DNA of 64,000 nt from Tridacna crocea (taxonomy: Eukaryota; Mollusca; Bivalvia; Cardiida; Cardiidae), in assembly GCA_943736015.1 (NCBI GenBank), contig OX031071.1:13674119-13738118 (forward strand), given 5' to 3'. This document shows positions 1 to 64,000 of this stretch, piece by piece. Every line of letters begins with the position of its first letter. The first letter of the stretch is position 1. Under the pieces are notes generated by a model that was not told the DNA's origin, searched no databases, and saw only the letters and a program-made list of their open reading frames with translations. The position numbers and the translations under genes were made by a program.

Positions 1-219
1 CTTTACCCCATAAGGCATTTCTACAGTACCTCTAATTGACCCTAAATAACAGCAAGGACGAAGCCACTTTTTATGTGTATAGGGCACCTTTTGATAGCAT
101 AGAAAACATTGTGACAAAAAGTGAAATTGCTCGTCAGGAGCAATTTCCCCTTTTGCCACAATGTTTTCCAAAGGCTCCTACAAGCAATGCATTGAAACAA
201 GTATCTATGGAGTAAAGGG
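1..219 (+). mobile_element. TTAA MITE, subfamily D (left end cut by window)
   Basis: The D arm (CCCCATAAGGCATTTCTA), the core GAAATTGCTCGTCAGGAGC palindrome and the right end GGAGTAAAGGG are followed by TTAA at 220-223. It appears inserted into another MITE that continues at 220. Confidence 0.85.
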
Positions 220-395
220 TTAACAACCCTATGAAAGAAGTCTTTTTAAAACATTGTGGGAAAAGGAGAAAATGCTTGTAACCAGGATTTCCCTCCTTTT
301 CCCCCTAAATTTTCTATCCTATCAAAGATAGAAATCATCATTTTGAGCAAAGACCAAATTGTTGTTTGCAACTGTTTTCAGTTCAGAATAGTCTA
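220..395 (+). mobile_element. degraded TTAA MITE, right part, host of the copy at 1-219
   Basis: It begins at the internal site TTAACAACCCTATGAAAG and continues through a damaged core (AAAACATTGTGGGAAAAGG). The left end must lie before the window. Confidence 0.6.
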
Positions 396-461
396 AAATT
401 TTGTCAACAGGCTTTACCCTTTCAGCTCCATCCAGGAAAAACTTTGGGCTTTTTACAGCCG

Positions 462-535
462 GCATCAATCAAGATCAGACTGCACAGCATATGCAATCTG
501 ATCTTAGATCTATATTGTCAACTTACTGTCTCCTT
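462..535. repeat. dispersed AGATCAGACTGCAC repeat, palindromic copy
   Basis: AAGATCAGACTGCAC is followed by its near-complement (GCAATCTGATCTT). Other copies are at 5930-5997, 8325-8395, 19062-19170 and 22386-22440. The purpose is unknown; it is part of a larger old repeat that ends with a TCTGCAAAAGCCAG-type tail. Confidence 0.6.
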
Positions 536-597
536 CCTGGGTGGAACAGTTTACTCTTCATTGCACAGAAAAATTACTGTTCCTTGCAGTATTTTTA

Positions 598-972
598 ACT
601 CGTTACCACACAATCCTGGCCTTAACTCATTACCAAACAACAAAATTTTAGGTTTGTCCAAATTGGAAGCATTTGCAGACGATAAAATGAAAGAGGCATA
701 AAGTTTGAAATATGTTTTGTGAAAGGTAGAAAACATTGTGGGAAAAGGAAAAAATGCTGGTTACCAGCATTTTCCCCTTTTCCCAAATTTTTTTTTCTAA
801 AGGCTTCTTTCTCAGGGGCTTCAAAAGTAGTGATTGTGTTGTAATGGGTTACAACTCTGATGAAGAAGCCTTTATCAAAACCATTTTGGGAAAAGGAGAA
901 AATGCTTGAAACCAGCATTTTCTCCTTTTCCCACAATGTTTTTTACCCTTTAAAACAAAAAGTTCATGAAAA
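598..972 (+). mobile_element. TTAA MITE split by a nested MITE
   Basis: The outer copy is 598-621 plus 853-972. It starts CTCGTTACCACACAATCCTGG, is interrupted at its internal TTAA, and resumes at ACTCTGATGAAGAAGCC with its own core hairpin. Its right end is missing. Confidence 0.7.
626..848 (-). mobile_element. TTAA MITE nested in the copy at 598-972
   Basis: TTAA at 622-625 and a mutated TTAC at 849-852 flank a reverse-orientation copy (ACAACAAAATTTTAGG end first) with core GGTTACC. Confidence 0.85.
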
Positions 973-1196
973 ACCCTTTGCCACACAATGATGACTTTTA
1001 ACACCTCTGAGGAAGAAGCCTTTGGAAAACATTGTGGGAAAAGGAGAAAATGCTGGTAACCAGCATTTTCTCCTTTTCCCACAAAGTTTTCTACCCTATC
1101 AAAGCATTAAGACTGCACCATTTCACCTACTTTGGAACTTTGTCTGCAAGTGCTGTCAATTTGGATTGGTCTAAAATTTTGCTGTGTGGTAACAGG
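973..1196 (+). mobile_element. TTAA MITE, forward orientation
   Basis: The ends are CCCTTTGCCACACAATG and TGTGTGGTAACAGG, with TTAA at 1197-1200. The core palindrome at about 1026-1092 is nearly perfect. Confidence 0.85.
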
Positions 1197-1200
1197 TTAA

Positions 1201-1799
1201 AGTATCACTTGATTAATTGTATGCAAATGCTTTCCATTTCTACAAGGCTAAATTGAGTCATCTGGTAAAGAGTTAAAAGCCCTCAGGGCTAGAGACATTA
1301 AAACTTACAATTGTGTGGTAAAGGGACGACATAAGTACCTGTCATTGGCTTAAACAAATCAGTTTCAAAGCATGATGAATCACATGATTATCAGGTCCAG
1401 AAGTGCTCATGATAAGACTTTTTTTTCAACCAGGTAACAAGGGAGGCTATGCCAAAGCTATCGTCATAGGTGAAGTTTCTGCAAGAAAAAATCTATCAGT
1501 TACTAGGAATTTATTGCAAATAATATAGGACTGGTTGGTTGGTTGGTTGATTGTTTGGTTGGTTAGTTGTCCTGTTTTTTTATTGGTTGGCTGGCTGGAT
1601 GGCTGGCTGGCTTGTTGGTTGGTTGGTTGGCTTGTTGGTTGGCTGGTTTGCTGGCTAGCAGGCTGGTGGATTGCTTGCCACTTTTAACAGTATTTTGGTC
1701 AGACAATTTAAACCTGTTTCCTTGGTTACATATTATAGTACTAGGCCAGGACTCTGAACTTTTTTGTCAACAGACACTCTGATAGTCACATAAACCCTA
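1201..1799. repeat. GGTT/GGCT-rich low-complexity tract in otherwise featureless sequence
   Basis: 1531-1680 is an imperfect tetranucleotide array of GGTT, GGCT and related units. Nothing else was recognised in this stretch. Confidence 0.7.
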
Positions 1800-1803
1800 T
1801 TAA

Positions 1804-2024
1804 CTCATTACCAAACAACAAAATTTTAGGTTTGCCCAAATCGAAAGCACTTGCAGACAGCAAAATAAAAGTGACTGAAAATTTGAAATTTGTTGTGTGA
1901 AGGGTAGAAAACATTGTGGGAAAAGGAGAAAATGCTGGTTACCAATACTTTCTCCTTTTCCCACAATGTTTTCTATAGCCATTTTTCACAATATTGTCAA
2001 ATTGGGGAAAGTGTGGTAAATGGG
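1804..2024 (-). mobile_element. TTAA MITE, first of a pair sharing one TTAA
   Basis: TTAA at 1800-1803 and 2025-2028. Left part in reverse orientation, core GGTTACC, right arm of the core damaged (CCAATACTTTC). Confidence 0.85.
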
Positions 2025-2028
2025 TTAA

Positions 2029-2230
2029 CTCTTTACCAAACAAGCTCTGGTTTGTAAGAACCTGAGATAGAAGCCTTTTGAAAACATTGTCAGCATTTTC
2101 TCCTTTGCCCACAATGTTTTCCACCCTGCTGGAAACCAATTTCAATTTTTGAGTTACACTTATAATTACTTTGTCGTCTGCAAGTGCTTTTAATTTCGAT
2201 GAGTCTAAAATTATGTTGTTTGGTAACGAG
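2029..2230 (+). mobile_element. TTAA MITE abutting the preceding copy
   Basis: It shares the TTAA at 2025-2028 with its neighbour and ends at TTAA 2231-2234. The left arm of the core hairpin is deleted (GAAAACATTGT joins CAGCATTTTC). Confidence 0.8.
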
Positions 2231-2440
2231 TTAAGATAGCTCAGATTCTGGATTGTGAGGTAAAGAATAAGAGTGTCTTCTTGTGAGCCTCTTATCAACT
2301 GCACAGACCAAAGTTATGACAGTTCAAACTAAATTACCAGTATGTATGAGCATGCAGAACAAGAGTACTGTTCTATAAGAAGCTAGTTTTACCAGGGTCC
2401 ATATTTATTCAACCATTCTTAAGAACGTTCTTTGTCTTGA

Positions 2441-2661
2441 CTCTTTCCCAAACAATCCCTGGTTTTTACGGGTCTGGATTAGTAGCCTTTTGAAAACATT
2501 GTGGGAAAAGGAGAAAATGCTGGTAACCAGCATTTTCTCCTTTTCCCACAATTTTTTCTACCCTATCATAGACAGAAATCAACTTTTCAGCAAAAGTTGA
2601 ATTGTCGTCTGCAAATGCTTTCAATTTGGTCTAGTCCAACAGTTTGTCGTTTGGGAAAGGG
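2441..2661 (+). mobile_element. TTAA MITE, forward, CCCTTTCCC-type right end
   Basis: Flanked by TTGA (2437-2440) and TTAA (2662-2665). Core GGTAACC intact; right end TCGTTTGGGAAAGGG. Confidence 0.88.
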
Positions 2662-2684
2662 TTAATCTTCAAGATTTTCTGATT

Positions 2685-2754
2685 GTGAAAGTAACAGAAC
2701 TTCTGATTGGCCAAACCAACTGGTTTAGCCAATCAGAAGTTCTGTTACTTTCAC
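2685..2754. repeat. 70-bp near-perfect palindrome
   Basis: A 27-bp arm GTGAAAGTAACAGAACTTCT... is followed by a short centre containing AAACCA/TGGTTT and then the exact complement. It is unrelated to the TTAA MITE cores. Confidence 0.85.
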
Positions 2755-2825
2755 ATTGACAAAATTCTGAAGAGTGGTGCCAGGCTCTGGCAAAAGGGTT
2801 CCAAACATCTGTGTGCCATATCTAA

Positions 2826-3050
2826 CCCTTTACCAAATGATAAAATTTTAGACTGGTCCAAATTGAAAGCACTTGCAGACGACATAATAAATGCAACTCA
2901 AAAAAACTGAAATTTGTTTTCAGCAGGATAGAAAACATCATGGGACAAGGAGAAAATGTTGGTTACCAGCATTTTCTCCTGTTTTCCCCACAATGTTTTC
3001 AAAAGCCTTCTATCTCAAGAACGTAAAAACCAGGGATTGTTTGGTAGTGG
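2826..3050 (-). mobile_element. TTAA MITE, reverse, ends mutated
   Basis: The left flank is CTAA, the right flank TCAA. The arms include ATTTTAGACTGGTCCAAATT. The core has a few extra bases in its right arm. Confidence 0.82.
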
Positions 3051-3062
3051 GTCAATTACCCT

Positions 3063-4600
3063 AAATTTGTCTAACATAGAGCTGAAACATGTTTGCATTC
3101 CACAAACATGAATTTGCCAAAAGCAAAAGGTTTTGACACATGTAGGTCTGCAGGGGAAAACGAAACTGGTCAATTCTGTTTGCAAGTGTATTAAATCCCA
3201 TTTCACAGAGCATGGCTCACATGGAATTAAACTTTTACCTATCTAACATTTTCAGAGATTTCTAAGGGTTGTTGTTGTTCTGCTATGTTGAACAACGCGT
3301 CATTTTTCTTGCCTTCCGGTTAGACAAGGTACAAGGGAGGTCAATCGTACAATGTTAAAATTTAGGGTTGTGAGAGTTTTCTCCCTTAGACCATGAAAAG
3401 CTACTTCGGGGGGGGGGGGAGGGGGTGGGGGGCGTTGTGCAATGAATGAATGAATGAATGTTGTTTTATGGCGCATCGACATCTTTGGTCATTTAGCGCG
3501 CATACCGGGCGTTCTGCAATAATTATGGACACGTGCATACATCCTAAAATGGATCGACGCAAATGCTTTCTGATTAGAATAATCACCACACTTAAGAAAA
3601 TGATGTAATATTTTTCATACGGGTACCGTACATAATAAAATCATTGATACTATATCCTACTAGCACGAAAGAGACATGGGACGATCGGAAGTAGATTAGA
3701 TACAAAAGATAATTTAATACAGCGCAATCACTTTTATTGACTATATCAACATAATTTATGTAGCGTAAATTTTGATCTTCATAGAGCTTCATAAATAGAT
3801 CTTACCTTAATTGTCTCAATAGTGAATAAAACCTCGAAAATCCGATTTTAATTAAAGAATGGCGGTCATTTAAGTAAGGGAGACTACTGTTGCTTGACAC
3901 ATATTTTGAAAATTTCAATCGCTCTTTTTTTGTTGCACAAGTTCATGTCAATACGGTATAAAGTTCATTTCATTACATTTTGGATACACTTTTGTTAAGT
4001 GTGATGAAATATTACAGCTCGATCAATATCAACACGCAACAGTTTGCACTACTTTTGTAAGGGTTGCCGGAAAGTTAGACTTACAAGGGAGGAGACTCTA
4101 GTTACTAATCATGACAACGAATAAGAGTTTTCTCCCTTAGACCATTAAACTTCATGTATATCCAAAATTTCAGTTTCAGCAACGTGCCTGGAAAGCCAAA
4201 TTTAGATCAATAAAACGATAGTGATTTGTGTAAGGGTTTAGCTCTATACAAAATCACAGGTTAATCCAAATCGAAAGCATTGGCAGACAATAGAGTAAAT
4301 GTGATTGAATAGGTATGATTTTTCTTGAATGGGTAGATAAAATTGTCAAAAAAAAAAAAGGGAGAAATAGCTGTTTTTCAGTATTTTCTCAACACCCAAT
4401 GAACTTTTTCTCCACTCCCCATGAACTTTTTAAAGCAAATGTGGTATGGTCAATTCAACAGTGCTATTTTTGCTGTTATCAAACTCTTTTTTTATGATTT
4501 TGAGGATGAATCTTGGCCTGAGACAGCATCTGTCCTAACTCTGGCCATAGACCTGCACTTCCTTGAGGTATATGTATATCTGGGTTATGAACATTATTAG
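3063..4600. repeat. segmental duplication, copy 1
   Basis: It is similar in order along its length to 6341-8175. Landmarks are GCAAAAGCAAAAGGTTT, GGTACAAGGGAGGTCAATCG, GAGTTTTCTCCCTTAGACC and GGGTTATGAACATTA. It lacks two MITEs present in copy 2. It contains a G run and AATG repeats at 3410-3462 and an old MITE relic at 4255-4390. No gene seen. Confidence 0.8.
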
Positions 4601-4609
4601 TGGCAGGGA

Positions 4610-4718
4610 ACTTGTAAACTTGTTCACGGCTGTGGCGAATCATCTAACCCCGAACCAAAGGTGAGGTTGCAACATGATTCGACACAGCCATGAACAAGTT
4701 TCTAAGTCCCCTGCCACC
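4610..4718. repeat. foldback repeat, about 40-bp arms
   Basis: GTGGCAGGGAACTTGTAAAC ... CGAATCAT is mirrored by ATGATTCG ... CCCCTGCCAC, leaving a 20-30 bp loop. Confidence 0.75.
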
Positions 4719-5393
4719 TGACCGTACAACAAATTTATTATATTGCAAAGTTACATCCTTTCAAAGCATGTTAAGTGAAATTTTCCTGTTTTATAATCTT
4801 ACGAATCAAGTATGCTGATGAAATAGGAATTCCCTTCAGAGTGTCCCAATTCAATGAAAACTGACGTCACTGGAAACTGACGTCACTAAAACGTGCAGTT
4901 TGGTGCAAAAACGTGCAGTCTGCAGATCGATAGATGCCCCCATTTTGGATGTTGTGTTGCACGTGTAGTGATGTTTATGGGGCACTCAAAAGGGAAACTG
5001 GTTTTACATGGTTTTTGTCAGGGTACATGATATACATTATTATATATGTTCATGGCATGTTAAGCAATCAGATCATCATGAGAAATTTCCTTGCAGTATA
5101 ATAATATCAGATGTTACTTTGACTTTAAAATCATTAACGCTAATCTTGCTGTGAAATAAGTGAAATAAAACTTTTAAGCCGATAGCAAAAACTTAAATCT
5201 TCCTATTTCAGAGGAAAATTTCAGGAAAATATGTCCTTATCAGATAACATAGCACTACTATCATTCTGCACAGTCTGACCTTGATCTATTGTGAAATATG
5301 GGAAATGAAACTTTTAAGCTGTAGGCAAAAATTTAAATCTTGCTATTTCAAAGGAAAATTTCAGGAAAATATGTCCTTATCAGATCTTGTTAA
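4719..5393. repeat. old dispersed repeat with two direct partial copies
   Basis: 5155-5245 and 5278-5388 are direct copies (AAACTTTTAAGC ... TTTCAGGAAAATATGTCCTT). Similar sequence recurs near 5900 and 8240. 4719-5150 holds nothing recognised. Confidence 0.6.
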
Positions 5394-5615
5394 CTCATTA
5401 CCAAACGACAATATTTTAGGCTCGTCCAAATCGAAAGCATTTGCAGACGACAAAATAAAAGTGACTGAAAATTTGAAATTTGTTTTGTGAAGGGTAGAAA
5501 ACATTGTGGGAACAGGAGAAAATGCTGGTTACCAACCATTTTCTCCTTTTCCCACAATGTTTTCTAAAGGCTTCTTTCTCAGGGGTGTCAAAAGTAGGGA
5601 TTGTGTGGCAATGGG
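5394..5615 (-). mobile_element. TTAA MITE, reverse, 222 bp
   Basis: TTAA at 5390-5393 and 5616-5619. Core GGTTACC with minor mismatch in the right arm (CCAACCATTTTC). Confidence 0.9.
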
Positions 5616-5675
5616 TTAAGTAACTAAAATGATATTTTCAATCTTACAGTAAAATCACAATTATTGCCGTTTTAA

Positions 5676-5888
5676 CCTTTTCCCAAATGACAGATTTTAG
5701 ACTGTCCCAAACTCAAAGTGTTTGCAGATGACGACTTTGAATTTGATGAGAAAGTTTTCCAATAGGCTAGAAAACACTGTGGGAAAAGGAGAAATTGCTC
5801 GTTACGAGCAATTTCTCCTTTTCCCACAGTGTTTTCTAAAGACTTGTACTGCAGACACATAAAAACCGGGGCTTGTTAGGGAAAGGAG
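5676..5888 (-). mobile_element. TTAA MITE, subfamily C, reverse
   Basis: TTAA at 5672-5675 and 5889-5892. Core GAAATTGCTCGTTACGAGC; arms carry the C-type GCAGATGACGACTTTGAATT segment. Confidence 0.88.
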
Positions 5889-5929
5889 TTAAAGTTATAT
5901 TTTCAGGAATAAAATCTCCTTATCAAGAA

Positions 5930-5997
5930 GTTTAGATCCAAGATCAGACTAAACATTCTGTGCAGTCTGATCTTGATCTACACTGTCTGCAAAAGCC
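5930..5997. repeat. dispersed AGATCAGACTGCAC repeat copy
   Basis: CAAGATCAGACTAAACATTC is followed by GTGCAGTCTGATCTTGATC, then ACACTGTCTGCAAAAGCCAG. Confidence 0.65.
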
Positions 5998-6051
5998 AGC
6001 GAATTGCGCTCAGCAGCCTAAGGGTTAATACATCTCTGTGCTGCGGTTTAA

Positions 6052-6303
6052 CCCTTACCACATTATCTTGACTTGTAACGACTCTGACGAAGGAGGCTTC
6101 AGTAAATGTTATGGAAAAAGAAGAAAATGCATGCTGCTTACCTCTTACCTTGTTACCAGAATTTTCGCCTTTTCCCAAAATGTTTTCTACCCTTTCAGTT
6201 ACAAAACTTATCATTTGAACCATGGTTAGTTTTTTTTTTTTCTCCCTCTAAAAGTGCTTTATTGTACATAATTAGTTAAAAAAAAATGTTGTGTGGTAAA
6301 GCA
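6052..6303 (+). mobile_element. degraded TTAA MITE
   Basis: TTAA at 6048-6051. A forward copy with an enlarged, mutated core, a T run at 6231-6240 and a right end reduced to GTGTGGTAAAGC. Confidence 0.65.
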
Positions 6304-6477
6304 AGTCTTCATATGATTACGAAGCCAGATTCCAGAACATCAAATTTGTCTAACAAACATATAAATCATGATGTAATATGTCTGTTGACATACGAAGATT
6401 TGCAAAAAGCAAAAGGTTTAGACACGGGTTAGCTTACGCAAGCTAAACTGGGTCAGTTCTGTTCGCAAAGGCATTAA

Positions 6478-6699
6478 CCCTTTACCAAATGACAATATTT
6501 TAGACTGGTCCAAATTGAAGGCACTTGCAGACGACAAAACAAACATAACTCAAATATTGAAATTTGTTTCCAGCAGGGTAGAAAACATTGTGGGGAAAAG
6601 GAGAAAATGCTGGTAACCAGCATTTTCTCCTTTTCCCACAATGTTTTCAAAAGGCCTCTATCTCAGGGTCATAAAAACCAGGGATTGTTTGGTAATGGG
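6478..6699 (-). mobile_element. TTAA MITE with a matching empty site at 3191
   Basis: TTAA at 6474-6477 and 6700-6703; 222 bp. The arms are in reverse orientation but the core reads GGTAACC, the opposite of most reverse copies. Confidence 0.93.
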
Positions 6700-7572
6700 T
6701 TAAACCCCATTCCACAGAGCATGGGTCATATCTAAGTAAATTTGACTTTGACTTATCTAAACTTTTCAAACATTTCTAACAGTTGTTATGGTTCTACCAC
6801 GTTTCTTTTTGTTGGGTAGGAGAAGGTACAAGGGAGGTCAATCGTACAATATCAAAATTTGAAATTGGATGAGTTTTCTCCCTTAGAACATGAAAACGTT
6901 AAGTAGTACTACAGTTGAGGTTATTGCGAGTTGGGACCGAACATTTACTGACACATAACGGATCGGTGCAGTTGCTTTCTGATCAGAATAACAAACCATA
7001 TTTGGTGACGACTGATGTAATATTTTTCATCCAGGTATCATACATAGTAAAATAATTTATAGATCTATTATTGAATTCATTATCGCTATTAAAGCAGCTA
7101 GTATGGGACAAATGGCAGTAGATTGAATACACAAGATAATTTAAAACTGCACATCCACTATTATCGACTAAGCCAACATAAGTAGCGTTAGTAATTGGTC
7201 TGCATAGAGCTTCATAGGTAGATCTTACCTTGAATGATTGAAAAAGTCGGTTTTAAAACAATGGCGGTAATTTAAGTAAGGGAGACTACCGTTGGTTAAC
7301 ATATGTTTTGAAATATTTAATAAATTTTTGCCTAGTTGCACTATTTTGTGTCAATGTATTATTAAGTTTTTTTTTATCATAATTGGATACATTTGCGTTA
7401 ATTCTGGTCGAATATTACAGCTCTACTGATATTAACACGTATGTTCAGTCTGCATCACCAAGATAATGATGTAACGGTTGTTCGGCAACTTAGAATTACA
7501 AGGGAGGAAACTCTAGTTAATCATGAAAACGAGTAAGAGTTTTCTCCCTTAGACTATAAAGATAAATCTTAA

Positions 7573-7808
7573 CTCATTTCAAAACGGTATTATTTTAGGC
7601 TTGTCCAAATCGAACGCATACAATTTTGCAGACGACAAAATAAAAGTGACTGAAACTTTGATTTGTGTGTGTGTGTGTGTTTGAAGAGTAGAAAACATTG
7701 TGGGAAAAGGAGAAAATGCTGGTTACCAGCATTTTCTTCTTGTCCCACAATGTTTTCTAAAGGCTTCTTTCTCAGGGTCGTCAAAAGCAGGGATTGTGTG
7801 GTAATGGG
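7573..7808 (-). mobile_element. TTAA MITE containing a (GT)n tract
   Basis: TTAA at 7569-7572 and 7809-7812. A GT run of about 20 bp at 7661-7681 replaces part of the left arm. Core GGTTACC. Confidence 0.88.
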
Positions 7809-8324
7809 TTAAATTTCAGATTTAGCAACGTGCTTGGAAAGCCAAATCAAAACAAAGGACAAACGAGTACTTTGTGTAAGGTATACCTCTATACAAAATC
7901 ACAGACTTATCCAATTGAAAGCTTTTGCAGACAACAAAGAAAATGTGATTGTGCAAAAAGGAGAAAATGCTGTTTTAACTTATTTTTTCTCCTTTTCCTA
8001 CAATGTTTTTAATTCTACTGTGGTATTGCTTGTTTAAAAGAGCTGTTTTTGCTTCTATCGAACTCTTTCATTTACGATTTTGACAATGCATCTTTGCCTG
8101 ACACAGCAACAGCTCTAACTCTAAACAATGACTTCTGTGCTTCCTTTGAGGCATAGTTGGGTTATGAACATTACTGGATCATGTGGATGTTTCTTTGACT
8201 TTTGTGTCAATAACCCTCATGATATTGAATATGTTAAATGAAATATTTTAGCTGATATCAAGATAGCAAATTTGCTATTTTTAAGATATTTTTAAGGGAA
8301 AATATCTCCTTACTGGACTTTGTA

Positions 8325-8395
8325 GATCAAAGATCAGACTGCACGTTTTGTGCAGTCTGATCTTGATTTACACTGTCTGCAAAAGAGTCAGTGAG
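8325..8395. repeat. dispersed AGATCAGACTGCAC repeat copy, strongly palindromic
   Basis: AAAGATCAGACTGCAC-GTTTT-GTGCAGTCTGATCTT forms a clean hairpin, followed by the TACACTGTCTGCAAAAG tail. Confidence 0.7.
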
Positions 8396-8504
8396 TAGCC
8401 CTTAGTGGGCTCTGCAAAAGGTCAAGGAGTCGCACTTATCAGGCTAGGGCCTACCATCAGTCGACATTTACTATTATCTTCCAAGACTTCCCATCATATC
8501 TTAA

Positions 8505-8722
8505 CTCTTTCCCAAACGACGAAATTGTAGACCAGTCCATACTGAAAGCATTTGCGCATGACAATGTAAGTAGGTCTCAAAAGTTGAAATTTGTTTTGGA
8601 AAGGGTTGAAAACATTGTGGGAAAAGGAGAAAATGCTGGTGACCAGCATTTTCTCCTTTTCCCACAATGTTTTCAAAAAGCTTCTTTCTCAGGGTACTTA
8701 AAAGTCTGGATTGTGTGGTAAG
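8505..8722 (-). mobile_element. TTAA MITE, reverse, right TTAA lost
   Basis: TTAA at 8501-8504. Core GGTGACC; right end GTGTGGTAAG without TTAA. Confidence 0.8.
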
Positions 8723-8736
8723 TTTACCCCCTCCAC

Positions 8737-8910
8737 TTTGTTGTGTGTGTGTGTGTGTGGGGGGGGGGTATAACTATAATCAGGGATGAGAGAGGAGAGG
8801 CGGGGTATAACTATAATCAGGGATGAGAGAGGAATGAATTCTGCTGCAATGACTGTCATCAATCCTCAAAAGGAAACGGCAAAGCTGGGGAATAAACCTG
8901 CGAAATCTCC
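8737..8910. repeat. (GT)n/G run and fragment of the CCAGTGCACCTA repeat family
   Basis: 8739-8769 is a GT run followed by nine or more G. A 30-bp direct duplication (GTATAACTATAATCAGGGAT ...) sits at 8768 and 8805. GAATGAATTCTGCTGCAATG resembles the dispersed family seen at 21310, 42196 and 58445. Confidence 0.6.
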
Positions 8911-9226
8911 CTTCTCGTTCCTGAGTCCTGTACCCTTCCGACTACACTTCTGGGGCTTGGCTAAAGGTATCAAAATACAATTCTGTTGTTTCAACATCCA
9001 ATAACCGAACTGAGGACCTCAAGATGACCAATACAATCCCTGAAACCTGGATAAAGGTAATGATGGCTTTGGCTTAGAGTTGGGTGGGTTTGACAAAGTC
9101 AGAAAAATGAACGACAAAAACCACATGTACATTAAATTAAGTGAATCTATTATTTAAGAAACATGGAAAAGAATATATTACAATGATCTCAATGAGAGCA
9201 ATTTTATCATGAAAAGTTTATACTAA

Positions 9227-9449
9227 CCCTTTACTGTACAGTGCCGACTTTTTGACAAACCTGGGAAAGAAGCCTCATGAAAACATTTTGGGAAAAAGAG
9301 AAAACTGCAAGTATCCAGAATTTTCTTCTTTTCCCACAATGTTTTCTATGCTAAAAAAGAATGATTGTACCAGTTTAGCTACACTGAAATTGTATTCTGC
9401 AAATGCTTTCAATTTGGTCCAGGCTAAAAGTTTGTTGTCTGGTGAAGGA
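9227..9449 (+). mobile_element. TTAA MITE, forward, core diverged
   Basis: Left flank CTAA, right TTAA at 9450-9453. The core is interrupted (CTGCAAGTATCCAG) but the outer arms are clear. Confidence 0.78.
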
Positions 9450-9490
9450 TTAAACTTTTAACTAAAGAACAAAATTTTACACTTGTTTAA

Positions 9491-9711
9491 CCCATTACCA
9501 CACAATCCCTACTTTTGACGCCCCTGAGAAAGAAGCCTTCAGAAAACATTGTGGGAAAAGGAGAAAATGCTGGTAACCAGCATTTTCTCCTTTTCCCACA
9601 ATGTTTTCTACCCTCCACAAAACAAATTTCGAATTTTCAGTTACTTTTATTTTGTCGTCTGCAAATGCTCTCGATTTGGACCAGTCTAAAATATTGTTGT
9701 TTGGTAATGGG
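9491..9711 (+). mobile_element. TTAA MITE, near-consensus, 221 bp
   Basis: TTAA at 9487-9490 and 9712-9715. CCCATTACCACACAATCCC end first, core GGTAACC perfect: a good reference copy of the main subfamily. Confidence 0.94.
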
Positions 9712-9715
9712 TTAA

Positions 9716-10180
9716 ACTGATAGCATTTGCAGCCAACAAAATAAATACGACTCAAAAATGGAAACTTAACCTTGGATTTGGTTGGTTGGTTGTATTGGAG
9801 TTTAACGCCACTTTAACAGCTAAGGTCATATCATGGCGGTCGGTGACGCACATGTGTTTCCTGGCTTTCTCATACCAGTACTAACACTACTTTCTTTCCA
9901 AAGCCACCGACTACTTTTCTCACATGCTTCAGCAGAGGTGAGAGGCGAAAATACACCAGAAAGAAAGTTTGCCTCAACCGGGTATCGAACTCACAACCAC
10001 CAGGTCATGAGTCCAACACGCTCACCACTGAGCCACCCGGGTGGGCTTTAACCTTGGAAGGGTAGAAAACATTGTGAGAAAAGGAGAAAATGCTGGTTAC
10101 CAGCATTTTCTCCTTTTCTCACAATGTTTTCAGAAGGCTTCTCCAAAAGGTCTTTAAATCCAGGGATTTTTTGGTAAAGG
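9716..10180 (-). mobile_element. TTAA MITE interrupted by a SINE
   Basis: The left part, 9716-9776, ends in the middle of the arm. After the SINE the arm resumes at 10048 with GGGTAGAAAACATTGTGAG and a full core. The left terminus is truncated. Confidence 0.8.
9777..10047 (-). mobile_element. tRNA-derived SINE inserted in a MITE
   Basis: On the minus strand the 5' end reads GCCCACCCGGGTGGCTCAGT (A box about 10035-10019) and GAGTTCGATACCC (B box about 9993-9980). The direct repeat TTAACCTTGGA at 9766-9776 and 10048-10058 is the target duplication. The 3' tail is rich in CAACCAACC on the minus strand. Confidence 0.9.
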
Positions 10181-10390
10181 ATTTACTTTGAACTTCAAAT
10201 ATTTTGACAATATCCTTTGACTGACCAGTTATTGAATATGAAAAAAAAAAGGTTTCCTTTCAGGAAATAAAACCTACAATATTGCACTGACTCAAGATTT
10301 TTTGTTGACTGCAGCTTTTTTCTAGAATTTTCACATACAAGGATCACCCGACTCCCTCCAAATGAATACATAGATGGCTTTAAACTTTAA

Positions 10391-10612
10391 CGCTTTACCG
10401 AACAACAAAATTTTAGACTTCTCCAAATTGAAAACACTTACAGCCGACAAAATAAATGTGGCTCAAAAATTGAAGTTTGTTTTGGAAAGGCTAGAAAACA
10501 TTGTGGGAAAAGGAGAAAATGCTGGTTACCAGCATTTTTTCCTTCTCCTACAATGTTTTCAAAAGGCTTCTTTCTCAGGGTTGTTAAAAGTCGGGATTGT
10601 GTGGTAAAGAGT
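10391..10612 (-). mobile_element. TTAA MITE, reverse, 222 bp
   Basis: TTAA at 10387-10390 and 10613-10616. Core GGTTACC. Confidence 0.9.
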
Positions 10613-10674
10613 TTAACTGCAAAGAACATTTTAGAAAATTTAGATTTCCAAATTTAATCGAAACTGGGAATAAA

Positions 10675-10865
10675 ATGCAATTTAAACAGCTTAGGTCATA
10701 TCATGACAATCAGTACACCTAGGCAGGTGTTTCCTAGTTTTCTCACAACAGTACTGATACAACTTGTTTTCCAAGCCTTTGATTTTTAACATGTATCGGG
10801 GATGAGACATAAAAAATCACAGGGAACAAATTTTGCTTCAACTGGGTATTAAACTGGCATCCATT
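10675..10865 (-). mobile_element. old SINE copy, same family as 9777-10047
   Basis: It shares CAGCTTAGGTCATATCATG, GTGTTTCCT and TCAACTGGGTATTAAAC (decayed B box) in the same order. The tRNA head is lost where the next MITE begins. Confidence 0.65.
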
Positions 10866-10867
10866 TA

Positions 10868-11081
10868 CCCATTACCACACAATCCCTACTTTTGACGACC
10901 CTGATAAAGAAGCCTTTAGAAATCATCATGAGAAAAGGAGAAAATGCTGGTAACCAGCATTTTCTCCTTTTCTCATAATGTTTTCTATCTCCACAAAACA
11001 AATTTTAAATTTTCAGTCACTTTTGTCATCTGCAAATGCTTTCAATTTGGGCATGTTAAAATTTTGTTGTTTGGTAATGAA
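10868..11081 (+). mobile_element. TTAA MITE, forward
   Basis: Left flank TTAC, right TTAA at 11082-11085. Core GGTAACC with TCTCAT in place of TCCCAC, matched on both arms. Confidence 0.87.
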
Positions 11082-11287
11082 TTAATTCATGAGCCATATA
11101 CACTAAGTACTGAGCTTCACAGCTAGGCTTGGGGTAAAGGAAACTATTCTTACAGTTTTTTGGATTAGAGTTTAAGAATATAGATCTTGTGTTGACAAAT
11201 TCATGTGTGGAGCTTTGGCTAACAGTGACGGCTAATATAAGGCAGAAAAAGATCACAAATTCTGCCTTAAAACATATTTTTATGAGT

Positions 11288-11470
11288 GTTAAAACTGCAA
11301 ATACTTGCAGACAAAACCTTAGATGTGGTTGAAATGATGGCATTGTCTTAGGAAGAGCTCTATTACCATTGTGAGCACAGCAAAAAATGCTGATTAATAG
11401 CATTTTCTACTTACCCTCCACAATCTTTACGAAGGCTTTCTTTCACAGGGTCCTGAAAGGATTGAGTGAG
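11288..11470 (-). mobile_element. TTAA MITE relic
   Basis: Partial arm (GCAAATACTTGCAGACAAAA) and a decayed core around 11368-11425. The ends are not defined. 11471-11855 contains nothing recognised. Confidence 0.5.
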
Positions 11471-11859
11471 CATATCTGAGCTTGGATTGTCGAAGTTTCA
11501 CTCTAACCTATGATCAGTGATTTATTAGCAGTAGGATTTTTCTCGGAAAATGAAGAAGTCAGAATTGGTTGGAAAACAAGGTCATCTAATTTTAAAACTG
11601 ACACAACAATAAAAGTAACTCTATGAACAAACTGAACAAGCATGTCACGATAAAAAATTGAACATTTTATTACAATATATAGTAAGAATATTTCATGACC
11701 TATTTCTAAATTCATGAGCAGTGTTTTTGTCAGAACTGGAAAAAAGTCTAGATGTGTCACAAAGAGTAAAATACCCCCACCAAGTGCTTCGATAGTGAAT
11801 ACAGGAGAACAAAATGTACTTCAATTATACACATCTATGTAGTTCAAACCGTATGTTAA

Positions 11860-12080
11860 CTCTTTACCACTCGACAAAACTTCAGACTACTTCAAATTGA
11901 AAGCATCTGCAGACGACAAAATAAAGCTGACTGAAAAATTGAAATTTGATCTGGGAATGGTGGAAAACACTGTGGGAAAAGGAGAAAATGCTGGTTACCA
12001 GCATTTTCTCCTTTTCCTACAGTGTTTTCAAATGGCTTCTTTCTCGGGGGTGTCAAAAATAGGGATTGTGTGGTAATGGG
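11860..12080 (-). mobile_element. TTAA MITE, reverse, 221 bp
   Basis: TTAA at 11856-11859 and 12081-12084. The hairpin uses ACACTGTGGG paired with CCTACAGTGT, so both arms share the C-for-T change. Confidence 0.9.
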
Positions 12081-12213
12081 TTAAGTTATACACCTCTAAG
12101 TCTAAACTCAAAGGAAGATAAGTCAAGACTAATACTTTCTACCTTAGAAAATGCTCCAGTTTATGTATTTGGCATTTTGGCATTGAAAGTAAAAAGATCT
12201 AAGCTGCTTTTGA

Positions 12214-12437
12214 TTCTCACTACCAAACAATCTTGAGTTTTAATGACCCCGAGTAGAAGGCCTTTTGAAAACATTCTGGAAAAAGGAGAAAATGCTGGCA
12301 ACAAGCATTGACTCCCTTTCCCACAATACTTTCTGTTTGTTCATGAGTAGATGCCATTATTTTAGCACCATCTCATTTTGTTACCTGCAAATCCTTCAAA
12401 TATGGACTAGTCTAAAATTTTATCATATGGTACAGGG
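12214..12437 (+). mobile_element. TTAA MITE, forward, degraded ends
   Basis: It starts CACTACCAAACAATC without TTAA and ends at TTGA (12438-12441). The core is mutated (CTGGCAACAAGC). Confidence 0.75.
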
Positions 12438-12504
12438 TTGATACAATGACATCAAAGCTCACTGAGGAGTTTGCATCACAAAGGTACCAATGCCTAATTC
12501 TTAA

Positions 12505-12726
12505 CTTATAACCACACAACAAAATTTTTGGCTTGTCCAAATCAAAAGGATTTGCAGACGACAAAGTAAAAAGTGACTGAAAATTGGACATTTGTTTTGT
12601 GAAGGGTAGAAAACATTGTGGGAAAAGGAGAAAATGCTGGTTACCAGCATTTTCTCCTTTTCCCACAATGTTTTCTAAAGGCTTCTTTTTCAGGGGCATC
12701 AAAAGTAGGGATTGAGTAGTAATGGG
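12505..12726 (-). mobile_element. TTAA MITE with exact empty site at 16555
   Basis: TTAA at 12501-12504 and 12727-12730; 222 bp. Flanks GCCTAATTC and AGCAGGCTGCCTCC are contiguous around a single TTAA at 16555-16558. Confidence 0.96.
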
Positions 12727-12730
12727 TTAA

Positions 12731-13370
12731 AGCAGGCTGCCTCCAAAAAACCTGTGACAACACTAAAAATACATTTTATTTTTTCAATATATTGTTTAAT
12801 TTAGCGGTATTCGAGGTAAAAATCTATGCAAGCTTACACAATTCTCTCATCTCTATCATTTTAATTTGATAGTATTACATAAAATCACAGCTATTGTGTA
12901 AATGTTCAAGTCTAAAAAATATTGTTTAGTAAACAGTACAAATCTAAAATGACAAAAAGCTTCCCAAAAAACCTTGAAATATCATGGCTCGGTTTTTGCA
13001 ATGAAAAAAAAAAATTCTAGTTTTACATTTTCGTGACAGGTTTTGTTGGTTTTCAGTGTTTTCTTTTCACTATCTTAAAACCAGGCAATCTGATACATTT
13101 GCAACTAAATTCCTTTGAAAACCTGACTTGAATTTATTGTTACTATCATTTTTGTATGCACCCTGGTAGGTATGAATAAATGATTTTAAGGTCAAATATG
13201 TTTTATATCATACTAGTATGTCAGATTTTAAATAGAACAGGCCCTATAATGTTCTTTGCACATTGTGTCATCTACTTCTATATGAAAACACAGAAATGAA
13301 GAATTAAAATAAGAGCTGCCATAAACAGAGAAGCAGATAAGTAGAGGTAGTACCCTGTATAATACCTTAT
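12731..13370. other. unique-looking AT-rich sequence, nothing recognised
   Basis: No open frame, repeat end or RNA signature seen, apart from about 70 bp at its left edge that is duplicated near 16560. Confidence 0.5.
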
Positions 13371-13379
13371 TATAAAGCA

Positions 13380-13457
13380 TGAACCTTTTGAAAACATTGC
13401 TGAAAAATGAAAAAATGCTAACAAACCAGCATTTTCTCCTTCCCAATCATGTTTTCA
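13380..13457. mobile_element. TTAA MITE core relic
   Basis: Only the central hairpin region survives (TTTTGAAAACATTGCTG ... CAGCATTTTCTCC). Confidence 0.55.
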
Positions 13458-13554
13458 CCATTTGCACGTCTATTCGAACCATCGAGTAAGATTTAACGTC
13501 TGCATATGACATGAACCAGAAGAATACTAAACTGTATAATTAGGCAGAGTTAAC

Positions 13555-13775
13555 CCTTTCCCAAACGACAAACTTTTGGACTAGACTAGATTGAAAGCAT
13601 TTGCAGACGACAATTCAACTCTTGCTGAAAAAACGATTTCTGTCTATGATAGGGTAGAAAACATTTTGGGAAAAGGAGAAAATGCTGGTTACCAGCATTT
13701 TCTCCTTTTTCCCACAATGTTTTCAAAAAGGCTACTTTTCCAGACCCGTTAAAACCAGGGATTGTTTGGGAAAGG
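13555..13775 (-). mobile_element. TTAA MITE, reverse, 221 bp
   Basis: TTAA at 13551-13554, TTAC at 13776-13779. CCCTTTCCC/GGGAAAGGG ends and core GGTTACC. Confidence 0.9.
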
Positions 13776-14015
13776 GTTACAGATCACTACCTACATGGCA
13801 ACAATGCTTCCGTTCTTCAGCAAAACATTTGTTGCAATTGTTCTACTTAATTCTCTGCGAGGCATTTCAAATTAACCTCAATAAATATTTCAATCAACAT
13901 TAAGACATTCCCCTCCTTATCTGAACCTCTGCAAAAATGTGATAACCATACAAACTTCCAGGAAAGGTAATTCAGCACAATACAATAAAATGATACATGT
14001 CTGCTACATCATTAA

Positions 14016-14235
14016 CCCTTTACCACACAATCCCTACTTTTTACAAACTCAGAAAAGAAGCCTTTTGAAAACATGGTGGGAAAAGGAGAAAATGCTGGTA
14101 ACCAGCATTTTCTCCTTTTTCCACAGTATTTTCTACCTTTTCCAAAACAAATTCAATTTCTGAGCCCCATTTCTTTTGTCGTTTGCAAATGCTTTCAATT
14201 TGGACAAGTCTAGAATTTAATCGTTTGGTAAAGGG
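14016..14235 (+). mobile_element. TTAA MITE, forward, 220 bp
   Basis: TTAA at 14012-14015 and 14236-14239. Core GGTAACC. 14240-14528 after it shows nothing recognised. Confidence 0.92.
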
Positions 14236-14532
14236 TTAAATACATGTATCTCTTACACAAGAGAATTATAGCCTGTAACAACAGCCTTGCAGTCCATGGT
14301 CGAATCCTTATAGGTCATGAGTGGTTTGTCACTTACAGGGCTATAATGTATGACACTAGAGGAGCCGAGATCATTTACAATAATACAACAGTGAAGTAAC
14401 TTTGTATTCAATAACACCATGTTTTCACCTTCAATTGTTTCATGTCATCAAGTCTTTGCTACACGATAGAAACATGCATTAGACCTGTCTGAATTGAATG
14501 CATTTGCAAATCACTGAGTAAATGTTACTTAA

Positions 14533-14751
14533 CTCTTTCCAACACAATCTTAACTTTTATCGACCCTGAGAAAAATCCTTTTGAGAGCATTGTGTGAAAA
14601 GGAGGAAATGCTGGTGACCAGAATTTTCTCCTTTTCCATCAATGTTTTCTACCTTTGACAAAACAAATTTCATATTTTTGGTCACTTTTATTGGTCATCT
14701 GCAAATGCTTTCAATTTGGACCAGCATAAATTTTCATTGTTTGGAAAGGAG
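14533..14751 (+). mobile_element. TTAA MITE, forward
   Basis: TTAA at 14529-14532, TTGA at 14752-14755. Core mutated (GGTGACCAGAA). Confidence 0.85.
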
Positions 14752-14769
14752 TTGAAATGAGGGAATTCC

Positions 14770-14900
14770 TTGCTGGTAGGGTAAAAAGATTGTAGGAAAA
14801 GGAGAAAATGCTGGTTTCCATAATTTTCACCTTTGCCCACAATGTTTTCAAAACGCTTCTTCTTTAGGATGGTTTAAGGTCTGCATTGTGAAGTAAAGAG
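14770..14900 (-). mobile_element. TTAA MITE, right two thirds
   Basis: Begins within the arm at GGTAGGGTAAAAAGATTG and runs to TTAA at 14901-14904; the left terminus is absent. Confidence 0.7.
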
Positions 14901-14997
14901 TTAAAAAAAATTGTTTTCATGCCTAAAAATCTTAATGCCTCTTGGAGAACATAAAACTTTTAAAAGCTTTCTCCAAACCAGTCCTAAACCCTTTATC

Positions 14998-15209
14998 ACG
15001 CAATGCCAACTTTTGAGGCTCCTGGAAAAGAAGCCTTTTAAAAACATCGAGGGAAAAGAAGAAAATGCTGGTAACCAGCATTTTCTCCTTTTCCCACAAT
15101 GCTTTCTCTCGTCTTTGATACAAATTTCAAATTTTCTCTCACTTTTATTTTGTTGTCTGCAAATGCTTTCAATCTGGACCAGTCTGAAACTCTATTGTTT
15201 GGTAAAGAG
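14998..15209 (+). mobile_element. TTAA MITE just downstream of the RAD21 stop
   Basis: CTAA at 14994-14997 and TTAA at 15210-15213. Core GGTAACC. It lies within about 85 bp of the stop codon and could fall inside the 3' UTR if the proximal poly(A) signal is not used. Confidence 0.87.
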
Positions 15210-15278
15210 TTAAAACTTGGGCCTGTACAGTCACAGATCTATACCGGCACTATCGAACACAAATTCTCAACCCTTAAG

Positions 15279-15284
15279 TTTATT
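15279..15284 (-). terminator. candidate RAD21 poly(A) signal AATAAA
   Basis: AATAAA on the minus strand lies only 10 nt after the stop codon. It would give an unusually short 3' UTR, so a more distal signal may be used instead. A TTAA MITE begins about 80 bp beyond the stop. Confidence 0.35.
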
Positions 15285-15293
15285 GCCACATGA

Positions 15294-15587
15294 TCAACAA
15301 GCAATCCCGAACTTGGGTCCTTTGCCTATAAGAATATCCCCAAAGGGCTCTGACTGAGATACTGTGATGACACTGTGCTTTTTCAACACTAACAAAGTGT
15401 AGAACTTGGAAGTCACTTGTTTCCTGTTCAGTTTCTTAGCCATGTCCTTAAAGCTTAGTTCATCTGTGTATTTAAATCCTGAATCTAGTGTATGCTGCAT
15501 CTGGGCTGTTCGTTTTGTCCATCTGGTTTCTTCTTCCTCAGCATTCTGTGGCATTACCTCTCCACCTTCTACATCTTCACCAAATGC
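15294..15587 (-). CDS. RAD21: RAD21 last coding exon, SMC1-binding winged helix (residues 561-657)
   Basis: The acceptor is ATCCACAG; the stop TGA is at 15296-15294. It encodes [19 protein letters not shown] and [17 protein letters not shown] and ends [10 protein letters not shown], a close fit to the RAD21 C-terminus (winged helix that caps the SMC1 head). Confidence 0.96.
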   Translation of the reverse strand, partial: AFGEDVEGGEVMPQNAEEEETRWTKRTAQMQHTLDSGFKYTDELSFKDMAKKLNRKQVTSKFYTLLVLKKHSVITVSQSEPFGDILIGKGPKFGIAC

Positions 15588-18500
15588 CTGTGGATACAAC
15601 AATATTTGTAAGTAACTTTCCCACACCACAGTAATTAACCCTTTACCACAAAATCCCAACTTTAAACCCTTTAGGAAGAATCATTTTGAAAACATTGTGA
15701 GTAAAGGAGAAAATGCTGGTTACCAATATTTTCTCCTTTTCTTACAATGTTTTTTGCTCAAAGTCAACTTTTAAAGTTTTAGCAGAATTTGTCATCTTTA
15801 AATGCTTTAGAATCAGACAACTCCATAATTTCGTTAACTCATTACCACACAATCCCTACTTTTGACGCCCTAGGAAAAAAGCCTTTTGAAAACACTGTGG
15901 GAAAAAGAGAAAATGCTGGTAACCAGCATTTTCTCCATTTCCCCAGTGTTTTCTACCCTTCCCAGACCAAATTTTAATTTTTCAATCACCTTTATTTTGT
16001 TGCCTGCAAATGCTTTTATTTGAACCAGTCTAAAACTTTCTAATGTGGTACAGAGTTAAGTGGCAAAGAATTGAAATACAATGCATAAAATTTTAGGAAG
16101 AAACAGAAATGCTCTTGGAAAACATGTGTGCAAGTAGATCTGATAGCTTGTACATCCAATCAGCCATGCTGCTGCACCATTTTCTAGATTAAAAGTGTTT
16201 GATCAATGCCTTTGTCAAGATCATTTCAGTGATCTTGTACTGCAGCTCATTGTAAAGAGTTTCAGAAAATATTTGATCAGCAAAAAAAGCCTCTTCCTTT
16301 TCAAAAAATGGATTGTGTTCTATAGTGTATGGTGTTCAATTCTGTTTTCAACTTGATTTCACTTACATTGCAGTAGCCAGTGCACCTACCCATTCTTTTT
16401 GGAAGAAACTACTACTAGTAATTCAGACTATTCTTTCTAAACCACTAGCTGCTTTCCCACATAGTATTTGGCAAAAAAATTGATCAAGGGTGAGAGAGCA
16501 ATGATTCAAAGCTCACTGAGGAGTTTGCATCACAAAGGTACCAATGCCTAATTCTTAAAGCAGGCTGCCTCCAGTAAACCTGTGTCATCACAAAATGACA
16601 ATGACTAAAAAACAGTCCCCTGAAAAAAATGGCTGAAATGGCAACTAACTGGCAATCCCCACTAGATAAAAAACATCCAGAATAAAGTTTATACTTACAA
16701 CAGGTCCTGCCGAGGGTGGTCCAACTGAAGGTGGTCCTACAGATTGTGGACCTACAGAGAACGGAGCAATGGAAGGAGGCCCATCCTCTTCAAACTGTGG
16801 ATGAATAAGACTAGGTACTTCTGGTATTTCAATCTGTGGATTACTAACAGACTGGCCAAATACATCTGAAACATTGGGATCCATCGCTGATGTGTTTTGT
16901 GGAGTGGGTGGGGCTGGTAGGGAAGTTCGGGTAATGTTTTGTTCATCACTTCTGGTTGATCTCCTGGAAGCCTCGAGTATTGTTGGTTCTTCGACAATGG
17001 TGCTTATCTCATCTCTGATGTTTGTGATTGTGCTCATTCCCATCCTGGATTTTTCTGTTGATAAAATAAGGTTTCAGATTTCGAAGTATCTCAAGTAAAA
17101 ATTTGATAGTTCTAGTATCGAAAGGTACAAGTCAATTCCTAGAATCGACATCCCCCCAAATGTGGAGTGGGGTCAACTAGACCCCCAACGTTAAAATTTG
17201 GGTCCTCTTGGTAGAGGCCCATTAGATAAAGCTACATACAAAATTTGGTAGCCCTAGGCCTTGTGGCTATGTACCAGTAGATTATTAAAGTTACCCTATA
17301 TAAGCCCATGTAAAACTTGTGATACCCCGGGACAGGGCCAAATTTGACCCCAGGGTTATAATTTGGGCAACCTTGGTAGAGACCCCCTAAAGCTACATGC
17401 AAAATTTGACAGCTCTAGCCCTCATGGCTAGAGGGGCACCCTTGCAGGGGTCCACTAGATAAAGCTACATGCCAAATTTGGTAGCCCAAGGCCCTATGGC
17501 TAGGTCGAGGAAGAATTTTAAAAGTTCTCCCTATACAGGGACAGGGCCAAATTTGACCCCAGGGCTATAATTTGGGCACCCTTGGTACAGACCCACTAGA
17601 AAAAGCTACATGCAAAATTTGACAGCTCTAGCCCTTACGGCTAGAGGGGCACCCTTGGCAGAGGTCCACTAGATAAAGCTATATGCCAAATTTGGTAGCC
17701 CTAGGCCCTATGGCTAGGTCGAGGAAGAATTTTAAAGTTCTCCCTAAATAAGCCCATGTAAAACTTGTGACTCCCCGAGTTGGGGCCAATTTTGACCCCA
17801 GGGCTATAATTTGAAGAAACTTGGCAGAGGTCCACTACGTAAAGCTACGTGCCAAATTTGGTAGCCTTAGGTCTTACGGTTTCAGACCAGAAGATTTTCA
17901 AAATTTTTCAGTTTTGTTGCCATGGCAACCAGAGTTTTTAAAGGAATTAAATTCTTTCAACAAATTCTGAAGAGGACCATGGCAGGATCATTTCTGTTAA
18001 GTTTCAACAAAATTGGCTTGGTAGTTTCAGAGAACATGTTCTAAAAATAAAGTTAACACACTGACGGACGGATGCACGGACGGACAGACGCAACAGGCCA
18101 TGACATAAGCCCTCAGGCCTTCTGCCAGTGGAGCGAAAAATTGAAATTTGATTTGAGGTTGGTAAAAAACGTTGTGGGAAAAGGAGAAAATGCTGGTTAC
18201 TAGCATTTTCTCCTCTTCCCACAATGTTTTCAAAGGGTTTTTTTCTCAGGGTGGTTGAAAGTGGGGATTGTTAGGTAAAGTGATAAAGCATCCTTTTGTC
18301 AGAGCATGGCTCCAATATATGATGGCACTGCCTGTACTTCTCTTACCTGTAGCAGATCTGTCAATTTCTCGAGATACATCTGTAGCATCCAGTTCTAGTC
18401 TTTCTTCATCTGCGTCTATCTCTTCCATCTGTTTGGTCAACAGATTTCTCTTGTACACCTGCATAATTGAAGTGTAATGGCCATGTATCAAATGTTTACC

Positions 18501-21500
18501 ATTAATAATCAAAACGTTCTAGAACCCTTCAATCTTCTGTTGTATTCACAGGCAATACCAATTGTTGTCCTCATTTTAAGTTTCAAAATCAGCCATCTTT
18601 ACCTGTATTTACTAACCATTCTTGAGAATATCCTTAGTATTATTCCCCAAAATTTGCTATATTTGTACACCAAGTAACACAACTTCTGATTGGCTACACC
18701 ATTCTGGAGAATAAGACAAAGAATGTTTTGAACAATGGATCAATACAAACTCACATTTGGCTTAACCTTACAAGACACACAAAAATACCCCCAGCTATAC
18801 CCATATGGGAATTTGGAAAGCACTAGCAGAAAATTTTAATGTAACCGATATGATGGAATTTGCATTTGAAAGGAGGTAAAAACAATTTGGGAATAGCATT
18901 TTCTCCTTTTCCCACAATGTTTCCTACCCTATCAAAGACAGAAATCATCATTTGAGCTACATTTATGTTATTGACTTCAAATGCAATTAGTTTGGTCTGG
19001 TAAAAAATTTAGTCATGTGGTAAACGGTTAGAGTATGTATATTAACATTGCATTTGGGGATGACTATGGTCAAAGATCTACACTATAAGGCTGATGGTGT
19101 GGACCAAAGATCACAATGTAAATTTTTTGCAACTGATTTTGATCTATGATGTCTGCAAAAGCCATCCTAGGCAACAAAAGTAGTGACAGAGGTAATCCTC
19201 TCTCTCTCAATATTTATTTCCACTTCCAAAATCCAAAGTGAACCATCCAATTTGTTGAAACAGACAGCCTTACCCATTAAGATGGCTCCTCTTACCATTT
19301 GAATTTAAACAACACAGAGTTCCTAAATCAGTCGAAGACAGCAAAAATACCTTATAAGTATATTTTGATCTAATGGCTCTCCCAGGCAGAGCAAACAATT
19401 TCTCAAATCCTCCTGTTTCCTTCCAGTGCATGAGTTTCTTGGTGGGTGGGGCAAGATCTAATGTAGTGACAATGTCTGATGTATCAGACAGCTGCAGTTT
19501 CATGGTTTCACTAGGTATGCCTTGTTGCTCATCAACAATCAGCTTTCTCTTTCTTTTTCTTCTTTCAATGCCTGCAAAAATAACATGTGTACATAAAGGA
19601 TCAGTCAAAACTTGATACAAATCTGCGAAAGTCGGACCAAGACTGTATACACAAAAACCTTTAAATTGGCTAGTCTTGCAATTTAAATTACAACAATATT
19701 TAAAACCATAACTAAAAACAAACGCAGTCCCTCTGTATATATAAATAAATCTAAACCTTTACCAAACAATCCCTGATATTTATAACTGAAAAATAGCCTT
19801 CCGAAAAAATTGTGGGAAAAGGAGAAGATGCTGATAACCAGCCTTTTCTCCATTTCCCAAAAAGTTTTCTACCCTGTTTGAAACAAATTTCAATTTTTGA
19901 TTACATTTATTTTGTCATCTGCAAGTACTTTCACTGTGGACAAATCTAAAATTTTGTTATTTTGTAAAGAGTTAACCCTTTACCAGACAAGACTCTAGCC
20001 ATGTCCAAAATGAATGCAGTTGCAGACGACCATTTCAAGAAAAGGAAAGGGGGCATAAGATCAAGCGTTTGCAAGACAATGTCGATGGGAACAAGGCTGT
20101 GCCAACATTTATGCATTTTCCTCAAAAACAACCATACTCACAAACTCAAAGCAGTAGTTATTTTCAATTATAGATATTACCTTACATTTTAAAAGCCCAA
20201 CAATATTAACACTCACTTGATGATGATAAAACACACAGAATGCAGTTGTGACCAACAAAAAATTCTAAATTTAGTTTGATGTATACAAATACTTTTGATT
20301 TGGATAAACTTGAAATTGGGCCATTCAAAACTGCGAAGTCAATCTGACCTTCAAACCCATACAATTCTTAATCATGTGGGATGCAAAAAAATTCAGTTTC
20401 AATTAGCTTTCACATCCTGAAATGAAAAATTCATTGCCAACATTGTCTATAAATCCTTGGACAAATAATACTAATTAAACCACCTTAGAGGGCAGCTTCT
20501 GATACCACTGTGGGAAAAGAGTGATAGAATATGTCTCAGTACCCTTTACTAGTTTATTCTTGCATCCAGACAATAAAGACATACAAATAGCTGGTTCTGG
20601 TATCGTTGCAAGTATTCAACATACCTGGTATGGCAGTGACATCCAATGGTTCAAGAGCAAAAGCCTCCTCTTCATTTGTGATCAATGTTAGCTGTTCATG
20701 TGATGTACCCGCTGCTGGTGTATTTACAATCACTGTGTCAGACTGGCCAGGTGTTGGTTCTTGTTCTATTGAAATAGAGGTAAGTAAACTTAAACCCTTA
20801 CTAAACAGAATTTGAACTGTTCTAAAACCCAAATGTATCAAGATTACGACTTAAATGTGGCTTAAATGATAGAAAATGTTTTTGAAAGGGTAAAAAGAAA
20901 AACACATGGTGATCAATACATGGATCCGTGGAAATCGATATTTGACCAATCAGGACATCGCATTTATTCTACCCGATGTCCTACCTTGGTTTCTGCTATT
21001 TCGGCTCACAAATAAACGACTGTTAACGTTGGAAGAATGCAATTCTCTTTATTTATGTTCTGTTTTTAACGTTTGAATTTTAAAAAAAGCTTAAAAAATG
21101 TGCTTTGCGAACGTGTACCGATGACGTGAGATCACGCAGAGGCTATAGACAAGTTTAAATTGTGATGATTACTGAAAATTTGAACTTATGCAAAGAGCTG
21201 ATCAGCGCTGGATAATGGATTAATTCAATGCTTTCGATTTGGACAAACCTGAAATTTTGTTGTTTGGTAAAGAGTTAAACATGTAACTGACCGATTTTCT
21301 GGTGTTGGATGCTGTTTTCAATATTAGTTTATGGCTGCGGCCAGTGCACCTATCAATTCTTTCCTGGAGTCTCTTTTGCCAGTATTCTGTATGATTGTCT
21401 TTCCAAGCCACTGGCTGCTTTCCCATGTATCCACCATAGAGACAAAAGTCGGTGGGCGGAGAGGTATGAATCCTGTCACACGATAACCATAAATTCTGAC

Positions 21501-24500
21501 AGAAATTGGCTCAAACCATAACCCCGTTCTGAAGTCCTGCACACTACTGAAACTCCGCTTCTTTTGAAGGGACTTGTGATTATTTCCTCTTTAACAATAA
21601 CAAAATTTTAGACTGGTCTTAACCCATTACCACACAATCCCTACTTTTGATGACCATGAGAAAAAAGCCTTTAGAAAACATTGTGGGAAAAGGAGAAAAT
21701 GCTGGTAACCAGCATTTTCTCCTCTTCCCACAATGTTTTCTACCCTTCATAAAAGTAACTCCAAATTTTCGGTCACTTTTGTCACCTGCAAATGCTTCCA
21801 ATATGGACACACCTAAGATATTGTTGTTTGGTGATGAGTTAATTGAAAGCATTCCGAGACAACAAATAACATGTGAAAAATCAAAATCTGTTGTGGAAAG
21901 AGTAGAAACAGTGGGAAAAGGAGAAAATGCTGGTAGCCAGAAAAACCAGCATTTTCTCCTTCACCAAAATGATTTTTAAAAGTTTTTTTGTTTTAAAAAC
22001 AAGGGATTGTAAAGGGTTTGTTTACCCACTGCAAACAAAGACCTTTTATAACTAATGAATGATTTTAATTGAAACTTCTGAAAACTGGTTAAATGCTCTT
22101 TTCCCCCCCAACTGTGTTAACTCTATTGTCCTTTGTGTAACTACTAATTCATAATTGTTAATAGATCATTAACATTTCCAATACAGTACTGGTATAAACA
22201 CAAACTAACTGTATTGATGTGATTACCTGCTGGTTTCTGTGCTGGAGCAGGAGTCGCAACAGCTACTTCAGGGACTGCAGGTGTATCTTCAAACAGGTTA
22301 CCTCCCTCTAACAGTTCATCTCCTGTAAAGATAAAAGCCCAGTTTGACAATCAGACAACTATGGGAGACCCAAGGACCTTTTGTGGACAGTGTAGATCAA
22401 GATCAGACTGCACAAAATCTGCAGTCTGATCTTGAATGATTACATATTAATCTGGAGATATTTTCCCCCTTTTCCCCTAAATAAATTTAAGACGGCAATA
22501 TTTGAGTTTTCACAATGCTCTGAAAATTATGTTGAAGTCATTTAGCAGGTTAATCTTACTGGAAAAGAATAGTATCTCATCAAATCTTTAGCATTTAATG
22601 TCAGTGTTAACAGCATTTCATTGTACAGTAGCATCCAGAGCAAATATCCATACCTTAGAGTAGCTTTTCAACTCTTCACTAGATAAATGAATTCTACACT
22701 TGTCAAAGTTATAAGCATATGCAGACGATAAATTCAGTGTATCACAAATAAAGGGAACTAAATTTTAAAAGAATGTGAGTAAGTGGCATTTTCTCCTTTA
22801 CCCAGCATATTTAAAAAATATACTACTCAAACTTTGCTAGGGATCAACATAAAAGATTTACCCTAGATGTGTATGTTGCATGTATCATGTACGGTTCTCC
22901 ATCATGTTAAATTGCCACACTGATCAAAAAAGTCACCAGTAGAAATGGATCTTTAACCCTTTCCCTCATGATGCCGACTGTTAAAGACATCGAGAAAGAA
23001 GCCTTTGGAAAACATTGTTGGAAAAGGAGAAAATGCTGGATACCAGCATTTTCTCCTTTTCCAACTATGTTTTCTACTCCTGACAGACATAGTATTGCAC
23101 ATTGCATTTGGCTTTTGGTCAGCAAATGCTGTCAACTTGAACAAATCTAGAATTTTATAGTGTGGTAAAGAGTTTATGCAAAACTGCTGTTAACAAAATT
23201 ATACCCATAAAGAAATAAGTAAGTGATCCCTATCAAAGTTTGAGTAGTATACTTCCTTACACAGGGTTGTCATCCAAACAGGACTGCTTAGTGTACAGGA
23301 TTTGCTAACAACTTGGTCATAAGTCAATTGTGCTAATCACTCAGCTACCCGGCAGGGCCAATATTGTTTCAGCTCATGTTCGTTTACAAAACCTTTACTC
23401 TTTCTGAGTGAAGATATTTCACAAATGAGCTCAACCTTCCTGTCAATTATTGACTCTCTGCAAGGGAAAGCAGTTTACTCTTTACTCCACAGATACTCAT
23501 TTCTACACATTGCTTGTAGTCACACTGGAGAGACCTTACGAACTTGTTCCTGGTCAACGTTACTGTCCCTGTCAATTTTACGTACCCGTTCGAGTAAAAA
23601 ATATGGCTGCGCCCACAAGATTACACAAGGTAAGCAGAAAAACATTCTTCTATAACAACCAGATGAGTAGATGTACTGTAGATGGTTGTCGCACGGAATT
23701 TCTGGGATGTTAGTGCATATTTCTGTATTGTTCCTTTGGTGGTTTGTTATTTGTTAAAGACGTTTAATCCAACAAACTTCCGTCAGCGACAACGATTTCT
23801 GAATAATCAACACCCGGAAGTCAGCAAAAAGCTTTTTTAAACATACAAACACAATAATCTGAAGTTTGTGTTGTCAAGTGAATCACATATGCTTTATTCA
23901 CCACAGTTGAAAACAAAAAACTATACGACATCCATTAAAAAGCACTTTTCTCTCAATTTTTGTAGGCAACGCACCACGCTCCAGAACACAATAAAACGAT
24001 CCAGTTCCTGAATTGAAACAGAGAACGATATCATAATGTGATTGTGTAGGAGTTTAATGATTTTTTTCCCTTTTTTTAATCAATATGCATAACTGTCTAC
24101 TTGTCTATCTTTCAGGTTTTCTTTCCGTCAGGTTTATTATCCTTTTGATGCTTTTGAAATGAAATGCCATGATATAGAGAAGGGAATTTGACATTCTATA
24201 ACCAAAATAAATGATAAAATATGGAAAAAAATCTCCCCTATATAATATAAACACAAGGAATGCAACGTCTCGATTGCAAGCGACAGCACAAGACAGCCTT
24301 TCCCACCCAAAATCACCCACGAAACAAACATTGATCATAATTTCCTTTAGCCTAGCGATAGACAACACAAAAATGTACCTGCCACATTTGGCGATTCCTC
24401 AGTAGACACCTTTTAACCGGAGACAATTTCTATTCATCGAGGAGGCCATTCGCTGACGTCACGGGAAGAGCCAGGAAACGTATTTTTGGATTACGTATTA

Positions 24501-27500
24501 CTGTTTTTTTTTTTTTTTTCGTTTTTAAGATATATTTATGGACATCACATGATACTTAATACAAGTAACTAACAAAAGTATTTGACCGTATTATCTTTTA
24601 AAGAAAAGATATTTGACTCTAATACATAATTCGAAAATACACTTCCTGGCCCTTCCTGGGAATCCTGTGACGTCAGCGAATGGCCTCCTCGATGGATAGA
24701 AATTGTAAAAAAAAAATGTAATACATGACGGATATTTCCGGTTAAAAGGTGTCTACTGAGGAATCGCCGAATGTCGCAGGTACATTTTTGTGTTTTCTAT
24801 CGCTAGGCTAACAGTGATCGGTAAAGAATTTATTTCAATGAGACAATGGCTCCTGTCTTTGAAAACCAATGGGACATTTTCAAAAGTAATGAGACATTTA
24901 AATCTTCAGATGAGACGTTATAAAGATTTCAAGTAAAGCACTTTATTCTGTTTTATTGTTTTAGCACATGAATAATCTATACTGTTCATTTTTCCATATA
25001 CAAAAAAACAATCAGACATATTTAAAGCATTTGCAGACAACGACTTCAACCCCCCCCCCCCCCCCCCCCCCCCCAAACCTGTCTGCTATAGATCTATATT
25101 TTCATTTCATAAAACAACATTTTTTTCACTCATGAACGGAATTTAGCTTTCACTTATTGCTTTATTCAGAGATTGGTATAAATTCACTGTATAAATTCAT
25201 TATTATTAATGAGAAGATAGTTTGAAGTATCCCTGATCGGACGAGGCCAAGCTGCTCATTGTATTGTCATGGGTTTTCACGCTTTTTTGGCGATTTATTT
25301 TTTCGTGACAATTAATTTTTGGAGAGGTATTGCTACATGATTTGACATCATCCAGTCAGTTTAAATAGCAAGTAAATTAAAAAATCTGTCACTTTACACT
25401 AGATAAGAGGAATAACACCTTTGTTACTCTGTCATAAATGACTCGACAGCCTCATTATCATCCGCGTGTCCTTCGCATTTTATACTGATCGTGTTTAGCC
25501 CAATTTTCTGCCGGATGTACGCAAGCTAGATTTTATAAAGCTCTGGACGATAATTTCATACGTCAGATATTTTCCCTTGTCAAAGACAGATCATTTCAAA
25601 TTTCCAAGTCTCAAAACCCGGACTAAGGGATCAAATGAGAAGCGTGCCGAGTTGTCAAGTTTTGTCAAATAATGCATGGACAAAAATTTCTTTCTCATTT
25701 TTCCGGCCAATTTTGATGTTTGTTATCCACTGTTCAATTGAAGATTGTGATTAATGATAGTCACAAAACCAAGAATTCAAGTGTAGGCACCAAGCGAGTT
25801 CAAGAATCGACTACAATCGATTCCGGGTTTTCTCAATCGATTATCGGAATCGGAAGCCAAAACAAAATGACTTTCGACAATAGTCGATCATCTGCCCACC
25901 ACTAAGTGATAGATACAAGGACTTCCTGCAATGAGCAGTTTAATTTATGGCTCTGTCCCGATGATTCAATCACAATATCTCGGATATAAAGTCGCATATT
26001 ATCAATGTATTATCGAGTAGCATTCCCGAATACCGATGTTAAAATTAGATTCTAATGCATACAATCAATAATAATATTCACAAAATACGAGAATACCTAA
26101 CTTCACTTTTCTTTTGTTTTAGTTTTAGAAAGATTTGCAAAAAATATAGGCTCAACTTCCGTATTCCTATGAGACAGTTGGGCGCATTTCTAGGATTCTG
26201 AATGAGACAATCGAGGCGATGCAGTCCTTCTGTTTACATTATATAGAGCAGATATTTTTTTCATATTTGATCATTTATTTTGGTTATAGAATGTCAAATT
26301 CCTGTGATATAGATGAAGAGCTTGATGACAGACAGTAACATGCAAAGGATATCTATCATAACTATCTTGCAGAAGATCCATAACTATTATAAATACCATC
26401 TTCGATATCGTCATCAAGAGACTCGTTTTTGTGAATATGATTTTATAATAATGATCATCAACGACCAACCATTCGTATGCCTAAAAGTAACTATTAATAT
26501 CTGAATATCTAAATATATATTAATATTTAATATTTAAATATTGATCAGCGATACTCTGCGGAAAGGGGGCTTAATGCATAGATCTGCGGAAAGAATCTGC
26601 CCAGGTCAGCTTGTGCATTCCGTGCAGGCGGAAGTGGACCAAGACTTTTTGCTTTAGGTCAATTTTCTGTATGTTCAAGGACCAGTCTACCTAATGATAA
26701 CCCCTCTCTCTCTCTCTCTTCACGATGGGTGTCTGATTCTGCCAGCTTAATAAAAATGGGGAGATCGCCTGAACATGCCTAGTAACATTAGGCCTATTGA
26801 TGGAAAGAAGAATTCAATGTGTTGTAGAATTGTACTTCCATTCAAGTATTTATTTAACTACACTACGATTGTGACTACGATGATTAATATAGAATCTTGA
26901 CCAACTTAATAACAAAATTGTTCACTGTAACACAAACCCATACGCTTACCGTATTTTCAGCTCAGAAGCTGAATCGTTGTATTGACCGTAGGAGCATCTT
27001 ACGTTGTAATTTAAAAATGGCAAAATATCCCTGAATAACTGCAATTTGATTTTTTATCGGTTTATAGTGCTGAGGATAATCACTGTATTGGTCATCTGAC
27101 ACGGCACACACTTCAGAATATTGAGTGTATATGTTTTACAAGGGTTTTTGGAGACTCCAAGTAGTGTTTTTTCAGAAATCGTAGTCCCCGGCGAAACTTT
27201 GTTGGATTAAACGTCTTCAACAAACGATTAACCACCAAAAGAACTAGAGATTAACGTGCACTGACATCCCAGACATTCCGTGCGACAACCTGCAACTGCA
27301 TATCTATTCAATAACATGTTAAAAAAATTATGTTTTTGTGCTTACCTTGTGTAATCTTGTGGGCGCAGCCATGCTTTTTACTCGAACGGGTACGTAAAAT
27401 TGACAGGGACAGTAACGTTGACCAGGAACAAGTTCGTAATGTCTCTCCAGTGTGGTAGTAGCCTTTGGAAAACATTGTCGCAAAAGGTGAAATTGCTCAT

Positions 27501-30500
27501 GACGAGCAATTTCACCTTTTGTCACTGTTTTCTATGCTATCAAAAGGTGTCATACACACATAAGAAACAGCTTCATCCTTGCTGTTATTTAGAGTCAATT
27601 AGAGATACAATAGAAATACCTTATGGGGTAAAGAGTTAAAGATGACAAATGCATCTCAAATGATTAGATCTGTCTTAGGATAGAAAACATGGTGGAAAAA
27701 GAAGAAAATGCTGGTTACCAGGATTTTATCCTAAATGATGCCAAAAGCATACTCTTCCCTGTTGAACAAAGGGTTTCTTTGGTAAAGGCTAAGAAAAATA
27801 GGACTGCACTCAAGCTTGGTATCATCACTCCCCTGCCTTGCTTGAATTCTTACAATAGCCAACTATCTACACTTGAAATTTAGAGAGAGAGAGATACCTA
27901 CCAAGAAAGTCATCACCTACACCACCTCCAAAACTGTCAGCGTCATCATCATCATCATTGTTATCTAATTTCAACATGAACAAATAAACAATTAACATGT
28001 TATGAACAGTCAACATGTGATAACAGGGAACCTGTATTTCAACATAAGAAGATGCTAACAATTCAGTTATAAAACAAGAACTTCTGAACTTAACCCTTTA
28101 CCCCATAGGGCATATCTATGGTATATCTAGTTGAACCTAAATAACAGCAAGGATAAGGCAGTTTTTATGGGTTTATGAAACCTTTTGATAGCATAGAAAA
28201 CATTGTGACAAAAGGTGAAATTGCTCGTCAAGAGCAATTTCACCTTTTGCCACAATGTTTTCCAAAGGCTCCTACAAGCAGTGTGTAGAAATGAGTATCT
28301 ATGGAGTAAAGGGTTAAATTGAACACCTCACTCCATCAACGTATTAACCCTTTACCAAACAATCCCTAGTTTTCACAACCCAGAGGGAAGCCTTTTGAAA
28401 ACATTATGGGAAAAGGAGAAAATGCTGATAACCAGCATTTTCTCCTTTTCCAACAATGTTTCCTACCTTTCTCAGGACAAATTTCAATATTTGAGTCACA
28501 TTCATTTTGTCGTATGTAGATGCTTTTAATTTGGACGAGTCTAAAATTTTGTCATTTGGTAAAGAGTTAAATAACCAATTCTGTCAACTGTTTTGTGAGG
28601 GCTTACATCTTAAAATCATATACATATCTACCTTTTTCAGGTTAAAAAGATTTTTCCTGAAAAAAGCACATGTTCTACAAAATATCACTTTAAAAATTTA
28701 TGAACATCTGTAAATTGAGTTTATGAACATCTTTAAGTTTTAAATTTAAATTACATTGAGTGTCTCACTACCGGAAAAAAGAATATATGAGAAGTTAGCG
28801 TCAAACATTAACCGCAGGGTAACATATTTAGTTTTTGCGCTATTCAACCCTTTACCAAACTCTCCTACGAGGTACAATCCTTTTGAAAACATTGTTGGAA
28901 AAGAAGAAAATGCTGGTTACAAACAATTTCTTCTTTTTTTTCGAAAATGTTTTCTACTCTCTCAAATACCGGAAACATCATTTAGTCCATAACTGTCATC
29001 TGCAAATGCTTTCAATTAGCACAAGTGATGGATCTGACTTCTGTTGACTACCTTTAATGTAATACATACATATTTAAAAATATACCCAGGAAATTCACAC
29101 AAAAAAGCAAAACCATCAGAGCATTTTTAAGTTTGCAATTAGGTCCAAAATACTTCCATTTTAAGGTTGTTTTTGTTCAGGTTGCTTACGGTATGTTTTG
29201 TTCAGTCTCAACTCTTTCCCACACGGCAAACTTTCGGACTAGACCAAATTGAACGCATTGGCAGACAATTCAACTCTTACAGAAAAGATGATTTCTGTCT
29301 ATGATAGGGTAGAAAATATTGTGGGAAAAGGAGAAAATGCTGGTTACCAGCAATTTCTCCTTTTCCCACAATGTTTTCAAAAGGCTACTATTCCAGACCC
29401 GTAAAAACCAAGGGTTGTTTGGGAAAGGGTTAACTTGACCTATACTGGCTGCAAAGGTAACTAGAGTTGTGACAGGCATTTTAAGGGTTAGAGCATGATT
29501 CAATTCTATGTGCTACATGTATCTTACGAAAAGAATGACATTTTATACTGGACTTTAACTCTGCAACAAAAAACTTGTGCTCTGTGGCACTTACATGTAC
29601 ACATACAATTTCCTAAAATTCTATAACTAGCCCATCCAAAACTAAGTTGTTCAGGCAATTCTGTCTTAACTGTTTTTAACGCTTTCCCAAACAAGCCCTT
29701 GTTTTTATGTGTCTGCAGTATGAGTCTTTTGAAAACACAGTAGGAAAAGGAGAAATTGCTCGTAACGAGCAATTTCTCCTTTTCCCACAGTGTTTTCTAC
29801 CCATTTGGAGAACTTTCTGCCATTTTTATCAACTTTGAAATTGTCATCTGCAAACTCTTTGAGTTTGAAAGAGTCTAAAACTTGTCGTTTGGGAAAGGGT
29901 TAACTACAAATACACCTGCACAAAGACACAAGAGAGCAGATAGAACAAAGAACATTCTTTAAATCTCTTAACCACATACCCTTTTTGAAGTCGAAAGTAA
30001 AATTTCATCAGTCTGACCAGTTTCATCTATAACTTACTGACTCAAGATAAACTGCATGCAAACAAAACAACATAACTGAAACAACTCTCACCAATAAATC
30101 CCCCACCACCAAAGTCATCTCCCATCATTTGTGGAGGTAGATCAACATCCATAGCTTGTTCTGTGGAAGATTCTGCAAGCATTGTGTCTGTTTTATCCTC
30201 TATGGGCTGCATGGATATGTCTGGGCGGCCTGGACTCTTGTAATAAGAGTCATCAAACTGAGCATCTCTCAGTAGCTCTCTTTCATCAAAACCAACATCG
30301 CCTATGGATGAAAATCAGTGAATTGAATTTAGAGTGAAAATGGCTGCAAGAAAATATTTGCATGCCTTAATGTTATATAATTATATAGAGTTTATTTCAT
30401 CAGCTTGTGGTTAATATGGAGAAATATTTGCCAAAAAAGGGAAAGGTATGCGAAAATATCGCGTGCCGTAAGGCACAAGTTATTTTCCCCGACCTTTCCC

Positions 30501-33500
30501 TTTTGAGGCAAATATTTCCCCATATTAACTACAAGCTAATGAAATGCATAGATCTACATTAGATTGTTGCACAATCTTGATCCTTGCCACCTACAGTATC
30601 CAATATTTTTTGCCTATGGTGCACAAGGAGTTCAGGTAAATGTAGTTTGTTGCTCAATGCAGGATTTCACATTAAGAGTGTCCAACAACTCTAGACAATA
30701 CAACTCATATCAAGCATTCTTCAGAGTGAAGTGTCAAGAATATTACTAAATGTTCTCTTACAGACATCGCATGATTTCCTTTTGTGGAGGTTACAATTCT
30801 GAAGGCAACACAATTTTGGAAGAAGAACTTGCATCATGCATTTTTACAGGGTGAAGTGTCAAGAATTTTACTACATATTGGCTTCCAAACATCACATGCT
30901 TTTAATTTGAGGAAGTAACATTTTTTCCTTTATGTTAATGAATAGCCAATAGAGGCGGTCTGTATGACAAAAGGAGTTTACTCACCAAAATTATCGTCTC
31001 CAACAAAGGAGATGGTTGTCAGATCTTCCTTCATGGTTATTTCTTCAGGTCTACTCTGATTCACTGTGGAGAATGGTGCATTTACATCGATATCACTGCA
31101 AAATAGTACAAACATTACATAACCCTGTGCTTCACTATCCACAGTTTTAACTCTTTATCACTCAGCAAAATTTTAGACCTGTCCAAATTGAAAGCATTTG
31201 TAGACCACGATTTCTATGTAGCTGAATGATGTGATTTTTGTTTGATAGGGTAGAAAACATTGTGTGAAATGGAAAAATGCTGGTTACAAGCATTTTCTCC
31301 TTTTCCCACAATGTTTTCAAAAGGCTTCCTCTTCAGAGTTGTTAATGTTGGGATTGTGCGCGAAAGGGTAAAATACCCTAGGGGAAAAAAGGCCTTCTGA
31401 CAAGATTGTGGAAAGGGGAAAGTGTCGGTAAAAATTTCTTCTTTTCCTACAATGTTTTCTCCATTTTGAAAGCAAATCCCACCATTTGACAGATATTTGA
31501 TGTCTGCAGTTGCTATTGATTGCAAGATCATTGGTCTAAAAATTTGTTTGTGGCAGAGAGTTAATCCATTTTGTCTACAAGCCATTAAATTGGACAAGTC
31601 TGGAATTTTTTGTTAGATTTAGAGTCCAGTCTTTGCCTCCTGCACACAACTCTTTCTATTGTAAAGCAGACCACTTCTGGAATAATGAGACAATTAGAAA
31701 AATTGTGTGTGATAAGTCTCATCTCCTTTTGTAACTTTGTCTTAACACGAATTTAACTCTCTTTACCAAACAACAAAATTTTAGATTGGTTCAAATTCAA
31801 AGCACTTGCAGGCAACAAAATAAACGCAACTCAAAAATTGAAATCTGTCTCCAGCAGGGTAGAAAACACTGTGGGAAAAGGACAAAATGCTGGTTATCAG
31901 CATTTTCTCCTTTTCCCAAAATGTTTCAAAAAGGCTTCTATCTCAGGGTAGTAAAAATCAGGGATTGTTTAGTATAGGGTTAAGAAACAGTCCTACGGAG
32001 TATATCAAGCAAAATAAGCATGTACTGTTGTTTTCATTCCAAGTTAATCCTTTCCCAAACGACAAATGTTGGACTTTTCTAAACCAAAAGAGTTTGCAGA
32101 TGACAATTTTAGATTTGGAAAAAATGGCATAAGTTCTCAATAGGGGTAGAAAACACTGTGGGAAAAGGAGAAATTGCTCGTTACGAGCAATGTCTCCTGT
32201 TCCCACAGTGTTTTCAAAAGACTTTAACTCCAGACACGTAAAAACCAGGGTTATTTGGGAAAGGGTTAACTTATTACCAAACAACAATATGTTAGGCTTG
32301 TCCAAATCGAAAGCATTTGCAGACGACAAAATAAAACAAAAAGTGACTGAAAATTTGGAATTTGTTCTGGGAAGGGTAGAAAACATTGTGGGAAAAGGAG
32401 AAAATGATGGTAACCAGCATTTTCTCCTTTTCCCACAATGTTTCCAGAAGGTTTCTCTCTCAGGGTCGTGAAAAGTCGGGATTGTGTCGTAAAGGGTTAA
32501 CTGAAGACACATAAAAACCAGGGCTTGTTTGGGAAAGGGTTAAATCAAAAATGAAATATACACAGGTAACCATCAACTCACTTTAAATCATCCAGAGCAT
32601 CAAAGTCATGGAAGTTCTCCTGAAGAGTAATGGCATGGACAGCTGCTTCTCTGTTTTCTTCTGGTAAATCAACAACACCTGGCCTAAAAGCCATCTTTAT
32701 CTTCACGAACGCTTCATTACAATCAGCTAGCAAATACTTGGCTTTCCTTGAGTAAATTCTTACCACCCCAAGCAGTAAATGTCCAGAGGTCCTTAGAGCC
32801 AATTTCACCTGTAAAATACATGTGTAACAGTACAACACCTGGGCCCCTTTTTACTGAAGTAGTAACGATCAAAATGTGTGCAAGTTTTACGTATCTATAG
32901 TATTGTGGCGTATTTCTGCCAGAAAATACAAGACAAGTATCATGATCATTTAACCCTTTACCAAACAATCCCTGGTTTTTATGACCCTGAGATAGAAGCC
33001 TTTTGAAAACATTGTGGGAAAAGGAGAAAATGCTGGTAACCAGCATTTTCTCCTTTTCCCACAATGTTTTCTACCCGGCGGGACACAAATTTCGAATTTT
33101 TGAGTTAAGTTTATTTTGTCATCTGCAAATGCTTTCAATTTGGACCAGTCTAAAATTTTGTCGTTTGGTAAAGAGTTAAGAAGACTACAGTAAAACCTTG
33201 ATAATTCGAAGTCCCATGGGGCCAAGCAAAATGCCCGAGTTTTTGCAACACTCAAATCATCCAAAGTGGGAAAAAATGCACTATATTCGAGACTGGTGAT
33301 CAGTGTCTACTTCTTGAGCAGTATAACTTTGTATCTGTCTCTATTTGATTCATTTTTTTACAGCATTTTTACAGCATTTGAACAATATAGTACCGAAAGG
33401 GTTGTTTTCTGTGAATATTTTCCTGTTTTGCAGGGTTATTTTCTGTGAATTTGGTCATGTATGGATTTTCAATTAAATATTTTAAATAATCTGGCCTTTC

Positions 33501-36500
33501 TTTCAATAGTTTTTTGAAAAGTAATATTGAGTAATTTTAAAGGTGGGTATCTAGAACTTTCATATCCCATCAAATTAAAAAATATATATATATCACTGAA
33601 ATTTACATGAAAAAAAACAATACAAATCATCAATAATTAAAAATTACAAAATTACAGAAAAAACTTTTTTGATAGTATTCCCTTAAAAGGTAGCCTCTTA
33701 AGCTATTTTTAGATTTCACGCCAAAAATAAAAAAATGCATTATGGGAATGTTAAGTGACTAGCACATGACTAATGACTCTGAAATTCCTTAACATAACAA
33801 AAATGTAATTATTTTCCATAATGTCTTCTTAGGATGTTATGTTTGAAGCTTCGTCTGTATATTTCGGGTGTGTACATGATCGAGTTGCTCATGTAAAAAT
33901 AGAACGTGTTTCCCGTCGGTATCGACCTGGGCTGTAGTAAATCTCTAATTTCTCATGTTGTCGGGTGGTTTTCGACTACTGCGGTTTTATGAATGAAAAT
34001 TAAAAGGGTGTTGGAGTATAAGGATGATATTTTTGTATTCTTGCCAAATTTTCGTCCCAAAATGTGAAGGGCCACCTTTAACAAAATCGTAAAATATGCC
34101 CTTTTTATTGTGTCCCAAATAAGTTTAGCCCGAAACAAGTTTGCGCATGAAGTTGTTTATGTGAAAAGGCATTAACTGTTGCTGGTTTTTGCTCGCTCTA
34201 TTCCACAAAAAAATAAGAACATTTACATGTACATGGAAATGGAGTTGTTCAGATACTGTTTTTGTCACTGAAATATCACTTGATATGGTGCCATACAACT
34301 AGAAAAAGTTAAGTTCAAGATGATCGAAGACTACAAGCAAGAAAGACAACTAACTTTTGAATCACAAACAGTTCCATGTGATGATGGCGCTGTTGAAATG
34401 CTCATAGAAGTCAGGGTTTTCCATGACCCCATCGTTTCGTTGAATTTTGAGGGTTTTAACCCCCAAATTTTTCTAAATGACCCCTAAAAATTGATTATTC
34501 TACCTTCTTTAATTCATATGAAGGGGGTCATTGTGACCCCTTCAACAAAAAGTTGAAGGAAATTATTTTATTTAACCCTTTCCCAAACGGCATATTTGGA
34601 CCAGACCAAATTGAAAGCATTTTTCAGATGATAAATTAACAGTTGCTAAAAAGATGATTTTTCTATATGATAGAGTAGAAAACATTGTGGGAAAAGGAGA
34701 AAATGCTGGTTACCAGCATTTTCTCCTTTTTCCACAATGTTTTCAAAAGGCTTCTATTCTTGACCCGTAAAAACAAGGGATTGTTTGGGAAAGGGTTAAG
34801 GAATTTATAACTTTTAAATTCTCAATACCAATGTTTCAACACCAAAACAGACCAGAATATCTACACATCCAGTGAAAATCACATTGACCTGTGTTAAAGG
34901 TTAATTTCTACGACATTAAAAGGTATCAGTGATATTCAAACATAATCAGAATTTTGATATTCACACAAACCCTAAATATGATGTCAGTGTAACAAGACAG
35001 ACAACATATATGTGATCAAACAGATCTTAATCTGTGGTGATGCGACTTAGAAAAACCTGATGCTATAAATGGATCAACATGAACTGATGAAAATAAGACG
35101 TCATCTGATCACAAATACTGTTATTAAACTGTCTTTTCGGGATCAACAATGAATTTAAAGGGCTGTTGTCACAACTAGCTTCTCATCGTAAATTAACGTC
35201 AACACCTTCTCAAAACATATAGTGGTATGAATCCCCTGTAGTAATTGTCATAGCTTGTTAAACTTATACCACACCATAGACAGGCTGGCAGGATTACATC
35301 CTTTTCTTGGAAAGGTGTGAAAATAATCATTTGAGAGGTGCGAAAAAATTGTATTCGAATAATCAATCAATTTAAAGCAGGAAAATGATTACAGGGACCA
35401 ACATCCATGTTCGAAATATGGACTAATCGAGACTCGAAATTACGACGCTACTTTTGGAGCAACAAAGTAGAGTGTTTGCCGGTACTCTCAGAATTCCTCG
35501 AAAAATGCCAGCTTTTCGAATGTCCGAGATTCAAAATATCAAGGTTTTACTGTATTGTGAGGCATCAGTTTCATTGGAATTTTATCTTTTCATATTATCT
35601 AAATAAAATTTCCAGGAAAATGATTATCGCAATAGTTTTCCACCCTCTCCACCCTTGGTAGGCATGCCCCCCCTCCCCCCCCCAAAAAAAGTGTCCCAAT
35701 TTTCATAGTGGAGAAAGGGGCACTTGCTAAAATTGGCCAGTGGATAAAAAAAGAAAGAAAAAGAAGGAAAAAGAGTTTGAATTCTGTGGCATTTTCTCCT
35801 TTCCCCAGGATGTTTCCAAAAACTTCATTTTCCACAGTCACTAAAACTAAAGAATGTATAGTGAAGGGTTTTAATACAATTTCATATTTTGATGAAATCA
35901 AAACAAATTTTGAATCACCAACACTGAACCCCCAAAATTTAAATGTAGTTCAAATGATCAAAGTAAGAGGCAAAACTAAAAGACTCATAATTTGCTATAG
36001 GGTATTTTGCCATACCGCTATTTAAATGCTGAATACTATTATTATTTAAGCATATATTTTTCATGTTTTCTTTTCTTTCTACTGTTTATATACTAAAGAG
36101 ATAATAAAAACAGTTTCATTGACTTGTGTTATTTTGTTTAATTTCACCATACACTTTATGTGCAGAAAATGGCATTTCTGTGCTTCGGTAAAATGGACAA
36201 ATCAATTAGCATGATTTCAAAGATGGATTGCTGTCTTACCGAATGTTTATTATAGCTTGCCAGTATCCATAACAATAATTAGGGTCTACACTTCTTGTTT
36301 CGGTGAAAAAAATGGATCTGGAGTGTTTTCATATTCATTCAAAAATGTTTCTGTTTGGCTACCCTTTTTAACGTAACGTCTGTCCATTGATACAACCAGT
36401 CGTCAACCTTAACAGTTCTAGTTATTTTGTGATTATAGCATGCTTTTTTATCTGTAATTAAACAACATCTTGATATCTTCGATTGTGTTGAGCCAAGGCC

Positions 36501-39500
36501 GATTTCATGCCGTAAAATCTGAAAAAAATTGTGTTTCAATTCGCACACCTGGATATCTGTCCACACGTCGATGTTACGTGAGTTGTTGAACTATTGACCT
36601 CATTGCGTCATGCCGGCTAGCATCATTATCCAATCGTTGGCAAGAATGTTGCCGTATATCCCGGCAATCTCAAAACATAAGTAAAACACAGAGGAGGTCA
36701 TGCGGGAAGCAGTATCTACCCACGAGAGATGTCTGTCCAGAAGTTACGTTAAGAAGTAAGTTACGTGAACTGACAGTAATTTCCATTTATCTGGGCGCTC
36801 GATTTGTTAAATTATGACATTAATGCTGTAAATCAACCGAAATACACCTACATTTCATTTAACCAAACACCCAATGTCGTCTGTCAGAGCTTTGACCTAT
36901 TTTCAGTGCTGCCTGTAAAATTCGGACAGACTCTCGGCAGGATGCTCACGTAACTTGACAGACGGGCAATTTTTGCATAGTAAGCTCATGTTAGGCCTAC
37001 AAGGTTAATAGAATCAATTTGACTGTCTTTGTAGATAAGCGCTGTTACAGCAGATCGTAATGTTCTTTTCACTGGACTCTTTTGACAGAAAAAGTTTTAC
37101 GATCACTCGTATTTTAAAATTTTCTTATAGAACGTAACATGACCGATTCGTTGTCTGTCCATGTTACGTGAATGTTACCGCTCAGTCTGTCATAGTTACG
37201 TGATTATCATACTTAGTAATTAATACGATTATAAAGAAAAAGCAGTAAAAAAAAAAAAATCAAATGATTTTATGTCACATTTATTATCAATTTGCTACTG
37301 TTCGAAATAAATGATTTTGAATTTTATTGGTCAGAATCTTAATAGTATACCAGTTCCCGGATAGTACTAGAATCAGGACAGATATCACTTGCCTTCATTC
37401 ATAGAAATTTCCATAAGATATTCATAGATTACTGTTATTTTATGAAAAAGATTGGTGAATGCAATGTTTTTAGATACATTTTTAGGCATTTCATGATTAA
37501 GATGATTATTAATCTCACCTAGATTTATTTAACCCATTACCACACAATCCCTACTTTTAACGACCCTGAGAAAGAAGCCCTTAGAAAATATTGTGGGAAA
37601 AAGGAGAAAATGCTGGTAACCAGCATTTTCTCCTTTTCCTAAAAAATGTTTTCTAAAACCCTTCAAATTTCAAATTTTCAGTAACTTTTATTTTGTAGTC
37701 TGCAAATGCTTTTGAGTTGGACAAACCTAAAATATCGTCGTTTGGTAATGAGTTAAACATTATTTTAATTAAACTGTAAGAGCCTTATGTTGAAAACAAC
37801 TGACATGATTTGGAAGAGTGATTGTTCATAAAACCATATGTTGTGAGAACCCATTAGAAATATTTCAGTACATTTCAAATGAGTACTTTTGCCATAGAGT
37901 TCGGAATAGAAATATGTGTAATAAATTAGCATGCCATCATTCCCTGGTACATGTATCTGGAGCTCTGGATTACTTTCTATGCTGAAGGGTACCATCTGGG
38001 AACAGAAAAAAAATCTGATTAGCCCAGAATTTTGAATGACCTGCCTTGTATGAAATTTTCACCTGTGGCAGATTAAATGTTTAAACTCTTTAACATATAA
38101 CAAATTTTAGACCAGTCTAAATTCAAAAGCATTTGCATTTTACAAAATAAATGTTAACGAAAAATTACAACTTCTTTTGTGAAGGGTAGAAAACATTGTT
38201 CTTTTTCCACAATGTTTCCAATAGGCAGCCTTCTCAGAGGCGTTCTAAGTTGGATTGTGTGGTAAAGATTTAATGGCCATTCTACCTCGCTGTAAAGTCT
38301 TTTGTTATAGATCTATTTACTTGGTATAATTATTTGATGTTTCTAGACAAATCCTTAACCAAACAAATTAGGGTTTCAGCAACACAGAGAAAGTTAACTT
38401 TTGAAAGCATTGTGGGAAAAGAAGAAAATGCAAAAAATAGTGCTAGAAACACAGGAGATAGTACCTGGTGAGCTTTGATAAACCCAGATGCCATTGATAT
38501 TGAAGACCAGTCGCTGTATGGTGATCTAAGCTATGATGCAGGTAAACTATAATAAGTGTACATTTTAATTTAGGCATAAATAGATAATTTATCCTTTTAG
38601 AAGATGACACACTGGTTACTTGCATTCCCCCCCTGCAATGCTTTCTATCATTTTGTAAGAAGGCTAGCATTTACATGTACCTTGATAATTTTGCACTCTA
38701 TAACATCTTTGAAAACAGAAAATTCTTAGAGAAGGTTAATGGTTTCATATTACTCATACAAAATGTTCATCTTTCAGATGTATGCTTTGGTGATATGCAC
38801 CTAGGAGATGGGGATGTCATCTTAACGACCCTTCTAGAAGGCTTGTATTCAGAGTAAGTACATCAGCTTTAATGACTTCTGGAAAATCACTCGACATATT
38901 GCAATAATATCAGTAGTATCTGAGCTTCTGTTTCACCATATTGTCTAGCCAAACATTTTTTTCTACAAAGCTTCAGATAGCTTTTGAAAAATTTATGAAA
39001 AAAAATATATACTGTGGCAACTTCAAAATGAATAAGTTATCCAGTCTAAATATTTGTTTTCAGGCTGTTAGGGGCTAAATAGGTAAGGATCGGCCTAATG
39101 AAACACTTTTTATTCAGTCAAATAGTATGACATTTTTTGTTAAATCGTGGGTAAAGAATATGTATTATTTTGTGTTTCTCAATTGTCTTTTACATTGGAA
39201 AAAAAACCAGTATTCAAATTTAACCCTAACCCAAACGACAAAATTTAAGACAGGTCCACATTGAAAGCAATTGCAGACAACAAAATAAAGGGACTCAAGA
39301 ATTAACAACCCTAAGATAGAAGCCTTTTGAAATAATTGTGGGAAAAGGAGAAAATGCTGGTAACCAGCAATTTCTCCTTATCCCACAATTTTTTCTATCC
39401 TGCTGGGAAAAGGAGAAAATGCTGGAAACAAATTACAAGGGTAGAAAACATTTTGGGATAAGGAAAAAATGCTGGTTACCATCATTTTCTCCTTTTCCCA

Positions 39501-42115
39501 CAATGATTTCAAAAGGCTTCTGTTTTAGGGTCGTAAAAACCAGGGATTGTTTGGTAAAGGGTTAAAAGGGAAAAACCAGCACTATAAAATATATTGCGAA
39601 GATTTTTTGTGGAATGGTTCAAAGAATCCATCTTAAAGGAAGGAGCATCAAGTCAGTCATTTTTAAATCTAAGAAAACCACTGTAGACCTTTCCATCACT
39701 TACCTTTGAGGCTGCTGACAAAATACAGTTTAAATGTAGATGAAATGCAAAAAGTATCAATTGACCCTGATCAGCATTAGAAGTTGGGTCTGAGTGAGTC
39801 ATTTTCTTTTCATATCGAAATTTCTTCTATACTTCATCGCAATTCCGTGTTTTAATAATTGTAGGCCTAACTAAAATACAAATCCTTTTGTAATAAATAA
39901 TGGTACTGGTTACCATGACTGGTCAAATTACTGAAAGGTGTATCAGATAACAGAATGGTGTAAATCAGAATATGTTCTTGCAGATCAAAAAGGCTCCTAC
40001 CAAACAATGAAGTTGTCCTCCAGTACATGGAGAAGACAGACATCCATGGAGAGTCATTTTACCGTTGGCCGACCAATGATGATGTTTCTCAAGAGCATAT
40101 GCACTCAATTGTTAAAAGACTTGGTGACCCATTTCTGGACTGGTAGAAGAAAGAAGCACAACAAGGCTCCAAGTTTACAGATTTATCTAAACTGAACTGT
40201 ATAATGTTTAACTCATTACCAAATGACAAAATTTGAGGTTTGACCAAATCGAAAGCATTTGCAGGCGACAAAATAAAAGTGGCAGAAAATTTGAAATTTG
40301 TTTTGTGAAGGGTAGAAAACATTGTGGGAAAAGGAGGCAATGCTGCTTAACAGCATTTTCTCCTTTTCCCACAGTGTTTTCTAAAGGCTTGTTTCTCGGG
40401 AGCGTCAAAAGTAGGGATTGTGTGGTAATAGGTTAATGCCAAACTGCTCCAAACTGATACAAAGGATCTATCATGAGTCTTTGTTTGTGACAAATTGATC
40501 TTAACCAAATCAGGAATACTTGTAAAGGTTACGGAGTGGGCCTTTCTATCCTGGATGAGGTTAAGATCTGATTGTCTTAAAGAAGGATGAGTGACAGATT
40601 CTCTTTCTCAAATAACAGCCTGGTTTTGAGTATTTTTATTAAAGTTTTTTGAAACAAAGCGACGCAAATTATGTCATTTTTGTCAAATACTGCCATCATT
40701 TCAAAGTGATTCCACACATTTTTAACCCTATATCACACAATCCCGACTTTTGACAACCCTATTGAAGGATTTTGAAAACATTGTGGGTAAAGGGGAAAAT
40801 GCTGTTAACCAGCATTTTCTCCTTAAACTAAAACGTTTTCTATCATATCAAAGACAGAAACCAGCATTTTAGCAACATTAAAATTTTCATCTGCAAGTGC
40901 TTTTAATTTGAGTAGGGCCCAAATTTTGTCGTTTGGTGAAGGCATAAGACAGGAATGTTTGTTATGGCTGTTGGTCATTGAAGAAAAGAGTAGCTATGTG
41001 AGAAAATAGTGTTATATCAGGGTAGCTATGTGAGAAAATAGAGTTACATCATTGTGTTTTTAACTTTCTAATACTGTAATGATTGTTCTCAAAATACATG
41101 TCTGTCCTGTTACGTGACAAGTGATTAGTCGAACAGTTTTGAAATGACACAGCAGTGCCACATTAGTTTCACAATTCAGCTTTCTTTGTCTTCAAATGTT
41201 CTGTTAAAAGGTTCAAATTTTGTCTTTTCAGTTTATGGTGATGGAAAAATGCACTTTAACTGATAGGAAAAAATTTGAAGTTTACTTGTCAGGAAATTGA
41301 AAAATTTGTGCAACGCTTAAACTTTCCAACTAGCAAAATTCTTTACATAAGGGCTTTAGTCTGACACAGTTTGCTTATTTTGAGACACAGATTAGTTTAT
41401 GATCATGACACAATGTATTACATGTGTTTTTGATCTATATAAAACTCAGTTTTTGTCACTGATTATGATTTAGGAAAAATGTCTGTTCTGTTACGTGACT
41501 TTCAACAGGTGTATTGAAGATTGAGAAATTTATGACTCAAGGTGATTATATTATCTAATGCTTACATTTTTATGATAATATAGATATGTATCTTTAAAAT
41601 AGAAACAAGATTTATCTTCTGTCTTGACTTTGAATTTTTCATCACATTGTCCAGCCGTTTTATCCCTAGAGCAAATTATGAGTCAAAAACAATATGGAAA
41701 ATGGATGTACTTTAGACCAGCAGTACCACTCTTTCTTTTTTGTAAAAGAACTTTTTCGGAAGAAAAGGAAAATTTATACAATTAACTGCAGAGTTTTCCT
41801 ATAGCCACACTATTTTTATTTCTATTTAATTATCAACTCTTTATCGCACAATGCAGAATTTGAAATGCCCCAGAGAGAAAGTTTTTGGTAACTGAGAAAA
41901 GGAGAAAATGCTGCTAATCAGCATTTTCTCTTTATCAATTTTCTACCTTTTCAAACCTCAGCTAAGCTCACCTTTGGTTTCATGATTGCTTCAACACTGC
42001 TGTCTATATTGGTTTCAAAAACATGGGCTTTTGTCAGCTTCTTGTCCCAGTGGGCTGCCAACCATATTCTAGCCAATGGGCCTTTCTTACTCAACACAAA
42101 ATGGGCATAAAACAT
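15294..42115 (-). CDS. RAD21: RAD21 cohesin subunit, complete coding region in 11 exons
   Basis: RAD21 is the kleisin that closes the cohesin ring between SMC1 and SMC3, acting in sister-chromatid cohesion, DNA repair and loop formation in the nucleus. Seen here: exons joined by GT-AG introns give 1974 nt, 657 residues plus stop, close to the 631 of human RAD21. The N-terminal Rad21/Rec8 domain (about residues 1-110) starts [20 protein letters not shown]. An acidic, low-complexity middle follows, then a basic patch and the conserved block [17 protein letters not shown] (about 357-373). A C-terminal winged-helix SMC1-binding domain (about 600-657) contains [23 protein letters not shown] ending at residue 172 matches the first separase site of vertebrate RAD21 in sequence and number. 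A second E-x-x-R site, EASR at 469-472, lies in the expected linker. All exon phases agree. The introns are packed with TTAA MITEs but the exons are free of them. Exon borders were read by eye; alternative microexons cannot be excluded. Confidence 0.96.
15639..15833 (+). mobile_element. TTAA MITE with truncated right end, in RAD21 intron
   Basis: TTAA at 15635-15638, about 50 bp from the last exon's acceptor. It ends at the TTAA (15834-15837) where the next copy starts, its own GGTAAAGGG being lost. Confidence 0.82.
15838..16055 (+). mobile_element. TTAA MITE abutting the preceding copy
   Basis: Shares TTAA 15834-15837 and ends at TTAA 16056-16059. Core GGTAACC with ACACTGTGG / CCCAGTGTT arms. 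Confidence 0.87.
16375..16500 (+). repeat. CCAGTGCACCTA repeat family copy
   Basis: GCCAGTGCACCTACCCATTC ... CTAGCTGCTTTCCCACATAG corresponds to 21335-21430 and, inverted, to 58520-58625. A larger dispersed repeat of unknown class. Confidence 0.6.
16505..16580. other. empty insertion site paralogous to the MITE at 12505-12726
   Basis: CAAAGCTCACTGAGGAGTTT ... GCCTAATTC-TTAA-AGCAGGCTGCCTCC is uninterrupted here and split by a 222-bp MITE at 12501-12730. Confidence 0.93.
16699..17054 (-). CDS. RAD21: RAD21 coding exon 10 (residues 442-560)
   Basis: The exon is 356 nt (ATCAACAG acceptor, GTAAGT donor). [19 protein letters not shown] aligns with the vertebrate segment holding the second separase site; here the candidate is EASR (469-472). 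The exon ends in a Pro/Gly-rich run with imperfect SVGPP repeats before the acidic C-terminal linker. Confidence 0.93.
17160..18130 (+). repeat. mollusc-type dispersed element with internal tandem units
   Basis: Imperfect units of about 200-240 bp (AGGGCCAAATTTGACCCC ... GCTACATGCCAAATTTGGTA) occur at about 17200, 17333, 17535 and 17775. A non-repeated tail follows with CCATGGCAACCAGAG, a GACGGACGGATGCACGGACG run and AGCCCTCAGGCCTTCTGCC. Located in a RAD21 intron. No coding capacity seen; its class is not established. Confidence 0.75.
18134..18283 (-). mobile_element. TTAA MITE, right two thirds
   Basis: Joined directly to the end of the preceding repeat (GAGCG-AAAAATTGAAATTTG). Core GGTTACT; ends GGTAAAGTG about 60 bp from RAD21 exon 9. 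Confidence 0.7.
18347..18458 (-). CDS. RAD21: RAD21 coding exon 9 (residues 405-442)
   Basis: The exon is 112 nt (TTATGCAG acceptor, GTAAGA donor). It encodes [20 protein letters not shown] followed by a charged stretch, in phase with both neighbours. It corresponds to the region after the conserved central block, where vertebrate sequence is also variable. Confidence 0.9.
18865..19028 (+). mobile_element. degraded TTAA MITE, left hairpin arm lost
   Basis: GGGAATAGCATTTTCTCC retains only the right core arm; the right end is ATGTGGTAAACGG. Nearby 19062-19170 carries an AGATCACACTG-type repeat. Confidence 0.55.
19351..19571 (-). CDS. RAD21: RAD21 coding exon 8, central conserved block (residues 331-404)
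   Basis: The exon is 221 nt (TTTTGCAG acceptor, GTATTT donor). It encodes [20 protein letters not shown], then [20 protein letters not shown] and [14 protein letters not shown], the most recognisable internal part of RAD21, with a basic KRKRK run that may serve nuclear import. Confidence 0.96.
19755..19971 (+). mobile_element. TTAA MITE, forward
   Basis: CTAA at 19751-19754, TTAA at 19972-19975. Core mutated but paired (GATAACCAGCC). Confidence 0.82.
19976..20045 (-). mobile_element. TTAA MITE left-end fragment
   Basis: CCCTTTACCAGACAAGACTC ... GCAGTTGCAGACGAC, sharing TTAA 19972-19975; the remainder is missing. 20050-20600 shows nothing recognised. Confidence 0.55.
20625..20765 (-). CDS. 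RAD21: RAD21 coding exon 7 (residues 284-331)
   Basis: The exon is 141 nt (TTCAATAG acceptor, GTATGT donor). It ends with [20 protein letters not shown], matching the highly conserved [14 protein letters not shown] block of animal RAD21. Confidence 0.95.
21225..21276 (+). mobile_element. TTAA MITE right-end fragment
   Basis: GCTTTCGATTTGGACAAACC ... TTTGGTAAAGAG-TTAA. 20850-21220 before it contains nothing recognised. Confidence 0.6.
21335..21540 (+). repeat. CCAGTGCACCTA repeat family, longer copy
   Basis: GGCCAGTGCACCTATCAATT ... AAGCCACTGGCTGCTTTCCC. Partial relatives at 16375, 42196 (inverted), 53751, 58445 (inverted) and 62345. Confidence 0.6.
21590..22016 (-). mobile_element. TTAA MITE split by a nested MITE
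   Basis: The outer arm AACAAAATTTTAGACTGGTC is broken at 21618 and resumes at 21843 with TTGAAAGCATTC and its own core (with a 6-bp insertion, AGCCAGAAAAACC). Confidence 0.78.
21623..21838 (+). mobile_element. TTAA MITE nested in the copy at 21590-22016
   Basis: TTAA at 21619-21622 and 21839-21842. Forward, core GGTAACC, right end TTGGTGATGAG. Confidence 0.88.
22227..22322 (-). CDS. RAD21: RAD21 coding exon 6 (residues 252-284)
   Basis: The exon is 96 nt (TTTACAG acceptor, GTAATC donor) and encodes [20 protein letters not shown] followed by an Ala/Pro-rich end. The linker is poorly conserved; the call rests on phase, splice sites and acidic composition. 96 nt is again a multiple of three. 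Confidence 0.88.
22386..22440. repeat. dispersed AGATCAGACTGCAC repeat copy
   Basis: CAAGATCAGACTGCACAAAA is mirrored by TGCAGTCTGATCTTG; 60 bp upstream of RAD21 exon 6. Confidence 0.65.
22669..22815 (-). mobile_element. degraded TTAA MITE fragment
   Basis: Arm remnants ACTTGTCAAAGTTATAAGCA and GCATTTTCTCCTTTACCC; no clear ends. Confidence 0.5.
22819..23252. mobile_element. Tc1/mariner-like TIR element carrying a MITE, copy A
   Basis: TACTACTCAAACTTTGCTAG at the left and the inverse CAAAGTTTGAGTAGTA at the right, flanked by TA. Paralogue of 58943-59735. Non-autonomous. Class inferred from TA flanks and TIR only. Confidence 0.75.
22957..23172 (+). mobile_element. TTAA MITE inside the TIR element, copy A
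   Basis: TTAA at 22953-22956. CCCTTTCCCTCATGATGCC end; core GGATACC. The orthologous MITE in copy B is 59297-59490. Confidence 0.82.
24347..24811. repeat. foldback repeat with CRE-like sites in both arms
   Basis: TTAGCCTAGCGATAGACAAC ... is mirrored at 24811; arms of about 145-185 bp surround a centre of about 130 bp. Each arm contains GCTGACGTCAC, a cAMP-response-element-like palindrome. It lies within the 3.9-kb element. Confidence 0.88.
24980..25905 (+). mobile_element. partial copy of the hAT element at 48261-51306
   Basis: Matches 48545-48600 and 49850-51303 in order and ends CGATCATCTGCCCACCACTA. It lacks about 1.2 kb of the internal region and the 695-bp nested element. A 25-nt C run lies at 25050-25074. 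Confidence 0.82.
25906..27164. other. AT-rich interior of the 3.9-kb element
   Basis: A short CT run at 26703-26720. No transposase-like frame and no known RNA; the open frames are short and unremarkable. Confidence 0.5.
27660..27745 (-). mobile_element. degraded TTAA MITE fragment
   Basis: GATAGAAAACATGGTGG ... GCTGGTTACCAGGATTTT; the right arm decays. About 160 bp from RAD21 exon 5. Confidence 0.5.
27902..27964 (-). CDS. RAD21: RAD21 coding exon 5, 63-nt acidic microexon (residues 231-252)
   Basis: A short exon (AAATTAG acceptor, GTAGGT donor) encodes [20 protein letters not shown] in the phase linking exons 4 and 6. It continues the Gly/Asp-rich linker and could be skipped in frame (63 nt). 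Confidence 0.88.
28094..28313 (+). mobile_element. TTAA MITE, subfamily D, complete, 220 bp
   Basis: TTAA at 28090-28093 and 28314-28317. CCCTTTACCCCATAGGG left, GAGTAAAGGG right, core GAAATTGCTCGTCAAGAGC. Unlike other subfamilies the two outer arms are not alike. Confidence 0.93.
28348..28566 (+). mobile_element. TTAA MITE, forward, 219 bp
   Basis: TTAA at 28344-28347 and 28567-28570. Core GATAACC. Confidence 0.9.
28847..29030 (+). mobile_element. TTAA MITE, right end lost
   Basis: TCAA at 28843-28846; core partly decayed (GGTTACAAAC); ends inside the GCAAATGCTTTCAATT arm. Confidence 0.7.
29212..29429 (-). mobile_element. TTAA MITE, reverse, GGGAAAGGG end
   Basis: TCAA at 29208-29211 and TTAA at 29430-29433. 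Core GGTTACC. Confidence 0.88.
29680..29899 (+). mobile_element. TTAA MITE, subfamily C, complete, 220 bp
   Basis: TTAA at 29676-29679 and 29900-29903. Forward (AACAAGCCC end), core GAAATTGCTCGTAACGAGC. Confidence 0.92.
30092..30301 (-). CDS. RAD21: RAD21 coding exon 4 with separase site (residues 161-231)
   Basis: The exon is 210 nt with a CCATAG acceptor and GTGAGA donor. It opens [19 protein letters not shown]; the ERELLR motif ends at Arg172, the position cleaved by separase in human RAD21. The rest is acidic and poorly conserved, ending GGGGFIG. Confidence 0.94.
30394..30545. repeat. foldback element in RAD21 intron
   Basis: ATTTCATCAGCTTGTGGTTA ... AAAGGGAAAGG is mirrored by CCTTTCCCTTT ... 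AACTACAAGCTAATGAAAT, arms about 60 bp, loop about 30 bp. Confidence 0.82.
30986..31095 (-). CDS. RAD21: RAD21 coding exon 3 (residues 124-161)
   Basis: The exon is 110 nt with a TTTGCAG acceptor and GTGAGT donor. It completes Asn124 and encodes [20 protein letters not shown], corresponding to the vertebrate DIDVAQQFSLNQSRVEEIT stretch. It ends one base into Gly161. Confidence 0.94.
31151..31370 (-). mobile_element. TTAA MITE, reverse
   Basis: TTAA at 31147-31150, starting 52 bp beyond RAD21 exon 3's acceptor. The right end decays to GCGAAAGGGTAAAA. Confidence 0.82.
31371..31560 (+). mobile_element. degraded TTAA MITE
   Basis: GACAAGATTGTGGAAAGGGG ... CTACAATGTTTTC, with right TTAA at 31561-31564. 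Much of the core is deleted. Confidence 0.65.
31757..31979 (-). mobile_element. TTAA MITE, reverse, 223 bp
   Basis: TTAA at 31753-31756 and 31980-31983. Core GGTTATCAGC. Confidence 0.88.
32048..32265 (-). mobile_element. TTAA MITE, subfamily C, first of a three-element chain
   Basis: TTAA at 32044-32047 and 32266-32269. Core CTCGTTACGAGC. Confidence 0.88.
32270..32496 (-). mobile_element. TTAA MITE sharing TTAA with both neighbours
   Basis: TTAA at 32266-32269 and 32497-32500. Reverse arms but core GGTAACC, the second exception to the core/arm orientation rule. Confidence 0.88.
32501..32539 (-). mobile_element. subfamily C right-end fragment
   Basis: GAAGACACATAAAAACCAGG ... GGGAAAGGG to TTAA at 32540-32543; 39 bp from the donor of RAD21 exon 2. 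Confidence 0.7.
32582..32808 (-). CDS. RAD21: RAD21 coding exon 2 (residues 49-124)
   Basis: The acceptor is TTTTACAG and the donor GTGAGT; 227 nt leave two bases of an Asn codon. It encodes [20 protein letters not shown] and [17 protein letters not shown], nearly invariant in animal RAD21. A TTAA-element cluster ends about 40 bp beyond its donor. Confidence 0.96.
32954..33175 (+). mobile_element. TTAA MITE, forward, 222 bp
   Basis: TTAA at 32950-32953 and 33176-33179. Perfect core GGTAACC; adjoins the left end of the pogo-like element. Confidence 0.93.
33541..34077. mobile_element. TTAA element with AGGTGG termini (Kolobok-like)
   Basis: TTAA at 33537-33540 and 34078-34081 flank AGGTGGGTAT ... 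GGGCCACCT, 537 bp. TTAA target with purine-purine termini fits Kolobok rather than piggyBac; no coding seen. Paralogue at 44170-44709. Confidence 0.75.
34576..34795 (-). mobile_element. TTAA MITE inside the pogo-like element
   Basis: TTAA at 34572-34575 and 34796-34799; 220 bp, core GGTTACC, GGGAAAGGG end. Confidence 0.92.
35760..35873 (-). mobile_element. MITE relic next to a TIR-element fragment
   Basis: GGCATTTTCTCCTTTCCCC ... GTGAAGGG. The preceding CACTTGCTAAAATTGGCCAG resembles the right end of the element at 43033-43699. Confidence 0.5.
36365..37205. repeat. cluster of TTACGTGA / ACGTAAC motifs
   Basis: About eight copies in both orientations (near 36370, 36573, 36743, 36763, 36952, 37133, 37163, 37196), several after CTGTCC. 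Two more at 41108 and 41492. 35880-36360 holds nothing recognised. Confidence 0.6.
37533..37751 (+). mobile_element. TTAA MITE, forward, 219 bp
   Basis: TTAA at 37529-37532 and 37752-37755. Core GGTAACC; the right arm has a 3-bp insertion of A. Confidence 0.9.
38085..38268 (-). mobile_element. TTAA MITE that has lost its hairpin tip
   Basis: TTAA at 38081-38084 and 38269-38272. GAAAACATTG is joined to CTTTTTCCACAATG, deleting the central 40 bp while keeping both ends. Confidence 0.82.
38352..38433 (+). mobile_element. TTAA MITE left fragment
   Basis: TTAACCAAACAAATTAGGG ... GGGAAAAGAAGAAAATGC. A possible right half (GGTTACTTGCATT ... GCAATGCTTTCTATC) is at 38612-38660, separated by candidate exon a. 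Confidence 0.5.
38488..38541 (+). CDS. unrecognised nested gene, candidate exon a
   Basis: The exon lies antisense within the first coding intron of RAD21. It encodes [17 protein letters not shown] in an open frame with an ACCCAG acceptor and GTAAAC donor, ending one base into a codon completed by exon b. The acceptor is uncertain; 38473 is an alternative start. Upstream exons were not found. I do not recognise the protein. Confidence 0.45.
38778..38853 (+). CDS. unrecognised nested gene, candidate exon b
   Basis: The exon is 76 nt between a strong TCTTTCAG acceptor and a consensus GTAAGT donor. It encodes [20 protein letters not shown] plus GLYS, open only in the frame that both flanking exons require (G|AT on entry, GA|A on exit). 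Confidence 0.55.
39223..39561. mobile_element. composite TTAA MITE with two to three hairpin cores
   Basis: Between TTAA 39219-39222 and 39562-39565 lie two core palindromes and one solitary half core. A second copy begins at an internal TTAACAACCC site. Confidence 0.82.
39984..40146 (+). CDS. unrecognised nested gene, candidate terminal exon c
   Basis: An acceptor TTCTTGCAG opens a 53-codon frame with [19 protein letters not shown], then [19 protein letters not shown], ending in LGDPFLDW and a TAG at 40144-40146. Composition and phase match make it look like a genuine C-terminus. No AATAAA is evident close by; a TTAA MITE starts 62 bp after the stop. Function unknown; it could be a gene fragment or retained pseudogene. 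Confidence 0.55.
40212..40432 (-). mobile_element. TTAA MITE after the nested gene's last exon
   Basis: TTAA at 40208-40211 and 40433-40436, 221 bp. Core GCTTAACAGC. 40440-40720 holds nothing recognised. Confidence 0.9.
40726..40942 (+). mobile_element. TTAA MITE, forward, right TTAA lost
   Basis: TTAA at 40722-40725; right end TTTGGTGAAGGCATAA. The right core arm is mutated (CCTTAAACTAAAACG). Confidence 0.78.
40991..41055. repeat. 31-bp tandem duplication
   Basis: GTAGCTATGTGAGAAAATAG occurs twice. 41056-41830 holds two TTACGTGA motifs and nothing else recognised. Confidence 0.7.
41837..41957 (+). mobile_element. TTAA MITE fragment 14 bp from a RAD21 donor
   Basis: TCAA at 41833-41836, CTCTTTATCGCACAATGC end, decayed core GCTAATCAGC; stops just before the splice donor at 41971. 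Confidence 0.7.
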
Positions 42116-42140
42116 CTTGCTTTCATCTGATCACTCAAAC
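41972..42140 (-). CDS. RAD21: RAD21 first coding exon (residues 1-48)
   Basis: The start codon is at 42115-42113; 41972-42115 encodes 48 whole codons ending KPK and followed by a GTGAGC donor. A TTTTCAG acceptor at 42141-42147 puts 25 nt of 5' leader in the same exon, so at least one upstream non-coding exon is expected. It encodes the N-terminal SMC3-binding part. Confidence 0.95.
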
Positions 42141-42195
42141 CTGAAAATATAACATCAGTTTAGATGGTAACAATGGCTAAGGTCTTGGTGAGGAT

Positions 42196-42335
42196 TGATG
42201 ATGGCTATTACAACATGATTCACTTCTCTCTCAGTACTAATGTTGAACACAGTCTCACTTGGGAAAGCAGCCAGTGACTTGGAAAGAATGTTGCAGAGTA
42301 CTGATAAAAGTATGCAAGTGTGTTCCATTTGCGAA
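42196..42335 (-). repeat. CCAGTGCACCTA repeat family copy, inverted
   Basis: GAAAGCAGCCAGTGACTTGG ... GAGTACTGATAAAAGTATGC, as at 58550-58625. It lies between RAD21 exon 1 and the candidate promoter. Confidence 0.55.
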
Positions 42336-42540
42336 TGAAGTACCTAAATTAAGCATTGCGTGATGTATACGTTGTCACGCACATGTCGCATTTGACAACA
42401 CTTTCTGCTTTTTTGACTATGTTTACGGAACAACAGGGTGAACTGCAATTATATCCATATTATGTAGATTTAAATCGATGTTTGATTTATTGTCAGTAGA
42501 TGTGGAATTTAGACAGAAGTCTAAAATTTAAGGCCGGGTA

Positions 42541-42580
42541 ACATGTTTACCCGATTAAAAATGGCGGCCAGTTGTCATTC
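42541..42580 (-). promoter_or_regulatory. candidate RAD21 upstream exon/promoter with YY1-like motif
   Basis: Read on the minus strand, GGCCGCCATTTTTAATCGG is followed by GTAAAC (donor at 42550-42549). GCCGCCATTTT resembles the start-site YY1 motif common at animal housekeeping promoters. A non-coding first exon here, spliced to 42140, would fit, but no transcript evidence is available. Confidence 0.3.
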
Positions 42581-43032
42581 TAGATCCGTTAATTTTTAAT
42601 TTCATTCTCCCAATATCACGAAAGAAAACCATTTTTTTCGAGCATATTTATGGATATAGATCTGACACATCAACCTTGTTAAACAGCTACTGCAGCAGGA
42701 ATGTAAATTCCCAGAACCGATGTATTTTACTACGCTGTGAGTGTGTGGACTCGTATTTAGGTTAACATCTATTGGCGGACATCAATGGTATGCTGTTATT
42801 TATCATTTTGTTTTAAACTGTTCACCTTTCATCAATATAAACATAAGTTTGTGTTAAAAACAAACAAGGACAAATTATTCGCATTTATATTAGTTATTTG
42901 ACCTAATTGTAAAAAGAAATGGGGTATTTCAGTGTTTCGGTGGTATTTCGGTGATTCATCGCACCTGTGTTTTAGGTATTAATTAAGTGATTCTCGGGTG
43001 GTATTGTGTTTTAGAACTTGTCAGAACATGGT

Positions 43033-43699
43033 CAGGGTTCGAAATTCCCACATATTTACTCGCAAAATGCAAGCCAGAATTGGAAAATGCGAGTTGGAAT
43101 TTCAAGCACTTGAAGCCTCCAAGTTGCTGTTCTTTATCCGAGTTTCATGAGGCAAGCGCGTTCGTCTGCACTTACAGCCGATACTTAGGTTTTGCGTTTT
43201 TTTAATGCGTTTTTTTAATGCAGAAAAACAGTAGGCGAATTCAATCTCTGATTATAAAGCAAAAATATTTGTCGCTTTGCCTATATTCATATTATGCACA
43301 AATGGCAACGGGAAGCAAGTCAGACGTGGTGGAACTCGTTAAACCAATCACCAGACACACAGATAATCGGATGTGTTACGTCTGTATTTCATTCACAAAA
43401 TCGTCCACCATCAGTAGTAAGTTTTGCAGAAATTTAACTTGGTTTTAGAACAGAAATTCAACTGGAATTGAATTGATTGTTAAATGAGGGTTTTAATATC
43501 AATTAATGTTCCTTTTGTTTGGTTGTTGTCTCAATTGACAGGTTACGTAATAGAACATGATTCAACACCATTCGTCCTTTACAATTGATAGGCAAGCTGA
43601 GCTTTAAAAAAATGTGAGTCCAATTTTAATTTTGCAAGTGGAAATAAAAGCTACTTGCTAAAATTTGCATGTGGATAAAAAAATGAAATTGGAACCCTG
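43033..43699. mobile_element. TIR element CAGGGTTCGAAATT, 667 bp
   Basis: CAGGGTTCGAAATT and the inverse AAATTGGAACCCTG, flanked by ATGGT on both sides (43028-43032, 43700-43704). Contains an exon-like frame at 43302-43416. Superfamily not assigned. Confidence 0.72.
43302..43416 (+). CDS. exon-like open frame inside a TIR element, unknown product
   Basis: The ATG at 43302 opens MATGSKSDVVELVKPITRHT and 18 further residues to a GTAAGT donor at 43417. It lies inside the TIR element 43033-43699, so it may be a first exon carried or captured by a transposon. No partner exon was identified. Confidence 0.3.
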
Positions 43700-44169
43700 A
43701 TGGTGGAAAGAGCGTTAAGTTACAAATGGATATGGTTTCAGCGACTACTTATAAACATTTCAGGTCTTTCTCATCAGTATTCTTTCACAGGTATTCGACA
43801 TCCTGAGAGCATTAAAACCAAGTTAAACGCCCATAAAACCTTTTCAAAACGCTTATATAATCTGGATTTTTCTTGCTGGCAAAATGTAAATACTTGTGAT
43901 TATTTCATCTTTATACATTTGTATCCAGGCCACATCACAGGGAGGCCCTCTTTTTTTGTGTTTTTGAAATTACCAACCTTGATAAGGTTATTTTTAGAAA
44001 CTAATGATTGAAAACATTAAAAAATAAATACATATTCTTCTAATTGAATGCAAACATGCACTTAATTAAGTTGATTAAAGACATTGGCTAATCTCTGTAG
44101 ATAAAGTTTTCACACTTGAAAATAATTATCAGTCATTATTGTTTGTTGTCCAATTAAGAAAGAGCTTAA

Positions 44170-44709
44170 AGGTGGGTATTTAAAATTTTTACATCTCACC
44201 AAATTAAAAAACATATATACCACTAAAATTTATATGAAAAAATAATACAAATCATCAATAAGTAAGAGCCATAAAATTACAAAAAAAAAATTTTTTGATG
44301 GTGTTCCCTTAAAAGGCTACGTAGCCTCTTAAGGTATTTTTAGATTTCCCGCCAAAAATCAATAAAGCATTTTGGGAATGTCAAGTCACTGGCACGTGAA
44401 TTACAACGCTTAAATTCCATTACACAACAAACATGTAATAATTATTTTCCATAATGTCTTCTTCGGACCCTATATTTGAAACTTTATCTGTGTATTCCTG
44501 TATATAAATGAGCGAATTGATCATCTAAAAATAGAAAGTGTCTCCCGTTGGTGTCAACCTGGGCCGTAGTAAATCTCTAATTTCTCGTGCTGTCGGATGG
44601 TTTTCGACTACTGTGGTTTTATGAAGGCAAATTAAAAGGCTTAGGGAGTATAAAGATGATTTTTTTGCATCTTTTTAAAATTTTCGTCCCAAGATCTGAA
44701 GGGCCACCT
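44170..44709. mobile_element. TTAA element with AGGTGG termini (Kolobok-like), second copy
   Basis: TTAA at 44166-44169 and 44710-44713. Matches 33541-34077 along its length. Its right part is included in the tandem duplication that follows. Confidence 0.75.
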
Positions 44710-44968
44710 TTAATGCAGAACCTGTAAAATCTATTGCAGCAGTAATGAATGATTAAAGACCAGTGCTCTCAATAAGCGGACGTCGACGTGTATTACGTCC
44801 AAATTTTTAGAAAAAACGTCGGCATTTTCCAAGTCGGACGTTTTTTTAACGTCCATATTATGACAAAAACGTCCGAGAATTTCAACCCGGACGTTTTTTT
44901 TAATGCACAAAGGGTTTGACGCGTGTGGAAAACTAGGATAACCTCCATTCAATGTAAGGAAGGCGCTA
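44279..44968. repeat. 689-bp tandem duplication, unit 1
   Basis: Differs from unit 2 at only a handful of positions (for example CAACGC/CAATGC, AAGCGG/AAGCAG). Includes the right part of the Kolobok-like element and an ACGTCC/GGACGT-rich segment. Confidence 0.93.
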
Positions 44969-45657
44969 CAAAAAAAAATTTTTTTGATGGTGTTCCCTTA
45001 AAAGGCTACGTAGCCTCTTAAGGTATTTTTAGATTTCCCGCCAAAAATCAATAAAGCATTTTGGGAATGTCAAGTCACTGGCACGTGAATTACAATGCTT
45101 AAATTCCATTACACAACAAACATGTAATAATTATTTTCCATAATGTCTTCTTCGGACCCTATATTTGAAACTTTATCTGTGTATTCCTGTATATAAATGA
45201 GCGAATTGATCATCTAAAAATAGAAAGTGTCTCCCGTTGGTGTCAACCTGGGCCGTAGTAAATCTCTAATTTCTCGTGCTGTCGGATGGTTTTCGACTAC
45301 TGTGGTTTTATGAAGGCAAATTAAAAGGCTTAGGGAGTATAAAGATGATTTTTTTGCATCTTTTTAGAATTTTCGTCCCAAGATCTGAAGGGCCACCTTT
45401 AATGCAGAACCTGTAAAATCTATTGCAGCAGTAATGAATGATTAAAGACCAGTGCTCTCAATAAGCAGACGTCGACGTGTATTACGTCCAAATTTTTAGA
45501 AAAAACGTCGGCATTTTCCAAGTCGGACGTTTTTTTAACGTCCATATTATGACAAAAACGTCCGAGAATTTCAACCCGGACGTTTTTTTTAATGCACAAA
45601 GGGTTTGACGCGTGTGGAAAACTAGGATAACCTCCATTCAATGTAAGGAAGGCGCTT
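44969..45657. repeat. 689-bp tandem duplication, unit 2
   Basis: The junction is at the A/T run ACAAAAAAAAATTTTTTTG following GGAAGGCGCT. A recent event, or an assembly duplication. Confidence 0.93.
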
Positions 45658-48113
45658 TACCAAGAGCCTCTATAGCTATGTTAAAGCATTTTAGTGATGC
45701 AGATAACGGTGTACAGATGACAATTACACATATGCGATTGTTTATCCAATTTATGACCGGATTATGGTACGTGTTTAATCGGTCCATCAATTTAAGATCG
45801 CTTAGTAATCAATCGTCTTTCATTTGACTGCAGTGATAGAAATTAATGGATAAATGCAATTAATAGAGCCATGCAATCGAAGATCGGTAAACTTTGGTTG
45901 TTTGCAAAAATGCAACATGAAAGAAATTCAAATAATCGAGTAGATCTAATAGATCTACTATAAATTATTTGTCGGACTCTTAAACAATCAGCAGATTTAG
46001 TTTCGTTACGCATTTCTTTTGGGAATTATGCAGTGTACTTAAGGAGTTTTTTTTTTTTTTGAAAGAATCATTGTGCGACGTGACCGTCGTTACGAAGGAA
46101 TTCACGTCTGTCTGAAATACGTGTCTTCCATAATCCACTGGGAAACTGAAAGAAATTCAAGCCCATCAAAATACAAGATGGATGGTTTCGCATGTTACGA
46201 ACGTAACAGGCTGTTGTGCAATACGTCATTTAAACAATTATGAAACATGGATATGGTTATAATTCTTCATTTGATACCATCCTAACACTTCTCCCGCAAA
46301 ATGGAATGAAATTTCTTATAAGTTGATAAATAAAGATTTATACTGATACAATATTTTTGCACATTTCTAACGGACCAGAAATTTATTTGATTCCATCTTG
46401 AAAAATATTTGTTGATATTTTGTTCTTTTTCAGAAAAGGGAGGTAATTATTATTTCCTTTTGTAATGAGAATAGAGTGGCCCTAGTTTTATAAATGATAA
46501 ATACTTAATAGGAAAAAAATGGAAAAAGTGGCTCGGTCAAAGTAGTACAATACTCATTTTCAATTGTAGCAACTTTTTTAGGATAATATTATAGTGGAAA
46601 TAGCTGTTTTCCATGAGAATGGTACCACCTTTAAGTTACCATCAGGGGATTTTCTTCCTTTCCTGCGGGGCCGAATTTCGGCCCCATTCCCAATCGCAAA
46701 AAAGTGTTTTTTTTCCCAATCCATAAAACAAAATTCCCAATAAGACGCTAGAAGAAGAAAATAGTCAGATTTATCAGCAAGGACTTTCCCTGACACACAA
46801 ATTTCACAAATTTGCGGGCATTGACCAGAGTTCAAGCAGGAAGTCAATAATTGTCTTATTGTAGGTACGAAACTATTCAGGAGCGAATGAACTATAGACT
46901 GCGTCCGTATATTTTCACTATTTTCAATCGATTCATGCATTGACTTGATTGTCTGGCTGTAAACCGTTCTTTACGTCGTAAAAATAACAAGTGAACTTCC
47001 AGGCATCCGCCTCGCGTAATATGCAGCTAAGCAGAGTTTTGTAAAGCAAAAACAAAGAACACAGCTCCGAAAATGACTGTCCTGAATCAGGAACAAGTTA
47101 TGAAAAATACCTGACCTAATCTAGACCGCAAGTTTTTTTTTTTTCTCTCAGATTTTGAGCTGTTGTGCTTTATTTTTGTCTTAGCAAAGAATCGTCTGTA
47201 TAATTTAACAGCAGAGCTTGTTGTCCGCGGAAATGTGTGAAGTTTCGTCACAATTAATTTTTAACAGGTTTTCTTTCAATACTCTATTATATATGCCTCA
47301 GAAAATGACGATTTATCAATCTTTCTATATGTGTCAAAACACGCAAAAAATCGTTTTTAAAGATAAATCGTCATGGGAAAAAACCACGAAAATACATGAC
47401 AAAACATTGCAAAAAAGATCTCAAACGATCAGAGACTCTTCAGTCTGTCTTATTTAGCCTTGATAATGACTTTTAATAGCTGATTAGCATACACATAATA
47501 TAGAAAACTAGACAGGAAATAATTCTCTGTTCATTCACCTGAAAAACACATCTCTTTATAAGAGAACTAAAAAAATCCTACATATATCGCAAGGGGGGGG
47601 GGGGGGGGGTCTTACAGCTTCTAGCATGAAAGAGTAAAGACAGCACATCCATCCAAACAGAAAGAAGTTTGGCGGAAAACAGTATTGATTCAGTAGTTAA
47701 TTGCAAGGTTAAATATGTTAACAATCTTTTTATGTTTAGTCAATATTATTTTCCCAATCTGACATATTGTCGAGATTTTTTTTTGCCAATTTGGCCAGGG
47801 GCCTTTTCCAAAAATGCCTGGATAAAGCCCTGACCATGGACAATCATTGCCAGCCAATCACATGTTACAGATATACATGTATATGCATTTTTATTCCCAT
47901 TATATGGTTATTCTAAGGACATGTCTTCCTGGATAAAACTTTAGAGTAACCACAATATAGTATTGGTCATTCCGCAACACAATCAAAATAAAGCTAAGCC
48001 CAAGACCACATTGACCGATGTGGAAAAAAAATTCCTGATTTTTTTAAAAAATTCCTAAAATTTGAACATGGAATTACAAAAATTCCTGAAATGGTCCCTT
48101 ATTGAGAGCACTG
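45450..48113. mobile_element. candidate hAT-like TIR element
   Basis: CAGTGCTCTCAATAAG at 45450 (and at 44761 in unit 1) is exactly inverted at 48098-48113. No matching 8-bp flank was found, so the pairing of ends is tentative. The interior holds GGGGCCGAATTTCGGCCCC (46659-46683) and a G run at 47593-47609; no convincing gene. Confidence 0.55.
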
Positions 48114-48260
48114 AAAGATGCTGCATGTCAACCCCATAGTAGATGTATTAAGAATGAAAGACAAAAACTGATAAACTTTTTTTGCAAAAATAAGGCCAAT
48201 ATGGACCAGGCCAATATAACACAAGTATTCTTCCTATTTCAACCATCTCTCTGTATAAAC

Positions 48261-51200
48261 TAGTGTTGGGCAATCGGTTTAAAATCTCAATCGATTATAG
48301 CTTTGTAATCGGAAGAGCAAACCAACTAGCTATGGATAGTACAATCGGTTTAGACTCAATTTAGATGAGAATGTTTTTTTTGCTTAAAATACTGTGACAA
48401 TATTGTAAACATGATACTTCATGTATTAAGTTTATAAATATGTTGTATTCTGCACTTTTTTCAATTGAAATACATTACAATTAAGTTTTCTGCTTCAATC
48501 AATATCATTCATTTTGTTCCTTATAATTTCCAAACGAGTTAAAAAAAATCAGACATATACCTAATAGTTCAAAACATTTGCAGACGATCCCTTTCTCCCC
48601 CCCACTCCCTCCACTTTATTTTCATTTACTAAATCAACATCTTTTCCACCCACAGTGTTCCCACTGAAAATTTTATTTGGGGGTTTTTTGTACCCCCTAC
48701 AATTGAAAAATGGGGGTATAAGAAAAAAAATGGGGGTACAAATGCAGAGTGAAACTAGTATGCCCTCAATTCTAAATTGTTTACTTAATGCCTCATTTCG
48801 ATCCAATGCAGAACAATCATATAGATCTAGTATGTAAATGAACATTTTTAAATGTAATTGACACTTAAAGAATTGTTTGGCAAACTAGTAGTTTATATGC
48901 TTATCTTTCCACATGCCTTATCTACATTAATCATTGTCGAATTCTGACAGAAAACTGCTGTATTCAATATGCAATGTTCCTACTAGCTTTTTATTTCTAG
49001 GGTACACTTACCCCTTGAGTTGTAAACCCGGAAGGGGGGCAGCTAGATTTCATATTTGAGGGTATGACAATAATGATTCTCAAAGCAATCCATACTGATG
49101 ATTTGCACCAAAAAGTTTGTTATATCCAGATATTTGTGGAAATTTACAGCTTACACCCATTAAAAGCTGAAAAAACAGTATGAAGTGACTGTGATCGGAC
49201 AATGTAAAAAGGAGCATTTTGTTGTGTCATGGGTTTCCGCGTTTTTTGGACCGATCATTTTTTCGTGTCCGTTTAACTATGGATAAGTATTTCTGCAATA
49301 AATGAACTCTCTTTACTAGATTTTGAATGGTTCTACAACTAGTGTACCTTGCTTGCTTACGGGAACCCGAATTCTGAAACCTGAAAGCGTCTACAGTATA
49401 TTTCCGAGCTATTCCCAATATGTGGGTTTACTGACGAAAGACGTTGACGTCGACAAAAGGGTTTTTACCGACTGCGTTAAACAGAGGGGAGCTGAATTAA
49501 GGACTTTTTTGGAAGCAAACGGGTCCCAGTCTGCAATATAATTGATCGCGATGATAAAGACCGAGTACGCCGACCATGTAAATGTTCTAAAAATAGAAAG
49601 CTGGAAATCCAAAATTTTTCTGATGATTTATATTTTCCGAAAATCGCACTTACGTGAGCCGTTCTATGCAGGCGTTTCCTGCTTGATTTTTGTTCGATCT
49701 TCTTCTTTATTTTTTGTGCGTGATTTCACGTATAGGTTTACAATTTTGTACGTGTTTTATTTCATTTATACGTGTTTCACGCACGATTTTGCGTGATCAG
49801 GAACTCTGACCCATGAGCAGAATTTTAGCTTCCACTTACTGCTTTATTCAGAAATTTGTGTAATTAACTTTTAAAATTCATTATTAAAGATAAGAAGATA
49901 GTTTGAAGTCCCTCTGATCGGACGATGCCACTCTGCTCATTGTAGTGTCATGGGTTTTCACGCTTTTTTGGCGATGTATTTTTTTCTTGACAATTAGTTT
50001 CTGGAGAAGTATTACTACATGACTGGACATTATTTAGTCAATTTAAATAGCAAGTAACTTAAAAAGCTGTCACTTTACACTAGATAAGAGGAATAACACC
50101 TTTGTTACTCTGTCATAAATGACTCGCAAGCTTCATTATCATCCGGGTGTCCTTCGCATTTTATACTGACTGTGTTTAACCCATATTTCTGCCCGATGCA
50201 CGCAAGCTAGGTTATATGAAGTTCTAGACGATAATTTCATGCCTCAGACTGGCATTTAGGCAGATATCTTTCATTGCCAAAGACAGGTAATTTCAAATTT
50301 CCAAATGGCAAAACCCGCAGTGTTGCATCCAGGACGACCTCGGAGAGGGGGAGATCCCCCATCATATTATAAAAATGGGGGGAGTGAACAATTCTAGTGC
50401 ACCACAGATAAAAAACTTATCTAAATTAACTTTATTTAGCATGAATATAACTTTAAGATTATGTAGCATATTTACCTTTGAAAAAAGAAAATATCAATAC
50501 CGTCTTGAAAAAGTCCGTAATACGTTTAGGTGGCATAATCCAGGAGAACTGATGAATTTAAATATATTCCGCGTTCAAATTTGGTACACAATTTAATCCT
50601 ACACGTGTTGAAATTACTACCGGGGTATTGCTCAATAGCACATATCCCAATACAAGTCAATTACGTAATCCGAAGAATTGAACAATGCCATGTATCCCTC
50701 TTGTCGATTACGTCATACGGGTATTTCCCCAAAAAGTTATCGGTTAACTGGTGTAAGTGAAATTGTAGACTGTTATGGTTACGACCTTATTTCGCTACAA
50801 AACTGATATGCGGGTTATTATTTTTGGCAGGAATCGAGTACACGGAGCGTTTTCCATACATGTAAAATACAATTTTGTTGCGCACTGACTATTACAGAGC
50901 GGGGGATTATATCCGTTTCTGCGGGAGTTGCCACCCGAGAAAATCTAAAATTGCGGGATTTAAAGTAAAAAAAGCGGGATTTGCGCGATCGCGCACCCTG
51001 GATGCAACACTGAACCCGGGCCCAGGGAAACTTGCCGAGTTGTCAACTTTTGTCCAGACATTCATGGACAAAGATTTGTTTCTCATTTTTCAGCATATTT
51101 TCATGTTTGTTATCTACTATGTTTATTCCAATATTGTGATTAATAATAGTCAAAAAACCAAGCGCTAAAAACCAGAATTCAAGTTTTGGCACCAAGCCAG

Positions 51201-51306
51201 CATAGCAATCGACTTCAATCGATTGCGGGATTTCTCAATCAATTATCGGAATCGGAAGCCAAAACCAACTGAGTTTCGACTATAGTCGATCATCGGCCCA
51301 CCACTA
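48261..51306. mobile_element. hAT element, 3.05 kb, 8-bp target duplication
   Basis: TAGTGTTGGGCAATCGG and the inverse GATCATCGGCCCACCACTA, flanked by GTATAAAC at 48253-48260 and 51307-51314. TIR type and 8-bp duplication are standard for hAT. No transposase open frame, so non-autonomous or decayed. The interior at 49330-49540 has a coding-like stretch (VFTDCVKQRGAELRTFLEAN). Confidence 0.92.
50318..51012. mobile_element. 695-bp TIR element nested in the hAT element
   Basis: CAGTGTTGCATCCAGG and the inverse CCTGGATGCAACACTG, flanked by AACCCG at 50312-50317 and 51013-51018. The other hAT copy has the uninterrupted site (AAAACCCGGACTAAGG near 25613). Confidence 0.9.
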
Positions 51307-51344
51307 GTATAAACTTGCTACTAACACCCCCCCCCCATACCTTT

Positions 51345-51500
51345 TAATTGGTAAGCCGAATTGACCCGGCCGAATTGACTCGGGCCGACTTGACCCGAGG
51401 CCGACTGGACCCGGATTCTTTGCCTGTATGGAATGTAAACGGGCCGAGTTGGTTCCAGGCCGAGTTGACCATTTCACGACGGAGTAGGCCAAAATTGGCA
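51345..51500. repeat. GGCCGAGTTGACC degenerate tandem tract
   Basis: Five or six imperfect 14-18-bp units (CCGAATTGACCCGG, CCGACTTGACCCGAGG). 51510-52440 contains nothing recognised. Confidence 0.65.
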
Positions 51501-52451
51501 TTGCCTTTCTGTGGCCCATTCATTAATTTTGTAAAAAAAACAGGGTGAATTCAATTATCGCTAGAGGAGCACGATGCTGGTGATGAAGGAATTGCTTCCT
51601 AATGTGGTGAAGTACATATTATGGTCCATCCGCTTGCAAGGCACGCCGACTGTCGTTTATCGCGAATGAAGTATCGTATACGATTCTAGTTCTATGAATA
51701 GATGAGTAAAACTGCTTGCAGTTCTATTGCTGTTTACTCTACAAATGAGAATGCTGAAATTTTCGCAAATACTGACCTTATGATTATAAAATTGGTCGTA
51801 ACATGTAGGTCCGTCTGCCTCTGTTTACATTCATCGATTCAAAATGGCGTCTCTATTTGATTCCCGCTTAAACAATTTGCATTATAAGAATACGCATAAA
51901 AAGTAGTTTAAAAAAAAAAAGGCAAATTATATCGGCTAATATTAACAAGGTCGATTTATAGAAAGCCAATAAAGTAAATGGTAACATTTCTGAAAAACTA
52001 CATATGTATAAATGCGATTTATCAAAATTTTGCATATGCATATGCGCATTAATATGACGGTGAACGAGTTCAAAGCAGACTGACATTCGAGTGTCATGCT
52101 TGTATTATAATCAATCACCCGGAACGGTCTAACATTTATGGTAAATTCCCCGAAACATCAAAGTAGTCAGTCCATATACGTAATTTATGGCTCAGCAAAT
52201 TACGACTTCTCTATAATCAACCTGTATACCCTTAACTCAACCTTTAAAGCCTGAAAACATTGCAAAGCTAATCTCTTTTTAGGCCTATGACGCATCACTT
52301 TTTTTCCGTGTATCACGTGATTAGAAAATGGTGAACTGGAAGTCGACGTATACCTTGATCGGGAAAAAACATGTGAGCAAAATGTAGTGTTCTGAATGTA
52401 TTCTTATCCGAGAAACTGTTGCATTGTGAAGGGAACTGGTTTTTCCTGACA

Positions 52452-52509
52452 ATGGAAAGCAGCGAAGATCAGCTAGATGATTGTCCGCAGGAGAAGGAGG
52501 AATCGAGTG
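52452..52509 (+). CDS. candidate first coding exon of an unknown gene
   Basis: The ATG at 52452 encodes MESSEDQLDDCPQEKEESS and then reaches a GTAGGC donor. An acidic, hydrophilic start without repeat sequence is typical of a first exon, but no downstream exon could be tied to it before 64000. Confidence 0.25.
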
Positions 52510-52634
52510 GTAGGCTAAATGTCCTTATTTTTTTGTTTCCCAGTTTCTGTTCATTCCCCAGGGACACGTCATGTGAAATAAACAGATCAGCATCTTTTAG
52601 AATGAAATGTATGCAAACAGAAAAAAAAAAACCG

Positions 52635-52770
52635 TCAGACTTGTAAATATTTAGAGCATTTATAGACAACAAAAAAATGTGGATCACGTGACATTGGTAT
52701 ATTGAAAGGTTGAAATCAGGTACTTGAAATCATTGTGGTAAAGGAGGAAAATGTTTGGTTACAACTATTC
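52635..52770 (-). mobile_element. TTAA MITE relic
   Basis: GAGCATTTATAGACAACAAA ... CATTGTGGTAAAGGAGG; no right arm. Confidence 0.5.
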
Positions 52771-52918
52771 TGTATCAACAAGTTTCTTCAAAATCCTACT
52801 CCCAAAGAAGGCTTCCAGTAACTTTACTTTTTGTAAAGTACAGAAAAATGGTTTCAGTTCACACAAATACTCCTCTGTTGCAGTTGCAAACCATGGTTAG
52901 GCTGTTGCAGGTATTTAA

Positions 52919-53140
52919 CCCTTTATCCCATAAGGTATTTCTATGGTTATCTCTTATGGACCCTAAATAACAGCAAGGATTAAGCAGTTTCTTATGTGTA
53001 TATGACACCTTTTGCTAGCATAGAGAACATTGTGACAAAAGGTGAAATTGCTCGTCACGAGCAATTTCACCTTTTGCCACTATGTTTTCCAAAGGTTCCT
53101 ACAAGTAATGCGTAGAAATGAGTATCTATGGAGTAAAGGG
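52919..53140 (+). mobile_element. TTAA MITE, subfamily D, complete, 222 bp
   Basis: TTAA at 52915-52918 and 53141-53144. Core GCTCGTCACGAGC perfectly paired. Confidence 0.92.
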
Positions 53141-53169
53141 TTAATACAGAATTATGTAGTCCCAGTTAA

Positions 53170-53390
53170 CCCTTTACCACACAATACTGACTTTCAATGA
53201 GCTTAGGAAAGACGCCTTTTGAAAACATTGTTAGAAAAGAAAAAAAAGCTGATAACCAGCATTTTCTCATTCTCCCACAGTGCTATCTGCCCAATGAAAG
53301 AAAAATTTGCACCATTTTAGCCATATTGGAGGTGTCACCTGCAAATGCTTTCAGTTTGGACAATGTTTAAATTTTGTCACCTTGTAGAGG
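53170..53390 (+). mobile_element. TTAA MITE, forward, degraded right end
   Basis: TTAA at 53166-53169; right end CCTTGTAGAGGAG. Core GATAACC. 53400-53690 carries further MITE debris. Confidence 0.75.
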
Positions 53391-53792
53391 AGTAACACTG
53401 CCCATCTTGAAAACATTTGCAGAAGACATTTTAAATGCTCCAATAATGGGAATTTTCTTGAACTGAGTCTGAAAAGAAAAAACACTTGTAACAAGACCAG
53501 AAAACTGGTCTTAATCTAATCATATGCCTTTGGAAGCTTTGTTGGAAACATGGTAAGAAAAAGGAGGAAAGGCTGGTTAATACTATTTTCTCCTTTTTTT
53601 GACAACAGATCCAAAAGCTGTCTATCAGGCTGGTCAAAATTGACAGCATCTGCAGATGATAAATCTAGTCTTGTGAGATATGTAATGTTTTTGGTAGAAT
53701 TGTAAAACATTGTTGAAAAAGAATAAAAAGAATTTATAATTCATGCTGGAGCCAGTGCACCTACCTATGCTTTCCTGGAGTTTCCCATCCAA

Positions 53793-53930
53793 ATACCACA
53801 CAAGCCCTACTTTTGACGGCCCCAAGAAAGAAGCTGTTAGAAAACATTGTGAGAAAAGGAGAAAATGCTGGTAACCAGCATTTTCTCCATTTTCCACAAT
53901 GTTTTCTACCCTTCACAAGACGAAAACTGT
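53793..53930 (+). mobile_element. TTAA MITE, left two thirds
   Basis: TACCACACAAGCCCTACTTT ... core GGTAACC ... TACCCTTCACAAGAC; the right end is missing. Confidence 0.72.
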
Positions 53931-54195
53931 AGCATTCTTCTATTGTCTGCTTCCTACAACTGCCGATCAAGCGACTTCAAGCAGCAATTCAGAAGAAAAT
54001 GTTCGGTCTGTCAAAAAGTGAAATCAGCCTTTCTGTCAGAAATGACTGACTGACTCTTCTACTATGGAGTTTGAAGGTGAAATGCATTATAAATCATGCT
54101 TGAAGTTGATGATGAAGAGATCTATTATTTTGACCCCCTAAATTAACGAAATGACCCTCAACCAATTTTTAAAGCCGAGGGAAAACCTTGCAGTA

Positions 54196-54290
54196 GATTT
54201 GTGCATAGCAGAAAATTACAAAAAACAGCAAGGGCTGTGTTGGATTAGCTTGCACAGATTGCGCAGGCTGATCAGAGACAACGCTTTAAG
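54196..54290. repeat. dispersed GCGCAGGCTGATCAG repeat
   Basis: TTGCACAGATTGCGCAGGCTGATCAGAG has the look of a widespread molluscan repeat known to me from other genomes; class not assigned. 54300-54610 otherwise empty. Confidence 0.5.
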
Positions 54291-54623
54291 CAAATGTTCG
54301 AATGCCTCTTTTAATGTATTGCAGGCCATAAATGTTTCAGCAATTTAGAAGCAACTGGTTACTGCTTGTCATAATGCTGTCAAAATTGACTGTACAGCAA
54401 GGCGGAAAAAATAATCTGCAGGTGATAATGCTGTAAATATTGAAAAGTTGAGTGATGTTTTTATCAGATTTGTTGCAATGTCATAATATAAATTTATTGG
54501 TGTCAAAGTCCAAACCTCCATTGTGGTCACACAAATCAACTCTTTTACTGTATCCTTTTCACCATGTGATCTATACACTCCACTGTAGCATTGATTCAGT
54601 AGCAAAGAGGTTGGAACACTTAA

Positions 54624-54844
54624 CCCTTTACCAAACAATCAGTGGTTTTTATGACCCTCAGTAAGAGGCCTTTTGAAAACATTGTGGGAAAAGGAGAAAA
54701 TGCTGGTAACCAGCATTTTCTCCCTTTCCCACAATGTTTTCTACCCTTCCCAAAACAAATGCCAAGTGTTGAGTCACTTTTATTTTGTCATCTGCAAATG
54801 CTTTCGATTTGGACAAGTCTAAAATTTTGTTGTTTGGTAATGAG
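54624..54844 (+). mobile_element. TTAA MITE, forward, 221 bp
   Basis: TTAA at 54620-54623 and 54845-54848; core GGTAACC perfect. First of a chain of three. Confidence 0.93.
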
Positions 54845-54848
54845 TTAA

Positions 54849-55050
54849 CTCCTTACCACATCTAGCAAAAAAATGTAGACATGCTCAAAGTGACAGCATT
54901 TGCAGATATAATTATTATGAATCTGGCTCATATAATGGTTTCATCTGTCTTTGAAAGACTCGAAAACACTGTGGAAAAAGGAAAAAAAATGCTGGTTACC
55001 AGCATTTTTTCCTTTTCCCTCAATGTTTTCTGTCATATTAAAGACATGTT
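54849..55050 (-). mobile_element. TTAA MITE, second in chain, right end lost
   Basis: Shares TTAA 54845-54848. Core GGTTACC with a run of eight A in the left arm. Confidence 0.78.
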
Positions 55051-55060
55051 CCATCTTTGA

Positions 55061-55281
55061 ACTCTTTGCCAAACAACAAATTTTAGACTGGTTCAAATTG
55101 AAAGCATTTGCAGACAACAAAATAAAAGTGACTGAAAATTTGAAATTTGTATTGGGAAGGGTAAAAAACATTGTGGGAAAAGGAAAAAATGCTGGTTACC
55201 AGCATTTTCTCCTTTTCCTACAATGTTTTCAAAAGGCTTCTTTCTCAGGGTTGTTAAAAGTCGTGATTGTGTGGTGAAGAG
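55061..55281 (-). mobile_element. TTAA MITE, third in chain, 221 bp
   Basis: TTGA at 55057-55060 and TTAA at 55282-55285. Core GGTTACC. Confidence 0.9.
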
Positions 55282-55347
55282 TTAAGCCATATGTTCAAGG
55301 ATTGTGACCCCTCACTCATCAGTAAATAATGCGTAGCATTGATGTCT

Positions 55348-55651
55348 GTTTTTTTCCCGTTTGTTTATCGTTGCTACCGGTTGCCCATCTGAGCGACGGC
55401 CCCCGAAGACAGTTAGTTGTTACAGGGGATAGTGCAAGGATACAGGTCAAAACTACTGAGAGCTTCGCCTGGTTCTTTAACATGCTCGGCGTATTGCACC
55501 ATCACACGAGACCTGGGTTTAATGTCTCATCCGAAAGACTATTAGTAATTTCTAGTTGGCCAGCCGGGGATTCGAACCCACAACCTGTAGTGACCCGAAA
55601 CATTGCATTCACTAGTCCTATGCTCTACCTACTGAGCTATATCGGCTGGAT
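55348..55651 (-). mobile_element. tRNA-derived SINE, complete, 11-bp target duplications
   Basis: Minus-strand head CCAGCCGATATAGCTCAGTA (A box about 55639-55621) and GGGTTCGAATCCCC (B box about 55579-55567). CATTGATGTCT at 55337-55347 and 55652-55662 flanks it. The 3' end is a short A run (T run at 55349-55356 on the plus strand). A different family from 9777-10047. Confidence 0.93.
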
Positions 55652-55710
55652 CATTGATGTCTTCGTAAAGGGTATTCAGTTTATCTTGATATGTTCTGTT
55701 TATTAATTAA

Positions 55711-55930
55711 CCCTTTCCCAAACAAGCCCTGGTCTTTACGTGTCTGCAGTGAAAGTCTTTTGAAAACATTGTGGGAAAAGGAGAAATTGCTCATAACGAG
55801 CCATTTCTCTTTTTCCCACAGTGTTTTCTACTCTTTATGAGAACTTTCTGCCATTTTCTCCAAATCTAAAATTGTTGTCTGCAAAGTATTTCGAATCGGA
55901 AGAGTCTAAAATTTCTTGTTTGGGAAAGGG
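55711..55930 (+). mobile_element. TTAA MITE, subfamily C, 220 bp
   Basis: TTAA at 55707-55710 and 55931-55934. Core GCTCATAACGAGC. An arm fragment of another copy follows at 55961-56012. Confidence 0.9.
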
Positions 55931-56049
55931 TTAAATTAAAAGTTAGGGGCCATAGATTTTAAATTAATGTCTGCAAATGCTTTGAATTTTGACAAGTCTA
56001 AGATTTCGTTCTGTGCAGGATTAACACTGCACAGAAAACTAACATTTCA

Positions 56050-56237
56050 GACTTACATGTGCAGAATGATAATCTGAATTTTTCTAAATGGTGGGATCTT
56101 TGTCTTTGGCTAGAAAACATTAGGGAAAAAAAAAAAGGATATAATTTTAACTACCAACACTTTGTCCTTTTCCTACAATGCTTTGAAAAGTCTACATTCT
56201 CAGGGTTGTTAAAACTTGGGATTGTGTGGTTAAAGGT
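56050..56237 (-). mobile_element. degraded TTAA MITE
   Basis: GGCTAGAAAACATTAGGG ... CCTACAATGCTTTG ... GATTGTGTGGTTAAAGG; A-rich core. More debris to 56540; 56550-56985 holds nothing recognised. Confidence 0.6.
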
Positions 56238-56997
56238 TAGAGCCTTTTAGGAAAAAGTTTTACAAAAGAAAAGATTGTGGGAACAAGAAAGAAATGTTAG
56301 CAACCAGCAAGTTGTTCTTTGCCTTCACTGTCTTTTTTCTTTTGTTCTTTGCCTTCACCGTCTTTTTTCCTCACAGGCATTTTATATGTGAAAAGTTCTT
56401 TACCTTACAATCCAGAGTTTTTGAATAGGCCAAAGAAATAACTAGAGCAACCAACATTTTCTTCTTTTTCCATGGTGTTTTCAAAGACAAGTTCCATCGT
56501 TTGAGCCGTATTTTGTATTTATGTTGCCTGTAACGTCTTTCATTTGTTCAAGCCTTTGTGATTCTGCAGAGAGTCAGTTCTAAATCTTTGAATTCTTGCA
56601 GCATGAAGCAGTATGAACAAATTGTTGGGGTACAATCTAGTGAGACTTCATACCCAAAACATGCTGATGCAATAGTAACAGACTTTGCATAATACCAATA
56701 GCATACTGGACATTGTAGTTTAAATTTTTTATCTAAATTAACTATTTCAGGTGTAATTAATAGTGGTTTAGCAGCTACATGTATGCACAATACATAAGTG
56801 CTTAGGGTAAAAATGGGAACATTAGGCGATTTGTGAATGGAGAGAATAATGATATATACCTATATACATGTATAATGTTTTTCCAAACAATTCCATTTCT
56901 TAAGTCTATACCTTATTTTACCTTTTTATCTAATTATGAAAGTGGCCATTCAGTCAATCAGCCAATTATTAATTTTAGGGTAACTAACCCTTTACCA

Positions 56998-57210
56998 GAC
57001 AATAAAATTTAGTCATGTCCAAATTGAAATCATTTGCAGACAACAATTTCATACTGGCTCATATGTTGCTATCATTTTTTGATTGGGGTAGAAAACAGTG
57101 TGGGAAAAGGAGAAAATGCTTAGGTTACCAGCATTTTCTCTTTCTCCTGCAATGTTTTCTAAAGGTTTCTTTTCCAGGGTCACCAAAAATCGTCATTGTG
57201 TGGTGAAGGG
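56998..57210 (-). mobile_element. TTAA MITE, reverse
   Basis: CTAA at 56994-56997 and TTAA at 57211-57214; core TTAGGTTACCAGC. Confidence 0.83.
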
Positions 57211-57289
57211 TTAAAGCTTATAATTGTGTCTAACGAATTGACCTTTTACTGCTGTGACCTTCCAGAGTTTTTACCACCCTCTGGAATAC

Positions 57290-57670
57290 AACAGCTGTTT
57301 GAAACATTGGAAAAAGAAGAAAATGCTGGTAACCAGCATTTTCTTCCTTTCCCACAATTTTTCTATCCATTTAACCCATTACCAAACGACACTATTTTAG
57401 ACTGGTCCAAATTGAAAACATTTGCAGACGACATTATTAAAGTGACTGAAAATTTGAAATTTGTTTTGTGAAGGGTAGAAAACACTGTGGGAAAAGGAGA
57501 AAATGCTGGTTACCAGCATTTTCTACTTTTCCCACAGTGTTTTCAAAAGGCCTTTTTCTCAGGGGGAGTCAAAAGTAGGGATTGTGTGGTAATGGGTTAA
57601 ACACTTATAGTTCTTTTGTTGTCTGCAAATGGTGGATAAATTTGGTAAAAGATCGTCATTTTGTAAAGTG
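57290..57670 (+). mobile_element. TTAA MITE split by a nested MITE
   Basis: Left piece 57290-57370 with core GGTAACC and TTTTTCTATCCAT; right piece 57601-57670 with TTGTTGTCTGCAAATGG ... TTTTGTAAAGTG to TTAA 57671-57674. Confidence 0.75.
57375..57596 (-). mobile_element. TTAA MITE nested in the copy at 57290-57670
   Basis: TTAA at 57371-57374 and 57597-57600, 222 bp; core GGTTACC with ACACTGTGGG arms. Confidence 0.92.
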
Positions 57671-57757
57671 TTAAAGAATGCACCTGCCTCAGTAGGACAT
57701 TGACCAAGGGTGAGGCTTGCAATAAAATCGTGACAGCTCTGGGCCTTTGAATGGTTT

Positions 57758-58100
57758 ACCACACAATCCTGAGCTTAACTCATTACCAAACGACAAAATT
57801 TTAGACTGGTTCAAATTGAAAGCATTTGCAGGCGACAAAATAAAGGTAACTGAAAAATTGAAATTTGATATGGGAAGGGTAGAAAACACTGTGGGAAAAG
57901 GAGAAAATGCTGGTTACCAGCATTTTCTCCTTTTCCCTCAGTGTTTTTAAAAGGCTTCTTTCTCAGGGGCGTCAAAAGTAGGGATTGTGTGGTAATGGGT
58001 TAAACGACCCTCTCAAATCGGTTTTGGAAACACTGTGAGTATAGGAGAAAATGCTGGAAGCCTGCTATGTTTTCAAAAGCCTTTCAGGGTCCTTAAAGAG
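57758..58100 (+). mobile_element. TTAA MITE split by a nested MITE at its internal TTAA
   Basis: TTTACCACACAATCCTGAGC is interrupted and resumes at ACGACCCTCTC with a decayed core, to TTAA 58101-58104. Confidence 0.75.
57780..57999 (-). mobile_element. TTAA MITE nested in the copy at 57758-58100
   Basis: TTAA at 57776-57779 and 58000-58003, 220 bp; core GGTTACC with paired ACACTGTGGG / CCTCAGTGT arms. Confidence 0.93.
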
Positions 58101-58245
58101 TTAAAAGGAATGAAAAAATTGCGGTAAAAGGAGAACACGCTTTCTAAAGTTAAAATCATCAAGGTAAAATCATCAAGGTACTTACAGTATTGGATGTTTA
58201 GTATAGACTAAAATGAACCTGAGATAAAGTCAAGCTTTTAAAGAG

Positions 58246-58438
58246 CTTTGTGGAATGCATTTGCAGACAACAAAATAATTGTGACTAAAAAAATGAAACT
58301 TGACTTAAGAAGACTAGAAAACATTGTGGGAAAAGGAGAAAATGCTGGTCACCAGCATTTTCTCCTTTTCCCACAACAATGTTTTCAGAAGCCTTCTTCC
58401 TTTGGTTTGTAAAAACCAGGGATCTTTTTGGTAAAGTG
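58246..58438 (-). mobile_element. TTAA MITE, left end lost
   Basis: GGAATGCATTTGCAGACAAC ... core GGTCACC ... TTGGTAAAGTG to TTAA 58439-58442; a CAA insertion in the right core arm. Confidence 0.78.
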
Positions 58439-58444
58439 TTAATT

Positions 58445-58625
58445 ACTGGCTCAGCCATTTTTTCTCTGAGGATTGGTGATAGCCATTGCACCAGAATTCA
58501 TTCTTCTCCCATGGCTGACCATTTCTTTGATGACGCTTATGTGAGAAAGCAGCCAGTAGCTTGGAAAGAATATTGTGTTGAGTACTGGTAAAGAGACTAG
58601 GAAAGTATGGATAGGTGCACTGGCC
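58445..58625 (-). repeat. CCAGTGCACCTA repeat family, inverted copy
   Basis: GAGAAAGCAGCCAGTAGCTT ... GGATAGGTGCACTGGCC, the inverse of 21335-21430. Confidence 0.6.
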
Positions 58626-58659
58626 GCTTTAACTGTAATAAAGAAGAAAACGGTGTTAA

Positions 58660-58881
58660 CCCATTACCACACAATCCCTAATTTTGACGACCCTGGGAAA
58701 GGAAGCCTTTAAAAAACATTGTAGGAAAAGGAGAAAATGCTGGTAACCAGCATTTTCTCCTTTTCCCACTATTGTTTCTACCCTTCACAAAATAAATTTC
58801 GAATTTTCAGGAACTTTTATTTTGTTGTCTACAAATGTTTTTGAAAAGGACAAACCTAAAATAATGTTGTTTGGTAATGAG
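58660..58881 (+). mobile_element. TTAA MITE, forward, 222 bp
   Basis: TTAA at 58656-58659 and TCAA at 58882-58885; core GGTAACC. Confidence 0.9.
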
Positions 58882-59071
58882 TCAATCAGCAATTGCTAAA
58901 CATGGACTAAAATTACCATTTGCTATTTGTTACAGCTGATATATACTACTCAAAATTTGCTAGGGATCACCATATTAGATTCACTGTACTTTCTGTATAA
59001 TATATGGTTGTAGTTTGTACAATATGTTACATTGCCACGCTGATTAATAAAATCACCATTGGTATCTTTAA

Positions 59072-59292
59072 CTCTTTACCACACGAGAAAATTTTGGACT
59101 GGTCCAAATTGAAAGCATTTGCAGACGACAAAATAAAGGTGACTGAAAAATAGAATTTTTTTCTGGGAAGGGTAGAAAACACTGTTGGAAAAGGAGAAAA
59201 TGCTGGTTACCAGCATTTTCTCCTTTTCCAACAGTGTTTTCAAAAGGCTTCTTTCTCAGGGGCGTCAAAAGTAGGGATTGAGTGGTAATGGG
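59072..59292 (-). mobile_element. TTAA MITE absent from copy A
   Basis: TTAA at 59068-59071 and 59293-59296, 221 bp; core GGTTACC, arms ACACTGTTGG / CCAACAGTGT. Copy A has one TTAA (22953-22956) at this place. Confidence 0.94.
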
Positions 59293-59296
59293 TTAA

Positions 59297-59490
59297 CCCT
59301 TTACCTCATAATGCCAACAGTTTTCTGTTAGAGACACAGAGAAAGAAGCCTTTGGAAAACACGGTTGGAAAAGGAGAAAATGCAGGATACGAGCATTTTC
59401 TCCTTTTCCTAGTGTTTTCTTCTCTATGACAGACAGCACTTTGTATGTTGCACTTTGACAATTCTAGAACTTTATATTGTGGTAAATAGT
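59297..59490 (+). mobile_element. TTAA MITE shared with copy A
   Basis: CCCTTTACCTCATAATGCC end directly after the shared TTAA; core GATACGAGC. Right end ATTGTGGTAAATAG. Confidence 0.82.
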
Positions 59491-59827
59491 TTCTGCAAAA
59501 CTGCTGCAACATACAGCGACGTAGGAAGCATTTCAAGATTGGGGGGGCTAACTTCGAAATACTGAGATTTTTTGCGTGGTTGTTTCATTCTGCTAAGAAC
59601 TCATATTTTAGTTACTATGATTTTCGAAATTATTTGGGGGGGCTGAGCCCCCCACTAGCCCCCCCTCTTGCCCTGTTGACATATACACCCATACTGAAAT
59701 ATATGGGTGATCCCTATCAAACTGTGAGTAGTATATATGGTTACAACAAGACACATACTAGTGGCTAGTGAAGCGTACTGAATTGTGTACTGAATCAGTA
59801 ACTCTTTGTTGAACGACTAATTTTCCG

Positions 59828-60049
59828 ACCCTTTTCCACACTGCCAAATTTGGGATTTGACCTGCTTGAAAGCTGTTATAGATGACAATATAATTGTGAT
59901 TTAGAAACACAACTCTGTATTTGGATCGGTAGGAAACATTGTGGAAAAGGGAAAAAATGCTGGTTTCCAGTATTTTCTACTTTGCCCACAGTGTTTTAAA
60001 AATATCTCTTCCTTGGGGTTGTGGAAAGTCTGGATGATGAGGTGAAGGG
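59828..60049 (-). mobile_element. degraded TTAA MITE
   Basis: CCCTTTTCCACACTGCC ... core GGTTTCCAG ... GAGGTGAAGGG to TTAA 60050-60053. Confidence 0.72.
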
Positions 60050-60077
60050 TTAAACATTTAGAATATAAGCAGGTTGC

Positions 60078-60247
60078 AAATGTGATTTAGCTCATATTGT
60101 TGTAGTGTCTTACTGTGTCAGGGTTGAAAACATCATAGAAAAAGGAGAAAGATCTGGTTACTGGAGTTTCACCTTTTGCCACAATATCTTAAAAAGCCTT
60201 CCGCCTTGTCAAGGTGGTTAAACACAGGATTATATATCAATGGATAA
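60078..60247 (-). mobile_element. TTAA MITE relic
   Basis: GGGTTGAAAACATCATAG ... GCCACAATATCTTAAAAAGCC; ends not preserved. Confidence 0.55.
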
Positions 60248-60452
60248 CTCTTTCTCAAGTGACAAAAAATGTAGACTTGTCCAAATTGAAGCACTTACAG
60301 AGACAAAAATTGAACTTTGGCTCAAATAATGAAATTCGTCTGTGAAAGGAAGCCTGAAGGCAAATATTGTGAGAAAAGGAGAAATTGCGTGGCATCAGCA
60401 TTTTCTACTGTACTTCATCCTCAGGTCGTTTAAACCCGCGATAGTGATAAAT
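60248..60452 (-). mobile_element. degraded TTAA MITE
   Basis: CTCTTTCTCAAGTGACAAAA ... GTGAGAAAAGGAGAAATTGC; the right hairpin arm is mostly lost. Confidence 0.6.
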
Positions 60453-60476
60453 GTCGGTGCACTGATATTGTCTTAA

Positions 60477-60696
60477 CTCTTTACCCCATATGGCATTTCT
60501 ATGGCATCTCTAATTTACCCTAAATAACAGCAAGGATGAACCATTTCTCATGTGTAAATGACACCTTTTTATAGCATAGAAAACATTGTGACAAAAGGTG
60601 AAATTGCTCGTCACGAGCAATTTCACCTCTTGCCACAATATTTTCCAAAGGCTTGTACCAGCAATGTATAGAAATGGGTATCTATGGAGTAAAGGG
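60477..60696 (+). mobile_element. TTAA MITE, subfamily D, complete, 220 bp
   Basis: TTAA at 60473-60476 and 60697-60700. Core GCTCGTCACGAGC. Followed by a right-end fragment of another copy at 60701-60776. Confidence 0.92.
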
Positions 60697-61000
60697 TTAA
60701 GTTTTTGTCCCACATGTATCAAATGGACTTCCTCCTCAGGTTGGTTAGAACATGAGATTGTGGGGTAAAGGGTCAAACACTGACACTGCTTTGGGTTTTG
60801 TTCCAGATAAGTAAACCTATAAGGTGCTCAAAAAGACTTGTTTATCGGCAGATAAAAGAACTATTTCAAGATTAGGACTTTTTTGTACAGGTATCTTTCA
60901 AATTATAGATAACTTTGGAAATGTCCCAGTTTATAGGGAAAATCAACATATGTTCCTGGTATGATTGAGAAACCATTGCAGTAGAGAAATTGCTAATTAA

Positions 61001-61183
61001 CTTTTTCCCAAACAAACCCTGGTTTTTACGAGTCTGCAGTAAAATGTAACGAGCAATTTCTCCTTTTTCCACAGTGTTTTCTACCCTCAATGAGAACTTT
61101 TTGCCATTTTCTCCAAATCTAAAATTGTCATCTGCAAACTCTTTCGGTTTGGAAGGGTCCAGAATTTATCGTTTGGGAAAGGG
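61001..61183 (+). mobile_element. subfamily C MITE lacking the left hairpin arm
   Basis: TTAA at 60997-61000. CAGTAAAATG joins directly to TAACGAGCAATTTCTCC, so the palindrome is gone; right end TTTGGGAAAGGG. Confidence 0.82.
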
Positions 61184-61189
61184 TAAATA

Positions 61190-61806
61190 TTATTCTCCGC
61201 GTTACAGCATATAGCGGAGAATTGTTGTCTCAATCGAAGTGACCAAAACCGGTTATGCAAGGTTTGGTCAGTGGGTTCTAATAATAGACGAGTATTGGAT
61301 ACGTGGTCATTTCTAGCGAGACCTCCACACTGGCAACATCGTCTTTTCGTTCAAATTCAATTTCTGCGTATTAAAGAGTATATTTCTTTGTAGACGTTTA
61401 TATGTTGAATAGATTTCTTTTTTTGTACAAGGCGTAAGATCCGTGCGCCTGATATTCTAGGAATAGCCTGAGATTCATACCGATCACCGGTCTTGGATCA
61501 TGCATGTTACGGACACACGTTTCCTCTCAAAGAGGGGTTTTTCGTGGACGGCCAGTATTCCGAGGATGAATATCTTATACATGTGAACATATTTAAAGTT
61601 CGGCTGGATTAGGGAACATGATAATTTTTGCTTTTTAGCTTGCATTTTGTCAAATGTTATTCGCCTGTCCTACCTTGCCAGAATTATACACGTCTCGCCT
61701 GCGCAAAACAGTTGTGGTGTTTTGTTTTGTCTGTGAAAGTATTGAGACGGTTAAAGGATTGATGATAGTCATAGACTTTCATTCTTTTCTAAAAGCAGAC
61801 TGTACT
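61190..61806. other. 617 bp of non-repetitive sequence, nothing recognised
   Basis: Contains a short hairpin (TTCTCCGCG ... AGCGGAGAA at 61193-61221) and CCTCTCAAAGAGGGG at about 61530. No convincing reading frame or RNA gene. Confidence 0.45.
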
Positions 61807-61810
61807 TTAA

Positions 61811-62091
61811 CCCTTTACCCCATAAGGCATTTCTATGGTATCTCTAATTGGCGCTAAATAACAGCAAGGATGAAGCTGTTTCTTCATTGTATATGACACC
61901 TTTTGATAGCATAGAAAATATTGTGGCAAAAGGTGAAATTGCTCGTCACGAGCAATTTCACCTTTTGTCACAATGTTTTCTATGCTATAAAAAGGTGTCA
62001 TTTACACATGAGAAATGGTTCATCCTTGCTGTTATTTAGGGTAAATTAGAGATGCCATAGTCTTTAAAAGTCCTCATTGTGTGGTAAAGGG
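61811..62091 (+). mobile_element. chimeric D MITE: two left halves head to head plus an A-type end
   Basis: Left D half (CCCCATAAGGCATTTCTATG ... GATAGCATAGAAAATATTG) is followed by its inverse up to GAGATGCCATAG, then AAAGTCCTCATTGTGTGG-TAAAGGG. TTAA at 61807-61810 and 62092-62095. Confidence 0.83.
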
Positions 62092-62095
62092 TTAA

Positions 62096-62320
62096 AAACC
62101 TTTACCACACAATGAGGACTTTTAACAACCCTGAGGAAGAGGCCTGTTGAAGAAAATGTTGGAAAAGGAAATAAATGCTGGTAACCAGTATTTTCCTCCT
62201 TTTTCCCACAATGTTTTCTGCCCTTCCAAAATAAGATTTCAATGTTTGAGTCTTATTTATTTTGTCATCTGCAATTGCTTTGAATTTGGACTAGTCTAAA
62301 ATTTTGTTGTTTGGTAAAGA
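62096..62320 (+). mobile_element. TTAA MITE, forward, sharing TTAA with the chimera
   Basis: TTAA at 62092-62095 and 62321-62324. Its left end (CCTTTACCACACAATGAGGA) is the inverse of the chimera's right end. Confidence 0.86.
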
Positions 62321-62392
62321 TTAAAAAAAAAAACCCTGCAGGAAAGCATGGATAGGTGCATTGGCTGCAGTGATCTAACTAAAGTCATTTAA

Positions 62393-62614
62393 CCCATTAC
62401 CGCACAATCCCTACTTTTGACGCCCCTGAGAAAGAAGACTTTTGAAAACACTGTGGGAAAAGGAGAAAATGCTGGTAACCAGCATTTTCTCCTTTTCCCA
62501 CAGTGTTTTCTACCCTTCCCAGAACAAATTTCTATTTTTCAGTCACCTTTTTTTTTGTCGTCTGCAAATGCTTTCAATTTGGACCAGTCTAAAGTTTTCT
62601 CGTGTGGTAATGAG
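62393..62614 (+). mobile_element. TTAA MITE, forward, 222 bp
   Basis: TTAA at 62389-62392 and 62615-62618; core GGTAACC, arms ACACTGTGGG / CCCACAGTGT. Confidence 0.94.
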
Positions 62615-62618
62615 TTAA

Positions 62619-62840
62619 CCCTTTCCCAAACAAGCCCTTGTTTTTACGTGTCTGCAGAACAAGTCTTTTGAAAACACTGTGGGAAAAGGAGAAATTGCTC
62701 GTAACGAGCAATTTCTCCTTTTCCCACAGTGTTTTCTACCCATTTGGAGAACTCTCTGCCATTTTTATCAAAATTTGAAATTGTTGTCTGCAAACTCTTT
62801 GAGTTTGGAAGGGTCTAAAATTTGTCATTTGGGAAATGGT
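62619..62840 (+). mobile_element. subfamily C MITE sharing TTAA with the preceding copy
   Basis: TTAA at 62615-62618 and 62841-62844, 222 bp; perfect core GCTCGTAACGAGC. Confidence 0.93.
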
Positions 62841-63021
62841 TTAAGAAAAAGATGTTAGACTTCAGTTAACGGTCAATGATTCATAACAGAAATATGTATC
62901 CAGTGACAATCCTTTTACCTGGGCAGAATAAGTGTGCCAAAGAACAGGTCCACTTCCTGAACAAAAGGACTGTATAGGTTATAAATAAACATGATGTATT
63001 CCATTTACTACAAAACTTTAC

Positions 63022-63229
63022 CCTTTACCAAGTTATCAAGTGTTTGTGTACGGTTTTGGAAGCATTGTGGAAGAGGAAAAAATGTTTGTAACCAGTATTT
63101 TTTACTTTTCGTACAATGTTATCTGGCCTTTCAAACACAATGAAGACTTCTTTAGCTAAAATTTGATTTTTAATCTGTAAATATTTCAAGATACATTAAC
63201 TCTAAAATTGTTCATATGGTACAGTATTG
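63022..63229 (+). mobile_element. degraded TTAA MITE
   Basis: CCCTTTACCAAGTTATC ... GTAACCAGTATTTTTTAC ... CATATGGTACAGTATTG; ends and core decayed. Confidence 0.65.
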
Positions 63230-63365
63230 ATTGTGCAATAGTGAGAGAAACCAGCTTTTAATCTTATAAAGGTAGTACATAATGTGTTAGTCTACTGCCA
63301 AACATGGATGCTATCTAAGTGTTTTAAAGTATTTTATTGAGTATAAACTCTTAAAAGACAATTAA

Positions 63366-63569
63366 CCCTTTCCCAAACAAGCCCCGGGTTTTTATGTGTC
63401 TGCAGTAAAAGTCTTTTGAAAACACTGTGGGAAAAGGAACAATTTCTCCTTTTCCCACAGTGTTTTCTACCCTGTTTGAGAACTCTCTGGCATTGTCTCC
63501 GATTCTAAAATTGTGGTCTGCAAACTCTTTTGGTTTGGAAGAGTGCAAAATTCGTAGTTTGGGAAAGGG
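63366..63569 (+). mobile_element. subfamily C MITE with shortened hairpin
   Basis: TTAA at 63362-63365 and 63570-63573, 204 bp. GGGAAAAGGA joins CAATTTCTCCTTTTCCC; about 18 bp of the palindrome tip are gone. Confidence 0.88.
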
Positions 63570-63596
63570 TTAAAGATCTTTTGGCTGACACTGCAG

Positions 63597-63775
63597 ATTG
63601 ATGATCAGATGGTGCAGAATGTCTGATCTAAGGTCTATGATCAGATGGCGCAGAATGTCTGATCTTCTGTCTACGATCAGATGGCACAGAATGTCTGATC
63701 TTCTTTTACAATCATGTGGCGCAGAATGTCTGATCTTCTGTCTATGATCAGATGGCGCAGAATGTCTGAGCTTTG
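63597..63775. repeat. minisatellite, about 37-bp unit, five copies
   Basis: Unit GATCAGATGGCGCAGAATGT followed by CTGATCTTCTGTCTAT, with variants. The unit resembles the dispersed AGATCAGAC repeat. The window then ends in MITE debris at 63880-63970. Confidence 0.85.
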
Positions 63776-64000
63776 TCTATACTGTCCCATGTTTTGTTGG
63801 AAGTTTTGTTTGGGAAAAAAAATCTTAAAATATTTTTACTCCAAAAAGGACACAAATTTAGAGTTCTAATGATCTTTTTTAATTGGTAGGAAGAAATGGG
63901 ATGGAGGGAAGGAGGGAGAAGCATTGCTGTGCTTACTCCTTTCCCCACAATGTTTTCGAAAGGTATTAACACCTTTAGATATAAAAGGTGTTCATACAGA

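Follow-up and report, generated by a model that had tools for sequence, protein, structure and literature searches.

A dense family of probable piggyBac MITEs in Tridacna crocea with an apparently constrained central palindrome

Introduction

The piggyBac and piggyBat elements target TTAA, and REPINs, which occur at high copy number, are moved by a different class of enzyme. CMITEs, as described from Acropora corals, are piggyBac-related MITEs with TTAA duplications and CC[C/T]T ends, and comprise several families that have different terminal inverted repeats (TIRs) and share one internal region that is better conserved than their TIRs (PMC2872659). They are about 100 bp long, with a copy number of about 1,600 in A. 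millepora, and in one family are tied to the piggyBac element AmiPB1 by the TIR and weak adjacent similarity (PMC2872659). The piggyBac and piggyBat transposases are described as binding palindromic subterminal sites via a dimer of C-terminal domains; the subterminal motifs are repeated, and the palindromes are short and near the ends, 19 bp in piggyBac and imperfect in piggyBat (PMC11707139). T2-MITEs, of the Kolobok group, are prevalent and long-lived MITEs with TTAA in Xenopus (PMC6004289), and REPINs are palindromic miniature mobile DNAs of bacteria (PMC3116915). Here we describe a MITE family from the bivalve Tridacna crocea, the core of which is a long palindrome.

Results

In the window, the whole 64,000-base stretch analyzed here, one MITE family is represented by 108 pieces (overlaps removed), and its nhmmer profile (E <= 1e-3) covers 20,154 of 64,000 bases, or 31.5%. 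The original prediction of a single dense family was therefore correct, and its figures, about 75 copies in roughly a quarter of the window, were exceeded. Near-complete copies account for 57 of the 108 pieces and span 188–244 bp including both TTAAs, with 47 falling between 222 and 232 bp (TTAAs counted). Pieces lie on both strands (59 on +, 49 on −), and none were found at approximately 42.0–52.6 kb and 23.5–27.4 kb. The proposed check of copy number in the 1.05-Gb assembly returned 198,302 matches to the 35-bp palindrome center, or 189 per Mb; the window, with 24 intact centers, equivalent to 375 per Mb, exceeds this genome-wide density.

Near-complete copies of A type lie at 5390..5619 (+, with a CATTACC left end), 6474..6703 (+), 7569..7812 (+), 21619..21842 (−), 40208..40436 (+), and 57775..58003 (+). 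Those of B type include 5672..5890 (+), which has CTTTCCC-like ends, a GCTCG stem and a perfect palindrome at 5768-5838, as well as 29676..29903 (−) and 55707..55934 (−); a further B-type element at 63362..63573 (−) has lost the loop region and retains an intact outer stem. Near-complete C-type copies occur at 28090..28317 (+), with ends CCCTTTACCCC / GAGTAAAGGG and a palindrome arm containing GACAAAAGGTGAAATTGCTCG, 52915..53144 (+), and 60473..60700 (+). Other near-complete copies are at 10387..10613 (+), 14012..14239 (−), 15834..16059 (−), 28344..28570 (−), and 37529..37756 (−), and the palindrome is mostly deleted from the MITE at 38084..38271 (+). End type and palindrome type are not strictly linked, as TTTCCC right ends accompany GCTGG in six cases and GCTCG in six; the copy at 34572..34799 (+) has CTTTCCC ends but a GCTGG palindrome. 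One hybrid foldback, at 61807..62095 (+), consists of a C-type left half, the palindrome, an inverted C-type left half and then an A-type right end, with the two C-type halves agreeing at 90.5% of 148 aligned bases.

Matches to the TTAA-CCC ends (up to two mismatches) numbered 64 on the left and 73 on the right, compared with 4–12 left and 0–10 right matches in ten shuffles. The predicted TTAA and CCC-type ends are thus present, although TTAA occurs at both ends in only 33 of 57 near-complete copies, the rest being without TTAA at one or both ends, and because the termini read CYCWTT, many are CTC rather than strict CC[C/T]. Termini of the CC[C/T] type are present and are inverted relative to one another. 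In seven neighboring pairs one TTAA is common to both MITEs, as with the near-complete 1800..2028 (+) and 2025..2234 (−), both of which have TTAA at each end and the second of which has one palindrome arm partly deleted; the near-complete B-type copy 32044..32269 (+) and A-type copy 32266..32500 (+); and the near-complete 54620..54848 (−) and the next piece. TTAA duplication, on which the original prediction depended, is evident from empty sites, which have a single TTAA in place of the two at the occupied site: the near-complete copy at 12501..12730 (+) has an unoccupied repeat copy with a single TTAA at 16499-16595 of the window, and for a MITE elsewhere in the assembly (L012:5942-6168), five unoccupied repeat copies shown have a single TTAA.

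The central palindrome measures 67 bp, close to the roughly 66 bp expected. By our own count of the listing, 58 of the 63 near-perfect palindromes in the window belong to this family. The idea of a perfect hairpin from every intact copy was too strong, since only 11 of 59 gapless A-model palindromes have 33-bp arms that match perfectly, the average being 3.75 mismatches per 33 pairs; for the same reason we rejected homogenization of resident copies. Perfect palindromes occur at 9541-9609, in the A-type copy 9487..9715 (−), and at 33005-33071, in 32950..33179 (−), both near-complete. When one complete copy, 57371..57600 (+), was folded as a DNA strand, the energy was −56.8 kcal/mol, compared with a shuffle mean of −22.3 (z −10.7).

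Variants were compared among 63 copies, a set drawn from types other than C. Singletons per site were 0.84 in the palindrome and 0.62 in the inner flank, whereas variants common to at least four copies were 0.24 per site in the palindrome, 0.50 in the TIR, and 1.04 in the inner flank. Private mutations are thus not depleted in the palindrome, and shared variants are about 4 times rarer per site than in the flank (Fisher test of shared versus private, palindrome versus flank, odds ratio 5.9, p = 3.3e-9; 2.6–9.4 across four thresholds, whether or not the GCTCG copies were included). Internal branches came to 1.30–1.34 in the flank versus 0.13–0.20 in the palindrome. Terminal branches in the palindrome were about half as long as those in the flank (3.3–3.5 versus 6.7), so the signal also includes some constraint acting on copies once inserted, or else flank divergence among sources that the sample missed. 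It is the palindrome only, and not the whole interior, that is more conserved than the TIRs. These comparisons suggest that the central palindrome behaves as a selected part of the element. The original prediction had recognized its presence and central position; its constraint in spreading lineages and the paired changes described below are new here.

The main subfamily differences within the palindrome are altered on both arms together. Cells with two-sided changes numbered 56, compared with 15.1 in shuffles, and none of 500 shuffles reached this value; slid versions of the arm-pairing test gave 13–23. Two related counts were borderline: pairs with a two-sided change (13 versus 9.1 shuffled; 20 of 500) and further pair types (39 versus 34.7; 28 of 500). 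Among near-complete copies, 11856..12084 (+) has a paired T7C change, as does 62389..62618 (−), the palindrome of which is perfect (62444-62510), and 59068..59296 (+) combines T7C and G11T in a perfect palindrome at 59175-59241. The B-type copy at 62615..62841 (−), also perfect (62670-62736), has paired T7C, A25T, and G30C. One recurrent variant, G>A at position 11, is one-sided (2 left-only, 9 right-only, 0 paired). The paired changes represent a small number of events, by our own count at least about five. Titles and abstract openings, drawn mainly from openly accessible literature, contained no report of a paired-change palindrome in a eukaryotic piggyBac MITE.

The search for autonomous elements with the same ends identified E15 and E7, piggyBac elements with PF13843 in the same assembly, whose TTAA-flanked ends are homologous to those of the MITEs. 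E15 encodes a 492-aa frame matching PF13843; five intact copies, the query included, have a rounded protein identity of 100%, and copies C15 and C3 are 99.64% identical over 7.2 kb with TTAA at both ends. The right end of MITE A2 agrees with the left ends of E15 and E7 at 28 of 36 bases after the TTAA, compared with a mean of 9.0 for 2,557 other TTAA ends; the only tie comes from L029 and L030, which carry the E15 left end itself. The A-type profile matched the left end of E7 with E = 1.7e-5 and that of E15 with E = 8.5e-4. The MITE end type CATTACC occurs in E15 and CTTTCCC in its relative E7. In its CTC/CCC asymmetry the A consensus agrees with E15 but not with E7, which has CTC at both ends. 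By eye, CTTTTGACGCCCCT-like motifs are repeated at the E15 left end, and one is retained in the MITE right end. At the ends of E15 and E7, the profile detected nothing corresponding to the left 90 bp of the A-type MITE, nor to the palindrome. Derivation of the palindrome from the interior of an autonomous element was rejected, since the palindromes in E15 and E7 sit in apparent later MITE insertions.

Among the loci read, none proved to be an autonomous relative whose ends are CTTTACC (A1) or C-type. In that search, L032 aligned to the E7 right end over 267 bases before the match broke off, L033 matched the E15 right end over 24 bases, and L034 and L035 gave no match. The readable ends of other piggyBac loci, a set that leaves out L009, L012, and L028, differ: CCCTTTATATAC, CCCTTTCAGCGC/CCCTTTCAGTGC, CCCTAGTCATGC, CCCATTTATGCC, and CCCTATCCTCCAC. 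As originally noted, the window has no transposase; none of the 118 PF13843 matches listed from the genome search, in which only the best candidates were scored, falls within it.

The family has no coding capacity of its own. A 72-codon frame in the copy 9487..9715, used as a protein query, matched 4,987 database proteins (best 120 listed). However, a coding role was rejected, since 54 of 63 copies have a stop in the frame and the flanks diverge to a similar degree at each codon position (0.189, 0.175, and 0.202), with no clear codon-position signal; we therefore take the protein matches to be translated MITE copies. Neither Rfam at gathering thresholds (known RNAs) nor a tRNA scan found anything in the window. 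An exon of a host gene, that of the cohesin subunit RAD21, lies at 15294-15680 and is adjoined by MITE copies, which probably also occupy RAD21 introns.

Discussion

Taken together, the comparisons of ends and variants make it likely that these elements are non-autonomous piggyBac MITEs moved by E15/E7-type transposases, with a palindrome that is constrained in source copies and acts in cis in their spread. That piggyBac enzymes would mobilize the family, as first proposed, fits both the TTAA duplication and the homologous ends of E15 and E7. Transposases of the E15/E7 lineage in the same genome would mobilize the MITEs, and a copy may spread only, or better, while its palindrome arms still pair; the palindrome would therefore be a cis-acting part of the mobile unit. 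In our view it most likely acts at the DNA level during transposition, perhaps by extruding into a hairpin or cruciform, or by serving as a putative extended dyad-symmetric binding site, helping to unite the two ends. It is also possible, though we advance this only tentatively, that the palindrome serves as a cis-acting module, a hairpin or a dyad, usable by any piggyBac-like transposase present here, that pairing and not just sequence is selected, and that the module could turn different terminal repeats into hyper-amplifying MITEs.

Could the palindrome instead be a passive passenger, with low variation that reflects few source copies rather than selection? The subfamilies are few, and many copies inherited the same paired changes. 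However, shared variants in the inner flanks of the same copies are about 4 times as frequent per site as in the palindrome, and therefore the source copies did diverge. Among young copies (no more than one mismatch between arms; 21 of 63), divergence is 29% in the flanks and 6.1% in the palindrome. As the contrast between shared and private variants also disfavors a passenger, we regard this as quite unlikely. Arm-to-arm correction by template switching during replication or transposition, in the absence of selection, would account for changes that are paired between arms, and the hybrid at 61807-62095 resembles a switch at the palindrome. It is nonetheless unlikely to be the explanation: resident copies, with a mean of 3.75 mismatches per 33 pairs, are uncorrected, and by our reasoning correction alone predicts paired changes at about the neutral rate, approximately 1 shared variant per arm site as in the flank, rather than the approximately 0.1–0.2 seen. 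In this small sample, the rate of paired change in sources is well below that of the flank.

Selection might also act on RNA, if a transcribed hairpin protected the element or served the host through small RNA, editing, or chromatin. Such a role would be consistent with a strand that folds far better than shuffles (with DNA parameters) and with copies that adjoin the RAD21 exon and probably lie in its introns. However, the window contains no match to known RNAs above the Rfam gathering thresholds, and since the constraint is on spreading lineages and private mutations are not depleted, a role in spreading fits better than one for each resident copy; we give RNA-level selection the same low probability as arm correction. 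That the elements belong to Kolobok, which also uses TTAA, is very improbable. The RR termini of Kolobok and AGGRR termini described for T2-MITEs (PMC6004289) contrast with CYCWTT here, and no parent from another superfamily was found, the autonomous elements with matching ends carrying PF13843; the distinction rests on termini and piggyBac partners.

If selection does maintain pairing in a cis-acting module of this kind, the palindrome would represent a structure-selected DNA element within a cut-and-paste transposon of a eukaryote. The family also bears on what allows some MITEs to attain copy numbers in the hundreds of thousands. With intact transposase genes, several end-matched MITE subfamilies, and an internal module on which selection can be read from sequence all in one genome, the question is testable, and the contrast between shared and private variants is applicable to other MITE families.

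How do these elements compare with those already described? REPINs are likewise palindromic miniature mobile DNA but are bacterial, and the T2-MITEs, with AGGRR termini, belong to another superfamily. As in piggyBac and piggyBat, the left end of E15 has repeated motifs (CTTTTGACGCCCCT-like); the MITE differs in having one 67-bp palindrome at mid-element, which is a putative binding site only. CMITEs are the closest known system, with TTAA duplications, varied TIRs, an internal region more conserved than the TIRs, and a link to piggyBac through the ends. The Tridacna crocea MITEs differ from them in their length of about 225 bp, in a core that is a palindrome with paired changes, and in the 198,302 matches to its center.

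Results

A single element family makes up 31% of the window (G000:C16:13674119-13738118, in a 1.05-Gb assembly of 31 contigs), where a profile search recovered 108 pieces, 57 of them near-complete. In a complete A-type copy, a 67-bp palindrome (two 33-bp arms around a single central base) sits between ~90 bp of left and ~50 bp of right flank; outside these lie a 5′ end C(C/T)C(A/T)TTACC on the left, its inverted counterpart on the right, and a TTAA at either extremity. Ends and palindrome separate three types: A pairs a GCTGG stem with CATTACC or CTTTACC ends, and B a GCTCG stem with CTTTCCC ends; C has ends CTTTACCCC / CTTTACTCC, a palindrome containing GACAAAAGGTGAAATTGCTCG and a left flank that gave no alignment with A type. 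End and stem type are not strictly coupled: among 63 copies, TTTCCC right ends accompany GCTGG in six and GCTCG in six, GCTGG-stem copies carry CATTACC (17) or TTTACC (9) right ends, and 25 fall into "other" end/stem classes. A hybrid foldback at 61807-62095, in which two C-type left halves (90.5% alike) surround one palindrome and the right end is A-type, suggests template switching or recombination at the palindrome. MITEs with damaged palindromes also occur (2025-2234, 38084-38271 and 63362-63573).

Genome-wide, the pattern TTAACYCWTTACCANACRACAAWATTTTAG occurs exactly at 43,427 places (reversed control, 0) and the 35-bp centre of the palindrome, five of its positions left free, at 198,302 (control, 0). 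Scaled by their 7 and 24 window matches, respectively, these counts give ~350,000-470,000 near-complete copies, or ~12-16% of the genome. The estimate is rough: across twenty piggyBac-centred loci just 10 centres occur in 142 kb (70 per Mb), and MITEs make up 9.8% of a 22-locus sample.

The window contains a RAD21/REC8 C-terminal exon at 15294-15680 (-) (Pfam E = 3.6e-15), which we read as a mark of animal nuclear DNA, and open frames at 16645-17073 (-) and 19270-19758 (-) that are RAD21-like by eye, with no Pfam match; MITEs therefore probably lie within RAD21 introns. Near-palindromes of other sequence at 2666-2773 and 30394-30545 (arms of 53 and 74 bp) are possibly other foldback elements, and tandem repeats occur at 17329-17746 (period 214, 2 copies) and 63601-63780 (period 36/71). 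Translated by read-through, the MITE at 9487-9715 (-) matched 4,987 protein predictions in public databases; among the 120 matches listed, one carries PF01776 (ribosomal L22e). Protein predictions may be polluted by MITE translations.

To identify empty sites, the flanks of 47 insertions were rejoined with one TTAA and compared with the window and with loci read elsewhere in the assembly, setting aside the numerous MITE-to-MITE and self matches. The MITE at L012:5942-6168 lies in a dispersed repeat, and each of five unoccupied copies displayed (80-90% identity across 135-152 bases) has a single TTAA. A dispersed repeat that provides the empty site for one MITE has window copies at 44263-44412, 44967-45101 and 33637-33774 and further copies in L012, L013, L022, L026 and L027. 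The MITE at 12501-12730 has an empty counterpart at 16499-16595 (93% over 98 bases), and that at 6474-6703 has one at 75%, likewise with one TTAA; the counterpart (78%) of the MITE at 7569-7812 has no TTAA. The MITE at L010:6545-6773 is inserted in another MITE, whose relatives lack TTAA at the site, and in seven adjacent MITE pairs one TTAA is common to both neighbours. Judged from these sequence comparisons, the family moves, using TTAA targets.

At least 118 matches to PF13843 were scored in the genome (profile search, best candidates scored), of which 20 were read with 3-kb flanks, plus further stretches. E15, a TTAA-flanked piggyBac element on C15 with a 492-aa frame, is 99.64% identical to its C3 copy across 7.2 kb; in five copies, query counted, the encoded protein is 100% identical after rounding, which suggests recent activity of this family. 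A second such element, E7, encodes a transposase 80% identical to that of E15. MITEs are inserted inside both, some near their 3′ ends; L020, L021, L024 and L027 hold E15-family elements with MITE insertions. In L032 (C13), the right end of an E15 relative (71-75% identical) is 96% like that of E7 across 267 bases, then breaks off.

The left end of E15 is TTAACCCATTACCGTTCAATAACGCCTTTTGACGCCCCT and its right end, reversed, TTAACTCATTACCACTCAG. Among the MITEs, A2 (CATTACC-ended A-type) copies have the right end TTAACCCATTACCACACAATCCCTACTTTTGACGCCCCT (reversed), and A left ends read TTAACTC(A/T)TTACCA; E15 thus fits the A consensus in its CCC/CTC asymmetry. The E7 ends (TTAACTCTTTCCCACACAATCCCGACTTTTTACGACCCC, left; TTAACTCTTTCCCACACAGACAGG, right) are of CTTTCCC type, yet have CTC at left and right. 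The A2 right end shares 28 of the 36 bases after TTAA with the E15 and with the E7 left ends, against a mean of 9.0/36 among 2,557 other TTAA ends. That score is equalled only in L029 and L030, by the E15 left end itself; none of the remaining unmasked TTAA ends scores above 23/36 against A1 (CTTTACC-ended A-type), A2 or B. For A1 and B the best partner is E7 (27/36 and 25/36; background maxima 23 and 21). MITE right ends are weakly alike to the E15 and E7 right ends (11-16/36), and the remaining piggyBac loci with readable ends have different ends. By its termini, the MITE parent is a piggyBac.

Constraint was measured in 63 A-model copies (65 near-complete copies of at least 140 bits, minus two with gaps), excluding L021, L024, L027, L007 and L008 as duplicates or overlapping families. 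Judged by private variants per site (palindrome, 0.84; inner flanks, 0.62; terminal repeats, 0.71), mutation in landed copies is no slower in the palindrome than elsewhere. For variants common to at least four copies the respective values are 0.24, 1.04 and 0.50 (palindrome versus inner flank, permutation p = 1e-4; Fisher test of the shared/private contrast, odds ratio 5.9, p = 3.3e-9). Restricting the columns to low-gap ones, setting the threshold at 2, 3, 4 or 6, or removing the GCTCG copies leaves the contrast in place (odds ratios 2.6-9.4). Summed over a fixed tree, internal branch length is 0.13-0.20 for the palindrome and 1.30-1.34 for the flanks, a 6.5- to 10-fold deficit in the palindrome; terminal branch length is 3.3-3.5 and 6.7, about half as long in the palindrome. 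We read the terminal gap as source divergence beyond the sample's resolution; from the tree alone, it may also reflect constraint after landing. Twenty-one young copies differ by 29% in flanks and 6.1% in the palindrome. These patterns indicate that the palindrome is constrained in source copies.

Discussion

Constraint is accompanied by paired change between the arms. Across 69 window palindromes (66 distinct), 56 cells carry two-sided changes (shuffles, 15.1) and the share of pairing cells is 91.0% (shuffles, 87.7%); two measures are borderline, two-sided change in 13 pairs versus 9.1 (reached by 20/500 shuffles) and further pair types, 39 versus 34.7 (28/500). Paired changes present in at least two copies are T7C, G11T, G12A, A25T and G30C and, in C type, G13C and A20T. 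Because some travel together, as A25T does with G30C, we count at least about five independent events. Among ~100 listed genome-wide cores, we count three in which both inner pairs changed jointly and seven with one-sided change. Arm correction alone would keep arms alike, but by our reasoning paired changes would then become fixed about as often as changes in the flanks, which is not easily reconciled with the low rate observed. The better reading is therefore selection, in spreading copies, for arms that match and in part for a particular palindrome, possibly with some help from correction.

The comparisons demonstrate that the family uses TTAA, that piggyBac elements carry partner ends and that the palindrome is constrained and changes in pairs; we infer in addition that the palindrome helps copies spread. 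Candidates for the step involved are extrusion of a DNA hairpin, binding of a dimeric transposase or a host factor to the palindrome as a long dyad site, and formation of an RNA hairpin. We hold with good, though not full, confidence that these MITEs are moved by E15/E7-type transposases and spread only, or better, with a pairable palindrome; that confidence was lowered by a hair because end and palindrome types do not strictly coincide.

In piggyBac and piggyBat, short palindromes are described as bound by a dimer of C-terminal domains (PMC11707139). For the coral CMITEs, the paper's text contains neither "palindrome" nor "hairpin", and its authors cautioned about ascertainment bias in internal-region conservation (PMC2872659). 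Such bias is argued against here because our profile was seeded from end pairs, not the palindrome, and the palindrome shows no depletion of private variants. CMITEs and the T. crocea family are both piggyBac-linked MITEs with an internal region more conserved than their TIRs, and the CMITE authors speculated that this region aids transposition (PMC2872659).
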